Assembly: GCA_947646735.1 (NCBI GenBank)
Contig: CANTFK010000966.1
Coordinates: forward strand, 186,001 to 250,000
Length of the DNA: 64,000 nt
Direction: 5' to 3'
DNA from: Peronospora farinosa
Taxonomy: Eukaryota > Oomycota > Peronosporomycetes > Peronosporales > Peronosporaceae
Below the pieces are notes generated by a model, which worked only from the letters and a program-made list of their open reading frames with translations, was not told the DNA's origin and searched no databases. How positions within the stretch are numbered: the stretch's first letter is position 1; every line of letters begins with the position of its first letter. The position numbers and the translations under genes were made by a program. This document shows, piece after piece, positions 1 to 64,000 of this stretch.

Positions 1-423
1 GGAAGGTCAACAATACTCGCCGAATCTGCTCTTCGATTCCGGTGCCGAAGTATCTATTTTGGATACCGCCTTTGCTCGTAAGGTAGGCTACCAAATCGAT
101 ACGAGCGAGAGACAAGAGTGTGTGGGTATTGGAGAAGTTGTATATACGGACAAAGGTGAAGATTACGCTGAAAGGGGTACTGGTATATTTTTTCGATGTA
201 TGGGTAGGTTTCCTAATTGGTCAGGATGCACTTTTGGGGATGGATTTTATGGTGCCAGCCGGAATACGATTGGATATGGTAGATGGAACTATTTGCTTAC
301 CAGATGAAGTGCGAATTCAGTTGGTAGGTCGCAAGACCTTGTATAGTGGCCATATCTTTAATGTAAAACTGCGCCAGCACGTGAATTTGCCGGCGACAAA
401 ATATGTCGAGGTTTTGCTAGATA
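1..423 (+). pseudogene. Ty3/Gypsy retropepsin fragment (TE6 family)
   Basis: This is a decayed aspartic protease domain of a Gypsy polyprotein, cut off by the window start. The frame shows the catalytic motif LFDSGAEVSILDTAFARKVG near the start, then RQECVGIGEVVYT. Near base 150 the reading moves to another frame, which continues as VKITLKGVLVYFFDVWVGF and GQDALLGMDFMVPAG, so one indel has broken the gene. The same protein is present on the minus strand at 61256-61801 (TE6), which shows the intended reading. The gene is interrupted just before its last codons by the LTR at 424. I am sure of the family; the copy is a dead relic. Confidence 0.85.
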
Positions 424-1025
424 TGTAGACGAGAGCTTCGTAAAGAAGCTGCCATGTACTACGCAGGCACGACTTCAAGCAGCGCGAGGAAGCGGTTATA
501 CCGTCTTACCTCCGCGTGCGGTAGTGGTTGCGTTGGTCGGTCTCTTGAAGCGCCGAATCAAAATGTTGCCGGTCGCTTAGAGCGGTCCGCGCAACGAACA
601 CCTATGAGGTACCTCACCTACTTCACGCAAAAGCTTATCAAGCTTCTCGTGCGCAGTGGGCGATAGTTAGTAAATTCAAGACTTGACTTATATTTAATAA
701 ATTCTAACTAAATATAAGTTTAACTACTGATTGGATAATTATGCAAAGATTGGATACGCGTCTCTTTAGAAGCGTCTCTTTACGTGCGAGCTTAAAATAT
801 ACTTAAGCTCGCTGATGACGTCTGTTTGAAGCGTCACCATGACGCCCAGTCCCAACTGGCGTCATCCTCGTTGAATGTGAATCCATCCATGGATATCACA
901 TTCACGAGGGTGGGTCACATTGATGTGCCACACCCAAGTGGCAGGCCTAAGGTAACTCGTACCCATTTATGCCTGCCCATTAGTATTCGATACTTAACGA
1001 ACCGTGTAAATGTTAGCCCGTTACA
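424..1025 (-). repeat. Solo LTR, diverged TE5 family
   Basis: It begins TGTAGACGAG and ends AGCCCGTTACA. Along its length it resembles the TE5 LTRs (33655-34254 and 42803-43401): the shared blocks GCGAGGAAGCGGTTA, AAATTCAAGACT and ATATCACATTCACGAGGGTGG occur in the same order. It carries no internal sequence, so it is a solo LTR. It sits inside the protease gene above: the coding sense resumes at 1027 as KR..SDQ-stop, matching the end of the TE6 protease (KRFVSDQ). The flanks GATA and GAAA are an imperfect duplication, in keeping with an old insertion. The strand given is that of the TE5 element. Confidence 0.85.
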
Positions 1026-1761
1026 GAAAAGGTCTACGTCGGACCAGTGAATAGTATGGATAACCCGTGGAGACAGACGGGTGACTACGATGATCCAGGG
1101 GCATGAACATCTCCAATTTTGTGAGGTTTGCCAAGGTCAGCGACAGGGACCTGATCCTACACGAGGATACCAAGCTGGGCATCTGGCTGGCTAAGGACCG
1201 GGTTCCCCGGGCCCAAGGATTCGTGTCAGTTGGTTCTAGGAGGTATGCTGAATGGCAGAACCTAGGCTACCAAGCTACCACAGACTAGGAAGACGCAGAA
1301 ACCACTCAAGAAGAAGAATACCAAGGTCCGATGGTCGAGAGACCCCAGTACAAGACTCCACAAAAGATGTTGCTACGGACGGGAACCCAAGTGCCAGTGG
1401 TTAACGCGGTGCACGAGTCTGTTATAAGGGACCCTGAGTCATTATTACCAGATAGGAATCTAGAAGAGAGAACCTCGATGGAAATCAACCGGCTAGAACC
1501 ATAGTGGGCAAGGAGTTCTCTCTCATCAAAGGACATGATTGAGATGGATAGGGTCCACCTAGAGGTGGGTCAACAGGATGACAAGGCCGAGACAGATACT
1601 TCCGATGACCAGGTCTGTGTTCACAAGAGTGGAGACTAGAAAAGTTTGCGCGAAAGCAAGATGCGACCGTGGTCACCAAAGCATCAGCGCGGCGCTTTCA
1701 ATGACATCATCTTTCTCAAAACTACTGCGATAATACCCGAAGTCTCTACAGACGGTATTAG
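1026..1761 (+). pseudogene. Gypsy protease end and pro-RT spacer (TE6 family)
   Basis: This continues the relic at 1-423 beyond the solo LTR. The end of the protease and its stop fall at about 1027-1050. A spacer then reads LILHEDTKLGIWLAKDRVP and QGFVSVGSRRYAEW around 1155-1270, matching TE6 at 61037-61231 (LILHEDTKLGIWLTKDRVP). Downstream, 1290-1700 holds a degraded stretch with a match to TE6 near 60940 (TPQKMLLRTGTQ and relatives). No intact frame remains. The segment ends at the next solo LTR. Confidence 0.75.
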
Positions 1762-2218
1762 TGTAATGGGGCACCCTCCGACTATACTGATTACAGTATA
1801 GTCTACTTTCACTGATTACAAGAAAAGTAGGTGCCTCAAAACCTCACGTACACGTGAGCAGAGGAAGCTTATAAACTAAACAAACGCTTAGTTGAGAGTG
1901 AAAAGAGAACTGTATCTAATATAGTTAACTATCTTAATAAAACTAATCTGTTATAACCTATGTTAACTATATTAAACTACAACTATGTACGTTGACAACT
2001 TGCCCTCCACTCATTGCGCGCGTCCATCGGTCATTGGTCAGCGTGTTGGTTGATATGATGGCCCATATCAACCAATGAGAGGGCATCTCCAACTTCAAGG
2101 AGATTTAGGGACAATGTTATAAGAAAAGATTGTATTGTCAAATATTATTAGTTATAATAATATTTTATTGACACTTCATATGAGTGTCAATATTATGTAA
2201 CGGGCTCACCCCGTTACA
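1762..2218. repeat. Solo LTR with perfect 5-bp target duplication
   Basis: This 457-bp unit begins TGTAATGGGG and ends CACCCCGTTACA. It is flanked on both sides by ATTAG (1757-1761 and 2219-2223). It has the short terminal inverted repeat of the Gypsy LTRs in this window (TGTAAxGGG / CCCxTTACA) but matches none of the others over its length, so it marks a family of its own. No internal gag-pol is present. The orientation of the parent element cannot be decided. Confidence 0.85.
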
Positions 2219-2223
2219 ATTAG

Positions 2224-2710
2224 CGTGTGTAAAATAACTGAAGGTGTCGAAGGAATTTTTGACATGTAGCTAGCGCTGGCGGAAACGGTAACGATCATAT
2301 CGTTCGCAAGGGCTCTGGATGCCAAATGAATGGTCGATGCAGTCACACGAGCGGTAGTGACAAGGAATGTGCGATAGGTCTTGCACTTCGTTCACACCGG
2401 TAATTCATGCTACGCTGTTGCGGCGATACAAAGAAGTACCCTCGTTGGGACTGGTACACTAACTTCTTGATCGATCTCAATGCCTTACTTCTTCACGCTG
2501 ACTGCTGTCTTCATCTCTGCGCTTATCGAGCAGCCGCTGTCGCCCCTAACTTTCAGTGACAGTCCCTCAAAATGTCTGCCCTGAAATTGTGAACGTCATG
2601 GTCTAACGCGTCCGAGTCTTTTGAGAGGGACTAAAAATATATGCTATTTAGCTTCGAGTAAAGTTCTTTTGGCATGGCATAAGGAACGAAGAATTCAAGC
2701 GACAGTGTCT
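2224..2710. other. Host flank downstream of the CABLES-like gene
   Basis: I see no convincing gene here. The stretch probably holds the 3' untranslated region and terminator of the minus-strand gene that ends at 2711. A short open stretch near 2265-2370 has no recognisable match. Confidence 0.5.
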
Positions 2711-4378
2711 TCATTTTGCCAAGGGAGCAGTAGATGACGACTCATGCCGCTCTCGCGAGTTGCGGCGCTTTCGCCACCACTGGGTGATGGACACATTATG
2801 CCAAGGAAACATCGATGGGTCATTAGAAGTATTCTTGCCCCCAACACCAGAGCTTTTTCGCTTTCTTGCTCGTTGTTCGCTATCCTTCGCGCTATTGTGT
2901 TCAGCATCGTCATCATCCTCGTCGCTTAATCGTGCCTCACCATCTGTTGTCTCATCAAACCCATCTAGAGGATCCGACAGCACCATACCGAAGTTCTCTG
3001 CCTGCTTCTCCTTCGCCAATAGCGCAGAGTAAGATATTAAGACGTCGTCGTCTAAATACTTGCGCGGATTACTCTCGATGAGCTTAAGGAGTCGAACAAA
3101 GTGTGGATGAACTTCAGCGATGGGAACGTGAAGATCAAATGAAAGCTGAGCATACACAGTGAACTCGGCTGTAAGAACATCCCGCGATGGGAGGGCGTGC
3201 ACTCGATCGATATCCTCTAGTAGCTCACGGATCACACGTTTGCGCTCGTCGGGTTCGTTAAACTTGGCAGCTAGTAAGAAACAAACTGCCATGTAAAGCT
3301 TGCGATTGGCCTTGGTGACGTAGTGCTGCAGCACCAGCTTTTCAAAGAGTACACAGGCCAGAGCCATGGTGGCAACTTCCAGGTTCAGTCGCTGGCTGCA
3401 CATGATCGCGTCTCGCTTGAGATGCCTCAATTTGCTCAAGGACAATGACGGGTCCTGCAGCCACCACGCGTGTTTTTCCTGAAACTTCTGATTTAGCTCA
3501 TCCTTGAGCTCATGTGGTTTGACAAAAAGCAGGATACTGGACACAATGGGTCCAAGACTCTTGTCACCACGCACAACATGTCGATGGCGACCCTGACGAA
3601 ACTCTGGATCGTCTAAGAAGTTGGCCGAGTACGGCACACGTTCCGGGTGCGCGTCTTCTCGATCTCGATCTGCATCACAGGCCGACCACGTGGCATGCAA
3701 CAGTCGGAAGTATGAGGTGCCTCTCCAGTCGTAATTGGTCGATGACGGCCTTTCCAAAGCCAATGCGCTCATAGACGCAAATCTAATTCTCCTTGCTGTT
3801 GTTTCATTGCCATTGTACTAATAGTAACAAGCAACAAGCAAGCCAATAATTAAGTCAGTCTCTCTTTGTTTTATCAGTCTCTTTGTCTTTCTTGTACTCA
3901 CGTTTATAATAGTGGACGTGGCTAATGGATACCCGCAACCTCTAGAAAAGAATAATCTAGCATCCAGTAGTCCTTGCTGAGCTGTGACGCCCTCCCAACG
4001 TCTCACAACGGCCGACGCCGCTGGAAATTTCGTCGTGAAGCGATAACGGAACAAAGATGGCACATGCACGACTGTAGCTTCCATACCCGGGAGTCTCTTT
4101 CCAGCCAGTGGCTCTACATCAGAGCTATTTGCTGCTGCGTTTAGTCGATTCACGCCGTCGATTATCAAGTCGTCGGTGTCGATCTCCGAAGCGGGCGACG
4201 GTTCCGCAACTGGGATGACGCTCTCGGATTGCATGGGGATATTCTGTAGAAAGTCCAAAGCCGCAATATCACGCGTCACCTTGCGCGAGTGTCTACTGCG
4301 CTCACTGGGCCCTGAACTTGCAGGTGGAGACGGCACCACCAACGGCAACCGAGCCGGTTGACCATCATTGACAAGCAT
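2711..4378 (-). CDS. CABLES-like cyclin-box protein (two exons)
   Basis: The predicted protein is about 527 residues, from exon 1 (4378-3902) and exon 2 (3817-2711) joined across an 84-bp intron in phase 0. Residues about 259-409 resemble the C-terminal cyclin box of CABLES (Cdk5 and Abl enzyme substrate) proteins: KLRHLKRD, VLFEKLVLQ, ANRKLYMAVCFLLAAKF and FTVYAQLSFDLHVP. Exon 1 carries the short AALDFLQNI motif that CABLES proteins also have in their N-terminal half. The C-terminal region is acidic (DEDDDDAE, about 444-469) and then basic (ARKRK). CABLES proteins are adaptors linking cyclin-dependent kinases to other kinases; that role here is inferred. The start chosen is the first in-frame ATG; an upstream stop lies close by. 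The gene shares a 202-bp divergent promoter with the methyltransferase genes. Codon use and structure look like a normal host gene. Confidence 0.85.
3818..3901 (-). other. Intron of the CABLES-like gene
   Basis: On the minus strand the exon ends ATTATAAAC, followed by the donor GTGAGT. The acceptor is ACTATTAG before TACAATGG. A CTGACTTAAT branch-point-like sequence lies upstream of the acceptor. Splicing keeps the frame (..STIIN-YNGNE..) and removes the stop that would otherwise end the first exon. Confidence 0.8.
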
Positions 4379-4580
4379 TGAAGATTGCAAATGTGATTTT
4401 AAATCTGATAACAAGAAGGTATCGAAATAAAGAGGAACGGAATCTTAGATATTACAAAATTGATCTCTTGCACTCTAGACGCTCGATAAGCGTAGTTGGA
4501 AAGCCAAAATGCTCTATATCTGTAACAGCACAAAGATGCAGCATGTCTATCAGCCAAACAAGCATTCAAATCAGCACACG
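4379..4580. promoter_or_regulatory. Shared divergent promoter region
   Basis: About 202 bp separate the start codons of two head-to-head host genes, so both promoters and 5' leaders must fit here. I see no clear TATA box. The short distance suggests a bidirectional promoter, but no specific factor site can be named. Confidence 0.55.
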
Positions 4581-5555
4581 ATGGACGAATTGCTAATGAC
4601 TGAGTTGTCTGCCGAGACGCTGGCAGCATTGCAGGCGCATCTTCTAGAGCAACATCAACAAGATGAAGATGCTCCTGTGTCGGAGGATTTTCGATTATCG
4701 CAATTGTACATGAGAGACACTTCTTCCACCTCTGCCATTTAATACTCTTTAATTGACTCATTTGCATGCATTGTCAGCTGGTATGATGAGAAAACTGGGC
4801 GTGCGTTGGCCCAGGAGGCCATTGATCACAGCAGTAATGAACTTAAAATTGCTTTTGTGAGCACCCCAGCGGCATACCGTGATTTTTTGAAGATCCAGAG
4901 CGAGGAGAAGGACGAAGCCAAGCGCGCCGTCATGGGCGACAACGTATACCTTTTCGAGTTCGACCGTCGGTTTGGAGAGAAATACGGCGACCATTTTTGC
5001 TTCTACGACTACAATGCACCAACAAATTTGCCCGGGAAGTTTCATCACTTCTTTGACTATGTACTGATGGAACCGCCGCATCTAGTGCGTTGCTGTCTTT
5101 TGTGTTCGAATAATGAAAACGCTAGGCATCTCACCTCTTCATGTTGTATCATAATTATTTAGAGCCTCGACTGTTTGGCAAAATTCTCCGATACAATGCG
5201 ATGGATTGCCAAGGACGTGGAACTGGTACCCGGCAAGAAGGACCGCGTGATTAATCCGACCACATTCATTAACTGTACGAAAAATGCTGCTTGCAGTGGC
5301 AATACGTTCACTTTATTTTGGTACTGATGAACCCACGATTGACCCGCTTTACTTGTGCTATCTTCCTGTCCATGCATATATACAGCTCAATTGCTGCGGA
5401 AGGAAATGAAGGCTGACCTGGGCTTCACTCCCACTGGATTCTATCCGAGCTTTGAGTCAAAACTTTCCAACCATCTTCTCACATACACTAATTACGAGTC
5501 GCAGCGGTTCGGACCTTGCAAGGAGCCCGAAGACGAGGATGATGACCCCAAGTAG
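4581..5555 (+). CDS. eEF1A lysine methyltransferase paralogue 1, altered motif
   Basis: Four exons (4581-4705, 4778-5084, 5163-5274, 5386-5555) with GT-AG introns of 72, 78 and 111 bp give a 237-residue protein, close to the usual length of EEF1AKMT1/Efm5. Family features in order: LSAETLAALQAHL near the N-terminus, EDFRLSQFWY across the first splice, IAFVSTPAAY (AdoMet-binding region), YLFEFDRRFG, and FYDYNAPTNLP. The family methylates a lysine of elongation factor 1A (Lys79 in human and yeast). The catalytic motif, normally (D/N)PP(Y/F), reads EPPH here at residues 140-143. The rest is well kept and all splice sites are intact, so this looks like an expressed gene with lost or changed activity. 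A 3' acidic tail (EDEDDDPK) ends the protein. Paralogue 2 starts 124 bp downstream. Confidence 0.85.
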
Positions 5556-5679
5556 ATCAAGTAGCAGTAGGTTCTTAATAGGCGACTATGAATACCAACT
5601 CTATCTTCCTGTTTCTTGTATTTTGCATTCATTCACTTACTTAACGATTGGTTGAAAACGCATTTGCCATTTGCCATAA

Positions 5680-6582
5680 ATGGATTTCCTACTCTCAAGC
5701 GAGCTATCAGCCGACACTTTGGCGGCATTGCAGGCGCATCTTCAGGAGCAACAGGTCCAACAGGATGCAGGCGTATCCGAGGACTTCCGTCTATCACAAT
5801 TGTGCGTCGACTACTAAGACGTGGTGCTCATGATATAACATCGTGAACTAACTGTTTGCTGTGTGAAGCTGGTACAACAACCGAACTGGTCGCGCTTTGG
5901 CACAGGAGGCCATCGACCAGAGCAAAGAGAAATGCATTGCTTTTGTGAGCACACCAGCGGCTTATCGATACTTCCTAAAAATTCAAGAGGAGAGCGAATC
6001 GTCTATCGACGGTGATAATGTGTATTTATTCGAGTACGACCGCCGCTTTGGCGAGAAGTACAACGACCACTTTGTCTTTTACGACTACAATGAGCCCACA
6101 AATCTGCCAGAGAAATTTCACCGATTTTTTGACTATGTGCTGGTAGACCCACCTTACCTGGTACGTTGCGTATAATGGATGACACTGTTTGAGATGCTCA
6201 GAAAATAATTGAACTGTTTAAATTTGCAGAATATCAACTGCATGAGCAAGTTTGCTGAGACTATGCGCTGGCTAGTGAAGGACGTAGAGGTTGTACCGGG
6301 AAGCAAACACAAGATCCTCAACCCATGCACCTTCATCACTGGTACGGACAAAGCCTTTCTGTCGGACTTTAGGTGTGTGAGTGATTTAATGACTTTGTAC
6401 CGAATTGAACAGCACGCATGCTCCGTAAAGATATCTTTGCGGATCTAAACTTTACGCCTTCGGGATTTACACCGACGTTCGAATCCAAGCTGTCAAACCA
6501 GTTCCTGACGTATACCAACTATGTCTCCGACCGTTTTGGTGAGAGCACAGAGGACTTTGAAGACTCCGACAACGAGAAGTGA
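5680..6582 (+). CDS. eEF1A lysine methyltransferase paralogue 2
   Basis: Four exons (5680-5801, 5869-6160, 6230-6341, 6413-6582) give 231 residues, with the same intron positions and phases as paralogue 1, so the pair arose by tandem duplication of a spliced gene. It has LSADTLAALQAHL, EDFRLSQFWY, IAFVSTPAAY, YLFEYDRRFG and FYDYNEPTNLP. It keeps the canonical DPPY motif (residues 134-137), as expected of an active EEF1AKMT1/Efm5-type protein N-methyltransferase acting on elongation factor 1A in the cytosol. The C-terminus is acidic. The start is the ATG at 5680, which matches the N-terminal length of paralogue 1. Introns are 67, 69 and 71 bp. About 235 bp of unremarkable flank separates its stop from TE1. 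Confidence 0.9.
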
Positions 6583-6817
6583 GCCCAGCGATGCAAATTT
6601 TGACAGAGATTAGTCATGTAACCATCCTGTAGATGTGACCATTTTGGGGCCTTTTTGAAGGTGCGATGAGTCCAAGTGTCTTCAAATGAAGATGCGGATA
6701 CACATTTGAAGATGTTTTCCTGCTAGACTTTGCGTTTCACTCGCTTCTTTCAAATGCTTCTATATTTAATCATCTTCATGGGCGTCTGCTGCTCAGAAGA
6801 AAACTGACGTCGCTATC

Positions 6818-7454
6818 TGTAGCGGAGCTGCACAGCTCTTTAGCCAGAGGAAGACTTTAGGCTGGAAGCCTCTTAATTCTAGAGAACTAAATAGAGTTAC
6901 GGCTAAAAGCCACTGAGTTCTAAGGAACTAATTAAACGACTGAAAGTCACCCCGTTCTAAGGAACTAGGATACAGACTTTAGTCAGTCAAGCAAGAAGCT
7001 TAAGGTTCAGAGAACCAACGCACAGAGTGCAAGAACAAGCTAGAAGCTTAGAGGTTTAGAGAACCAACGCACGAAGTGCACAAGAGAACAAGTCAGAACG
7101 ACTTGCGATCTTAAACTCAAAAGGAGAACTGATTTTAATGCTTTAAGGTTTTATGAATAGTCCTACTCTAAGTACACTACACTAGATTAATTACTATAAT
7201 AGTAATTATTATATGCAGACTTTGCTATTGGACGACGTATCGTCTAAACATCTGTGTATGATGTACTTAGTACAGCGTTATGGATTTATCGAATCCTAAT
7301 CGATAAGATACGGTATTACCGAATACCGTATCTTAACGCTCATACTTAATACCTCTCTAAAGAGAAGTATAATAGTGCATTATATGCAATACAAAGGGGA
7401 GTTCAACCGTAAACTCTCGGAAAGACGCTACAACCATCGTATAACCCCGTTACA
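6818..7454 (-). repeat. TE1 3' LTR
   Basis: It begins TGTAGCGGAGCTGC and ends CCCCGTTACA, and is 637 bp long. It matches 32159-32798 base for base over most of its length, with a handful of substitutions and short indels. It lies 235 bp beyond the stop of the second methyltransferase gene, so it may disturb the downstream end of that host gene. Confidence 0.92.
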
Positions 7455-7466
7455 CCCTCCCCCACC
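7455..7466 (-). other. TE1 polypurine tract
   Basis: On the minus strand the bases next to the 3' LTR read GGTGGGGGAGGG, the purine run that primes plus-strand DNA synthesis in LTR elements. It fixes the element's orientation. Confidence 0.75.
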
Positions 7467-7546
7467 AGACTGACGTTCCCATAGAATGTCATTCGACATC
7501 TTTCCTCTTAGAGGTAGTGCTTTAGCGAACGTTAAAACCTTACGGT

Positions 7547-8092
7547 TTGTTCACGGCACATACCATGACGCCTCCTGGAACTGAGTCACAGACTCTACGG
7601 GACCTTATCGAAGGCGACCTTGACGAAGCGGTTGATTACGAAAGTGACACCGTCTTTGTGGGACCCGATGGGTCCCCATTAGCCACCCTCACGGGTGAAG
7701 ATGACACTAGTCATGCACCGAATCCGTTCCCTGAACGTGGTGCTGCAGATGCGCTAACAGCGTTACGTGACCCGCCTGACGTATCATCAACGGTGACGGT
7801 TAACAACCCACTCGACGAGCAGCAACAGAAGAACATCGACCAAGAGGAAAGCGCCAAGCGCCGGACGAAGAATATGGCGGGGCTTCAAGACCATCAACAG
7901 TACAGGTTCAAACCACCTACGGTGGAAGAACGCCTAAAGGAGGCATCTGGGCATTCCCTTTCTAGATAGGCCATTGGGCCTGAGGCCATTTCACCCGAGG
8001 ATGTTGCAACGCGAACGGCCCTTCGACAACGATACCTGGAACCTCATATTACTACGCAAAGCCAAGTATTGGCACGACTTAACAGGCAATTG
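7547..8092 (+). pseudogene. TE1 antisense accessory ORF, 5' part
   Basis: This plus-strand frame is opposite to gag-pol and starts about 110 bp inside the element (first ATG 7565). The first 135 or so residues are acidic (DLIEGDLDEAVDYESDTVFV), then a basic patch (KRRTKN). A single TAG at 7967-7969 interrupts the frame, which then stays open as AIGPEAISPEDVATRT and QVLARLNRQL up to base 8092. There TE2 was inserted; the frame resumes exactly after it, at 26246. I recognise no known domain. The position matches antisense ORFs in TE3, TE5, TE6 and TE7. Confidence 0.7.
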
Positions 8093-8104
8093 TGTGGTGG
8101 AGTG

Positions 8105-8442
8105 TGTAACGGGGCTAGAACGTACCGTCACTAGCTTACACGTGCGCTTGAGGAAGACTCAAGCCCAAGTATTAGGTATTAAGTAAATTTAACTCCGATT
8201 TTTATTTTGGTTTTAATTCGTACTAATTACGAAGATTTTAGTCGTAATAAATACGACAGTGTTCCCGCCTTTCGGGAACCACACAATTTCAGGTTGATTT
8301 ATCATTGGTCCATATTGGGGACTTTAGGCCCAATAATAAACCAATAATAAATTACCAAGCTGTGCCCGCTATTCGGGCCCAGCACCTGCCTACATATGTA
8401 ATTGTTTATTCATATTAATACTATGTAATGTAGCCCATTACA
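8105..8442 (-). repeat. TE3 3' LTR
   Basis: It begins TGTAACGGGGC and ends TAGCCCATTACA; 338 bp. The minus-strand bases beside it (8443-8454) read AGAAGGGGGTGA, a good polypurine tract. The partner is 13989-14326. Confidence 0.93.
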
Positions 8443-8455
8443 TCACCCCCTTCTC

Positions 8456-9753
8456 ATGACAGCGCTCACCAACCGTGAGCGCTCAACTGTCGAAAACCCT
8501 TCGCCTACAAACGAACAAGCAATGTCCGGAGATCCAAAACCCAATCCAGCAGGACGCCCAAGATACATCAGCGGGAATGCATCAACCAACATCATGGCGC
8601 GGCAGCTCATACCTTGGTCGCTGTACGACTTGTCCGGAGCTCACGCTCCGGACTCACTGGACATGATGCGGGACTACTTCCGCCGATTTCGAAAACTGCG
8701 CGGGAAAGGTCTTGATGGAATCGAGCATGAGGCTCTACAACGTTCTTGGTGCGCCTTCATCCAACGTTGGAATCGGATGCCAATCTTGTGACTCGACTCC
8801 ACGCCCAACTCATGACGAATGGCGACGACACATCGCTGAGTGTCCACTCAGTGATCGCGAACGAAGTTGGATTGCGAAGTATGAGCGAAGTCTGGGCGAA
8901 CGGAGAAGCGCAGTTATTCGTGGTGCGCCCGCTGGCGGCACCACTCGCGACAGCGGAGTCGATCTCCGCGGAATCATCAGCGCAGGGCAGCGACACGTTC
9001 GCCTGCCCGTCCAGTTGCGCGATTCTCGCCTCGCAATCGTGATATGTATTCACCGCGACATTCTCGATCACGGCATCGATCTCGTTCGCGACATCGTTTG
9101 CGTTCGCGACATCGTTCTCGTTCCCGACGACGTGGATCTCCTTATCGCTCTCGTTTGTCACGAGAGCGTTCGCGTGCTCGTCTGCCTTGGAATAGTCCGA
9201 CTTTGTGGCTTCATACGACAGAACCACATCTGGAACGTCACGAAGGAGCGAGGAACGTGGTCCCATGTATCCTGCTCGGGAGGGAATCCAAGCCAACGTA
9301 CTCGGTACCTGCGCGCGGATGGAACCGCACGCTTCTCATGAGCCGACTGCAGTAATGGTTGTGGAGGGTCCTCGTGACCCACAATGCGGTCTACAATCCA
9401 GCGCACCTGTCCCTCCGCATCAACAAGCGGAGGAGGGCTCTCGCGGTGGTAGAGCTGGCGTCCTGGTTGCTCAGGACGATGTTGATCAGGCCGTGAATAT
9501 AGCTGCCGATGATCGGCTGGAGGCTGAGGCTGCCAGTGAACGTGCTGCCCAGGCGGAGAAGACTTCGAGTGAGACCCGGTAGTCGAACCGTGAACTTCTC
9601 GAGCGGATAAGGATTCTGGAGCGCCAGATGCTTGGTCAGGTTCAGACGGGATCGAGACCCCGCCCCATGTCATCGGCGCGTCGAGCGCGACGGGAAGGCC
9701 GTTCGACTTACGAACCCCTGAAGTCGGCGTCGGAGCCAAACCGTGAAGCGTAG
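8456..9753 (+). pseudogene. TE3 antisense accessory ORF with RS-rich segment
   Basis: The plus-strand ATG lies 13 bp from the LTR. The first frame (8456-8791) includes EALQRSWCAFIQRWN. The next segment, in another frame, reads CQSCDSTPRPTHDEWRRH and SWIAKYERSLGE. Both match the TE7 antisense ORF at 52830-53170. From 9044 a third frame gives an Arg/Ser-rich stretch (SRSRHRSRSRHRLRSRHRS and on to about 9180). Near 9480-9750 another frame is helical (RLEAEAASERAAQAEK, then LLERIRILERQML). Two or more frameshifts and a TAG at 9580 break it. Roughly 1 kb overlaps the 3' end of pol on the other strand. The RS segment recalls splicing or nuclear RNA-binding proteins, but no RNA-recognition motif is visible. 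Confidence 0.65.
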
Positions 9754-12580
9754 CCGGACGATATTCCTTCAGCCGCCCGACATAGAATGTCGGGTGGAGT
9801 CGCAGTGAAGAGGGGACGTCGAGTGTATAAGCGTCGCCAATTGCCTTCAGAACCTTGAATGGACCGATGAAGCGTGGCGCGAGTTTACTCGCGCCTAGAT
9901 TAGTGACCGCAGAATCCCTTAAACCTTCCGTCGATAATAATACACGGTCACCTTTCTCAAACTTGCTCATGTTCTTTCTTCCATGTTTGTCAGCGTTCTC
10001 CTTCTGTAGGTCTACAGCAGTTTGTAGTGCGTCGCGTACAAACCTGGTGATGGCTTGACGTCTGAGTATAAATTCCGACACGGCCATGTCATCAATTGGT
10101 CGCGCCGACTCAATCGGCGCGTAGTTGGCAGTAAGGGAACGCTTACCCGAAGACGGGTCAATTAATGTCTGCGCAGTCCATCAAGCTAATGGGGACGCCA
10201 CGTCTGATGGCGTCAAAATGGCCGTCTTTGCCTTGGATCGTGTTACTGCATTCGCGCTCAAAATACCGTGAGCTGCACTCGATCCTTGTTTATCACCTTT
10301 ATCCCCCCCCAGAGTGGAGCCACTAGGTGTTGTGGGTCGCCCCACGGCCAGGACAGTAGGAACACGAGGGTGACGAGCCGAATTCACAAAAAATGGCGTC
10401 AACCCTGTTGACGCGTGTACGGCGTTGTTGAGTGCGAACTCAGCGAGTGGTAAAAATGCACTCCAACTTGTAAATGACGTAGCATAACTCCGAAGAACAT
10501 CTTCGAGGACTCGGTTCACGCGCTCGGTCTGCCCATCCGTTTCCGGATGGGCTGCCGTCGACATCAGCAGTTTTGTCCCGAGGAGCTCGAAAAGTGATGT
10601 CCAAAATGCGGACGTAAATCGCGGATCACGGTCCGAAACAATGTTTTCTGGAAGGCCATGATGACGGAACACCGCGTCGATGAAGTGCGCCGCGGTCTCT
10701 GCCGCGGTGACCTTAGCGTGAACAGGCACGAGATGTGTCATCTTGCTGAATCTGTCAACAAAGACCAAGTTGCCCGTTCGAGCTTGGCTATCGGGCGCAA
10801 GCCCGAAGATAAAGTCCATCGAAACTGATCTCCAGGCCTCTGCTGCAATTGGCAACGATCGCAAGTCAGCCTGCGACCATTGAGATGGCTTCACACGCTG
10901 GCATATTTCGCACGTTCGGATCCAGTTGCGTACCCACTTATACATGTGGGGCCAGAAGAAGTCTCGAGACACAGCCGCGAAAGTCTTTTCGCGGCCTAAA
11001 TGGCCGCCAGCAGGAGCATCGTGATACTCGTGAATGATTCTTGCACGCAAATCCATGTCATTGGCAATCACCGCGCGAGGAGCATCGAATTGGTCGATGC
11101 TATACAGAAGCAAATCGCCATCTAAACTGTATCGATGAATATGGTCGCGCTTGGTACGGGATAATGCTCCCAGTGCAGCATCGCTGGGAGCACGCAGATA
11201 CTCGATAATGTCTGCATAATCTGAGTCACCATTGTACGCTGCGACGATCTCATCACATAAACACGGCTCGGGTGTAACCCGAGTTAAGTTCAACGATACA
11301 CACATTGCACATCGCACATCATCGTCCTCGTCATCAGTAGCCTGACGACTCAGAGCAGTCCGAGGATCGTAGTCGGGACGTCGTGACAAGGCGTCAGCGA
11401 GAATATTGGTCTTGCCTGGCTTGTAATGCACGACGAAGTTGTACTCAGAGAAGAATGAGAGCCATCGTGCCATCCGTTGGGACAGGTGTGGGCTCTTTAT
11501 CGCTGTGCGCAGCGCTGCATGATCGGTGTACAAAGCAAACGTACTTTCACCAAGGAGATGCACGCGAAACTTGATGAGTGCATAGCGCATCGCTAATAAC
11601 TCCTTGTCGTGAACCGGATAGTTCTTCTCAGCTGGCTTCATCTGTCGCGACTGATAACTCACGACTCGTTCACGGCCCTCATCATCAAATTGCATGAGGG
11701 CACAACCGATTGCAAAATCACTGGCGTCGCAAACCACGTGGAACGGCTTGGAATCGTCTGGTAGGACCAGGACTGGCGCTGACGCTAGGCTCTTCTTTAC
11801 TGCTTCGAAGGCTGCTTGGTGCTCGGGACGCCACAACCACGTGGCGTCTTTCTTCAAGAGTGACGACAAAGGCTGGATAGAACCAGCATAATCCTTCGTA
11901 TACTTGTGCAAATAATTAGCCAAGCCGAGCCACTGGCGCAACTCCGTAGGGTTCTTGGGCGTGGACCAAGAACAGATGGACGACACCTTCTCTGGATCAG
12001 CTCGAACTCCCGATTTACTCACATAGAAACCTAACACCGGAATCTCCGGTGCACAAAAGACACACTTCTTGAGATTCGCGTACAACTTGTTGTCCCGCAT
12101 AACTTGAAACACTTGCTTCAGGTGTTGAAGGTGAACTTGGAAATCGTTGAGGTTGCCCTCGGCGCGACTATGGACGAAGATATCGTCAAAATAACTTGGG
12201 GCAAAGTTCCGAAGAGGTCTCAACACTTGAGACACCATGCGATTGAAAGTGGCCGGAGCGTTCTTCAACCCTTGTGGCATTACCAGCCACTCCCATAACA
12301 TGCCACTCGGGGTGCTCACCGCGGTGAGTGGGATATCGCTCGGGCGCATCAAAATCTGGTAAAAGCCATCGGTCAAGTCGATGGCACTGAAGATGACACT
12401 ACCTGACATGGAATTCAGCACCATGTCCTTCCTGGGAATTGGCGTTTGCGCAGGAATAGTGGCATCATTCAACTTATTGAACGCATGCACTATCCGCCAG
12501 CCTCCCGTAGCCTTCTTCACGCAGAAGGTTGGACTTATAACGTGCCAACCATGGCATGCCCAGTATGCAATCGAATGCAT
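8757..12580 (-). pseudogene. TE3 pol: RT, RNase H, integrase, chromodomain
   Basis: From 12580 the frame is open to a TGA at 10181-10183, then continues in the same frame to 9158. RT palm motif SYFDDIFVHSR is intact. RNase H shows VVCDASDFAIG, KELLAMRYA and YTDHAALR. Integrase has a zinc-binding N-domain (H..H..CEICQ), then the catalytic core VSMDF, VSDRDPRFTS and TDGQTERVNR with D, D and E. The C-terminus has GPF..DAYTLDVP and a chromodomain (VRWIVDRIVG, YRVRWLGFPPEQDTW). Near 9250 the frame shifts and continues as RSSLLRDVPDVVLSYE towards 8757. The amino end of RT is missing: the frame starts at the sequence SPTFCVKKATGGWR just after the protease fragment. Confidence 0.88.
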
Positions 12581-12962
12581 AATTCATTGCGATCACCAAG
12601 AAATCATCATTACTGCGAAAGCCATCAAACGTATACGGCAACGACACTTCGCGCCGCGATACGCGGTGTGGTTTCCCGTCAGCCAACTTGACGACGACTT
12701 GGCCAGGTCCCTCACGGACCTGAATGCTGGGAGGCAGCATCGAGAAACAAGATTCACGAAAAAAATTATGTGTTGCTCCTGAGTCCAGGAGTGCTCGCAG
12801 AGGTCGCCGGACGCCGGCGACATGTAAACTGACAATAATCAGACGTGAATCACCACTCGTAGTGGTGACGGGGAACCCGGACCTCCGTTCCAACCAGTAG
12901 GGCGCCCTGCACCTACTGGTCCCGACCGTTTTTTGGACGTGCGTCCGGTACAGCACCCTCAT
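12474..12962 (-). pseudogene. TE3 protease, C-terminally truncated
   Basis: The retropepsin motif ALLDSGATHNFFRES is intact and ILGMPWLARY, its usual later landmark, follows. Directly after that the sequence jumps into RT (SPTFCVKK in the neighbouring frame). The linker and RT N-terminus that span about 1.4 kb in TE7 are absent. The ORF overlaps the end of gag by 50 bp in another frame, so a frameshift would be needed for a gag-pro product, or the overlap reflects an indel. Confidence 0.82.
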
Positions 12963-13962
12963 GATGGGCGTCCACTACTTGCACTGATAATGGGGCTGGC
13001 GCACGGCACTCTGCCGCGCGATGTCCTGGCTTGCGACAACGAAAGCAAACCATTGGACGCCCGGTGCGAGCGTCACCTTTATGATGAAAGACACGTCGCC
13101 GGTCACCCGACGACTCAATAACGTCGATCTCCATAGGTTCTGGACCAGAAGGCCGGGGAACGTTGACGACCGAGGGTTTGGCATATGCCTTTGTGACCCT
13201 AAAGTCTTCACGGAGTGCGATGACAAATGCCTCCTCCAATGTGGCAGGCTCGGCGCGCTCCAGCGATAAGCGGGTCTGCCCCTCACGCATACCATCCACA
13301 AAGACATTCACCTGCGTGTACATATCCATGGGGTGCGTGATAATACACGAAGCCAGATGCCTAGCCATCTGTACGTAGTCGCGCATCGCCATTTTACCCT
13401 GTCGCATCGACAGGAATCGTGATCGCACCAGTTTTTCCTCTTGTGGTGGCTCGAAGGCAAGACGAAGATCGTCCTGGATGGTATCCAAGGTGGGGAATGC
13501 GTGCTCGTCCACAACAAGTTTACCAAGGGCCCACTCCTTGGCCTTCCCGGTGAGGCGGGAAAGAAGAAAGTTGACCTTCGCCTGTGGAGCCTCAAGAAGT
13601 CTCGAGGCGATGGCGATATCAACTTCTCGGAACCACCGGTTCAGCGATAACCGGTCCTTACCTTCTCCAGAGTAGAAGGAGGTTTCCATCTTTACGGCCT
13701 CATTACGTGAAGGGCGCGAGGGAGTTAAGCCTCGCCGGTTGGATTCGGCGAGCTCGCGTGCCATAAACTCATGTATGGCGAGACGTTGCGCGTCAGGGGT
13801 CGCTGATCTCATCAACGACGCGACGAATGCCTCTCCCGATATCGCCGCGAGGCGATTAAGGGCATCCCACTCAACACCAGTAAGATGGGGGAAGGTCGCG
13901 TGCTCCAGAAATAAATCTGGAGCGTCAAAGTACGACGATTCGCTCATCCCAAACTCGGGCAT
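12913..13962 (-). CDS. gag: TE3 Gag
   Basis: This intact 349-residue frame starts 26 bp inside the 5' LTR. The capsid-like region shows [31 protein letters not shown] and [18 protein letters not shown], the usual retrotransposon gag pattern. A CCHC zinc knuckle ([14 protein letters not shown], near residue 305) precedes a short tail. The protein should form the particle and bind element RNA. It is homologous to TE7 gag. Because it is intact, TE3 could in principle supply Gag in trans even though its pol is broken. Confidence 0.92.
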
Positions 13963-13976
13963 AGGAAGGACTACAA

Positions 13977-13986
13977 AGTGCTACCA
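13977..13986 (-). other. TE3 primer-binding site
   Basis: Two bases inside the 5' LTR the minus strand reads TGGTAGCACT. The first eight bases fit the 3' end of eukaryotic initiator tRNA-Met (..TGCTACCA). The identical ten bases occur at the same place in TE1, TE5 and TE7. Confidence 0.7.
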
Positions 13987-13988
13987 GG

Positions 13989-14326
13989 TGTAACGGGGCT
14001 AGAACGTACCGTCACTAGCTTACACGTGCGCTTGAGGAAGACTCAAGCCCAAGTATTAGGTATTAAGTAAATTTAACTCCGATTTTTATTTTGGTTTTAA
14101 TTCGTACTAATTACGAAGATTTTAGTCGTAATAAATACGACAGTGTTCCCGCCTTTCGGGAACCACACAATTTCAGGTTGATTTATCATTGGTCCATATT
14201 GGGGACTTTAGGCCCAATAATAAACCAATAATAAATTACCACGCTGTGCCCGCTATTCGGGCCCAGCACCTGCCTACATATGTAATTGTTTATTCATATT
14301 AATACTATGTAATGTAGCCCATTACA
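13989..14326 (-). repeat. TE3 5' LTR
   Basis: 338 bp, TGTAACGGGG to CCCATTACA, one visible difference from 8105-8442. It is followed by the GAGTG duplication, then by the remainder of the TE2 LTR. Confidence 0.93.
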
Positions 14327-14989
14327 GAGTGGGATTCTCAAAATTGCTGATGCGATTCCGACTCTCCACTGGCGCCCGGACGACCGACTAACGGAGGGGG
14401 TACCCCGATTCCGTGTATAAAGCTTTCCTCACCTTGTGTACCCGTCGGTAGGGCGGGTTGCTCTCTTCTCGGTGGACTTGAGTCGATGTTGATCCTAATT
14501 GGGTTAGGGATAGGAGGTTTGGTTATCTTGTGGAAATCTTCACAAGATAAACCGAGTACTTGGTGTGATCTTCCCAATCGATCACGGTCATCCAATAAAA
14601 CGAAGCTTGAATCTTCTGACCACTTGAGCAGAACCTTCTGACCACTTGATCCGTCCTGCACTTGCTTCGCCTTGCCCTACGTGTTTTATCTGCGTCCGAT
14701 CGCAGTTGAGTTGTGTTGAGAGTTCTTGCAATCCCTGGTCAAACAATCCAGGGATATGACTTGCGTAGTGTGTAGACTTCCTCGAGACGTCGGGTGGCCA
14801 AAGAATCCAGCCCGGAAGAGAAATCGACACGTGTATTAGAAGTAAAATTGAACTCTGTTTAGTGTTAACCAATCAAAACTCGAAACCTACAATTCTGCCT
14901 ATCTGTAGTCCAGTATCTATCACCACGTGTCACCCTTTCAGGAAAAATCAGATCTCGATATGTGGTCCACCCCAAATGCCTTTGCCATC

Positions 14990-15830
14990 CCGATCCATCG
15001 GCGATCTTGCCTTATCCTTGGATCGCGATCCGAATCAGATCGCGTATCAGCTCAGGATCGCGGTCGATCCATAATGCGTAATCCTTGTGAGTTGGATCGC
15101 GATCTAGGTCGGATCGCGGACCTACGTTGTATCGCGATTCTGAATCGGATCGCGCTATACCTTGGATCGCGGTCCTGAGTCGGATCGCGCTTTTGAGTCG
15201 GATCGCAGTATACCTTGGATCGCGTTCAGCCTTGGATCGCGGTCCTGATTCGGATCGCGGTTCTGAGTCGGATCGCGCTCAGCCTTGGATCGCGATTCTG
15301 AGTCGGATCGCGATTCTGAGTCGGATCGCGCTCAGCTTTGGACCGCGCTTCTGAGTCGGATCGCGGTCTACCTTGGATCGCGGTCTGCCTTGGATCGCGT
15401 TCAGCCTTGGATCGCGGTCCTGATTCGGATCGCGGTTCTGAGTCGGATCGCGCTCAGCCTTGGATCGCGGTTCTGAGTCGGATCGCGTTCAGCTTTGGAT
15501 CGCGGTTCTGAGTCGGATCGCGTTCAGCTTTGGATCGCGCTCAGCTTTGGATCGCGGTTTTGAGTCGGATCGCGATTCTAAGTCGGATCGCGCTCAGCTT
15601 TGGATCGCGGTTCTGAGTCGGATCGCGTTTTCCAAGTTGGATCGCGTTTTCTGCACAATGTTTCGGGATCGATCCTTGATGTGCGCTTCACATAACTTGG
15701 ATCGCGATCTACAATTTATGAAAATTGTTTACTCGCTCCTCCACAGTGAAATAACAGAATCACGGATCGCGGATCCAAGATTGCAGTGCGATCCAGACTT
15801 GGATCGCGGTGCTATCCAAACTCGATAGCG
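14990..15830. repeat. GGATCGCG-based array in the TE2 3' LTR
   Basis: Units of 17-18 bp begin GGATCGCG and continue with one of a few tails (GTTCTGAGTC, TTCAGCCTT, GTCTACCTT). The core is rich in GATC and in the palindromes CGATCG and TCGCGA. Open frames run through the array in several frames, but they are by-products of the repeat and are not genes. The array in the other LTR is longer by roughly 0.5 kb. Confidence 0.9.
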
Positions 15831-16586
15831 ATACGATATGTATCTCGGATCATGATTTGTCCATTACAATTGATTGAGGCCGCGATCCACACTTTGAGAA
15901 ATTCCAATATTCCACATTCAAGTAAAATCCGTGCAATTTTAATACATCCAGTTGGATCACAACCAAGTATATCCAAGCGGTGATCTATTCCATGATAATC
16001 CAATATAACATGGAAATATGATCCATGCCACGATCAACGGTACTTTTCCATTCGATCATCCATTAATTACGATCGACTCCACCACACCCAATAAGTCATT
16101 TTAGTAAGTGACTTAGTGGTGGACAGGGAGCCAACCGTTATGGGAAAGGGAGCCAACCGTTATGGGAAAGGGATCCAGCCATTATGGGAAAGGGATCCAA
16201 CCGTTGGCGGAAAGGTCCCGATAATTCGGCTTCGGATTTATCGATAAAATTAATACATGGACTTAGCCAAAATTCCTAATCGATACCATAATCGTCCTCT
16301 GCACCGGTAGACGACATACAGTGTCGATCTGGCTGTGCACAGTCTGTTCGATTAATTTTTGTCGAGGTGTTTGTTGACTAGTAACACCTCTCAGTCGTTC
16401 AATACAATTTCATTTTGTTTCTTCATTTCGTTAATCATCTCCGAAATTGTCTTCTTTTGTTAGGCCTTTTCATCCGCGATCCAGTCTCTTAGACCTTCGA
16501 TCGCCATACTCATTAAACACAAATTTCCTTCCACCATCCTATGCAACCTTCTTACATATTATACCATCCCCAACATTCGATCTTCG

Positions 16587-19448
16587 TTATCCACCAGATC
16601 CATCTTCATGTGATTGCATCACTTCAAAACGATTCCGGCTAATCTCGCCACGTTCAAAATCTCGCAATAGGGCACCACAATTTAAGTCGGCTTCATCCAC
16701 CCAGGATGGGTTAGCATGACCTTTCCAGTAGACTTTAAACTGTCTATGTACTCGTCCAAAACGTGTCTTTCTATCAGACCGTACATCCACAATCTTTTCC
16801 ACTTCAAATTCATCGTCTCCCAGATTACCTTCAAAACTATCTTCCGGCAAAAGCGCTTCATCAAAATCGAATCGATACTCTTCTTCAATCGTCAGCAAAT
16901 TTTTTGGACGATTGGGGAACGTCTTTACTCTCTTCAACTTGGATATATGTACGACAGGAAATAATCGATATGGTGTACCAGCAGTCTCCAGTCGGACAGC
17001 GTGATCTCCACACATTTCTTTTACTCGAAAAGGTCCATGCCACATATGTGCTAGCTTTCGAGCGTACCCTTCTTTCACCCGATCCAAATATAACCAGACT
17101 TGCGCCCCTGGTTCAATTTCGTGAGGCTTGAGATTTTCATTGTGGCGATTAGCACGTGTTTGGATCGCCGTCCTGAGTCTCTCATTTACTGCTTCTCTCG
17201 CCCGCTGATAATGCCGCTGCATATGATATCGCCACCTACGTGGATCGCGATCCCGACGCCTCGTACTCCCTAATGGTAATGTAGCTTCCAACGTAGATCG
17301 CGGGTCCCAACCATGAATCAAGAAAAATGGCGTTTCGCCACGCACCCGATCTTGGGCGGTATTGATCGCGAAAGTTAGGCGCTCAGCATACTCATCCCAG
17401 TCTTGTTGATTCACGTCAGAGACATACATCTTTAATGCACGAGTCAGAGTTTGCACCATACGTTCCGCAGTTCCATTTGCTTGAGGTCGATATGCCATCG
17501 TTGCCCTTTGCTTCTGTCCAATAATTCGGTTAAACGCACGAAAAAAATCCGACATAAACCCGGGCTCTCGGTCATGACGTATTGCTTCACTAGCACCAAA
17601 ACGACGGAAAACACACTCTTCATAATTTTCAGCGATAGTTTGGGCTGTTCGCGACGAACTTGCTTTGGCGATCACGTAGCCAGAAAACAAATCCACCCAG
17701 ATAAGTAATTCGGTATTTCCTTTGAACGATTTAGGCAGAGACGGTATGTGATCCATGGCGATAATTTGGAAAGGATAGGTAGACTGTAGATTCCCCGGTG
17801 ATTCTCCATCAATCACGGGGCGTCCCTTTCCAGTTTCACAATCTGTGCATTAATTCACATAGCGTTGAACACTTCGATACAAACCCCTCCAGTGAAAATG
17901 CGCTCTAATCCGCTGGTAGGTTCTCCCAATTCCCTGGTGACCCCCTTCCAAACTAGAACGATAATGATGCAGGAAATCTTGCTGCAGATTTTCGGGCACC
18001 ACCAGACGAGCGATTTCGTCCCGATCTTCGGATTTCGTTGTGGGGACCGGGCAAAAATATAACAGATTATCTTCATCCACTTCATAATCGTTAGCCATCT
18101 TGGCACATGATTTCGCTTCCTCGACCGTCAATGTCGAAATGTCTCCGACAAAATATGCCTTCAGATTAGCGATCCAGCGTTCTTCGTCTTAGGCACGCTG
18201 TATGCGATCACTTCTCATCTGCTGCACCATTTCTTCCTGCAAAATTTGTGGTTGTCGACGTTTTCTTCGTGGTGATCGAGCGATCGCCGCTACTTTAACC
18301 ACTGACTTGGTCTCTTGAGGTTTTAGCAATTCATCCAACCGATTAAGCGTAATTAAATCTCGACGATCCTCATCCGTAATCATACTCGCCCCCTCTTCTC
18401 GTTGCAATGCGATACTAGCTAATCGATCTGCGCTCTGATTCCAATCGCGTTTCATATGTAGAAACTCATGAGCAGGCCACGACCGCAATTTCTCCAACGC
18501 TTTATGTCGCAATAATTGCAGACCTGGTGCCTTACAATCAATTTCACCACGCATTTGCCGTATCACCAAATTCGAGTCTCCACAAATTATAACTCGTCTT
18601 CTGTCCTGGTGTGTGAGTAATTCAAAACCCAGCAACATGCCGTTGTATTCTGCTTCATTCACTGTTAGATCCGTTGAATATTTGGAAACTGCCTCCAAAA
18701 TTGTCCACTCTGGTAATTGCCACACAATAGCACTATAAGCTCCACCTTTACGTTTTACTCGTGCCGATCCATCGAAACTGACGACCAAAAGACTTTCCGT
18801 CTTTCCTACCGTAGGAGGAGGCATACTTATAGTCCTTCTTGGCTGTTTCCGGGGATCGATCGCAATTAGTACCTCATCGACTTCCTCACGGGGCGTTATA
18901 CTTGCCGCCAAAGCTCCAAGTATTTTGTCCTCTCCTTTCTCGCATTTCTTAATCTACAACGTCCAAGTCGATAACAATGCAGCCCACCTTCCTAGTCTTC
19001 CATTAAGACCGGAGGATTGTACTAGCCAGGCCAGCGTTGAATAACGTGTAAAAACCTTTATCTCTCGCGAGACTAGCATAGCATAGCATGTATCCAAAAT
19101 CCGGAGAAGTGCTAGAACTTCTTTCTCGACCATCCCGTAATTTATTTCATTCGGCTTCAACGTCCGACTTGAAAATGTTACCGGCCAATATATGCCATCA
19201 AATTCCCGCAGCAAAGTTGCTGAAACCGTCCATTTACTTGCGTAAACAACAATAACTGGAGATCGATCTGGATCGAAGTGCTTGAGAATCGGGGTATTTG
19301 CGATCTTGGCTTTCAACATAGTGAACGCGATCATCGATTTCCCATCTAGTCCGACCTTCTCGATCTGGATCGCCCCCTGTATCAGGGTCTCGATCTGGAT
19401 TAGGTTATTTCGTTTTTTGCCAGTCACCATCGTTACTCCCTCCAACAT
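16587..19448 (-). pseudogene. TE2 pol: RNase H pair, integrase, chromodomain
   Basis: One frame runs through with three stops: TAG 18954 (between the RNase H domains), TAA 18189 and TAA near 17850. The first RNase H keeps its fold pattern (INYGMVEKEVLALL) but has VVYASKW where TDAS is expected and FTRYSTLAWL where YTDH is expected, so catalytic acids are gone. The second RNase H (18911-18189) has SFDGSARVK (D47), NEAEYNG (E86/E88), GDSNLV (D112) and QSADRLA (D162), a full set of the plant/archaeal-type enzyme. Integrase follows: GGHQGIGRTYQRI, C..C, AMDHI, RHDREPGF and NGTAERMVQ. Its C-terminus ends in a chromodomain-like FEVEKIVDVRS..FKVYWKGHANPSWV. TE6 is the closest relative. Confidence 0.88.
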
Positions 19449-19527
19449 TTTTAGCCAGTGTATTCACCTTATCCAAACGGCGGATTTCATGGAAATCTGC
19501 TTCCCGTAATTCGTACAACACCGACGC

Positions 19528-20979
19528 TTAAATCGCAAAATCCTCGATAAATCGGCTATAGTAATTCAAACTCCCTAGAAAAGATTGCATCGATCGTAAT
19601 GTCTTTGGGAATGGGATATTCACAAGTGATCCTAGATCTTTTGGATGTGCCTCTATTCCAGCGAGTGAAACTTGATGTCCCAAGTAATCCACCTTTCGTC
19701 GTCCCCAAAAGATTTTAGCCAGGCTTATCGACAGATTCCATTCATTGCATGCCTCTAGCAATCGTTTCACCTTCTCATATAAGGAGGTCCACGAAGTAGC
19801 TGGAATTAGTATGTCATCGATATATGATCTTCTACCAAGCACAGAGGGATTCTGGCTGGTATCCGGTTCTCCCTCTGAAAACACGTCAATCAATCTTGGC
19901 GATCCAGTATTTGGGAATCTCGAATCTGTTGATTCTGCACCGATCGTAGTTGTACTCTTGCCGATTTTGAGATAGCCATATAACGCATTGTCTATAAGTC
20001 GCTTATAAATTTGTGGAGCGTTTTTCAGCCCAAACGGCATTCGCAACCATTCAAATAAACCCGACGGTGTAATAAAAGCCGAAATCATTCTTGCCCGCTC
20101 CGTCATTTCCACGACCCAAAATCCGCTCGCCATATCCAGAGAGCAATACCACATCGCCTTGTCCATATCTTGTAGCAGTTCGCTTATCAAAGGCATGGGA
20201 TAAACCATTAGTCTCGTCAGTTGGTTCACCCGTCGATAGTCGATACACAAACGGATGTCGACACCGTTCTTCTTAATGATCACAACAATTGGCGAGGCCC
20301 ATAGTGAAGTCGATGGTCGAATGATTTTAGCTGATAATAATCCCTTGATTAGGTCAGCTATCTTCTCACGAAATTTAGGCGCGACTGGTCGCACCCATTG
20401 TGCGATCGGATGTGCTTCACCAACATCTATATCACATACAGCTCCACGTGCCGCTGGAGGTAAGGCATTTCCTTTGACGATAAGCAAATGACGACTCTTC
20501 CAAATCAGTTGTCGTAATCCTTCTTGGTCTTCAGTTAAGGGAACTCCCGGATCGCCCACTTGTATATCATCAATTGTGACTTCGGCTGTAGATGGACCAA
20601 TTTCTGGCAAAACTGCCATGTGTTGATCTACGTCTTCGGCATACAACTTGCCACTTTCATGACAATATGTTGGACTCTCCAGCTTCACCTCTTCACTTTT
20701 CGTCGAAAATTCTCCCTCGTTTTCCACATCGGACTTATTTTCCATCTTTCGGGATTGTGGATCGCGATTCTTTATCGCAGGATCGCGATCCGCACATATA
20801 TCTTTAATTTCCAGATCACGATCCACAGAAACACTGTCAATAATTGTTGGATCGCGATCTACATCCTCAATAATCGCAGGATAGCGATCCACAGAAACAC
20901 TTTCCATAATTGCTGGATCGCGATCTACACCATCAATAATCGCAGGATCGCGTCTTGACCTACTTGATCTCCAACCCAA
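19528..20979 (-). pseudogene. TE2 pol: repeat-bearing linker and reverse transcriptase
   Basis: The ORF starts in a tandem DRDPAII-type peptide repeat, then an acidic linker, then RT: PLTEDQEGLRQLIW, HPIAQWVRP, GLLSAKIIRPSTSLWASPIV, LCIDYRRVNQLT, SLDMASGFWVVEM, FEWLRMPFGLKNAPQIYKRL, and the active site SYIDDILIPA. About 40-45 residues of Ser/Thr/Gly-rich sequence (about 19838-19970) are inserted between the NAPQIYKRL helix and YIDD, where Gypsy RTs normally have a short link. The thumb region LGHQVSLAGIEAHP and SFLGSLNYYSRFIEDFA follow. The ORF ends at 19528; RNase H continues in another frame from 19448. Confidence 0.85.
20755..20975 (-). repeat. Coding tandem repeat in the TE2 linker
   Basis: Alternating 30- and 36-bp units, a 66-bp higher unit, encode RDPAIIDGVD and RDPAIMESVSVD variants. 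They are built on GGATCGCGATC, the same core as the LTR arrays. They directly follow the point where the protease frame stops being recognisable. Confidence 0.75.
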
Positions 20980-21572
20980 GCATCAAAATAGTAGACTAAT
21001 GATCCATTCAGCGTAATCTTGATTCTTATACGATCATCCGTCATGTATGTGTTCTCACCAATCCCAACGCATTCGTGCCTTTGGCTCTCGTCAATGACAC
21101 ATCCTACCTTACGAGCAAAGATGGTGTCGACGATCGAGACTTCGGCTCCAGAATCAAACAACATAGTCGCCTTTTCATTGTTGATTTTGCCCGTTGCCTT
21201 GGCTTGCTTGAACCATTTTCCAGGGGTATGATATTTCCAATATCCTCGTGATTCACCTGGTGCTAAGTCGAGCTCCATTTTAGCAGGCGATCGGGCATAT
21301 TCATCAACTCTTACGACACTTGATATTGAACGCAATTTTTTTGAATCCTCACATGTATTAGTCGGGTCGATCCAAGCGTTAACACCTTGATCAGTCGATC
21401 TTCTTTCCACAAATGCATAAATGCAGAGCCTAGAACGCTCGGCTCGTACCAGATTCCAACCTGGCGAGCGTCCTAGTTTAACATCTCCTCTGCCTTCGGC
21501 GGAAGCATTCCAGCATGCTTGGTTGGAACATACCACTTGCGTATCATGTTGTAGAATTCTTCCATTCGACAC
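20925..21572 (-). pseudogene. TE2 protease, C-terminal end replaced
   Basis: A retropepsin domain with the catalytic motif LFDSGAEVSIVDTIFARKVG intact, then HECVGIGE and VYYFDAWVGDQVGQDAIL. In TE6 the protein continues GMDFMVPAG..TICLPDEV, but here that part is missing. The sequence passes straight into the RDPAII repeat in another frame. Upstream, KGWKYHTPGK-like linker sequence (GYWKYHTPGKWFKQAK) matches TE6. The ORF overlaps the end of gag by 100 bp and the RT ORF by 55 bp. Confidence 0.82.
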
Positions 21573-23386
21573 TTTCCACTCTCATGAACATCTCCGCAGG
21601 CGGAACAGGTGTAAAAACACTTATCCGAAGGGTGTCCCTTGCGACCACACTTCTGACACATTAGCCTCTTCCAACATCCACGATCATCATGTTTCCTCGA
21701 CCCACAATGGGTACAAGCCTTCTGAGACCCCATGCGATCTGGACTGCGATCTTGATCCAAATGGTCCAATGCAGCACGTTGATCATTAAATTTCTTCACG
21801 CGATCCGGTACTGTAGCCACACAAAGGTTGCGTCGATCTGTATCGGCGTCCGATCCACTAAGGTCCGAGTCTGACTCGCTGCTACTGCCTTCCAGGCGGA
21901 TTGCTCTCACAGCACGAGTTGGTTTCGAGGGTGTCGGAGTGGAGGCCGACGCAGATCGCTGACGAAATTTGCTTGACCCCATTGCACTCGGATACTGTCT
22001 CCCTTCCATGCGTTGATATGTTCGAAGAGTCTCTTCCATATCGTCGGCATCTCCAAGGCGTAACAACGTCAATTGCTTAGCCAGATCGCTATCGTCGAGC
22101 GTACCAATGAAATGTTCCACATGTTCTCGGCGAATCGAGGGTGATCCTTCCCGAATGGGAATTTTTGCTCGGATCGCGGCTACATTCAGCCGATACAGAT
22201 ATTCCAATGGAGTTTCATCAGATCGCTTCTTCGCATGGTAATATTGTCTCCCGACAGACATACCATATCCATAATATTGGATCATGAAGGTTTCCAGCAA
22301 CGACTTCCATGAATTCCGGGTAGATCGGCTAAGCTGGATGTACCAATTTCGCGCCGGCCCCGTGAGCAAGTCACCAAATACTAGACATTTTTCATCGTCC
22401 GGGGCTTGATCGCGTAAGAATGCAGACTTGGCCTTGTTGACCCAGCTTCTCGCCCGATCTTCGTCCTTGTCCCGTCCTGTGAATTCTTTCAGGTCTGCGA
22501 TCGCAGACATTCGAATTCGCTGGGTGAAAAGTCCACCATTGGGTACAGTGCCTGCACTTGCGACTTGTGGCCGTCGTAGATCCTCCAACCCCAAATCGTC
22601 TGGATCGTAATTATTGGATCGCGATTGACGCGATCCGGCCGATTCCATGTCCACATCCGAAATGCAGACTTTTGGGGTATTTATGGAGATCGCGGATCGA
22701 CTAGCGATCATGCGAGCTTGATCCTGTTCATACTTCCTCATAGCAGCTTCAAAGTAGGACTGCAGCTGCCCTGATCCAGTCACATTCGTATCTTCAGCTG
22801 CGGATGTCGTTGGCGACTGTACTTCGGCCTTGGTCGGTACAAGTCGTTCACGAATGTGTGCTGCACCAGCCGGTCCAAGTGACATTCGCTGAATGTTGAT
22901 CGAGGTATCCGACTCCCCTTCAGATTCCGCTGACATATATTGTGACGATCCAGTATGATAACCTTTTGGAATATCTACGATCGGTTGGATCGCCTGGTCT
23001 ACTGGATCGCACTCTCCAGTTAGCGGAACTAACTTTGCAAACAGAGATCGCCCTGCCTGGATCACGCGATTATGATTGCATTCCAGCAGCACCTGTGCGT
23101 CAAAAGCTCCAGCGGTGAATCCAGCGTTCTGGAGCAACTCCATAAGCCGACGGATCGCTTCCCTGGTTCGGTGTCGGAATGGGAGCTGAAATGGTCCTCG
23201 TAGCGATCCAATCAACTTCGGTTTCAAAATCTTGAAAACTGGATCGCTTGACAACAAATCTTTAAGCTCCTTCCAATGATAACACCATTCCAACTGATCC
23301 AGTTTCCACCCTTCCGTCTTATCATCCTCCTGCGCTGGCTTCATGTCGGTATCATCATGATCCGATTCAGGCGCCTTCATCTTCAC
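21473..23386 (-). CDS. gag: TE2 Gag (637 residues)
   Basis: Large intact gag frame. The capsid-like region lies around residues 290-440 (SDLKEFTGRDKDEDRARSWV, LLTGPARNWYIQLSRS, AKKRSDETPLEYLYRLNV). It is followed by a Ser/Asp-rich stretch (SSSESDSDLSGSDADTD). Three zinc knuckles near the C-terminus read CTHCGSRKHDDRGC, CQKCGRKGHPSDKC and CSACGDVHESGKC. TE6 gag is homologous and has the same three-knuckle tail with stops in it. The product should assemble particles and bind element RNA. No disruption is seen within the frame. Confidence 0.88.
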   Translation of the reverse strand: MKMKAPESDHDDTDMKPAQEDDKTEGWKLDQLEWCYHWKELKDLLSSDPVFKILKPKLIGSLRGPFQLPFRHRTREAIRRLMELLQNAGFTAGAFDAQVLLECNHNRVIQAGRSLFAKLVPLTGECDPVDQAIQPIVDIPKGYHTGSSQYMSAESEGESDTSINIQRMSLGPAGAAHIRERLVPTKAEVQSPTTSAAEDTNVTGSGQLQSYFEAAMRKYEQDQARMIASRSAISINTPKVCISDVDMESAGSRQSRSNNYDPDDLGLEDLRRPQVASAGTVPNGGLFTQRIRMSAIADLKEFTGRDKDEDRARSWVNKAKSAFLRDQAPDDEKCLVFGDLLTGPARNWYIQLSRSTRNSWKSLLETFMIQYYGYGMSVGRQYYHAKKRSDETPLEYLYRLNVAAIRAKIPIREGSPSIRREHVEHFIGTLDDSDLAKQLTLLRLGDADDMEETLRTYQRMEGRQYPSAMGSSKFRQRSASASTPTPSKPTRAVRAIRLEGSSSESDSDLSGSDADTDRRNLCVATVPDRVKKFNDQRAALDHLDQDRSPDRMGSQKACTHCGSRKHDDRGCWKRLMCQKCGRKGHPSDKCFYTCSACGDVHESGKCRMEEFYNMIRKWYVPTKHAGMLPPKAEEMLN

Positions 23387-23760
23387 TCGAGATGGCTTCG
23401 AATTCTTCTTCTTCTTCGAATTCGGTATGGTTTTGGATAAATTTCCTTCGGTTAAAACCGAAGGATTTTATCCAGCGGATCGCGTTTTGCAACGTGATCC
23501 GCAGGGGTCCTCGAAAGGACCTGGGGAGGGGGTAGAGGTTTTTCTTCCAGATCAATCTCTTGATCTTCCTCTTTGGTTTTCTTTTCATCTGCGCCCCTCC
23601 CAAAACGCTGATGATCCGGGGATCTTTTTTCTTCACACGTCTGCGGTGATCCCTTTGCCGCTGACGCTTCAATCCCAGGTTCAATTTTGACCTTTACATC
23701 TTCTCTCAGGGACTCACGGTGAAATCCCGAGTCACCAGAAGATCCGGGCACGCGCACCAT
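23387..23760 (-). other. TE2 5' leader between LTR and gag
   Basis: This 374-bp stretch holds an overlapping open frame (23367-23684) rich in Lys/Arg and ending in a Glu run, which may be an N-terminal extension of gag or chance. Next to the LTR the minus strand reads TGGTGCGCGTG (from 23759), a primer-binding site different from the TGGTAGCACT used by TE1, TE3, TE5 and TE7. Confidence 0.55.
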
Positions 23761-26241
23761 TGTGGTGTAGTGGGATTCGCAAGATTGCTGATGCGATCCC
23801 AACTCTCCACTGGCGCCCGGACGACCGACTAACGGAGGGGGTACCCCGATTCCGTGTATAAAGCCTTCCTCACCTTGTGTACCCGTCGGTAGGGCGGGTT
23901 GCTCTCTTCTCGGTGGACTTGAGTCGATGTTGATCCTAATTGGGTTAGGGATAGGAGGTTTGGTTATCTTGTGGAAATCTTCACAAGATAAACCGAGTAC
24001 TTGGTGTGATCTTCCCAATCGATCACGGTTATCCAATAAAACGAAGCTTGAATCTTCTGACCACTTGAGCAGAACCTTCTGACCACTTGATCCGTCCTGC
24101 ACTTGCTTCGCCTTGCCCTACGTGTTTTATCTGCGTCCGATCGCAGTTGAGTTGTGTTGAGAGTTCTTGCAATCCCTGGTCAAACAATCCAGGGATATGA
24201 CTTGCGTAGTGTGTAGACTTCCTCGAGACGTCGGGTGGCCAAAGAATCCAGCCCGGAAGAGAAATCGACACGTGTATTAGAAGTAAAATTGAACTCTGTT
24301 TAGTGTTAACCAATCAAAACTCGAAACCTACAATTCTGCCTATCTGTAGTCCAGTATCTATCACCACGTGTCACCCTTTCAGGAAAAATCAGATCTCGAT
24401 ATGTGGTCCACCCCAAATGCCTTTGCCATCCCGATCCATCGGCGATCTTGCCTTATCCTTGGATCGCGATCCGAATCAGATCGCGTATCAGCTCAGGATC
24501 GCGGTCGATCCATAATGCGTAATCCTTGTGAGTTGGATCGCGATCTAGGTCGGATCGCGGACCTACGTTGTATCGCGATTCTGAATCGGATCGCGCTATA
24601 CCTTGGATCGCGGTCCTGAGTCGGATCGCGCTTTTGAGTCGGATCGCAGTATACCTTGGATCGCGTTCAGCCTTGGATCGCGGTCCTGATTCGGATCGCG
24701 GTTCTGAGTCGGATCGCGCTCAGCCTTGGATCGCGGTTCTGAGTCGGATCGCGTTCAGCTTTGGATCGCGGTTCTGAGTCGGATCGCGTTCAGCCTTGGA
24801 TCGCGGTTCTGAGTCGGATCGCGCTTCTGAGTCGGATCGCAGTCTACCTTGGATCGCGTTCAGCCTTGGATCGCGGTCCTGATTCGGATCGCGATTCTGA
24901 GTCGGATCGCGGTCTACCTTGGATCGCGGTTTACCTTGGATCGCGTTCAGCCTTGGATCGCGGTTCTGAGTCGGATCGCGGTCTACTTTGGATCGCGGTC
25001 ACCTTGGATCGCGTTAGCCTTGGATCGCGGTCCTGATTCGGATCGCGGTTCTGAGTCGGATCGCGCTCAGCCTTGGATCGCGATTCTGAGTCGGATCGCG
25101 GTCTACCTTGGATCGCGGTTTACCTTGGATCGCGGTCTACCTTGGATCGCGGTCTACCTTGGATCGCGGTCTGCCTTGGATCGCGTTCAGCCTTGGATCG
25201 CGGTCCTGATTCGGATCGCGGTTCTGAGTCGGATCGCGCTCAGCCTTGGATCGCGATTCTGAGTCGAATCGCGGTCTACCTTGGATCGCGGTTTACCTTG
25301 GATCGCGGTCTACCTTGGATCGCGGTCTACCTTGGATCGCGGTCTGCCTTGGATCGCGTTCAGCCTTGGATCGCGGTCCTGATTCGGATCGCGGTTCTGA
25401 GTCGGATCGCGTTCAGCTTTGGATCGCGGTTCTGAGTCGGATCGCGTTCAGCTTTGGATCGCGCTCAGCTTTGGATCGCGGTTTTGAGTCGGATCGCGAT
25501 TCTAAGTCGGATCGCGCTCAGCTTTGGATCGCGGTTCTGAGTCGGATCGCGTTTTCCAAGTTGGATCGCGTTTTCTGCACAATGTTTCGGGATCGATCCT
25601 TGATGTGCGCTTCACATAACTTGGATCGCGATCTACAATTTATGAAAATTGTTTACTCGCTCCTCCACAGTGAAATAACAGAATCACGGATCGCGGATCC
25701 AAGATTGCAGTGCGATCCAGACTTGGATCGCGGTGCTATCCAAACTCGATAGCGATACGATATGTATCTCGGATCATGATTTGTCCATTACAATTGATTG
25801 AGGCCGCGATCCACACTTTGAGAAATTCCAATATTCCACATTCAAGTAAAATCCGTGCAATTTTAATACATCCAGTTGGATCACAACCAAGTATATCCAA
25901 GCGGTGATCTATTCCATGATAATCCAATATAACATGGAAATATGATCCATGCCACGATCAACGGTACTTTTCCATTCGATCATCCATTAATTACGATCGA
26001 CTCCACCACACCCAATAAGTCATTTAAGTAAGTAACTTAGTGGTGGAAAGGGATCCAACCGTCATGGGAAAGGGGTCCAACCGTAAGCGGGACAGGGATC
26101 CAACCGTTATGAGAAAAGGATCCAACCGTTATGGGAAAGGGATCCAACCGTTGGCGAGAAAAGTACCGATAATTCGGCTCCGGATTTATCGATAAAATTA
26201 ATACATGGACTTAGCCAAAACTCCTTATCGACTTTACCACA
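23761..26241 (-). repeat. TE2 5' LTR
   Basis: 2481 bp, TGTGGTG to ACCACA, with the same layout as the 3' LTR: conserved U5-like block with GGGGTACCCC (23838-23847), array (24440-25745), and 22-bp tandem units GGGATCCAACCGTTATGG at 26045-26160. It is about 510 bp longer than the 3' LTR, and the difference lies in the array. Confidence 0.9.
24440..25745. repeat. GGATCGCG-based array in the TE2 5' LTR
   Basis: Built from the same 17-18-bp units as the array at 14990-15830, but longer. It contains a higher-order unit of 173 bp repeated in tandem: the block starting at 25073 recurs from 25246, with a G-to-A change visible in the second copy (GGATCGCG to GAATCGCG). The array therefore grew by duplication of blocks as well as single units. 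The open frames across it are artefacts of the repeat. Confidence 0.9.
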
Positions 26242-27031
26242 ATTGCGCGGTGCGCCAGTTCCTTCCATAAAGGGTGTTCCCATCCTTCTGTTCGCGGGGA
26301 AAACCGAGGACGAAGAAGACACGGCTTTCAGCCGCTGGGCGCATTATGCGCGACGTTTAAGCAGCATGTGGGCCCTACGGGCAAGTGCCGATGTGGCAGA
26401 TGTTCGACTCGAGCAGAAGATGCGTTACGATTACGCTAAATTGGAGGCCCGGGGAAAATTGAAATCCCAACGAACGCATTATGCGTCTGCTACCCAGCAT
26501 CCCAATGTTTCGGCTACCCCTGTAGCCGCGAGTCCACGACAGGCCGAGGCCGCTAACCCGCCCACTCCCACCATTACTGGTGAGAAGCGTCAGCGCCATT
26601 AGGCTGACCCCGCGCACGACGCTCAAAAACGTCCACGGCGTATGGGCAGTCCTGCCGAAGGGGAATCTCAAACTCCCATGAGTTCCCGACTCGGGATAAC
26701 CCCGCCACTTTACCAGATACTGGTTTGACCATGTCGGCGACGTTTTTGCAACAGACGTTCAACGTGGAACTGAAGGTTCCCCTACCCATCAAGCAAATCC
26801 GGAGGAGGCCGGTGCATCGGCACAAGCTTATGCCGAGCTTCTTCAAGAGGTGCGGTCTTTCCGTGCGGATATGCAGTAGATGAACTTCCGTCTTGAGTCA
26901 ATGGAAGAGAGCCGAACCCGAGTGCAGGGTCAGCTTGACCTGCTAGTGCAGATGATTTGCCCTGCGATAATGCCGATAAACTCGGCGCGAGCGCCTAAGC
27001 GTCTATTTGGGACGGATCCCGATACTTTTTG
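26242..27031 (+). pseudogene. TE1 antisense accessory ORF, 3' part
   Basis: The frame interrupted at 8092 resumes here, in phase, as GAPVPSIKGVPILLFAGKTE, then EDTAFSRWAHYARRLSSM and a charged helical region, to a TAG at 26600. After further stops and a frameshift the sequence reads AYAELLQEVRSFRADMQ, MNFRLESMEESRTRVQGQL and DLLVQMI, with coiled-coil heptads, ending at a TGA near 27031. The end overlaps the 3' end of TE1 pol by about 37 bp on the opposite strand. With the 5' part, the gene spans some 440 codons. No known domain is recognised. Confidence 0.65.
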
Positions 27032-28947
27032 AGCATGCCGACATAGAACACAGGATGTGTACGCAATTTGCGCGGCAAGTTAAGCGTATACGCTGTGACT
27101 TTCTTGGCAATGACCGTAAAGGGTCCGATAAAGCGCGGGCGCAACTTCGTCTTAAAGACAGCGGATACTACATTGGTAGGTAGATTTTTAGCATTAAGTA
27201 ATACTTGGTCTCCGACCTCATAATCATTAATACAACTTCTGCCTTTAGCATCTGCATATTCCTTTTTGTTTATCTTGACTATCAGCCATTGCATCTTGCA
27301 TATGTCGTAAGACATTTAGTCGCGTTGCGAAAAACGCATTTACCTGTTTCTTAACAGTATTAGGGATGACATCAGCAAGCCGATCAGCAACCTCTCCCCC
27401 ACCAAGCCTTAAACCACTCGGTGGTAGCATTAACGGAACGCTTGAATGCGTGAGGCCATTCACATAGAACGGAGTGTAGCCGGTAGAGGCGTGCACGGAG
27501 TTATTGAGTGCAAACTCAACTACAGGGAGCATAGAGCTCCATCGCTTAGGCATTTCAGCACAAACGCTGCAGAGGATATCTTCAACAACGCGATTTACGC
27601 GCTCGGTTTGACCATCGGTCTGCGGATGATCCGCTGTGGGCATGTCCAAACGTGTGCCCAGCACCTGGAAGACGGACTTCCAAACTTTACTCGTGAACGA
27701 GGATCACGATCAGAAACATTTGCCACTGGCAAACCATGTTGGCGAAACACACGATCGATAAACAGCTCCGCTGTACCCAAACCATCGATCGAATCTGGCA
27801 CAGCCGCTAAGTAAGCCATTTTGCTCAAACGGTCAACAAAGACCACAATACCTGTATTGCCGTGCGAATCTTTCGGTAGGCCAAACACAAAGTCCATACT
27901 AATGGACTCCCAGCACCCAGTGAGAATAGGCAAAATAGCCAGCGGCGCTGCCGAATGGGGCGAGGGTTTCACCCGTTGACACGTTTCACACGTACTCACA
28001 TATGTGCTCACCCATTTATATAATTTTGGCCACCAATAACTTTGGCATACCGCCCCATAGGTCTTTTCACGACCCAAATGACCACTGATGGAGGTGTCAT
28101 GTATCTCATAGAGGATACGATACTTCAGGTCCTCGTCATGAGAAACCACAGTACGCGGAGGATCCGCCATATCTGTACGATAGTACAACAGCCCCTGATC
28201 GATAGAATATCGATGGAGCCCCGCACGTAATCGTGCCGACAATTTAATGTCCGAGTCTTTAAACTCATCACTACCACGAGCATGTAGCAACGCTATACAG
28301 TGATCATCTTTAGCATACGCCGATCGAATGAGATCACTGATAGAAGACGACAACGTCGTAACATGAGCAAGCTCATAGTCAGGTCTGCGTGACAGCGCAT
28401 CAGCCAAAGCGTTTTGCTTGCCCTGCTTATATTTCACCTCGAAGTTATATTCGGCAAAGAATGACAGCCATCTGGCCATTCTCTGCGAGAGATGCGGCGA
28501 CTGAGTCGCAGTGCGTAACGACGCATGATCGGTATAGATCACAAAAGGCTTTGAGCCCAGCAGATGAACTCTGAATTTGACTAGAGCATACTTCATCGCA
28601 AGTAGCTCTTTGTCATGAACTGGATAGTTCTTTTCTGCAGCTTTCAGCTGGTGAGATTCAAAAGCGACTACACGCTCACGGCCTTCATCATCTGTTTGTA
28701 ACAGAACACTGCCAATGGCAAAACCCGACGCGTCACAGACGACGCTAAACGGTCGATCAGGGTCTGGCAAAGCCAAATTAGGAGCATGAAGAAGGCTAGC
28801 CTTCACCGCTTGAAAAGCATCCTCGTGTTCAGCATGCCAACAACATTCCACATCTTTTTTAGGGAGATTGGATAATGGCCGAGCCATATCAGCGTAATTT
28901 TCGCTGTACTTGTGTAAGTAATTGGCAAGGCCAAGCCATTTACGCAA
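26995..28947 (-). pseudogene. TE1 pol: RNase H and integrase
   Basis: RNase H: VVCDASGFAIGSVLLQ, KELLAMKYALVKFRVHLL and YTDHASLR, and NALADALSRRPDYE. Integrase: HLGREKTYGAVCQSYWWP and CETCQRVK zinc region, SMDFVFGLP, VSDRDPR, then a frameshift near 27660. TDGQTERVNRVVEDIL is read in the next frame, and another shift at about 27300 leads to the C-terminal GPFTVIAKKVTAYTLNLP and HPVFYVGMLKKY. No chromodomain follows. The DDE residues are visible, but the frameshifts destroy the protein. Confidence 0.85.
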
Positions 28948-29726
28948 GTCCTTCTGAGACTGTGGAACAGGCTAGTCGACTATGGCTTTGACCTTGGCGG
29001 GATCCGCTCGTAGGCCCCGCTTCCCAATGAAGCACCCTAGAAAGGGAATTTCTTCGGCCCCGAAGATGCACTTAGATGCATTAGCATATAGTGTATTAGT
29101 GCGCATGCACTCGAGCACAGCTCGTAAATGAACAATATGATTCTAAATATCTGACCGCCCATGTTCAGCTCGACTATGGACAAAAATGTCATTAAAGTAC
29201 GTCTGTGCATAATTTCGATGGGGTCGAAACAAATGCGTCACCAAACGGTTAAACGTAGCCGGAGCATTAGATAGCCCCTGGGGCATCACCAACTACTCCC
29301 AGAGCATACCGCTCGGAGTACTAACATCAGTAAGCGGAATATCGCTAGCTCGCATGAGCAATTGGTAATAACCATCGACTAAGTCGAGCGCACTGTACAT
29401 GGTACAACCGACCATATTGTTCTGAAGAACATCCTTTCTAGGTATTGGCATCTGTGCAGGTAAAGTGGCTGCATTGAGCTTATTATAAGCATGAACGATA
29501 CGCCATTTACCATTCGGTTTTTTAACACAGAAAGTGGGTGTCGAGTGCGGAGATTTACTCTCGCGCACCATGCCCGCCGCGTGCTTTGCACGAAAGAACT
29601 CGTACACTGTTCTTTGGGTAAAGACCACTGCCGTGTTACGCAGAATTTGGTTCCAGGAACCAAGTCAATTTCATGACGTACACCCCTATCAGGTGGTAGA
29701 ACAGACGGTGGATCGTGACACATCAC
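28948..29726 (-). pseudogene. TE1 pol: reverse transcriptase
   Basis: RT motifs in order: VRHEIDLVPGTKFCVTRQW, SPHSTPTFCVKKPNGKWR, HAYNKLNAATLPAQMPIPR, SALDLVDGYYQLLMR, TPSGMLWE. The Trp after that is a TAG stop at 29293-29295. The active site reads TYFNDIFVHSRAE at about 29195, with Asn for the first catalytic Asp. A second TAG replaces Trp near 28974 (expected in WPVPQ). One frameshift lies near 29630. The inactivating base changes seen are G to A on the coding strand. Confidence 0.85.
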
Positions 29727-29982
29727 GTCCTGGAATTCCCTAATTAAAGGATAGTAGGGATCTGAAGGGTCCCTCAGAATAGATGCCCCACTACGTGCAC
29801 TTAGTGACGCCTTTGTATCTTCGAGGACTGTCTCATCGACAAGCGAGGATGATTTCAGCTCGAGGTTAGGTCAAATGACCACCATATCGGATAGAGCACC
29901 AGCCTTTAAGGCTTGATGAAATTCATCCACAAACATTTCGTCTCGCTCTAAGAGAGCATTTAATGATGGGAGGGCCTCAAGG

Positions 29983-30501
29983 TCAACCTTTACCATCTAC
30001 ATCACCTGTCACTCCGTTGACCAGAGTGTATAGCTGGTCACTGACATGACTACGCGATAAAATAGACGCTTTGCGTCTCGCAGCCGCCATTTGGCGACTC
30101 TGCCGTCTCATTGACGAGGCCGTACTCTTCAAACTACTTGGGATACCATCATCCCCAAGGTCAACAGACCCCTTAACATTAACCTGCCCTATGCGAGGGC
30201 CGATGTCACTATCTACATCCAGTGGGTCACTAGTACCAGTGACTTCACTAACAAGGTCATCGATCTTCACTTGCTCTATATAAGAGCCGATGTCATTACC
30301 GACATCCAGTGAATCGCATTTACAGCCAATATCACTGACAAGGTCATCGACCTTTACTTGCTCTATACGAGAGCCGATGTCATTACCGACATCCAGTGTC
30401 TCAATATTACATTGAGTATCACTCAACGGAGTACGTGCCGCTCCACTAGGTGTCACTGAGCTCTGCTCTACACTATTATTGTTGACATTGGAGTTTATCA
30501 A
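29983..30501 (-). pseudogene. TE1 protease-RT linker with tandem repeats
   Basis: The linker encodes three copies of a 29-residue (87-bp) unit around LDVGNDIGSRIEQVKVDDLV, positions about 30165-30410, followed by a Ser/Arg-rich segment (SMRRQSRQMAAARRKAS). The frame ends at 29983. The stretch 29727-29982 is a degraded continuation with no clear motif, and 30502-30654 connects to the protease. Confidence 0.65.
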
Positions 30502-30654
30502 CTCCTAAACTCCAATGTCCAGCACACTAACTGAATCAATTAATGGCTCGCGCCAATATCACTTCTGTTTTCTAGAGAAGGTGGGTTCATGGCTCTTCAA
30601 AGCTTCGCTAGAAACGTTGCGCGTTGCGCCTAAGCTTTTACATCTCCAATCGAT

Positions 30655-31011
30655 TCATGGCTCATGGCGTTCCAGCCAGGCCATACCGAGAATGAGATCA
30701 TATCTCGAGTCCAAATCTAGGACAAGACAGCGCTTAACGCTATTAAAGTCTAAAAGCTTCACACCTAAGTTCAACGAAACTTTAGGAACGGGGACACGTA
30801 CACCTGTTGCGAGACGCACGGTTATACTGTCACCCTTTTGCGCTTCCAGCGCCTCAGCATACAGCTTACTCCCTTCAGGGGAACGACGTCGGACATAATT
30901 ACCTGACGCCTCTGAATCAATTAAAATTGACCATGGTTTCTCAAAACCCTTAACGGTTGCCGACACAACCAACAAGCCTGGCTTGTAATCTTGTTCTATG
31001 GAAGCATCCAC
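30655..31011 (-). pseudogene. TE1 protease, mutated catalytic motif
   Basis: Retropepsin-like domain: SILIDSEASGNYVRR where family members have DSGAS, then ITVRLATGVRVPVPKVSL and YDLILGMAWLERHEP. The Gly after Asp-Ser is Glu, which should disrupt the catalytic turn. The domain is otherwise complete and aligns with TE5 protease. Confidence 0.82.
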
Positions 31012-31100
31012 AGAACCACCTGGGGCTAAGCCCTGTTTACCTTTACCTCCTTAAGATTCCACATAACTTAGTTCTTTCCCAGTAGGGCGCCCCGCGCCTA

Positions 31101-32104
31101 CTAGGAGTTGACGTTTTCCCCTGCGGTGCTCGCCTTTTGGCTAGGAGCAGGGTTTCGGCTCTGCCGATTAGGGCGTTGCTTTCGCAACGGACAGCTAGGG
31201 CGGAGATGCCTAGTGCTTTCGCACATGTAACATCTACGGATGTTACCTTGCTGCTCAGCAGCTTGAAGCTCAGCTTCTTCAGCATGGCTGAGGTCCATGG
31301 GTTCCGCCCTGGTAGAGGCATTTGATTGATACCATGGCAGACCATATCGAGCAGGTTTGAAGCTAAATACAGCGTTAAGCGCTGTGCTTACTGCCTCTTC
31401 GAAAGTCGAAGGCTGGACACGGAAAACTTTTGTCCTGGCGACCCCAGTGCGAAGTCCTTCCATAAAAATGGTTACTCGGACTTCCTCTGCCAGAGAGCTC
31501 TGCTGCATAGCAGCAATGAGAGTTCTCAATTCTTGAACATAGTCCGACAATTCTTTCTTACCCTGTCGGGTAGCTAAGAAGCGTGAGCGCACACGATAAG
31601 CCTGATTAGGCGGTGCAAACACACAAGTTAATTGCTTTTAAGCATTTCCCAGGTGGGGAATGCAGCATTTACAGAGACATCGCTCGTTAGAGACCACTCT
31701 CTAGCTCTTCCACCGAGCTTCGAAATGGCCAAGCCAACTCGTTGCTTATCTGATACAAGTATGGCGGCATCCATTGCCATTTCAACTTCTCGGATCCAGA
31801 GGAGAAGATTTTCTCACTCCTTTCCCTCAAAGGTCTTTACATTTAAAACGAGTGGGCGAGCTTTTGGCTCTGCATCGGGCACAGGTACCGGGATGTACTG
31901 TGTAGGCGCAGCTGACGCTGCCTGGTCATGGACCTGTCCGAGTAGCGTTTCTTCATAACGCATAAAGGCCTCAAGACGAGCATTTGAAACCTCGGGGCCT
32001 TGGGCCAAAAGGGTACCGACTTGATCGGGCCCGACGAACGCAGATAATTTATCTAATGCGAGTCGTTGCGCCTCAGAGAGGTAATTTTGATTCTCCATCC
32101 TCAC
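31101..32104 (-). pseudogene. gag: TE1 Gag
   Basis: It starts 54 bp inside the LTR. The N-terminal part reads SEAQRLALDKLSAFVG. A TGA at 31811-31813 interrupts it, the frame continues as [16 protein letters not shown] and [13 protein letters not shown], then a TAA and a shift near 31625. The last part gives FAPPNQAYRVRSRFLATRQG and a CCHC knuckle CYMCESTRHLRPSC. The order and motifs are those of Gypsy Gag. The breaks make it nonfunctional. Confidence 0.85.
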
Positions 32105-32146
32105 AGAGGGTCAGTCTCTAAAGACTCAGGTGTAGGATTGACTACA

Positions 32147-32156
32147 AGTGCTACCA
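32147..32156 (-). other. TE1 primer-binding site
   Basis: The minus strand reads TGGTAGCACT two bases inside the 5' LTR, the same site as in TE3, TE5 and TE7. Confidence 0.7.
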
Positions 32157-32158
32157 AG

Positions 32159-32798
32159 TGTAGCGGAGCTGCACAGCTCTTTAGCCAGAGGAAGACTTTC
32201 GGCTGGAAGCCTCTTAGTTCTAGAGAACTAAATAGAGTTACGGCTAAAAGCCACTGAGTTCTAAGGAACTAATTAAACGACTGAAAGTCACGCCGTTCTA
32301 AGGAACTAGGAACAGACTTTAGTCAGTCAAGCAAGAAGCTTAAGGTTCAGAGAACCAACGCACAGAGTGCAAGAACAAGCTAGAAGCTTAAAGGTTCAGA
32401 GAACCAACGCACGAAGTGCACAAGAGAACAAGTCAGAACGACTTGCGATCTTAAACTCAAAATGAGAACTGATTATATTTATGCTTTAAGATTTTATGAA
32501 TAGTCCTACTCTAAGTACACTACACTAGATTAATTACTATAATAGTAATTATTATATGCAGACTTTGCTATTGGACGACGTATCGTCTAAACATCTGTGT
32601 ATGATGTACTTAGTACAGCGTTATGTGATTTATCGAATCCTAATCGATAAGATACGGTATTACCGAATACCGTATCTTAACGCTCATACTTAATACCTCT
32701 CTAAAGAGAAGTATAATAGTGCATTATATGCAATACAAAGGGGAATTCAACCGTAAACTCTCGGAAAGACGATACAACCGTCGTGTAATTCCGTTACA
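32159..32798 (-). repeat. TE1 5' LTR
   Basis: 640 bp, TGTAGCGGAG to TTCCGTTACA, flanked on the right by CTATC (32799-32803). The few substitutions and short indels relative to 6818-7454 agree with an insertion older than TE3. Confidence 0.92.
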
Positions 32799-32880
32799 CT
32801 ATCAATGACAACATTGGATTGAAGACGTAAGTACACCCGGGAGTGCCACGTAGGTCCTATTATTTGCCTTAAATTAATTG

Positions 32881-33104
32881 TGTTAGAAATAGGGATGATA
32901 GAACCGGCTGTCAGATCTTAGCATTTGTGTACAGGCACAGCTCCAGGTAGGACAGTATTAAGGTAGAGAAAGAACGAAAAGGTTGGATGGACGTCAGAGC
33001 AGGAACAGCAGGATAACTAGCTTAGATAGGGAAGCGTAAAAGAGAAAGAGTTACAGGTAAGGCCAAGCAGAACACAAAATCAGTTTTACCCTATTCTTTC
33101 AACA
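32881..33104 (+). repeat. Copia-type LTR (TE4)
   Basis: 224 bp with a long imperfect terminal inverted repeat, TGTTAGAAATAGGG at the left and CCCTATTCTTTCAACA at the right, typical of Ty1/Copia LTRs. It is followed by gag-like coding sequence on the plus strand, so it is the 5' LTR of the split fragment TE4. Confidence 0.75.
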
Positions 33105-33654
33105 CTGACAACAGCAGGCCATGCAAGGGCCTAGCCGGCCACACTTTGCCTCACTAGCACGCGCAACAGCTTCGCAGCCGTCGTTTAATACAAGCCAGCT
33201 CACATAAGGTGCTTGGTGACCGACGATAAGATTCTCGCAGCCCTCGTCGCCCTCTAGGACTGCATGGAGAAGATGGAGACTTCCTGGAAGCATTTCAAAG
33301 AGGATGAGAGCATGCGTTGTGCGATAAAGAGTGGACTTTTTGCTTCCGCTCTTGGTGCAAACATGGGCGATAGGACGATGACAATCGTGCGCTGACGAAC
33401 TTACCAGAGCGCGAACCAATGGCTCGTCAAGCTCAGACGTATGTGCCATCAGCTGACCTTGAAGACTCCTTATTTCGTCGCTCCTGAAACGGTCATCGAT
33501 GCCGTACTGGCGGCAGGCACAGGAACGATCTCCGGTCGACGCCGGTCCTCCTCGCGTCAAAGCGCCCAGTCAGCAACGCCAGCGCCAACTCAGTAGTAAG
33601 GGATGCTGTACTTCGCGACACCTACGTCAGCTCAGCGCAAGCTCACAGTTCGCA
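33105..33654 (+). pseudogene. TE4 Copia gag, 5' part
   Basis: This lies between the Copia LTR and TE5. The last 60 bp read in the frame that continues past TE5 (..AQRKLTVR then MFNGTELYRGLG). Upstream the frame is broken and I cannot define a start. It is assigned to Copia gag mainly from the continuation and the LTR; the first 450 bp show no motif I can name. Confidence 0.5.
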
Positions 33655-34254
33655 TGTAGATGGGCACTTCTACGAAGTTGCCTCGTGCTACTATCACACA
33701 CCTTCAGCACAAGCGAGGAAGCGGTTAGACCGTCTTACCTTCGCGTGCGAGGGTGGTTAGGAGGTTGTTCGACTGCTTAAGCAGTCGTACCACCAGTTGC
33801 CTCTCGCTTAAGAGAGAGCGCACGAACTTCTAAGACAAGAAGGCACCGACGTCACGTAGAAGCCTCTCGGCTTCTCGTGCGTGGTGCTTCGGTGTTTAGC
33901 AAATTCAAGACTGAGCTATATTTAATGAATTATAGTTAAACATAAACTTTACCTACTGATTGGCTATATATGTATATAGATCGGATACGCGACTCTTTAG
34001 AAGTGTATCCTGTCGCATGAGCTTAAATCTAGATTTAAGATCGCAACTGACGTCCTTCTGAGACGTCGTGATGTCTAGCTTCAACTAGCGCCATCCCTTC
34101 CCATGTAAATCCATAAATGAATATCACATTCACGAGGGTGGATTACGTTTGTGTATCGCACCCAAGTGACAGGTCAAAAGTAATCATGGATACTTTTAGA
34201 CCAAACATTAAGTATATCAATTAATGTTTACGTGTAACTAGATGCCCTGTTACA
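33655..34254 (-). repeat. TE5 3' LTR
   Basis: 600 bp, TGTAGATGGG to CCCTGTTACA, nearly identical to 42803-43401; differences include GATGGG/GACGGG near the start and ATCAATTA/ATTACTTT near the end. On the minus strand the adjoining AACGGGGGATGG (34255-34266) is the polypurine tract. Confidence 0.93.
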
Positions 34255-34408
34255 CCATCCCCCGTTTTAGAACGATTTTTACAATTTGTAAAACATCGCC
34301 TAGGAGACAGAGAGACTTGCGAGCCGTTATAAACGCGCCGCTTTAGTCTACTCAATTCTCGTTCCACCGAAACGTGGCAAGGCTGATGGGTCTCCTGCAA
34401 AGGCACCC

Positions 34409-35624
34409 ATGCAGTCCAGCACTAAGCGCACGCGCCGCGATTTTTCGCAGCCGTCGCAAAGTGCTTTAGGCACTGAGGTGGATCTTCCATCTCACTATAA
34501 TGTGGATGAAGATCCATCTCTCATTGTAGATTACAATGAGACTACGCCATTGCCATCACCCCAAAGTGGCGATGAACAAAGCGCATTGATGGGACATATG
34601 TCCCCACCATTTGAGGCACCCGTCCTTGAGGGAGCATCTATGCTTCCTGCAAGCGAAGGTAAAGCCTCGTCGCCTGCGCCTACGAGCGCAGCGACTAAGA
34701 CTGAGCACGCTAATTCGAAAGGAGTAGTCGCGACTCATTCAGATGTGACTCCTCAAGCTGATGTCTTGACAATCCATAATAGAGAGTCAGACTCAGGTGA
34801 GTGTGAGCTTAAAGCTCCACCAAGTACACCGTCGGCCTCACTAACCGCCGTCGCGAGGGCGGCTACGTGAGTGGTGGCTTGCCACCAATGCCACCTCCAT
34901 CTGAGTGGATGAACTCGGATGGGTCTAGCGCAGCGCTTTTGCAGCGTGCCACTATAGACGCTCATAGATTCTATAGCGTCGATCCCTTGTGGATAAGCAG
35001 GGCAAAGCACTTGGTCGTGCTTTCCCAATTCCAGTCGTGCTGCGTTCTAACGAAACATCCGACGAATATGAAGCTGAACTTCGGCGCCGTGTAATGTTGC
35101 ATGTAGATGCAACGAAACAACGGTCGCAGCGAATCAGCTTCGCCATGAAGCATGCGCATGGAATCTTGGGTGGTAAGCGACCCCCAAATAATTCTCGCCA
35201 AACTTCTTCTGCTGGTCCATCCGGACCTAGCAGAAAGACGACAGCTGGTGCTGCTTCACATAAGCAGCCATCAGCCCAGGCACGTCGACGCGCAAAGCGT
35301 CCACAGGCTCCCACCAGTCAAAGCTCGTTTGGTAACCCTTCCACTGCACAAGGTTTTGGAGCTTTTGCTTCACAAACCGGTGGGCCAACAGCCTTTCAAC
35401 AAGGAAGCGCGTATTCCCTTACGCGTCCACCAACACAGGTGGCGCCCAAAAAGAGCGGCGATTACGCCCAACTACTCTCATCTGCTTATCCTGCTGCCAT
35501 TCAGTCGCAGTCTAAGATCGCTGCGCTGACGAAAGAGGTGGCGGATCTTTCGAGTCAAGTCTCGCGACTGACTTTGGATCTGCGCGATGTGAGGGCGAGA
35601 GACCGTCAGGGGTTGACCGCCTGA
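34409..35624 (+). pseudogene. TE5 antisense accessory ORF
   Basis: Plus-strand gene starting about 155 bp inside the element, opposite to gag-pol. The frame 34409-34870 begins MQSSTKRTRRDFSQPS and is acidic and Ser/Pro-rich. It shifts twice (near 34868 and 34985) and continues LPPMPPPSEWMNSDG, then ALGRAFPIPVVLRSNETS and EYEAELRRRVMLHV. A basic, Gln/Ala-rich stretch follows (QARRRAKRPQAPTSQS), and a C-terminal coiled coil (KIAALTKEVADLSSQV and on) ends at 35624. The last 147 bp overlap the end of the pol frame on the other strand. Without the shifts it would be about 400 residues. No known domain; the layout resembles the TE1 counterpart. Confidence 0.68.
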
Positions 35625-37242
35625 AAGCCCATTTGGACATACACGAGCGACTGGTGATGAGGTACCCGCGTCCAACGCGGAGTCCTCTTCGATCATCGAT
35701 TCCTCTGTCGTCGGTCTCGTATACGGGAAGTCGTTCACCTTCCTTGTCGCCTGATCGGCAATGACGCTCGACTTACAGTTGACGTCATCATCGGTTTCGT
35801 TAGACTGATGTGGATATGTGATCAATTCTGGATCCACATACCGTTTTAGAAGACCCACGTGAAATACGTAGTGCGTCTTCATATACGGTGGGAGAGTGAG
35901 CCTATAATTTAGGCATCCAACTTCTTCAACCACTGTAAAGGGTTCAATGAATCGGGGCAATAGCTTAGTTGTACCACCAGGTAGTACAGAAATTGCATGT
36001 TTAGGTAGGGTAGCAGTACTTGATAGCACTTTGTCCCCCACACTAAAGTGTTCATTGTTTTTGCGACCATGCTGGTCTGCATATTGTTTTTGTCTGTCCT
36101 GTACGCTTGCCATCGCGTCACGGACTTTACGTGTGATGGCTAATCGCTCATCCACAAAGCGCTGAGCTTCGCTCACGCTTTTAGCATCCAGCTCGCCTAT
36201 GACGCCTCCAAGAGGTCGTTCATGGGTCGACGCTGTTGGTAACACTATAGTGTCATCATCAAGGAGCACTGGCATTTCTTGCCGTGCCTTCTCTGTGACA
36301 CCTATAGGTGTCGTGACCACTGCTAAATTAGCAGTGTCACTAGGGCAACCTTGGCCCTTTTTGGCATTCGTACCGAGCGAAGTGAGGGTCCCTCCCCTAC
36401 TAAGACTCGGGCTGCGTACAAACAAGACTGGCATTCGAGGATGACGCAGTCCGTTAATGTAAAACGGTGTTTCACCCGTACTGGCGTGAACACTGTTATT
36501 AATAGCGAACTCCACGAATGGCAATTGCTTGCTCCATTCTTTGAGAGTCGCTACTGTACGCAATACATCCGCCACGACTCGATTGGCTCGTTCCGTTTGG
36601 CCATCGGTCTGGGGATGATCAGCGGTGGACATGTGGAGCTTGCTTCACAGCAACTCAAACACATGTCGGCAAAAACCTGACGTAAAACGCGGATTCCGAT
36701 CCGATACTATTGACTCAGGCATCCCGTGTAATAGGTACACATGAGACATAAACAAGAGGGCAGCCTCTTTTCCTGAGATCTTGGTGCTACATGGTGCCAA
36801 ATACACCATCTTGCTCAGTCTTTCTACAAAGACGACGAGCCCCGTCCTGCCCTTATGGTCAGGCGGTAAGCCAAACATGAAGTCCAAACTGACCGACCTC
36901 CAACAATCCGTTGGAATCGGCAGTGGCTTCAGTGGCGCACTGTTCGAAGATGCAGGCTTAATGCGCTGACACTCTTTGCAAGAGCGAATGTAGTTGGCCA
37001 CCCACCGATATAGGTGGGGCCACCAAAATTCCTCTGACACTCGTAAGAATGTCTTTTCACGGCCCAGATGCCCACTAGATGGCGCATCATGGCACTCGTG
37101 AAGCATCATCAGCTTGAGATCTGTGTCATGAGGGACATAGATTCTCAAGGGATCACAGGGTGACAGTTGATGCCATAACAGGCCATCACTGTAACTAAAG
37201 CAATTTAGATTCGCTTTGAGGTGCGACGAAAGGGTAACCTTT
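35478..37242 (-). pseudogene. TE5 pol: integrase and C-terminus
   Basis: Integrase: HLGREKTFLRVSEEFWWP and CKECQRIK (zinc domain), SLDFMFGLPPDHKGRTG, VSDRNPRFTSGF, then a single TGA at 36645-36647. The frame continues LHMSTADHPQTDGQTERANR, completing the D,D,E core. A long insert-like stretch with TTPIGVTEKARQEM precedes ADQHGRKNNEHFSVGDKVL and GPFT-like FIEPFTVVEEVG, HYVFHVGLLKRY. No chromodomain is seen. The frame ends at 35478, overlapping the antisense ORF. The start of this part is cut by the solo LTR at 37243. Confidence 0.85.
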
Positions 37243-38850
37243 TGTGGTGGAGCGAGGTTCACAAAATTTCTGATGTGATCCCGACTCTTCACTGGCGCCC
37301 AGACAACCGACTATCGGAGGGGGTACTCCGTTTCCGTGTATAGCAATTCCTTCCTCAACTTGTGTACCCGTCGGTAGGGCGGGCAGCACTCTTCTCGGTG
37401 GACTTGAGTTGATGCTGAACTTGGCCGTGGTTGAGATTGGTTGGGGTTCGATCGCGCGGAAATCTTCACGCGATCGAGGGGTTACTTGGGCACTCTATAT
37501 GAGTCGCCCTAATCTCTCTTGAGATCGCCTTGTCCAAAAATGTAGATACTTGATCCACTTGATCCACTTGACCTTCTGACCACTTGAGCCGTCTCGCGAT
37601 CTTGTATCTTGCCTTTACGTGATACTGCGTCCAATCGCAGGCGAAGTTTGTTTGCGAGAGGTCTTGTAATACCTGGCCAAACAATCCAGGAATATTATTT
37701 GTAGGTACTGGTGACAGAAGCTCTCAATCGTCGGGGGCCAAAAATGTCCCACCCGGAAGAGAAGTATGCGTGCGTGCTTAGAAGTAAAAGAAACTCTGTT
37801 TAATGTTAACCAATCAAATACTTAAAACCTATGATCTTGCCTATCGGTAGCCCAGGATCTACTGCCGCGTGTCGCCTTCTTGGAAATAAATCAGACTTGC
37901 TATGTGGTCCACTTCAAATACTGTGTCGATCCGGTTTTGTCGATCCAGTTTTGTCGATCCGGTTTTGTCGATCCAGTTTTATCGATCCGGTTTTGTCGAT
38001 CCTGTTTTGTCGATCCTGTTGTATATATTCTATTTTGTCGATCCTGTTTTGTCGATCCAGTTTTGTCGATCCAGTTCTATCGATCCGGATTTGTCGATCC
38101 GGTTTCTGGTTCGAGGTTTCGTATCGATCTGTAACTGGTTACGCTTTGCGATCTACTTTCTGGATCGAGGGTTCGATCCGATCCTCCTGGATCGCGACTG
38201 TGGTGTGTGATCCACACCCAATAATCTTTCGATCCATATTCTTCTGTGTTCTTGACACCGTTACCCCCTCTTCCAACCATCTCGCATGCCTTATCGACCA
38301 ATAGGAGCGTTGGATTGTGGATCGACGATATATCTTTGATCGATCCCTTTCAAATTATCCGATCGCTTTACCACAGTTACAATGCCGATCATGATTGCCT
38401 TTGTCGATCGTGATCGCCTTTGTAGATCGTCATTGTACTTGTCGATCGCGATCGTACTTGTCGATCAGATCGCATTTGTCGATCGTGATCGTATTTTTTA
38501 ATCATGATCGCATTTATTTTTATCTGATCGCAAATGTATCCATGTTGATCTGATCGCAAATGTATCCATGTTGATCTGACCGAAATAATATCCATGGCGA
38601 TTGCCTCAATCATGATCGAGCATAAAAGGTCGACATTTAGTCGTAATCTTCACTTGGGCTGTAATATTCCTCGACGATCGATTGATCGACCTGATAAAAT
38701 CAGATCGATCCCGATATAATCAATAAATTCTGACGATCACTTGATTGATCAAATAAACCTGATCGCGCCCATAGTATAACCAAATGTCATCCCATATTAT
38801 CGATCTATTCCATGTGTGTGATTTAATATATATCAATCAACTTCACTACA
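37243..38850 (-). repeat. Solo LTR of the TE2/TE6 superfamily inside TE5 pol
   Basis: 1608 bp beginning TGTGGTGGAG and ending TTCACTACA, flanked by CTTT (37239-37242 and 38851-38854). The first 250 bp match the conserved block of the TE2 LTRs (ACTGGCGCCC, GTGTACCCGTCGGTAGGGCG). The array part is a different repeat: 14-bp units of TTTTGTCGATCCGG at 37925-38110, then CGATC-rich sequence. The flanking pol frame joins exactly across it (..FAKRK and VTLSSHL). It has lost its internal region by LTR-LTR recombination. Confidence 0.92.
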
Positions 38851-40742
38851 CTTTCGTTTAGCAAAATGATCCAACAGCAGGCGACAATGTTCGTCCTGAC
38901 TGTAACACTCCTTGATATCGGAGGCCATTGAGCTCGTCACATGGTAGGCCTTCATGGCTGCCAGTGTTGACGACTCACGTTGTGCTTTCGCACGAGACAC
39001 ACTTTCCTGGTGTCTTGCCTCGAAGTCTGGTCTGCGCGATAACGCGTCATCCAAGACATTCGACTTATTTGGCTCATATTCAACTTTGAAATTGAATTCA
39101 GAGAAGAATGTTAGCCATCTCGCCATTCTCGGCGAGAGGTGCGGTGAATTTATAGCGGTACGCAGTGATGCGTGATCCGTATAAACCACAAAAGGTTCGG
39201 TGCCCAAGAGGTGCACACGAAACTTAACAAGAGCATACTTAATTGAAAGTAGCTCCTTGTCATGCACAGGGTAATTCAGCTCGGCAGCTTTCAAAATCCG
39301 AGACTGATACAATATGACACGGTCAAGACCGTTGTCATCCTTCTGCATTAGCGCGCTGCCGATTGCAAAATTGCTTGCATCGCAGACGATGCTAAAGGGC
39401 TTATCCGCGTCTGGCAATGCCAAGACCGGTGCCTCCACAAGAGATTGCTTCACTGATGTGAACGCATCTTCTTGCTCCTTTGACCAAGTCCATTCTGTAT
39501 CCTTTACAAAAGGTCAGACAATGGCTTGGTCTGCTCCGCATAATTCTTGCTGTACTTATGCAAGTAATTAGCGAGCCCAAGGAATTGGCGCAGATCCTTC
39601 ACATGACGTGGGACTGGCCATTCCTTTACAGCCTTTACCTTTTCTGGGTCTGCTCGTACACCGTGCTCCCCTACGATGCAGCCCAGTACAGGTATCTCGG
39701 GGACCCCTATTACGCACTTTTGCAAGCTCACGTATAATTGGGCGTCACCCAGAGTCTGCAACACAGCGTCTAAATGAGGCTTGTGCGACTCTATCGCACT
39801 CAGACCGTCCTCCGCCCTACTATGCACTAATACATCGTCAAAGTAATGAGGCGCGTAGGCATGGTGCTGACGCATCACGTGAGCCACCACTCGGTTGAAT
39901 GTTGCCGGAGCATTTTTCAACCCTTATGGCATCACAAGCCACTCCCACAGCATACCGCTTGGGGTGCTTACTGCCGTTTTGGCTACATCGGTATCTCTCA
40001 TGAGAACCTGATAGTAGCCATCCTTCAGATCCAGCGCGGAAAAGATAGTTGACATTCCCATGGAATTCAACAAAACATCTTTCCGCGGGATCGGCGTTTG
40101 AGCTGGAATGGTGGCCGTGTTCAGATTATTATAAGCATGAGCCACGCGCCATCCACCTGTTGCTTTACGCACACAGAAGGTCGGGCTGCAGTGAGGCGAC
40201 TTGCTCTCACGTACATGTCCCGCCTTGGCTCGCTTGTCGAAGAACTCATCGATGTAATCGACTTGTTCCTTCGGAATCGGCCATTGCCTGGTCACACAAT
40301 ACTTGGTGCCAGGCTCCAGGTCAATCGCGTGCCTGATGCCCCTATCGGCCGGTAGGCGGCTCGGCATTTCTGCTGGAAACACATCACGGTGTTTCCACAG
40401 AACATCATAGAACGGGCTGTCCTTCAAGGCTTCCCAGCCTTGAGCAGCGAACCGTTTCTTTTTGTCGGTCTCCAAGACGCTCTCATCCATTGTTGATGAA
40501 GAGCAACAGTCCACCACGTTCTCTTCTGGAACTGGTGCGACTATCTCGTGGATCTTTCCTTCCTTTAGTTCGGACACGAACATATCCCACGTCATCTCCG
40601 AGAGATTTATTATCTCCTCGGCAGATGCCAAGACAAGTTGGAGCACCTCAACTGAGGATGCCTCCGGCATTTTGTCTTCGACGGCCTCGAACAACTCGTT
40701 CGTAGGTCCGTCCTCTTGGACCGAGACTGATCCAAGGGTCAC
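38851..40742 (-). pseudogene. TE5 pol: RT and RNase H
   Basis: RT: RHAIDLEPGTKYCVTRQWP, SPHCSPTFCVRKATGGWR, IPAQTPIPRKDVLLN, LDLKDGYYQVLMR, PSGMLWEWLVMP, then a TAA at 39924 where Gln is expected (PQGLKNAP). The active site HYFDDVLVHSR is intact, then FLGLANYLHKY. A frameshift near 39505 separates RNase H: IVCDASNFAIGSALMQ, KELLSIKYALVKFRVHLL, YTDHASLR, LDDALSRRPDFE. The frame then meets the solo LTR. The upstream part (to 40742) is an acidic linker. Confidence 0.87.
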
Positions 40743-40766
40743 TCGTTTCGACGTGCCCTTGATCGT

Positions 40767-41610
40767 CTAAATACGTCTGGTGCTCGTTCTTCGAGTCACC
40801 ACGCCCTTTGACCTGGAAGAAGGTGTCGTTGTTGCCTCAGCTAACGCACTCCTTCCAACCGCACCAGGCTCTTGGCTCTGTGCCGGTTCTTGTGGCGCTT
40901 GACTTCCTGTCAGCCCACCATCAACTGCCACAGGCTCTCGGCTCTGTGCAGGACTATTGGACGCATGACTATCTGTCATCGCCCCAATCACTACACCAGT
41001 CTTTTCGACCTGGGTAGGAATATGTGTCACCTGGCTTTCCGGCAGTGCACTCCCAACTACACCACTCCTTTCGAGCTGGGTAGTTCCTGGTGTCGATTGA
41101 CATACCGTCATCGCACCCTCTACTGTGTTGGACACAGCATCAGCCACATAAGCTTCTCGCAAGAGCACATCCTTTCCGGTGTCTTGCGTAGAGCTAGCGA
41201 CTGTGCGTGTACGCCAGTCTATCCATGGTTGGTGTTTAGCCAACCAAGGCATGCCTAGGATGAGATCATACGGACTCTCCATACCTAGCACTGTGAGCTT
41301 CTCTTTACAGGAGAAGTCACTGAAACTGAAGGCGAGTTCAACTTGGACTCCCTCCGATTTAACGAGCGCGCCGTTCGCTAAACGAACGATCCTCTCTTCT
41401 CGCTTGCCATCCTAGCAAAGCGACTCATTACTCGCCGGATTCTTTTTCAGAGCCGCGAGTTTCACAAAATTTTGTGATGCACCCGAATCCACGAGAAGGG
41501 TCATCACTTGGTCATAGCCTCGTACTCGAGCGCTATAGACCAAAAGGGTTGAGGTCCGACCTTTCGGAACCTCAGGGACTATGCTACCCATTTGTTCGAT
41601 CACTCTGAAC
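40767..41610 (-). pseudogene. TE5 protease and linker
   Basis: Protease motif TLLVDSGASQNFVKLAALKK is intact. A TAG at about 41412 interrupts, then VRLANGALVKSEGVQVEL, YDLILGMPWLAKHQPWIDW. After it comes a linker with loosely repeated segments (GAMTVCQ.., GAMTDSHASNSPAQSREP, GLTGSQAPQEPAQSQEP) ending at 40767. The domain is of normal length for Gypsy retropepsins. Confidence 0.8.
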
Positions 41611-41622
41611 TTAGGGGTAGCT

Positions 41623-42743
41623 TCAGAGTCCGCGACAGTAGGGCATCCCGCCCCTACTGCGCTCCCGCATTTCCCGACCCATCTTGGGCAGGTGCTGAAC
41701 CCGTGCGTCGTGCACGCTGGTTTTTCGCACCTCCCTCGGGTTGGGAGACCTTTTGCTGGATGCCTTAGCACCAGCATCTACTTTGGCATAGCAGCAAGCC
41801 ATCATATGGCCTCGCTTGCCGCACTTGTAGCAGATTACATCTGCATTGCCTAACTCCATAGGAGTGGCATCAGACCTCTCGAACGACGGCCTGTAATAGG
41901 CTGTCGCCGAGGCGCTGTTGTAGGATTGCTCCTCAACCAAGGCAATGTCAATTGCCTCTTCCATCGTCGCTGGCACCTTTCTGAAAAGGGCCTGACGCGA
42001 TGGGCCGTGCCTAAGTCCATTCATGAACGTGGTGAACGTGGCTACCTTGATACGCTCTGGTATCGGATCCCATTGATGGACGCCGACAGCGAACGCATCT
42101 CCTGCACAAACTCTTGCAGAGAGCGTTTCGCCTGTCGTGCTCCAAAGAAGCGCGCCATACGCAACACTTCGTTGTTAGGCGGCTGATACATGGCGCGAAT
42201 CTTTGCCTTAAAGATCGCCCATGATGGAAATGCATCAGCATTAGCCATCAGCGCAGAGTTTGCCCACTCTGACGCTTTGCCACGCAAGTTGGACATGGCA
42301 TACGACACCATTCTGGTGTCGTCTTCGATGAGCTGCACCACTCCACATTGCTCCACTGCTAATATCCAGTTAACAATCGTGTGAGGGCTAGTTCCATCGA
42401 ACTTCGGAGGGTCCATCCGAATGGGCCTCGGTTGAGCAGGCCGGGCAGAGAGCATCTCAACAGTCCTGTTGAGCGCCTCATCACGTGCCTGCTCAAGCCT
42501 AAGCTCATCCTGAGTCTTAGTGATGGACTCAGCGGTGGCTTGGCTGTTTACCTCGGACGCGTTTCTACGCTGTCCGAGCACAAACGCCTCAAATTGCTCC
42601 AACTGAGCAACATGTTGCTCAGGAGGACAATGCAAGAGGTTAACCAGGGCTTGTTCGCCAAGTCCCTGCGCCATATGCTCTACCAACTCCCTATGATGTT
42701 GGGAGAGGTGAGGGAAGTAACTCCAGTTCATATTAAGGACCAT
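41623..42743 (-). pseudogene. gag: TE5 Gag
   Basis: It begins 59 bp inside the LTR with MVLNMNWSYFPHLSQHHREL. The capsid region reads VNWILAVEQCGVVQLIEDDT, MSNLRGKASEWANSAL, YQPPNNEVLRMARFFGARQ. A frameshift near 42035 is followed by MNGLRHGPSRQALFRKVP, then a zinc knuckle CYKCGKRGHMMACC with the final Cys spacing slightly off. It is a Gypsy Gag of normal length broken by one shift. Confidence 0.87.
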
Positions 42744-42790
42744 CTAAACCACACGAACGCTCAGAGAGACGGGTCGTGGGAAGGACTACT

Positions 42791-42800
42791 AGTGCTACCA
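42791..42800 (-). other. TE5 primer-binding site
   Basis: Minus strand TGGTAGCACT two bases from the 5' LTR, as in TE1, TE3 and TE7. Confidence 0.7.
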
Positions 42801-42802
42801 AG

Positions 42803-43401
42803 TGTAGACGGGCACTTCTACAAAGTTGCCTCGTGCTACTAGCACACACCTTCAGCACAAGCGAGGAAGCGGTTAGACCGTCTTACCTTCGCGTGCGAGG
42901 GTGGTTAGGAGGTTGTTCGACTGCTTAAGCAGTCGTACCACCAGTTGCCTCTCGCTTAAGAGAGAGCGCACGAACTTCTAAGACAAGAAGGCACCGACGT
43001 CACGTAGAAGCCTCTCGGCTTCTCGTGCGTGGTGCTTCGGTGTTTAGCAAATTCAAGACTGAGCTATATTTAATGAATTATAGTTAAACATAAATTTAAC
43101 TACTGATTGGCTATATATGTATATAGATCGGATACGCGACTCTTTAGAAGTGTATCCTGTCGCATGAGCTTAAATCTAGATTTAAGATCGCAACTGACGT
43201 CCTTCTGAGACGTCGTGATGTCTAGCTTCAACTAGCGCCATCCCTTCCCATGTAAATCCATAAATGAATATCACATTCACGAGGGTGGATTACGTTTGTG
43301 TATCGCACCCAAGTGACAGTTCAAAAGTAATCATGGATACTTTTAGACCAAACATTAAGTATATTACTTTATGTTTACGTGTAACTAGATGCCCTGTTAC
43401 A
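42803..43401 (-). repeat. TE5 5' LTR
   Basis: 599 bp, TGTAGACGGG to CCCTGTTACA, followed by the TCGCA duplication at 43402-43406. It partners 33655-34254. Confidence 0.93.
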
Positions 43402-44056
43402 TCGCATGTTTAATGGCACTGAGCTGTATCGCGGCCTGGGATACGGCTTTAATGACTGGGGAAAGACTTTCCTGCGGCAAGTCAACTTGACTGAGGCAAC
43501 GTGCGGTTTCCGCTGGAGCGAAGACGTTAAGGTGGACCTACTCAGTCATTGCCTCGCTGGCGTGGTCGAGAAGTACCATAAAAAGAAAGTCGATTTCTGG
43601 TGAAACCAGTAAGTGACGCTAGACTACGTGATGGAACGACTGTTGGAGACGTTCAAGACGTCGATTACCGCCGAGCATTCAATATGACTCTCTGCGAAAA
43701 AAAGGACACAAAAAACGTGGGCAGAGCACTACTTGTACCTGATAGCAGTCAGCGATGCACGAGGAGGCGCAGACATTTGTGCTGGACAACATTGTCCGTC
43801 TCGTGTCACCAGATCTCGTGATCGTCATTTGAGCCAAGTTCAATCTAGCATGGACCGATTACTTGCGACATCCTGAAGAGCTGACGCGCTTTGCAACGTC
43901 GATCGAGCTCGGTAACGGATTGGTCGGACGAGAGGTCGTTGTCGTGCATGCCGAGGCGTCGTCACAGCGCAAAGAGGCACGCAGATGCTTTAGGTACGGC
44001 AAGGCAGGCCACATCCAAGCAAATCTCCGCGGCAAGAAGAAAGGTGGCGGCGGAAG
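43402..44056 (+). pseudogene. TE4 Copia gag, 3' part
   Basis: It continues the plus-strand frame broken by TE5: MFNGTELYRGLGYGFNDWG, FLRQVNLTEATCGFRWSED, KVDLLSHCLAGVVEKYH. The helical capsid pattern is that of Copia-type gag. After a frameshift near 43610 the reading is ..TFKTSITAEHS, then DTKRTWAEHYLYLIAVSDA, then LRHPEELTRFATSIEL. It ends with a degenerate zinc knuckle CFRYGKAGHIQANL, in which two of the three Cys are lost. The LTR at 44057 cuts it off. The rest of the Copia element is not seen. Confidence 0.75.
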
Positions 44057-45327
44057 TGTGGTGAAGTCGATCGAAGGATTTTTGATTAACGGTGGAAAAT
44101 GATTGGATTGTGAATCACATACATGGAATGGATTAATACTATATGATTACATTTGGTTATACTATTGGCTCGATCAGGATTTATTGGATCGATCAATTAA
44201 TCGTCAGAATTACTTGGTTATACTTTGGGATCGATCTTATTTATCAGGTAGATCAATCGATCGTCTAGGATTGTTACAGACCAAGTAGAGGTTACGACGA
44301 CATGTCGGCCTTTTAGCCTCGTCATGATTGTACCTACAACGATTATGGACTACAATCGATCGCACCTTGCGATTGTGACGACTTCCGATCAATCGCAACT
44401 GCGATCGTAATCACGATCGTAATCGGTTACAATCGATTACATCCGAGATCGGAATCGCGATTGAGCCAATCAACATGGATATAATTTCGGTTAGATCAAC
44501 ATGGCTACATTTGCGATCGAATCGACAAGTACGATCACGATCGACAAATACGATCAGGATCGAGAATTGCGGTCACGATCGCCAAATGTAATCTTGATCT
44601 ACAAATGCGATCATGATCGACATCGTAGCCAAGAGTGAGATCGCAGCTATATTGGAGTGGGTCACACATCAAGATCTGATTTTTTTCGGAAAGAACGACA
44701 CGTGACAGAAGACCCTGGGCTACCGATAGGCAGTATCGTAGATTTTAGTATTTGATTGGTTAACATTAAGCAGAGTTTCTTTTACTTCTAAGCACGCACG
44801 CATACTTCTCTTCCGGGTGGGATATTTTTGGCCCCCCGACGATCGAGAGCTTCTGTCACCAGTACCTACAAATAATATTCCTGGATTGTTTGGCCAGGTA
44901 TTACAAGACCTCTCGCAAACAAACTTCGCCTGCGATTGGACGCAGTATCACGGAAAGGCAAGATACAAGATCGCGAGACGGCTCAAGTGGTCAGAAGGTC
45001 AAGTGGATCAAGTGGATCAAGTATCTACATTTTTGGACAAGGCGATCTCAAGAGAGATTAGGGCGACTCATATAGAGTGCCCAAGTAACCCCTCGATCGC
45101 GTGAAGATTTCCGCGCGATCGAACCCCAACCAATCTCAACCACGGCCAAGTTCAGCATCAACTCAAGTCCACCGAGAAGAGTGCTGCCCGCCCTACTGAA
45201 GGGTACACAAGTTGAGGAAGGAATTGCTATACACGGAAACGGAGTACCCCCTCCGATAGTCGGTTGTCTGGGCGCCAGTGAAGAGTCGGGATCACATCAG
45301 AAATTTTGTGATCCCCTCTCCACCACA
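44057..45327 (+). repeat. Inverted solo LTR, TE2/TE6 superfamily
   Basis: It runs opposite to the other LTRs of this superfamily: begins TGTGGTGAAGTCGATCG and ends CTCTCCACCACA. Read on the minus strand, its last 500 bp match the solo LTR at 37243 almost exactly (GTGTACCC.., ACTGGCGCCCAG..). The middle has GATC-rich degenerate repeats (CGATCGACAAATACGATC) where 37243 has its 14-bp array, and it is about 340 bp shorter. Flanks GAAG and GAAT are a near duplication only. Confidence 0.85.
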
Positions 45328-45620
45328 GAATTCAGAATAGCGTGGAGAAGTGCCAAGAGAATCGGGGCTCACAAGGGAACCGTAATAAAGAACACATAAA
45401 ACCAGGTCACTCCCTCGAGAGAATGACTATGATTGCGTTTCGCAAGGTCTTAAAGGTTAGAGTCAATTTCACCCTGGGACTGGGGATCAGTCACCGAGGA
45501 CAGGGTTTTCAGTCGCCAGGGACAGGGTTTTCAGTCACCTAAGACAGGGTTTAAAGGTCACCAGAGACAGGAGTACCAAAGGTCCAGGCTCCTGAAGTCA
45601 CTTGGAGAAGTGCGCACCAT
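45328..45620. other. TE6-family LTR edge and leader-like sequence
   Basis: No gene. Around 45338-45440 the plus strand (GTGGAGAAGTGCCAAG..) resembles the minus-strand start of the TE6 LTR at 47690. From 45490 to 45580 there are about three 22-bp units of GACAGGGTTTTCAGTCACC. The last bases, GCGCACCAT, are the same as those next to the 5' LTR of TE2 (23752-23760), where they belong to the primer-binding site. Confidence 0.5.
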
Positions 45621-47690
45621 TGTGGTGGAGTGGATTCTCAAACAGCGTGAGAGAACCACAAACACACACAGCGCCGGACTGCCGACTTACGGAGGGGGTA
45701 CCCCGATACCGTGTCGTGTTAACTTTGGGTCTCACCTTGTGTACCCGTCGGCTTGGCTGGTCTTGCTCCTTGGTTGACGCAGAGGACTTAAAGACTTGGT
45801 CTTTGTATAGAGGGACTTGGTGGTCCCCGAGTGGATATACTTCACTTGGGACCGGGTTTCTTGTGCTCGATCGACTGAGTCGAGAGCGATGCACCTGGTA
45901 CCATGTACCCCTTTCGGTGTCTAACTGTTTCTTGGTCCTTGGAACCCTTTGTGTTCTTCCCCGTATGGAAACCGCTTCCTGTAGCGGGTCGTAGAGTCTT
46001 GACACTTAAGTGACACCTCAGGCCAACTATCCTGATGTTCAACTTGCGCTGCTCGAGCCGTCTAACACCTGCTGGACTTCGGGGGGCCAAAGCGTATCCC
46101 GCCCGGAATAGGTGAGGTGACGGAGAAGAGCTTGAAAGGGCGCTTAAAGCTGCCACGTGTAATGCAAATTCGAGTGTGTTTATTTATCTTATACTTTGTA
46201 TGCTTTTCTTGCCTAACCCTAACCCTTTGATCTGGAAAGTGCCACGTGCCGACTCTTGGAGGAAGGACTGGCTTCTTTGTACCTGTACTATCTGTAACCT
46301 CCGGGGTTCCGTGTACCGTTTTCGCATCTTCGGGCATTGGGCCCTTGTACCCTGGTACTATGGTGGAGTGGCGATCACAAAATTTCTGATGTGATCCAGA
46401 CTCTCCACTGGCGCCCAGACGACCGGCTAGCGGAGGGGGTACCCCGTATCCGTGTAACTTTCCTTCCTCACCTTGTGTACCCGTCGGTAGAGCGGGCTGC
46501 ACTCTTCTCGGTGGACTTGAGTCGATGCTGAACTTGACCAGGGTTGGGGATTGGTCGGGGGGTCGATCACGTGGAAAATCCTCACGCGATCGAAAGTTGT
46601 ATGGGGGTGCTCTATGAGTCACCCTGGTCTGCCTTGAGACCGCCTTATCCAAATGTATATACTTGATCCACTTGATTTCACTTGATCTTCTGACCACTTG
46701 AGCCGTCTCGATCTTGTGCCTTGTCCTTTAAGTTGTATACTGCTTCCGATCGCAGGGGGGTTTTGATTGGGTTGAGAGTTCTTGTAATCCCTGGTCAAAC
46801 AATCCAGGGATATTATTTGTAGGTACTGGTGACAGAAGCTCTCGATCGTCGGGGGGCAAAGTTATCCGACCGGAAGAGAAGTCTGCGTGCGTGCTTAGAA
46901 GTAAAAGAAACTCTGTTTAATGTTAACCAATCCAATACCAAATCCTACGATTATGCCTATCTGTATGACAGTACCTACTGCCGCGTGTCGTCTCTTTCAG
47001 GAAAATCAGACCTCGGTATGTGGTCCACTTCGGATACCATCGCTATCTTGATCCGTCGATCGAGGTTACGATCGATCTGTAACCGGTTACATCTCGCGAT
47101 CGGCTTTCTGGATCGACGATCGCGATCGTCGATCACGGTTGTTTTCACGATCGATGATAACACTTGTTGATCATGATCGATGATCACGCTTGTTGATCAC
47201 GATCATGTGGATCGCATAGTAAGATTGTGATCGAGCGATCTTCCACCCTAATCGTCATCACAGCCGCGTTATCCTCGGCCAACCGTGGCCATCACATGAT
47301 CGATCCAGATAAGCTGTCATTTCAATACAATAGCCAAGTATAAACTATGCGATCATTCATCGATAGATCTTGATCGCTCCCATACAATAGCCAAGTATAA
47401 TCCATAGAATATGATTCCCGCCGTGTAAGTGGTCCACATTATGATCACTTTCGATATAGTTAATCAAACTTTTTCTTGATCGACTTCACCACAGTACCCT
47501 GGCCCCTGGGCATGTACTATCTCTGCACTTCTGGGTCCTTATACTCTTAATGAGTCTGGGGCCTGGTGTGAGGTTGTGAATATGCGAGACCGTGTTGTAG
47601 TGACTCCCTCGGGGGAGTGATCAAAAATTCTTTTGCCCCCTGTTCGTATTTTCTTTGTGCTCTAATTTCCTTGGCACTTCTCCACAGCTG
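45621..47690 (-). repeat. TE6 3' LTR with nested solo LTR
   Basis: It begins TGTGGTGGAGTGG and ends TTGGCACTTCTCCACA. Without the nested LTR it is about 930 bp. The conserved block with GGGGTACCCC (45695-45704) and GTGTACCCGTCGG is present, but no GATC array. Next to it the minus strand at 47691-47703 reads CGAAGGGGACAGC, a polypurine tract, which marks this as the 3' LTR. Confidence 0.75.
46359..47493 (-). repeat. Solo LTR nested in the TE6 LTR
   Basis: 1135 bp, TATGGTGGAG (TGTGG with one G-to-A change) to TTCACCACA, flanked by GTAC on both sides (46355-46358 and 47494-47497). It matches the 37243 solo LTR in its first 500 bp and carries a short CGATC-rich region instead of the 14-bp array. 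Confidence 0.9.
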
Positions 47691-47703
47691 TCCCCTTCGC
47701 GCT
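47691..47703 (-). other. TE6 polypurine tract
   Basis: Minus strand CGAAGGGGACAGC directly against the 3' LTR. Confidence 0.65.
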
Positions 47704-47899
47704 GGTCTTCCGAACTGCGGCAAGCTGCCATTTTGAATTAGCAGTAAGTGGCCCTGTGTCGGCTGGATGGGTGCGCTCACCAACTCACAAGTCTTATATT
47801 CGCCAGTAACCTCTCGTAAAATTTTCAACGTGTCACAAGCACCTGACCTGGTTGGCCTTTTACCGCACTTCCTGGACCTGATCCTGACGAGGTCGCTCC

Positions 47900-49698
47900 G
47901 ACCTTAGACCTTATTGGGGAGCCAACAATTATCTGGAGGTCGCTCAAGCTTGGAAAGTTTTACGTGTCGCGGTGGAACGGGCCCAGTCCATGGAGTCCCT
48001 CGCTGAGGAACACAGGGTCCTCCAACGGACCTACCAGATGGAACATCGCCGGACCGCGAAATTACAGCGTCGCGTAGACGACATCACGAAATTCGAGGTG
48101 ACCCAAGCGCCCCGGATACAGTCTTGGGTCCGATATCTGGTCCACGAGCATGAAGTAGACCAGTTGACTATCGCCGAGTACCGGGACACACTTGCCCAAC
48201 GGGTGGACAACTCCCAGGAAGTGGAAGAGTCCCGATTTCAGATCGAATACTGAAAGGACCAGTACAACGAGGCTGTCGAAAAATTTTCGGCTGAGATTCG
48301 GTCGCTGAAGTCCAAGTTGGACGCACTTCACAGTTCCCAAGCATTGTCGAGACAAGTGTCGGTACTCCAGAGAGAGATGGCCAACTACAAGATTCGCGTA
48401 AGAACCCTCCTCCGGGAACGAAGCCAGCTGCAGAAACAGCTGACGGTGGCTCGAGGTACTGCGGCGAAATCGACTCCGTCCACGACCAGAGCCCGGAGCT
48501 ACAGAACGATGAAAAGATCATGTTCGCCTTCAGCCAAGGTTCGGTCCCCTCCTAAGTCGAAGAAGCGGAAAGTCACCCATCCTCCGGGGTCATCTGAGAC
48601 AGAGGATAGCAGTAGTGACGACCCGTTGTTCGCCGCAATAGCCAGATCGCGTGCTTCCAGTCGTCGCTCCGGCCCCGTATCCTCTACTGCAAAATTAGGC
48701 CCAAAGGTCATAGACCTGTCAAACAAGACCAAGTCTAAGACTTCCACTTGATCCTCGAAGTCTCCTTCACCTCAGACCTCCCGCGTAGCTTCTCGTTCGT
48801 CAAAGAAAAAGAAGGCTCGTACAGCGTACTCAGACGAGTTCTTAAAAATGTTTGGTCCGGACTATGAGACTGAGAGCGACGAGTCTAGCAACGCCAAGAG
48901 GAAGCCACCGGCCAAAGGTCCAGCTAGAAAGGGTAATACTTCGGCGCCTAAAGGTCCCCGCCGCAAGGGTCCCAGCAGCAACGGTCTTGCATCAACATCC
49001 AAGGGTCCCAGTAACAAGGATCCTGCACCAACATTCGAGGGTCCCAGCTACAAAGATCCCGCCCGTAAGGGTCCTCCAAACCATAACATCCAGGGATCCT
49101 CCATTCCTGGTTTTGCGAACCCAGCACGTTCGCCGTGGAAGACGTTTCCCCTTGGTCGATTTCCCAGGTAGGGGCCCTCGTTATCACCCAGCTGACGCCA
49201 GAGGATCTTTGGTCCAAGGTATCGCTTCCACTGTCTTGGGTGGGTGCTTCTGATGACCAGAAGTCCCGAAGCCCCCCAGTCTGTAGTAAAGGCCTCATGA
49301 AGGACTCTCAACTTCAACTTTTGATGGATTCGCGTCCTTGGGACCTGGGGGTCGTGACCGTAAACCCTATTTCTCTCTCGGTTTCCGGATGGTTTAGCGA
49401 CCTCGTGAAGCTCCATGATACTTACGTCGACGCGTCACGCCAGAGTCTATGGGAAGACCGACACCGACTTCCTCTCTCTGCCGAACTCCGTACGAAGAGC
49501 CGATACGCCTCTCGTCTTTTCAATGCGAGAAAGAAATGGCGGGCCAAGGCTGCGATGGAAGTGTTTGAAAAGGTCTTGGAAGGGATGAAAGCCTACCACT
49601 GTGACCTGGACGTTCTTCTTGACCCATACTTCCAACCCATGATTCCGACCCGTCAGCGGACCGTTTGGTATCCAATTTTCACGAAGGAGGATCCATAG
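47900..49698 (+). pseudogene. TE6 antisense accessory ORF: coiled coil, NLS, repeats
   Basis: Plus-strand gene opposite to gag-pol. One frame is open from about 47933 (NYLEVAQAWKVLRVAVERAQ) to 49171 except for TGA at 48251 and 48749. It begins with a long coiled coil (to about 48470: HRVLQRTYQMEHRRTAKLQR, IRSLKSKLDALHS, LLRERSQLQKQLTVAR). Then comes an NLS-like PKSKKRKV (48551-48574) followed by an acidic Ser patch, then Lys/Pro/Gly repeats of 10-11 residues (KGPSNKDPAPTFEGPSYKDP). After TAG 49169 a frameshift leads to a C-terminal domain (VSGWFSDLVKLHDTYVDA, YASRLFNARKKWRAKAAMEV, LDPYFQPMIPTRQRTVWYP) ending at 49698. About 580 residues in all. It looks like a nuclear, self-associating protein; the function is unknown. 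The 3' side is separated from pol by about 600 bp without clear features. Confidence 0.72.
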
Positions 49699-50321
49699 TT
49701 GTTTTTTTTAAGCGTTGCGGACAGTAGACGACACTGCACCCTGGCGCGTGCTTTATCGTAAAAACTTTTAGGAGCACCCGCCTTTCAGATCCCTCGTCTC
49801 TCTGGCAAATTTTGCACGAGCAGCAATGCGCAGAATAATTAATCAGTCAGCTTTCCGCGTATCCGTATTAGTCGTTCCACTCCAATGCTTCTCCCCGTAA
49901 CTTCACACTCTTTTTATTTAATCCTGTACCCTCGGATCCCTGGTACCCTGGGCTCTGGCACCTTGGGTCTGGTACCCTGGAGCCCTGTACCTTCGAAACC
50001 CTGTACCCTTAGCATTCAGGGTCTCACAATACTTCGCAGTTTCTTCTGTGCTGCCGCACTCTCGAACATGTAACTTGATCCATTTGTAAATGTATAACAA
50101 ATACCGCCTCCTTCTTGCATCATCTTGGACTTCCCAAGATGAACTCTCCCCACTACTCCTCATGGATATGCATTGCCTCGAACCGGTTCCGAGTAGCCTG
50201 CCTGCGCTCATAGTCCCTAATCAATCCTCCCCAATCGAGGTTGTTGTGAAATGTTCCCAAGTTGAAGCCGTTGGAACATCTCACGTCCGTTTACCGATGC
50301 CGAGTGCAATAAAGAGAGAAT
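49699..50321. other. TE6 spacer between antisense ORF and pol
   Basis: No supported gene. It contains short repeated GGTACCCTGG/CCTGTACCCT phrases at 49925-50010. At its right end it has decayed pol C-terminal sequence, where the TE2 protein continues beyond its chromodomain but this copy has stops. Confidence 0.5.
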
Positions 50322-52789
50322 TCAACAGAGGTCCACCTCATCTATCCATAACGGGTCAGGATATCCTTTCCACTGTACCAGGTATTCACACTGGATCCGT
50401 CCGTACCGAGTTTTCCTTCCCATACGTCTGTCTAGAATTTTTTTCACTTCGTATTCGTCATCTTTCAATTCCGTAACCCAACTGTCTTCTGGCAATAGGG
50501 CCTCATCAAAATACACCGCTCCGCTTCGTCTACCACCATTAACGTATCCGGTCTATCAGGGTATTGCCGGAACAGCTTCAACTTAGACATGTGTACCAAC
50601 AGGTATAAACAGTAGTCTATCCTAATGATGCCTAAGCGAACGGCATAGCACCCACTAGTTTCCCCGATCGGAACGGACCACGCCATAGGTGTGCCAGCTT
50701 CGAGCATAGCCCTCCTTGACCCGGTCCAAGTATAACCATACTTGGGAATCCACCTCAATATGACCATCAACCACCTCCTCATTGTGGTACTGGGCTCGAC
50801 TTTCCATCGCCGATCGTAATAATTCGTTGGTCTGTTCTCTCGCTCGGCGATACTGACGTTGCATGCTATATCGCCATCGACGTGGTTCACATTCTCGCCG
50901 GTGGTGCTGCTCAGCGCTATGGTGGCTTCTAGAGTACTTCGGCATTCCAGCTGCGTACCAAGAAGAATGGCGTCTTCTTTCGGATCCGGACCTGTGCCGT
51001 ATTCAACGCGAAAGTGAGCCTTTCTGCATAGGCATCCCATTCCTTCTGATCCACCTCTGACACATACATTTTGATGGACCGTGTGATAGTCTGTACCATT
51101 CTCTCTGCTGTGCCATTGGCCTGTGATCGATACGCCATAGTAGCCCACTGTTTCTGCCCAATTATGCGATTGAAGGCGCGAAAGAAATCTGACATGAAAC
51201 TAGGTTCTCTCGTCGTGACGGATCGCCTCACTGGCCCCAAACCGACGGAACACGCACTCTTCGTATCCTTCTGCCACGGTTTGGGCCGACCTCGACGAGC
51301 TAGCCTTAGCAATCACATATCCCGTCAACAGGTCCACCCAAATCAACAGCTCCGTATTACCCTTGAATGACTTGGGCAAAGATGGGATATGGTCCATCGC
51401 GATAACTTGGAACGGGTAGGTAGCTTGAATGTTTCCTGGGGTCCTCCCTCGTAAGGTGGGGCCACCTTTGCCAGTCTTGCAGTCTACGCAAGTGCCAACA
51501 TAGCGCTGAACACTCCGGAATAAGCCTTTCCAATAGAAATGTTTCCGGATACGTTGGTATGTACGGCCAATTCCCTGGTGTCCTCCTTCTAGACTCGTAT
51601 GGTAGTGGTGTAGAAAGTCTTGTTGTAGACTTTCGGGTATAACTAGCCGAATCAACCCATCACGGCCCTTGTCGGTTGCTCCTTGGTAAGGGCAGTACAA
51701 AAGAAGTTCGTCATCATCCAAAGCGTAGTTCATCTCAATCTTTCCACACGTAGATGCCACCTCTGCCGATAAACCACTCCAATTACCCCGTAGGTAAATC
51801 TTCAAATCACGTATCCACATCTCTTCATCTTGGGCTGCTGCAATTCGTTCGATCCTTACCCGTTGCACTACTTCCTCTTTCACGGCTTCCGTCGGCATTC
51901 TGGATAGGGCCCGGGACCTCGTAACAGCTGTAACTCGCAATGCAGGGTTCTGGTCCTTGGGTATTAAAAGCTCAGGTAGACGGTTGATTGCTTCAAGGTC
52001 CTTGAACTCTTCTTCCGGCACTATATCGACACCCTGTTGCTGGTGCAAAGCCACGTTAGCAAGTCGGTCTGCACTTTGGTTCCATTCGCGCTTCATGTGT
52101 AGAAACTCATGAACGGGCCAGTACCTGAGTTTTTCCAGGGCCTTCGCCCGTCGTACTGTCAGTCCCTGCGCCTTACACTTGATTTCTCCTCGCATCTGTA
52201 GCACGACCAGGTTAGAATCTCCACATACCACCAGACGTATACGCTCCAGGTTCTCCAGTAGAAGGAAGCATAACAATAGGCCTTCATACTCTGCCTCAAT
52301 TACTGTCGCTTCAGTCAAATATCGGGAAGCGGCGGCGACCACCGTCCATCCCGGGAGTTGCCACACAATAGCACTGCAGGCCCCTCCCCCACGCTTAACT
52401 CGTGCAGACCCATCGAAACTGATCACGTACGAGACCTCCTCGGGTTCGACTGTATGAGGAACCACCGTGATAGCTTGGCGCGGGTGTTTCCTAGAGGCGA
52501 TCGAGTACAGGATGCAGTCCACGTTTTCGCGAGTAGTTATGCTGGCTTCCAATGTCCCCAGTATTTCATCCCCGCCCCGCTTACACTTGACCACTTCAAG
52601 CGTCCATTGAGACAGCAGTGCAGCCCAATTTCCAAGGCGTCCCTGACGACCTGGTGACCGGACTAACCACGCTAATGTGGAATGTCGAGTTAAGACCTTG
52701 ATTGGACGGGTAACCAGCAATGTATAGCAAAGGTCGAGTAACTGCAACAACTCTAGCACTTCGTTGTCCACCAAGCCAAAATTAATCTC
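50322..52789 (-). pseudogene. TE6 pol: RNase H pair, integrase, chromodomain
   Basis: From 52789 down: the C-terminal part of the degenerate gypsy RNase H (NEINFGLVDNEVLELLQLL, VLTRHSTLAWLVRS, with Arg where the Asp of YTDH belongs). The second RNase H follows: SFDGSARVKRGGGACSAIVW, TVIEAEYEGLL, CGDSNLVVLQMRGEI, NQSADRLANVAL. Integrase: GGHQGIGRTYQRIRKHFYW, CVDCKTGKG, AMDHIPSLPKSFKGNTE, EAIRHDE. A frameshift near 51210 is followed by PSFMSDFFRAFNRIIGQ, NGTAERMVQTITRS. A further shift near 50950, then a chromodomain-like YEVKKILDRRMGRKTRYG, YLVQWKGYPDPLWIDEVDLC and a stop. The long first frame (52789-51200) is intact. Confidence 0.87.
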
Positions 52790-52791
52790 AT

Positions 52792-54005
52792 TTGAGAGGC
52801 AAGGCGACGAACAACGCATATACCGACGATGCGTTGCAGAGGTCTTGGTGTGCCTTCATCAGGAGCTGGAACGCGAGCCGACGTGAAGGAACGTCCTTCA
52901 CGTCCTGGTTAGACGGTCGCGAGGGAACGCGTGATAGACACGCTATTGGCGACCTGCGCCGGCGCATCTGTCGTATGACTTGTGACGAATATCACCTTTG
53001 TTACGTCCACATTCGTGAGGGATGTCCAACGTGCAACGTGGGCAGGTCGCGACCGGTCCGGCAGGAATGGGACGACTTGGTGTGTACGCGAGGCATGCCC
53101 GATCATATTCGTCCATGGATTGCCCGTTATAAGAGAAGCCTTTCGCAGCTCCAGGTGTCCGAGCTACGGCGAGTGAGATTGCATCCTTAAGATCGCCTTG
53201 GGCGTTCACGTAGCCGAGGTCGTCAACCGTATAATCTGTACGCTCCCGAGCCTCGTAATAGGTCTCGGTCTCGGAGTCGCTCGGGAGGTCGTCGCGGTTT
53301 CGTTGCTCGCGAGCATTACGGCTCGCGAGATCGGGGATGGAACCGTCAGCGTCGGTCGCGATCACCGTCTTTCTACGGGGCTCGTAGTCCTCGTCACGTC
53401 CGGGACATCTTGGGACAGCGTACTCGATGGCTCTCATGTATCGTCCGCCGGGGAATATCCCAACCAGCGAACCCTGTAATGTTTCTCGACATGCTTCTTC
53501 ATGGGCGCCGAGTTATTACTCGGCGCCTGGGACTTGTAATCCTCGTGATCGACAATCCGGTCGACAATCCAGCGTCGCGCACCCGATGCATCGACTAATG
53601 GAGGAGGAGCATCACGATGGAAGGCCTCTGGCGATGAGCGCCGATTCTCGTAATCGGGCGCCTGTACAGTCGAATGATGAGCTGCGCCTACTCCGCGCTG
53701 AAGCCGAGGAATCGAAGAATGCCCTACTTGATTCTCGCGAGATGGCTGAGAGAGCTCAAGATCGTGCGGATGCTGCGACTGAGGCTGCTGAGCGGACCCG
53801 AAGTGAGCAGCTGGTACTGGTTGAGCGCCTACGTCAACTTGAGACGACTGCGTTCGGAGGGCCCCAGCAGATCGAGTCTGCACGCGTTCGGGCAGGACTT
53901 GGTCCCAGTCGTCGTCAACGTCGTCGTCAAGGGATGTCGGATTTCGAGCCGGCACAGAAGAGCGGGGAATATTCGAAGGGAGATCCGCCGGCAGGTAAGC
54001 CTTGA
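52792..54005 (+). pseudogene. TE7 antisense accessory ORF with RS-rich domain
   Basis: The 5' end is lost at the junction. The frame reads DALQRSWCAFIRSWNASRRE, RRICRMTCDEYHLCYVHIRE, CPTCNVGRSRPVRQEWDD and PWIARYKRSLSQLQ, matching the TE3 antisense ORF. It is interrupted by a single TAA at 53188-53190. The same frame goes on with RSRSRGRQPYN, then RNRSRSRSRSGGRRG, RDRGWNRQRRSRSPSFYGAR (about 53200-53400), an Arg/Ser-rich domain like those of SR proteins. A different frame then gives a coiled coil (DELRLLRAEAEESKNALLDS, AERAQDRADAATEAAERT, VLVERLRQLE) and ends at 54005. The stretch 53410-53600 lies opposite the pol chromodomain. A Cys/His set (C..C..H..C..H..CPTC) may bind zinc. Confidence 0.7.
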
Positions 54006-55901
54006 GGCGCCCGACGTAGAACGTCGGGTGCAAACGCATAGATGTAGGTATGTCTAGCGTGTAAGCGTCACCATGCACCTTAACAACCCGAAATGGGCCA
54101 ATATATATTGGCGCTAACTTATTAGCGCCTAAGTTTGTCACTGAGGTGTTTGGTAATCCACTTGTTGATAACAATACTCTGTCACCTTCTTGAAATGTCA
54201 ACATATTCTTTCGACCTCTTCTGTCTGCATTCTCCTTTTGCTTGTCGACTGCCTCTTGTAATGCATCACGCACAAAACGCGTGATTCCTTGTCGTAATAG
54301 TAGAAATTCGGTTACTGCAGCCGAACTTACAGGCGACATATGATCTTTTGGAGGAAAATTGGCAACGGGAGACGCGATGGAAAGCATCGCGTCAGGAGTC
54401 GATATGCCGTTGGCCACGAAATTACCAGCATTAGGTGCATCGGCAGCAACCTTATGCGCATCGTAATCACTCAGCAATAATTTCGGCGCAATTCCATCCG
54501 TAGATACTCTCTCACCAAGCTTGGAGACAGGGTGTTCTGAAGCTGAGAGAGCAAGCAGCGCCGGAACGCGAGGATGCCTCGCGTTGCTAACGAAAAAGGG
54601 CGTCAATCCGGTTGACGCATGGACTGCATTGTTGATTGCAAACTCTGCAAGTGGGAGAAATGAACTCCATGATGAGAACGATGTTGCATAACTGCGCAAG
54701 TCATCTTCGAGCACTCTGTTCACACGCTCCGTTTGCCCATCCGTCTTTGGATGGGCCGCCGTAGACATAAGCAACCGCGTGCCTAATAGCTGGAATATTT
54801 CGGCCCAGAAAGCCGAAGTGAAACGCGGGTCACGGTCCGCAACAATAGATTCTGGCAAGCCGTGATGCCTAAAGATAAGATCAATGAAGATCCTCGCTGT
54901 CGTCTCCGCCGTAATGTTGGCGGAGACCGGAGCAAAATGCACCATTTTGCTGAATCGATCCACTAGAACCAATACGCTTGTGCATCCGGTGGAAGGCCAA
55001 AGATAAAATCCATGCTGACCGAGCGCCAGGCTTCCGTAGCAATCGGAAGCGGACGCAATGGGGCTTGTGAGGATGGCGCAGGCTTCACACGCTGACAGGT
55101 TTCACAGGAGCGCACCCATTTCTGAATGTATTTATACATTCGCGGCCAGAAAAATACGCGAGAAATAGCTGCAAACGTCTTTTCGCGACCCAGGTGTCCG
55201 CCAGCTGGTCTGTCGTGAAATTCATGAACCAATCGGGCTCGAAGGTCGTCATCAGTAGGGATGACGACACGCGGGGAATCAAAGACGTCCATCGTGTACG
55301 TCAGCAACGGACCGTCAAGCGCGTCACGCTTGATGTTGTCGCGTGTTGGTTTCGTCAACTTCGCGAGTAATTTTTCGCTCGGGTCCCTGAGATAGTTGAT
55401 GATTCCTGCATAGAAGGAATCATTCGCGTAGGATTCAGCGATCTGAGTTCGGATCGAAAGCACGGGGGTCGAAATCACCGCATGAAGTCCCAGTTCAATA
55501 CAACACACACAGATATCTTCGTCGTCATCAACATACGTTTGATGACCCATATCACGCCGAGGATCGTAATCAGGACGACGAGAAAGCGCATCAGCGAGAA
55601 TGTCATTCTTGCCAGGCTTGTAATGCACCACAAAATTATACTCGGCGAAAAATGACAACCACCGTGCCATACGCTGGGACAAGTGAGGACTCTTGACGGC
55701 GGTACGCAATGATGCGTGATCTGTGTAGATAGAAAACATCTTTTCACCGAGCAAATATACTCTAAACTTGATTAGCGCGTAACGCATAGCCAAAAGTTCC
55801 TTGTCGTGTACCGGATAATTTTTCTCGGCAGGTTTCATCTGTCGTGATTGAAAACTCACAACGCGCTCTCGACCCTCGTCATAAATTGCATGAGGGCACA
55901 T
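52943..55901 (-). pseudogene. TE7 pol: RNase H, integrase, chromodomain
   Basis: RNase H from 55901: VSFQSRQMKPAEKNYPVHDK, ELLAMRYALIKFRVYLLG, YTDHASLR, ILADALSRRPDYDP. Integrase zinc domain HLGREKTFAAISRVFFWP and CETCQRVK, core VSMDFIFGLPPDAQ, then a frameshift near 54965, VLVDRFSKMVHF, VADRDPRFTSAFW, TDGQTERVNRVLEDDL. The C-terminus has HPTFYVGRLKAYLP and a chromodomain RRWIVDRIVDHED..HYRVRWLGYSPADDT, then TGA at 53434 where Trp is expected (DTWEP). Beyond it the frame 53437-52943 is open (SDSETETYYEARERTDY), but it lies opposite the antisense gene and may be its shadow. Confidence 0.85.
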
Positions 55902-57259
55902 CCTATAGCGAAATTGCTCGCGTCACACACGACGTGGAATGGCTTAGAGTCATCAGGTAACATCAGCACCGGTGCCTCGGACAAGCTCTTCTTTACGGAG
56001 TCGAAGGCAGATTGATGTTCTGCTGTCCATAACCATACTGCGTCTTTCTTGAGCAAAGTCGATAATGGCTGAATTAGCTCAGCATAGTTCTTCTTATACT
56101 TATCCAAGTAATTCGCCAGACCGAGCCATTGACGTAATTCAGTTTGGTTCCTGGGCGTTGGCCAGGAACAGATCGATGAGATCTTCTCAGAATCAGCGCG
56201 GACACCTTCCTTGCTGACGTAGCAACCGAGTACTGGAATCTCGGGAGCGCAGAAGACACATTTCTTCAAATTAGCATACAATTTATTCTCGCGCATAACT
56301 TGAAACACCTGCTTCAAGTGTCGAAGGTGTACCTCCGTAGCGCTGAGCTTTTGCTCAGCGCGGCTGTGAACGAAAATGTCGTTAAAGTAGCTCGGTGCAA
56401 AGTCGCGAAGTGGGCGAAGTACTTGTGTCAACATCCGATTGAACGAGCTGGAGAATTCTTAAGGCCTTGTGGCATGACTAGCCACTCCCAAAGCATCCCG
56501 CTTGGGGTGCTGACCGCAGTGAACGGTATGTCACTGTCCCTTATGAGGATCTGATAGAAACCGTCTGTCAGATCTATGGCGCTGTAGATCTCGCTCCCGG
56601 ACATGGTATTTAATACCATGTCTTTTCGAGAGATAGGCGTTTGAGCCGGGATCGTGGCGTCATTCAGCTTGTTGAAGGCGTGCACAATGCGCCAACCGCC
56701 GGTGGCTTTCTTCACACAGAAAGTCGGACTCGAATGTGGCGAGATACTCTCGAGGACATGGCCAGCCTTGCGGCGACCCTCGAAAAAATTCATCAATAGC
56801 GAAGACTTGGTCGCGCGGTAACGGCCACTGCCGTGTCACGCAATATTTCGATCCTGGCACGAGATCTATCTCGTGCCGCACACCACGATCCACCGGAAGC
56901 TTAGCTGGAATTTTCTCCGGGAAAATGTCGGCGTACTCACGGGCGATATCGTATACAGAGTTGCCCGAAGCACGAAGAGCATCCCAAGACTGTGCCGCGA
57001 AGCGTTCTTCGCGCGCTGATTTAGGCTTGGTGCTCTTCGGGCGAGCCTCCAGAACTTCTTCACTGGCTGCGTCGGTGGCTGAAACAATGCACACTTGCTC
57101 GATGTCGCCGGCCTTGAGGTCATGAAGGAAGTCTTTCCATGTAAGGTCTGACAGAGATGTGATATCTGCAGCAGTGCACGGTGGACTGTATACCTCAATG
57201 TAGCGGCCAGGATGTGGGGATCCCTCCACATATTCAAGCGCGCATACGGATTCCGTCAC
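55856..57259 (-). pseudogene. TE7 pol: reverse transcriptase
   Basis: From 57259: LSDLTWKDFLHDLKAGDIEQ, EERFAAQSWDALRASG, KLPVDRGVRHEIDLVPGSKY, then a frameshift near 56790, SPHSSPTFCVKKATGGWR, AQTPISRKDMVLNTM, SAIDLTDGFYQILIRDSD, LWEWLVMPQGLKNSPA, a shift near 56435, then the active site SYFNDIFVHSRAEQ with Asn for the first Asp, and CYVSKEGVRADSEKIS, WLGLANYLDKY. RNase H begins VVCDASNFAIGCALMQF before the last shift near 55880. The mutated active site alone would inactivate it. Confidence 0.86.
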
Positions 57260-58030
57260 TACGGAATCAAATGCATCAGCATCTTGACGTGAATTTCGTC
57301 ATCTCGGTGATCGGCGTGCTCCTTTCTTGCGTTTTCTCTTGCGTCTCGAGCCCCTGATCGAGACTGGCACGTCGCTATCACAAGAGGATGATGTACCCCC
57401 TCTAGACGTGGGAGCTCTGTCTCCACCACGTCGGTCTCATGCGGATCCGTAGTCCGCCCATTCTCGTCAATCAAAAGCGGGAGCTCGTCTTCGACCGCTT
57501 CACTTGTTTGCGGGAGCCTCTGCTCGACCGCCTCGATATTGATCGGGAGCCTCTGCTCGTCCGATGTACTTGTACGCGGGAGCCCCTGCTCGACCGCCTC
57601 GATATTTATCGGGAGCCTCTGCTCGTCCGATGTGCTTGTATGCGGGAGCCCCTGCTCGACCGCCTCAAAATTGATCGGGAGCCTCTGCTCGTCCGATGTG
57701 CTTGTATGCGGGAGCCCCTGCTCGACCGCCTCGTTGAGAATCGGGAACCCCTGTTCGACCGATGTCTGTGTGTGCGGGAAACGCTGTTCGACCGCCTCGT
57801 TGAGAATTGGGAACCCCTGTTCGACCGATGTCCGTGTGTGCAGGAACCGCTTTTCAACCGCCTCGCTGTGAATCGGGAACCCCTGTTCGACCGATGTCTG
57901 TGTATGCGGGAACCGCTGTTCGACTGCCTCGTTGTGCATCGGGAATCCCTGTTCGACCGATGTCTGTGTATGCGGGAACCGCTATTCGACCGCTTCGTTC
58001 TGTGCCTCCGTCAGTGTAACGGAACATACT
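57259..58030 (-). pseudogene. TE7 linker with 22-residue tandem repeats
   Basis: Between protease and RT the frame encodes about seven copies of a 22-residue unit (66 bp), for example EAVEQRFPHTQTSVEQGF plus PILN, at 57480-58010. The copies fall into two subtypes (HTQTSVEQGFP and HTSTSDEQRLP). Since 66 is divisible by three, all frames on both strands stay open across it; those other ORFs are artefacts. TE3 lost this segment in its deletion. Confidence 0.8.
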
Positions 58031-58150
58031 GCGCACAGAGGGCCATCACTCTCTCTGTGTTGACTACTAGTCGTGGCGAGTTCGTTCACGACCCTGACGT
58101 GAGGCCAATCGGATGAAGCGACCAACAAATGAGTAAACACTTCACTGACT

Positions 58151-58616
58151 TCATAACCGCTTCGTCGTTTGACGGACCGAGAATAGCCAATCTGTCTTCG
58201 GCTGATACCTTGACAGCCACGGTATCCCAAGTATGCAATCAAATGCATAGTTCATCTCGTACACCAAAAATTCGTCGTTGCTCTGGAAACCGTCGAAGGT
58301 GTACGGTAAAACCACTGTTTTACGCGGGACACGTTTTGGTTGTCCATCGGCAAGTTTGACCTGGACCTTCTCGAACCGTGACAGTCGACGGGAGAAGGGA
58401 CAAGCAGGATGCACGAAAGAAGTTGTTGGAAGCGCCAGAATCCAACAACGATCGAAGTGGTCGCTTCACTCCAGCGACGATGAGACTGATAATAATCAGT
58501 CTCGAATCATCGCGCATGGTGGTGGCATTGAAGTGAGTATGAATCACTTTGGGGCTAGGAGCCCGAGCTGCCACCTGAGTACTCGGGGCTCCATTTCTAC
58601 CAGTAGGGTGCTCCAC
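58151..58616 (-). pseudogene. TE7 protease
   Basis: The retropepsin motif SLLDSGASNNFFRASCLSLL is intact, preceded by SRLIIISLIVAGVKRPL. A frameshift near 58400 leads to VQVKLADGQPKRVPRKTVVL, FLVYEMNYAFDCILGIPWLS. It is homologous to the TE3 protease, which ends at this last motif. 58031-58150 joins it to the repeat linker. Confidence 0.83.
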
Positions 58617-58618
58617 GC

Positions 58619-59659
58619 CTACTGGAACCGCTCGTTTTTTGGCGGGACCACCGACGACACAGCGTCTCCTCGTGAGACAGCTGTGTTCATCGTCACCGGC
58701 GCAGGTGCACGACAGACAGCCGCACGATGGCCTGTTTTACCACAGCGAAAACACTTCATCGTGTTAGGGTTGCGAATGTCGCGGCTTAATGATTTGCCGC
58801 GACCACGAGAGGACTCAATTGCATCAATTTCCATTGGCTCTGGTCCAGACGTTCGGGAATGTTGTGACGCTGCGTGCAGGTACGACGACGCGACAGTGTA
58901 ATCCTCACGAAGCGCGAGGGCAAATGCCTCCTCGAGGGACTTTGGCTCAGCACGTGTGAGGCAGTAACGCGTCATGCCCTCTTGCATACCAAAGATAAAG
59001 ACATGGACTTGTTAAGCCATGTCAATTGGCTGCGTGGTAATGCACGAAGCAAGATGACGTGTCTTCTGCACGTAGTCACGCATCGACAGCTTGCCCTGTC
59101 GGAGTGAAAAGAAATCTGCACGCAAGCGAGATTCATCTTGAGGAGGCTCGAAAGCCAGTCGTAAGTCACGCTGGATATCGTCCAGCGTAGGAAACGCCGA
59201 CTCATCTACGACGAGCTTTCCGAAAGCCCATTCCTTGGCTTTGCCAGCAAGACGAGACAACAGGAAATTGACCTTGGCCGTCGGAGCGTCAATTAATCTT
59301 GACGCTATTGCAATATCCACCTCGCGAAACCAGCGATTGAGGGGGAGACGATTCGGACCATCACCGGAGTACGTTGACGTCTCCATCTTGATAGCGTCAT
59401 GGTGCGAAGTGCGCGAGGGAGTCAATACTCGCTGATTCGCTTCGGCGAGCTCGCGCACCATAAAGTCTTGGATGGCGGCACGTTGATCATCGGACGTTGC
59501 TGTGCTCAGCAGCAACGTCACAATAGTTTCACCAGACACCGCCGCGAGGCGATGTAGTGCCTGCCACTCCACCGAGGTGAGATGTGAAAAATCAGAATGC
59601 TCCAGAGAGACCGCTGGAGCCACCGAAGACTCGCCCATGTTCATCTCGAATCTGGTCAT
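58619..59659 (-). pseudogene. gag: TE7 Gag
   Basis: Starts 27 bp inside the LTR with [12 protein letters not shown]. The capsid pattern [60 protein letters not shown] is shared with TE3. The frame is interrupted near 59011 (stop) and continues MQEGMTRYCLTRAEPKSLEE with a CCHC knuckle CFRCGKTGHRAAVC near 58735. One break in an otherwise complete Gag. Confidence 0.88.
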
Positions 59660-59673
59660 TGGAAGGACTACGA

Positions 59674-59683
59674 AGTGCTACCA
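59674..59683 (-). other. TE7 primer-binding site
   Basis: Minus strand TGGTAGCACT two bases inside the LTR, as in TE1, TE3 and TE5. Confidence 0.7.
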
Positions 59684-59685
59684 GG

Positions 59686-60004
59686 TGTAACGGGCTAAGG
59701 ACCCGTTACCGTCTTACACTAAAAGGGCGTTGAGGAAGCGCTCTTAATTAACTAGTAAATATAACTCTGTTTTATTTTTGTTTTAGTTTCAATTCGCAGT
59801 AAGTGCGAATATGTTCCCTAGCTCATGGGAACCACTCAATATGGAAGTCAATTTATTATTGGCTAATTATTGGGTCTGGCACCCCAATAATAAACCAATA
59901 ATAAATTGACGCGCAGTATCCGCTAATCGGATACTGCCCTATGCCTACTTATGTAATTATGTATTAATCCTATAACTACTTATGTAATAGGTAGACCCAT
60001 TACA
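59686..60004 (-). repeat. TE7 5' LTR
   Basis: 319 bp, TGTAACGGGCT to ACCCATTACA. Distantly similar to the TE3 LTR (shared CCAATAATAAACCAATAATA, ends and length). The partner LTR is missing. The bases after it, AGTTG, would be one copy of the target duplication. Confidence 0.88.
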
Positions 60005-60900
60005 AGTTGGGCTTTGAGTAAATCGTAAGAAATCCATATAAAGCATTATCTAAAAGCCGCTTATAGATTTGCGGCGCATTCTTTAGTTCAAACGGCATTC
60101 TTCTCGACTCAAACAATCCAAACGGAGTTATAAGCGCCGATATTAAACGAACCCTTTCCGTCATACTAATTACCTAAAACCACTGGCCATATGCAGCGAG
60201 CAATACCATAGGGCTTTGCCCAAATCTTCCAACAATTCGTTAACGAGAGGCATAGGGTACATCATGAGGCGTGTCAGCTCGTTCACCATCCGGTAATCGA
60301 TTTACAGACTTATACCGCTCCAACTTTATTGACAATGATTACTATAGGGATGACCCATTGGCACGTAGAATGCTGGATAATCTTAGACTATAATAGGCCC
60401 TTGATTAGGTCCGACAGCTTCTCCCTAAACTGAGGGGCCACTTTCCGTACACGTTGGGCGATAGACCTTGCGTTTCTCACATCGATGTCGCACACCGCTC
60501 CTCAGTCTGACGGTGTCTTTTACCATAAGCAAATGTCGTTTCTGCCAAATGATCTGGCGGAGACGGTCCACTTGTTCCTTTGAAGTTTCGCCAGGGTCTG
60601 GCATCTGGATGTCTTCCATCGTGACTTCGTCCGTAGAAGAAGCGACATTAGGGACAATCGACCGCTTTTGTCAATATCTTCTGCGCATAGATCTCCACTC
60701 TCGTGTACACAGACCTATTCGTCGGATGTGTTTGTCCCGGCTCTATTATCTTGTTGGCTCATCCGCTATTGGACCTCCTCCATTCCGAGCTCGTCATCTC
60801 TTGCGGCTTCTTTGCCCAGGCTGACTGGTCCCGTCGACAGTGTCTTCTTCTACCTCCGAGTCAGGCGGTGATGACTCGGGGCCCCTCTAATGAACACCCC
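60005..60900 (-). pseudogene. TE6 RT, N-terminal half
   Basis: Continues TE6 pol beyond TE7. Degraded RT sequence matches TE2 at 19955-20620: the plus-strand text TATAAAGCATTATCTAAAAG corresponds to the LIDNALYGYL helix of TE2, followed by counterparts of FEWLRMPFGLKNAPQI, YRRVNQL and WQKRHLLMVKD (about 60520). Several stops and indels are present and no long frame remains. The N-terminal part MEDIQMPDPGETSKEQVDRL is clear at 60560-60619. Confidence 0.72.
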
Positions 60901-61255
60901 GCACTGTAGTAACCACTGAGGCTTGGGCCCCTGTTCGTAACAATATTTTTTCTGGTGTCTTATACTGGGTTTTTTCGACCATGGGTCTTGGTATCCTTCT
61001 GCTTGAAAAGGTTCGGAGTCTTCTTCGTCAGTTAGCTTAATAAGCAAGGCTCTTCCACTCAGAATACCTCCTGGAACCTACTGACACAAATCCTTGAGTT
61101 TGAGGAACCCGGTCCTTAGTCAGCCAAATACCCAGTTTAGTGTCTTCATGCAGAATTAAATTCTTGGCACTAAGTTGGTGACCCTTAAACACTGGCGTTG
61201 TCCATACCCATGTACCATTGTAATCACCCATCGGTCTCCACGGGTAATTCTTTTT
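60901..61255 (-). pseudogene. TE6 spacer between protease and RT
   Basis: Contains GDYNGTWVWTTPVFKGHQL and LILHEDTKLGIWLTKDRVP, then QGFVSVGSRRYSEW, also present at 1026-1290. In TE2 this segment is absent, replaced by the RDPAII repeat. No domain is recognised. An acidic stretch (DEEDSEPFQAEGYQD) follows towards 60980. Confidence 0.6.
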
Positions 61256-61801
61256 TTACTGATCTGATACAAACCTCTTCAACGGAACCTCCACGTACTT
61301 AGTCACTGACAGATTCACATACTGGCCTAATTTCACTTCCGAATTATGTCCGCTATACAAGGTCTTGCAATCTACCAGCTGGATTCGCACTTCATCTGGT
61401 AAGCAAATAGTTCCATCTACCATATACAATCGTATTCCGGCTGGCACCATAAAATCCATCCCCAAAAGTGCATCCTGACCAATTAGGAAACCAACCCATA
61501 CATCGAAAAAATATACCAGTACCCCTTTCAGCGTAATCTTCACCTTTGTCCGTCCTTCCGTGGTATATACCACTTCTCCAATACTCACACACTCTTGTCT
61601 CTCGCTCGTATCGATGTGGCAGCCAACCTTACGAGCAAAGGCGGTATCCAAAATAGATACCTCGGCACCAGAATCAAACAGTAGATTCGCACGAATATTG
61701 TTAACTTTCCCAGAGGCCTTGGATTGCTTAAAACACTTTCCTGGGGCATGGTGTTTCCAGTATCCTCTTGACTCTCCCGGCAATAACTCCAATGTCATCA
61801 T
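61256..61801 (-). CDS. TE6 protease domain (open frame)
   Basis: 181 residues without interruption: GESRGYWKHHAPGKCFKQSK, the catalytic LLFDSGAEVSILDTAFARKV, RQECVSIGEVVYTTEGRTKV, FFDVWVGFLIGQDALLGMDF, TICLPDEVRIQL and a stop after KRFVSDQ. It is a complete retropepsin domain of normal size, and is the reference for the broken copies at 1-423 and 20925-21572. It would be released from a Gag-Pro precursor. The frame runs from 61801; upstream gag ends in another frame with stops, so the natural fusion is broken. Confidence 0.82.
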   Translation of the reverse strand: MMTLELLPGESRGYWKHHAPGKCFKQSKASGKVNNIRANLLFDSGAEVSILDTAFARKVGCHIDTSERQECVSIGEVVYTTEGRTKVKITLKGVLVYFFDVWVGFLIGQDALLGMDFMVPAGIRLYMVDGTICLPDEVRIQLVDCKTLYSGHNSEVKLGQYVNLSVTKYVEVPLKRFVSDQ

Positions 61802-61804
61802 AGT

Positions 61805-64000
61805 CTATCCTCGGGAATAATCATGAGGTATACATGCATTGGCCACATCAGCAACAGAATTAATGCAAAAGCCCGATGTATTTTTAATCAGTTCATCCAT
61901 CTTACTGACCTTCTCCACGGGGTGCTTTTCCACAAATGCATAAATGTAGCAATCAGAACGCTCGGCTCGTACCCGATTCAAACCTGGCGAGCGTTCTAAT
62001 TTAGCATCTTCTCGGCAGCCTCCAGCAGCTGCCCCGCATGCTTGGTCGGGTTGTACCATTGGCGAATCAAGTTGTAAAACGCTTCCATCGGGCACTTGTC
62101 GACGTCATGAACCTTGCCGAAACCGCGACACACAAACAGGCAGCGGTCGGCTGGGTGACCTTTCTTCCCACATCATTCGCAGATGAGTCGCTTTCAACAG
62201 TCCAGGTCCCCATGCTTATTGGATCCACACTGGGTACACTTCATCAGCGGGGCCTCTGAGCTTGGTCTGTGTCCGGGGCCTTCCGACGCGCATCGGCCCC
62301 GATCCGGATTCGGGTCCTGATGGTCTCGAGTTCCACTCACATCCCGAGTCCTACCAGTGTGGGCTTTGGTCACCACCGCATAAATTCGTCTCAGCCCTCC
62401 CCCCCCCCTCGGATCCACTGGAGCTGGACTCTTGCTCACCTTCACTTCCCGATGTAGCTCGGATGGCTTGGACAGGACGTCTTGGTTGGTTTTGGTATAC
62501 TCTCGGTCAGGGGGGGGGGTCGGGGCCTTTTGACGAAACTTGCTGGAACCGAACAGGACCTTTCCGTGACGCGCCTTCGCTCGTTGGCGCGCTAGCAGAA
62601 CTTCTTCCAGGTTATCTACATCCGAAATTCTGAGCATGGTAAGCTGGTCCGCCAGTTCGCGATAGTCCAAAGTCTCCACGTAATGTTCTACATGTTCACG
62701 TTTCACCTGAGGAGGGACAGTTTTAATTTTCAGCTTGGCCCTGAGCCCCGCCACATTCAAACGGTACAAGTATTCCAGTGGTGACTCGTCGGATCTCTTC
62801 CTTGCATGATAATACTGCCGGGCCACAGAAACACCTAGGCCGCAGAAGTGGGCTTGAAATTTTTGCAAAAGTAGCTTCCAGTCGCCACGTACCGTCCGAC
62901 CCAGTTGTCGGTACCAGTTCTAAGCCGGACTCGTGAGAAGGCCCCCAAAAATAAGACATTTCTCACTGTCTGGGGCCTGGTCTCGGATAAACGCAGTCTT
63001 CACTTTGGAACTCCAGCTTCGGGCACGGTCCTCATCATGGTCCCTCTTGTTGAATTCGTTTAAGTCCGATGAGGCTGACACCCGTATATGGAGAATAACC
63101 GTAGGGACTCCCCCTGCTGTAGCCGTGGCCACAGTCGCTCGTGCCGAGGCAGACGGAAACGTCAAATCATCCGGATCGTACTCTCCATTAGAAGACTCTG
63201 CTGATTCCATGTCCACATCCGGAAATTCACGTGGTGACCCCAGGTGATCGGCTCTCTGAAGGGCCCAGGGTAAAGTGGACCTCGGCCCCTCATGATCTGT
63301 CCCCTGTCCGATGCGTTTCGGGTGGGTCCCTGCTCTTCCAGGAACTTGGCCATCGCATTTTCGAAATATGACTGGAGCGCACCAGGGGACCCTGCCTAAG
63401 GCTTTACATTCTGATCTTTTTCTGTGCCCAGCGACCCTGGCTACACTTTGCACCGGGCTCCTCTCACATCTTCGCGTACTTGTGGCTGGGCCCTCGGTAT
63501 CGCTGCATCCATCTTTCCTGTTTCGCGAATTCGGGCTTCGAGCAACGCTGCACCGGATGACCCCCAGCTGCATCCGATCCACGGTATCCATTAGGGCCGA
63601 GACCATAGACGAAGTGGCCGACTCGTACTGGGACCTCGGTGATGATTCATCGTGGGACCCCGCTGAAGGGCCTAGGTCAGGAACAGCTACTGTGCCCACA
63701 TGACGGGGTACCTCCTTGTGGGGAATCTCACCCACTAACGCCTTGATATGACCATGCAAGTTCACTAGGGTCTTCTTTACGATCTCAAACCCGAAATCGA
63801 AGAGGGTATCGACAGTAAATTTCCCTTAAGCCATTCCAGCTTCGTGAATCAGGTTCATCAGGGCCTTGAGGACCTCCAGGTCTGTCGTTGCGATGGAAAG
63901 GGTCGTTATCGGGCCATGGACCTGGTCTAGCAGCTTGACCTTGAGCGTCTTCATCACCGGGTCTTTTCGCAAAAACGTCTTCAACTTACTCTGGTGATAT
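61805..64000 (-). pseudogene. gag: TE6 Gag, N-terminus beyond window
   Basis: Homologous to TE2 gag. It enters from the window edge (YHQSKLKTFLRKDPV..), has a TAA near 63827, then VNLHGHIKALVGEIPHKEVP. The capsid region near 63090-62750 reads SSDLNEFNKRDHDEDRARSW, then AKRKRSDESPLEYLYRLNV-like sequence with a frameshift near 62920. Zinc knuckles follow: CTQCGSNKHGDLDC (62195-62235), then TGA for Trp, a second knuckle with TGA for its second Cys (CGKKGHPADRC) and a third. Runs of C or G (62397-62407, 62510-62518) cause local frame changes. The tail KHAGQLLEAAEKMLN ends near 61995. Confidence 0.82.

Follow-up and report, generated by a model that had tools for sequence, protein, structure and literature searches.

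Antisense genes between pol and the 3′ LTR in Gypsy retrotransposons of the oomycete Peronospora farinosa

Do Gypsy elements of downy mildews carry a gene of their own on the strand opposite gag-pol? The question is raised by a 64,000-nt stretch of the Peronospora farinosa genome (in the following called the window), for which a sequence-only reading had proposed a plus-strand accessory gene between the end of pol and the 3′ LTR in five elements, TE1, TE3, TE5, TE6 and TE7. We found plus-strand coding stretches opposite to gag-pol at all five sites. The relevant features are, in window coordinates:

6818..7454, minus strand: TE1 3′ LTR (5′ LTR 32159-32798; 623/637 aligned positions identical)
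6813-6817 and 32799-32803: TE1 target duplication CTATC, 5 bp
7565..8099, plus strand: TE1 antisense gene, part 1 (type A; 90.5% identical to intact copy L061)
26240..26996, plus strand: TE1 antisense gene, part 2 (includes the coiled-coil stretch; stops break the frame)
27598..28971, minus strand: TE1 pol piece in element sense (RNase H, integrase zinc domain)
8105..8442, minus strand: TE3 3′ LTR (5′ LTR 13989-14326; 337/338 aligned positions identical)
8100-8104 and 14327-14331: TE3 target duplication GAGTG, 5 bp
8443..8455, minus strand: TE3 polypurine-tract-like stretch, read from the sequence
8456..9750, plus strand: TE3 antisense gene (type B; about 140 nt missing inside, split over frames)
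9161..12583, minus strand: TE3 pol (RT, RNase H, integrase, SH3-like domain; 3′ part opposite the antisense gene)
33655..34254, minus strand: TE5 3′ LTR (5′ LTR 42803-43401; 591/599 aligned positions identical)
33650-33654 and 43402-43406: TE5 target duplication TCGCA, 5 bp
34364..35800, plus strand: TE5 antisense gene (type A; window frame disrupted, 91% to L037)
35481..37310, minus strand: TE5 pol 3′ part (integrase, SH3-like domain; two frames)
47758..49829, plus strand: TE6 antisense gene (type C; window frame disrupted, 82% to L064)
50156..52794, minus strand: TE6 pol part (RVT_3 second RNase H, integrase zinc domain; truncated at the TE7 junction)
52793..54002, plus strand: TE7 antisense gene (type B; first ~190 nt missing, 97% to L004)
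53437..55101, minus strand: TE7 pol 3′ part (integrase core, SH3-like, Chromo; opposite the antisense gene)
59686..60004, minus strand: TE7 5′ LTR (the TE7 3′ LTR is missing)

The gene sits between the end of pol and the side of the 3′ LTR in all five elements. It overlaps the 3′ end of pol tail to tail in TE1, TE3, TE5 and TE7; in TE6 the two genes converge without overlap, leaving a gap of about 270-330 nt. The two halves of the TE1 gene are separated by the nested TE2/TE3, and the TE3 start codon directly follows the polypurine-tract-like stretch, on the opposite strand. The Chromo matches of the TE3 and TE7 pol reach 19.8 and 21.4 bits in the window, under the Pfam cut-off, and exceed it in the copies L068 and L004, respectively. 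Mapping of intact genome copies refined the gene extents proposed before, with the TE5 gene ending at 35800, beyond the earlier 35624. An LTR pair, a target duplication, gag and the RT–RNase H–integrase order of Ty3/Gypsy elements were found for TE1, TE3 and TE5. The window copies of TE6 and TE7 are truncated.

All five window copies of the gene are broken and none retains a single open frame. Intact frames were sought in the rest of the same 46.85 Mb genome, where many copies exist, confirming the same-site antisense gene more firmly than the window alone could. The intact proteins are 427 (TE1 type), 481 (TE5), 493 (TE3; copies L067 and L068) and 468 (TE7) amino acids long. Counted by eye, a stop-free open frame of 443 codons was present in 30 of the 150 TE1-type matches listed, and residues 1-492/493 were covered without a stop in 16 of the 91 TE3-type matches listed. 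At least 400 open codons were found in 10/30 fetched TE7 loci and in 16/30 fetched TE5 loci, each set of 30 including the broken window copy; the usual MPPKRG start is present in 11 of these 16 TE5 loci. For TE6 many frames of 600-798 codons were detected, intact frames having about 700-800 codons, with no ATG ahead of the conserved upstream stretch. A GTAAGT and a later CAG were seen upstream by eye, and a spliced start was considered. In the pol-free zone of intact copies, each of the other five frames contains 4 to 30 stops (for TE3 counted over 359 codons of L067, whose pol ends early, while that of L068 extends further), except in the short TE7 zone, where two minus frames have 1 and 0. 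TE2, a relative of TE6, was absent among the 135 matches of the TE6 gene in the genome. Because TE2 lacks the gene, it is not indispensable in all relatives.

By sequence and profile comparison the proteins fall into three types, A (TE1 and TE5), B (TE3 and TE7) and C (TE6). The kinship of TE3 and TE7 noticed before was upheld, both being of type B. No profile similarity was seen between A and B, A and C, or B and C in comparisons of shallow alignments. TE1, TE5 and TE6 had been described as not obviously matching TE3 and TE7; the kinship between TE1 and TE5 had been missed. These two match each other at a profile probability of 95.8 (E = 7.7e-9), and their pol-free parts alone score 44.9 vs at most 18.6 in 30 column shuffles; there are therefore three types, not four. 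The types track the pol relationships, TE3 going with TE7 and TE1 with TE5. The proposed common layout of an acidic or helical N-terminus, a basic middle and a C-terminal coil holds roughly for TE1 and TE5, the latter opening with a basic block ahead of its acidic part, and for TE3/TE7, with a helical cysteine-bearing N-terminus, an SR-rich middle and a coil. TE6 differs: its coiled-coil stretch falls within the N-terminal half, and it is the C-terminal part that is conserved.

In the four families with an overlap, its geometry is shared, judged from one copy each. The overlap phase is identical in 4/4, the coiled-coil stretch faces the pol linker that joins the integrase SH3-like domain to the chromodomain in 4/4, and the antisense stop falls just short of the integrase motif in 4/4.

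Purifying selection acts on the antisense frame in intact copies, as the sequence-only reading had expected of a real gene. In the pol-free zone the antisense frame has a pN/pS of 0.29 (0.21-0.41; n = 9) in TE1 and 0.41 (0.29-0.64; n = 11) in TE5; the TE7 zone, in which one minus frame is open, is too short to be decisive on its own (0.47; 0.24-1.15). The ratio is 0.50 (0.45-0.56) at a pS of 0.67 between TE6a and TE6b, and 0.49 (0.37-0.64) at a pS of 0.77 between TE3 and TE7 over the first 150 aligned codons, whose final portion faces the unconstrained pol tail in TE7. The copies compared were selected for open frames, and the ratio is pushed towards 1 because young copies carry unselected mutations. 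Left out were the 5/16 TE5 loci with at least 400 open codons that lack the MPPKRG start and one of ten fetched TE1 loci (L075), which has no 300-codon open frame from the usual start; the TE1 row L080 was shortened to 327 codons. The minus frame -c mirrors the low pN/pS of the antisense gene because third positions of the two frames lie opposite each other; since every minus frame of the TE1 and TE5 zones contains stops, it is no rival gene.

Could the frames be a by-product of pol constraint and codon usage, with no antisense protein? Such an origin might account for the single phase in four overlapping families, which codon bias could favor, and the TE1 overlap would agree with it, the pol frame being constrained there (0.60) and the antisense frame appearing unconstrained (0.87; 0.62-1.25). 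However, large parts of the genes lie outside pol, where the antisense frame is open and constrained, and TE6-type genes do not overlap pol at all. Opposite the TE7 pol tail, beyond the chromodomain, it is the antisense frame that is constrained (0.39; 0.24-0.67), not the pol frame (1.45; 0.80-3.29). On the evidence of the pol-free zones and this tail we reject the by-product explanation, whose probability we consider minimal; sense-strand constraint does not explain the frames.

A Pfam scan of the six intact genes revealed no domain above cut-off; the best match was Alanine_zipper on the TE3 coil (E = 3.4e-4, under its cut-off). A PDB sequence search with the TE6 protein, the only one tried, gave no match, and no fold search with types A and B was convincing (best Foldseek E 0.21 and 2.2; highest VIA Z 4.5 and 5.5). 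These negative results do not establish new folds. Disorder and coiled coils are predicted, along with one folded core (residues 130-250) in type A and a helical cysteine-bearing part with an SR-rich arm in type B. A long C-terminal helix is predicted at residues 369-414 in type A (pLDDT about 88) and 348-395 in type B (pLDDT about 57-85). The cysteine cluster of type B is conserved; the TE1 protein contains no cysteine. Basic clusters (KRTR, KRQR, KKRK, RKKRR) occur in types A and C; none of the scanned kinds was found in type B. Maximum hydropathy over 19 residues was 0.07-1.22 in the six proteins, and none reaches transmembrane level. An envelope-like sense ORF was rejected as a candidate, the gene being antisense and its proteins without membrane segment.

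To look beyond this genome, we searched protein databases with the TE7, TE5 and TE1 proteins as queries. Relatives of types A and B, known there as proteins only, were identified in Peronospora, Hyaloperonospora and Phytophthora, those of the TE1 protein in Peronospora, Hyaloperonospora and Phytophthora sojae. Identities, many over part of the length only, were up to 94-96% in P. effusa, 41-59% in P. destructor, 39-52% in P. matthiolae, 34-53% in Hyaloperonospora and 29-64% in Phytophthora fragariae, rubi, capsici, megakarya and sojae. None of these relatives has a functional name or a Pfam domain. Neither type A nor type B gave a match in viral contigs, which were scanned for DNA context in other species. 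Among the titles and abstract openings listed in a literature search, in which subscription journals were thinly covered, none dealt with antisense genes in oomycete retrotransposons.

The TE6 family differs in its pol. Chronos, an oomycete Ty3/Gypsy group, is described as having a second RNase H and a chromodomain (PMC5348765). A second RNase H of the plant/archaeal type (RVT_3) is present in TE6, TE2 and the copy L069; TE2 has a chromodomain match of 23.7 bits, under the cut-off of 25.1, and the TE6 pol end resembles that of TE2. On these features TE6 appears to belong to a dual-RNase-H, Chronos-like lineage. The description of Chronos gives ORF1 and ORF2 only, and its main text does not use the word "antisense" (PMC5348765). 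The gene recurs in at least two deep Gypsy lineages, bearing out the idea of a comparable gene in several oomycete lineages, with protein relatives of types A and B in other oomycete genera.

By analogy, the gene seems closest in kind to the antisense accessory ORF of plant Grande/Retand elements and of fungal Boty. The aORF-3R known from Gypsy elements of plants (Grande gene23 in maize, RIRE2 in rice, Retand in Silene) is reported between pol and the 3′ LTR and antisense to gag-pol, as here (PMC7264820, PMC11963269). It is further described as present in many copies, conserved and without clear outside homologs, and the Grande protein as nuclear with a suggested regulatory role (PMC7264820, PMC11963269); an antisense promoter lies upstream of the Grande gene (PMC7264820). 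The oomycete genes are likewise present in many copies per family and conserved. Unlike the plant aORF-3R, they overlap pol via chromodomain and linker in four families, end beside the integrase SH3-like domain and have an oomycete host. A Pfam scan of the six intact genes to E 10, in which HMMER filters limit weak matches, did not list TRP28 (PF04195), the plant Retand-type domain. The brtn gene of Botrytis Boty is described as another extra antisense gene, again carried by a Gypsy element in a plant pathogen with filamentous growth; it is fungal, forms one gene family and is likened here by description, not by sequence. HTLV-1 HBZ and HTLV-2 APH-2, whose transcripts are reported to originate in the 3′ LTR, are also antisense genes at the 3′ end of a retroelement, and HBZ, with a coiled coil predicted here as well, may serve as working analog. 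Yet the proteins are unrelated to HBZ and gave no bZIP match in the full-length scan (bZIP_1 matched a TE6 fragment at 15.9 bits, under the cut-off of 27.6), and here an LTR-driven transcript would be assumed.

Signals for such a transcript were sought in the LTRs. Each type B LTR contains two forward and two reverse CCAAT boxes, a count reached in 6/500 and 8/500 first-order shuffles. In the TE3 3′ LTR, two ATTGG and two CCAAT boxes lie within 8304-8345, 115-152 nt ahead of the antisense ATG. No clear enrichment of CCAAT boxes was found in the LTR stretches of TE1, TE5 and TE6. The 16-nt oomycete initiator pattern precedes none of the six antisense starts, and its shorter core has one match, in TE6b. 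In P. infestans, CCAAT boxes are reported in both orientations equally, for the most part no more than 150 nt from the start codon (PMC3599244); the boxes are suggestive of a putative antisense promoter in type B LTRs only.

What would the protein do? Our best explanation, to which we give about an even chance, is a selected antisense gene, likely transcribed from the 3′ LTR, for an accessory protein. Transcription would start inside the 3′ LTR, and the product, predicted to be nuclear and to self-associate, would regulate expression or integration of its own element, as HBZ does for HTLV-1. The lack of a DNA-binding or bZIP domain in the full-length Pfam scan counts against a regulator. The protein could instead be a second nucleic-acid-binding or assembly factor, nucleocapsid- or Rev-like, that packages, exports or chaperones element RNA. 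The cysteine cluster and SR-rich arm of type B, the predicted coils of A and B, which could serve self-assembly, and the missing membrane segment would suit it. We consider it unlikely, given that no zinc-knuckle or RNA-binding family scored above cut-off, that the TE1 protein is free of cysteine and that TE3 already has a gag with its own zinc knuckle. The cysteine cluster and SR-rich arm would also be compatible with RNA binding.

Counteraction of host defense, e.g., small-RNA silencing of retrotransposons, would fit LTR retrotransposons being reported as the source of most small RNAs in P. infestans datasets (PMC3522703), and three unrelated protein types fit an arms race. Selection is purifying rather than positive, however, and no known suppressor family or fold was found, albeit by weak tests, which makes this role distinctly improbable. 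There is only a slim chance that the elements carry these genes as mere passengers, captured from the host or left over from other mobile elements. The occurrence at one site of three types that share no detectable similarity might be expected then, but the types follow the pol relationships, purifying selection extends across subfamilies, and the relatives found carry no functional name or Pfam domain. Extending the preferred regulator reading, we suggest tentatively, and with considerable doubt, that oomycete Gypsy elements have their own HBZ, an LTR-driven antisense regulator with two or more origins, one in the A/B lineage and one in the dual-RNase-H lineage. A single ancestral A/B gene would have overprinted the chromodomain and the flexible linker of pol and thereby fixed the geometry, and its N-terminal half would have diverged beyond recognition or been swapped.

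The overlap of pol and antisense gene offers a naturally overprinted region where selection on either strand is open to measurement. If expressed, the gene adds one more unnamed protein, annotated as hypothetical, to those encoded by abundant oomycete retrotransposons. Antisense genes at the same site in plants, a fungus, retroviruses and oomycetes would suggest that LTR elements generally need an opposite-strand product. Should oomycete elements indeed have their own HBZ, an antisense regulator would have been invented repeatedly in LTR elements, in plants, Botrytis, HTLV and oomycetes.

The gag-pol genes of the five Gypsy elements TE1, TE3, TE5, TE6 and TE7 lie on the minus strand of the window, and LTR pairs with 5-bp target duplications are present in TE1, TE3 and TE5. 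At the pol end of each of the five, a plus-strand coding stretch (the antisense gene) begins next to the 3′ LTR side and extends into pol or towards it. All five window copies of this gene are broken: by nested insertions and stops in TE1, an internal deletion in TE3, stops or frame changes in TE5 and TE6, and a missing 5′ end and one frame change in TE7. In TE3 (8105–14326), the LTRs are identical at 337 of 338 positions, yet ~140 nt are missing inside its antisense gene, implying a recent move with help in trans or loss after insertion. The TE7 5′ region (57505–57999) contains a 33/66-nt repeat array, both strands of which have long open frames. A cyclin N-terminal domain is encoded in an open frame at 2714–3817 (minus strand), probably a host gene flanking the retrotransposon nest.

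Pieces of each antisense gene were used to search the same genome (46.85 Mb in 274 contigs), with 135 to 151 matches listed per search, many with long open frames; for the full-length TE3-type gene, 91 matches were listed.

Open antisense frames in copies (L numbers) fetched from the same genome
TE1 type: intact, 427 aa (L061, L062)
TE3 type: intact, 493 aa (L067, L068)
TE5 type: intact, 481 aa (L037 and others)
TE7 type: intact, 468 aa (L004 and others)
TE6 type, two subfamilies (TE6a, TE6b): open frames of 699–798 codons (L063–L066)

Judged by sequence, the start codon immediately follows the complement of a polypurine stretch in TE3-type copies and lies ~105–115 nt from the LTR edge in the TE1, TE5 and TE7 types. 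The TE6 frames remain open and conserved upstream of their first ATG. In this ATG-less part (window 47500–47810; upstream regions of L063 and L066), splice-site-like GTAAGT and CAG words lie nearby; an intron in the antisense direction, if true, would be direct evidence of antisense RNA. On contig C235, six TE5-gene matches ~1461 nt apart form a tandem array (L081, G000:C235:6000-10500). Its unit (equivalent to window 34549–36028) takes in the pol end and the greater part of the antisense gene, and shifted copies are >99% identical within the 4.5 kb fetched.

The gene proposed by the sequence-only reading is under purifying selection in its intact copies. Using Nei-Gojobori proportions from differences among these copies, with codon bootstrap intervals, we obtained antisense pN/pS values in the pol-free zones of 0.29 (0.21–0.41) for TE1 (n = 9 of 10 fetched), 0.41 (0.29–0.64) for TE5 (n = 11) and 0.47 (0.24–1.15) for the short zone of TE7 (n = 10). 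The pol frame prolonged into these zones gave 1.75, 1.21 and 1.42, respectively. Opposite the TE7 pol tail beyond the chromodomain, the antisense frame is constrained (0.39, 0.24–0.67) and pol is not (1.45, 0.80–3.29). These low values in the pol-free zones and the TE7 pol tail show that the antisense gene is genuinely protein-coding. Between families, values were 0.49 for TE3 versus TE7 (pS 0.77) and 0.50 for TE6a versus TE6b (pS 0.67). Outside the TE7 pol tail the picture is mixed, and constraint is divided differently from overlap to overlap: antisense and pol values were 0.66 (0.49–0.87) and 0.82 (0.65–1.10) in the rest of the TE7 overlap, 0.53 (0.30–0.97) and 0.89 (0.50–1.79) in TE5, and 0.87 (0.63–1.24) and 0.60 (0.41–0.89) in TE1.

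Profile comparison joined TE3 with TE7 (probability 100, 366 columns), bearing out the relationship suspected from shared motifs, and TE6a with TE6b. TE1 and TE5 were not detected as a pair until relatives from other species were added (probability 95.8, E 7.7e-9); their pol-free parts alone scored 44.9, whereas 30 column shuffles reached at most 18.6 and the reversed profile 16.6. No other pair matched, so that TE1, TE5 and TE6 indeed stand apart from TE3/TE7, giving types A (TE1, TE5), B (TE3, TE7) and C (TE6). By sequence, these types track pol relationships: TE3 pol is 69–92% identical to TE7 pol over most of its length (58% at the TE7 pol end), 56–57% to TE1 pol, 52–64% to TE5 pol and 24–27% to the pol of TE6 and of TE2, another Gypsy element. 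TE2 (14327–26243) is a dual-RNase-H, Chronos-like element with LTRs of ~2 kb in which 17/35/53-nt repeats form long arrays. In DNA, stretches of TE6 pol share 67–69% identity with TE2, though the genome search with the TE6 gene gave no match in TE2 among the matches listed.

Database relatives numbered 13 for TE7 (including Peronospora destructor and four Phytophthora species), 14 for TE5 (P. effusa, P. farinosa and unnamed sequences) and 63 for TE1 (P. effusa, P. matthiolae, P. destructor, two Hyaloperonospora species, P. sojae and unnamed sequences). Among named relatives, the closest to the TE1 and TE5 genes come from P. effusa (94 and 96%) and P. farinosa (96%), pointing very probably to a downy mildew of this genus as host. 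Named relatives are labelled “hypothetical”, “unnamed” or “uncharacterized”; precomputed Pfam domains are absent from all 90.

None of six antisense proteins examined has a membrane segment. The model for type A (P0029; 25 sequences, mean pLDDT 62) predicts disorder at the N-terminus (acidic in TE1), then a folded core at ~130–250 (block means 78–93), a disordered arm and a single long helix (369–414). Predicted for type B (model P0002; 13 sequences, mean pLDDT 54) are a helical, cysteine-bearing part (50–180, block means 51–90), an SR-rich, disordered arm and a long helix (348–395). Structure searches with either model gave no informative match. In type C, coiled-coil-like stretches occur in the N-terminal half, and a basic, repeat-rich middle is followed by a well-conserved C-terminal region.

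When one copy per family was compared for TE1, TE3, TE5 and TE7, pol and the antisense frame met in identical phase, a 1 in 27 chance if phases were free. In all four, the antisense coiled-coil stretch lies opposite the low-complexity linker that joins the integrase SH3-like domain of pol to its chromodomain, and the antisense frame stops 10 to 25 codons before reaching the HPxFYV-like motif of the SH3-like domain. The chromodomain exceeds the Pfam cut-off of 25.1 bits in L061 (47.2), L037 (33.4), L004 (45.9) and L068 (31.3); the TE3 and TE7 copies of the window score below it, and in L067, which has a truncated pol, the chromodomain motif was not found. Because this geometry is identical in two protein types without detectable similarity, it points to a single ancestral overlap or to limits on the positions available to such a gene. 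In TE6-type copies, pol terminates in a chromodomain-like stretch ~270–330 nt before the antisense gene end, with no overlap.

An antisense ORF at this site is known in the fungal element Boty. Antisense ORFs between pol and the 3′ LTR have already been described in plant Gypsy elements (PMC7264820). Our literature search (titles and abstract starts, few subscription journals) yielded no report of antisense genes in oomycete retrotransposons among the matches listed, and the word “antisense” is absent from the main text of the oomycete Chronos paper (PMC5348765).

The oomycete gene resembles antisense regulators of LTR elements, namely the plant proteins and HBZ, in position and build; in Grande the plant protein is nuclear, with an antisense promoter upstream (PMC7264820). 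In the type B LTRs, a palindrome-like stretch common to TE3 and TE7 contains four CCAAT boxes, two in each orientation, and is plausibly a two-way promoter; this arrangement is absent from the other LTR stretches examined. The protein may instead have an RNA-binding or an anti-silencing role. As a regulator, its most likely role, it would be translated from antisense RNA beginning in the 3′ LTR, go to the nucleus, self-associate via its predicted coiled coil and modulate either transcription of the sense strand or what becomes of the integrated copy.
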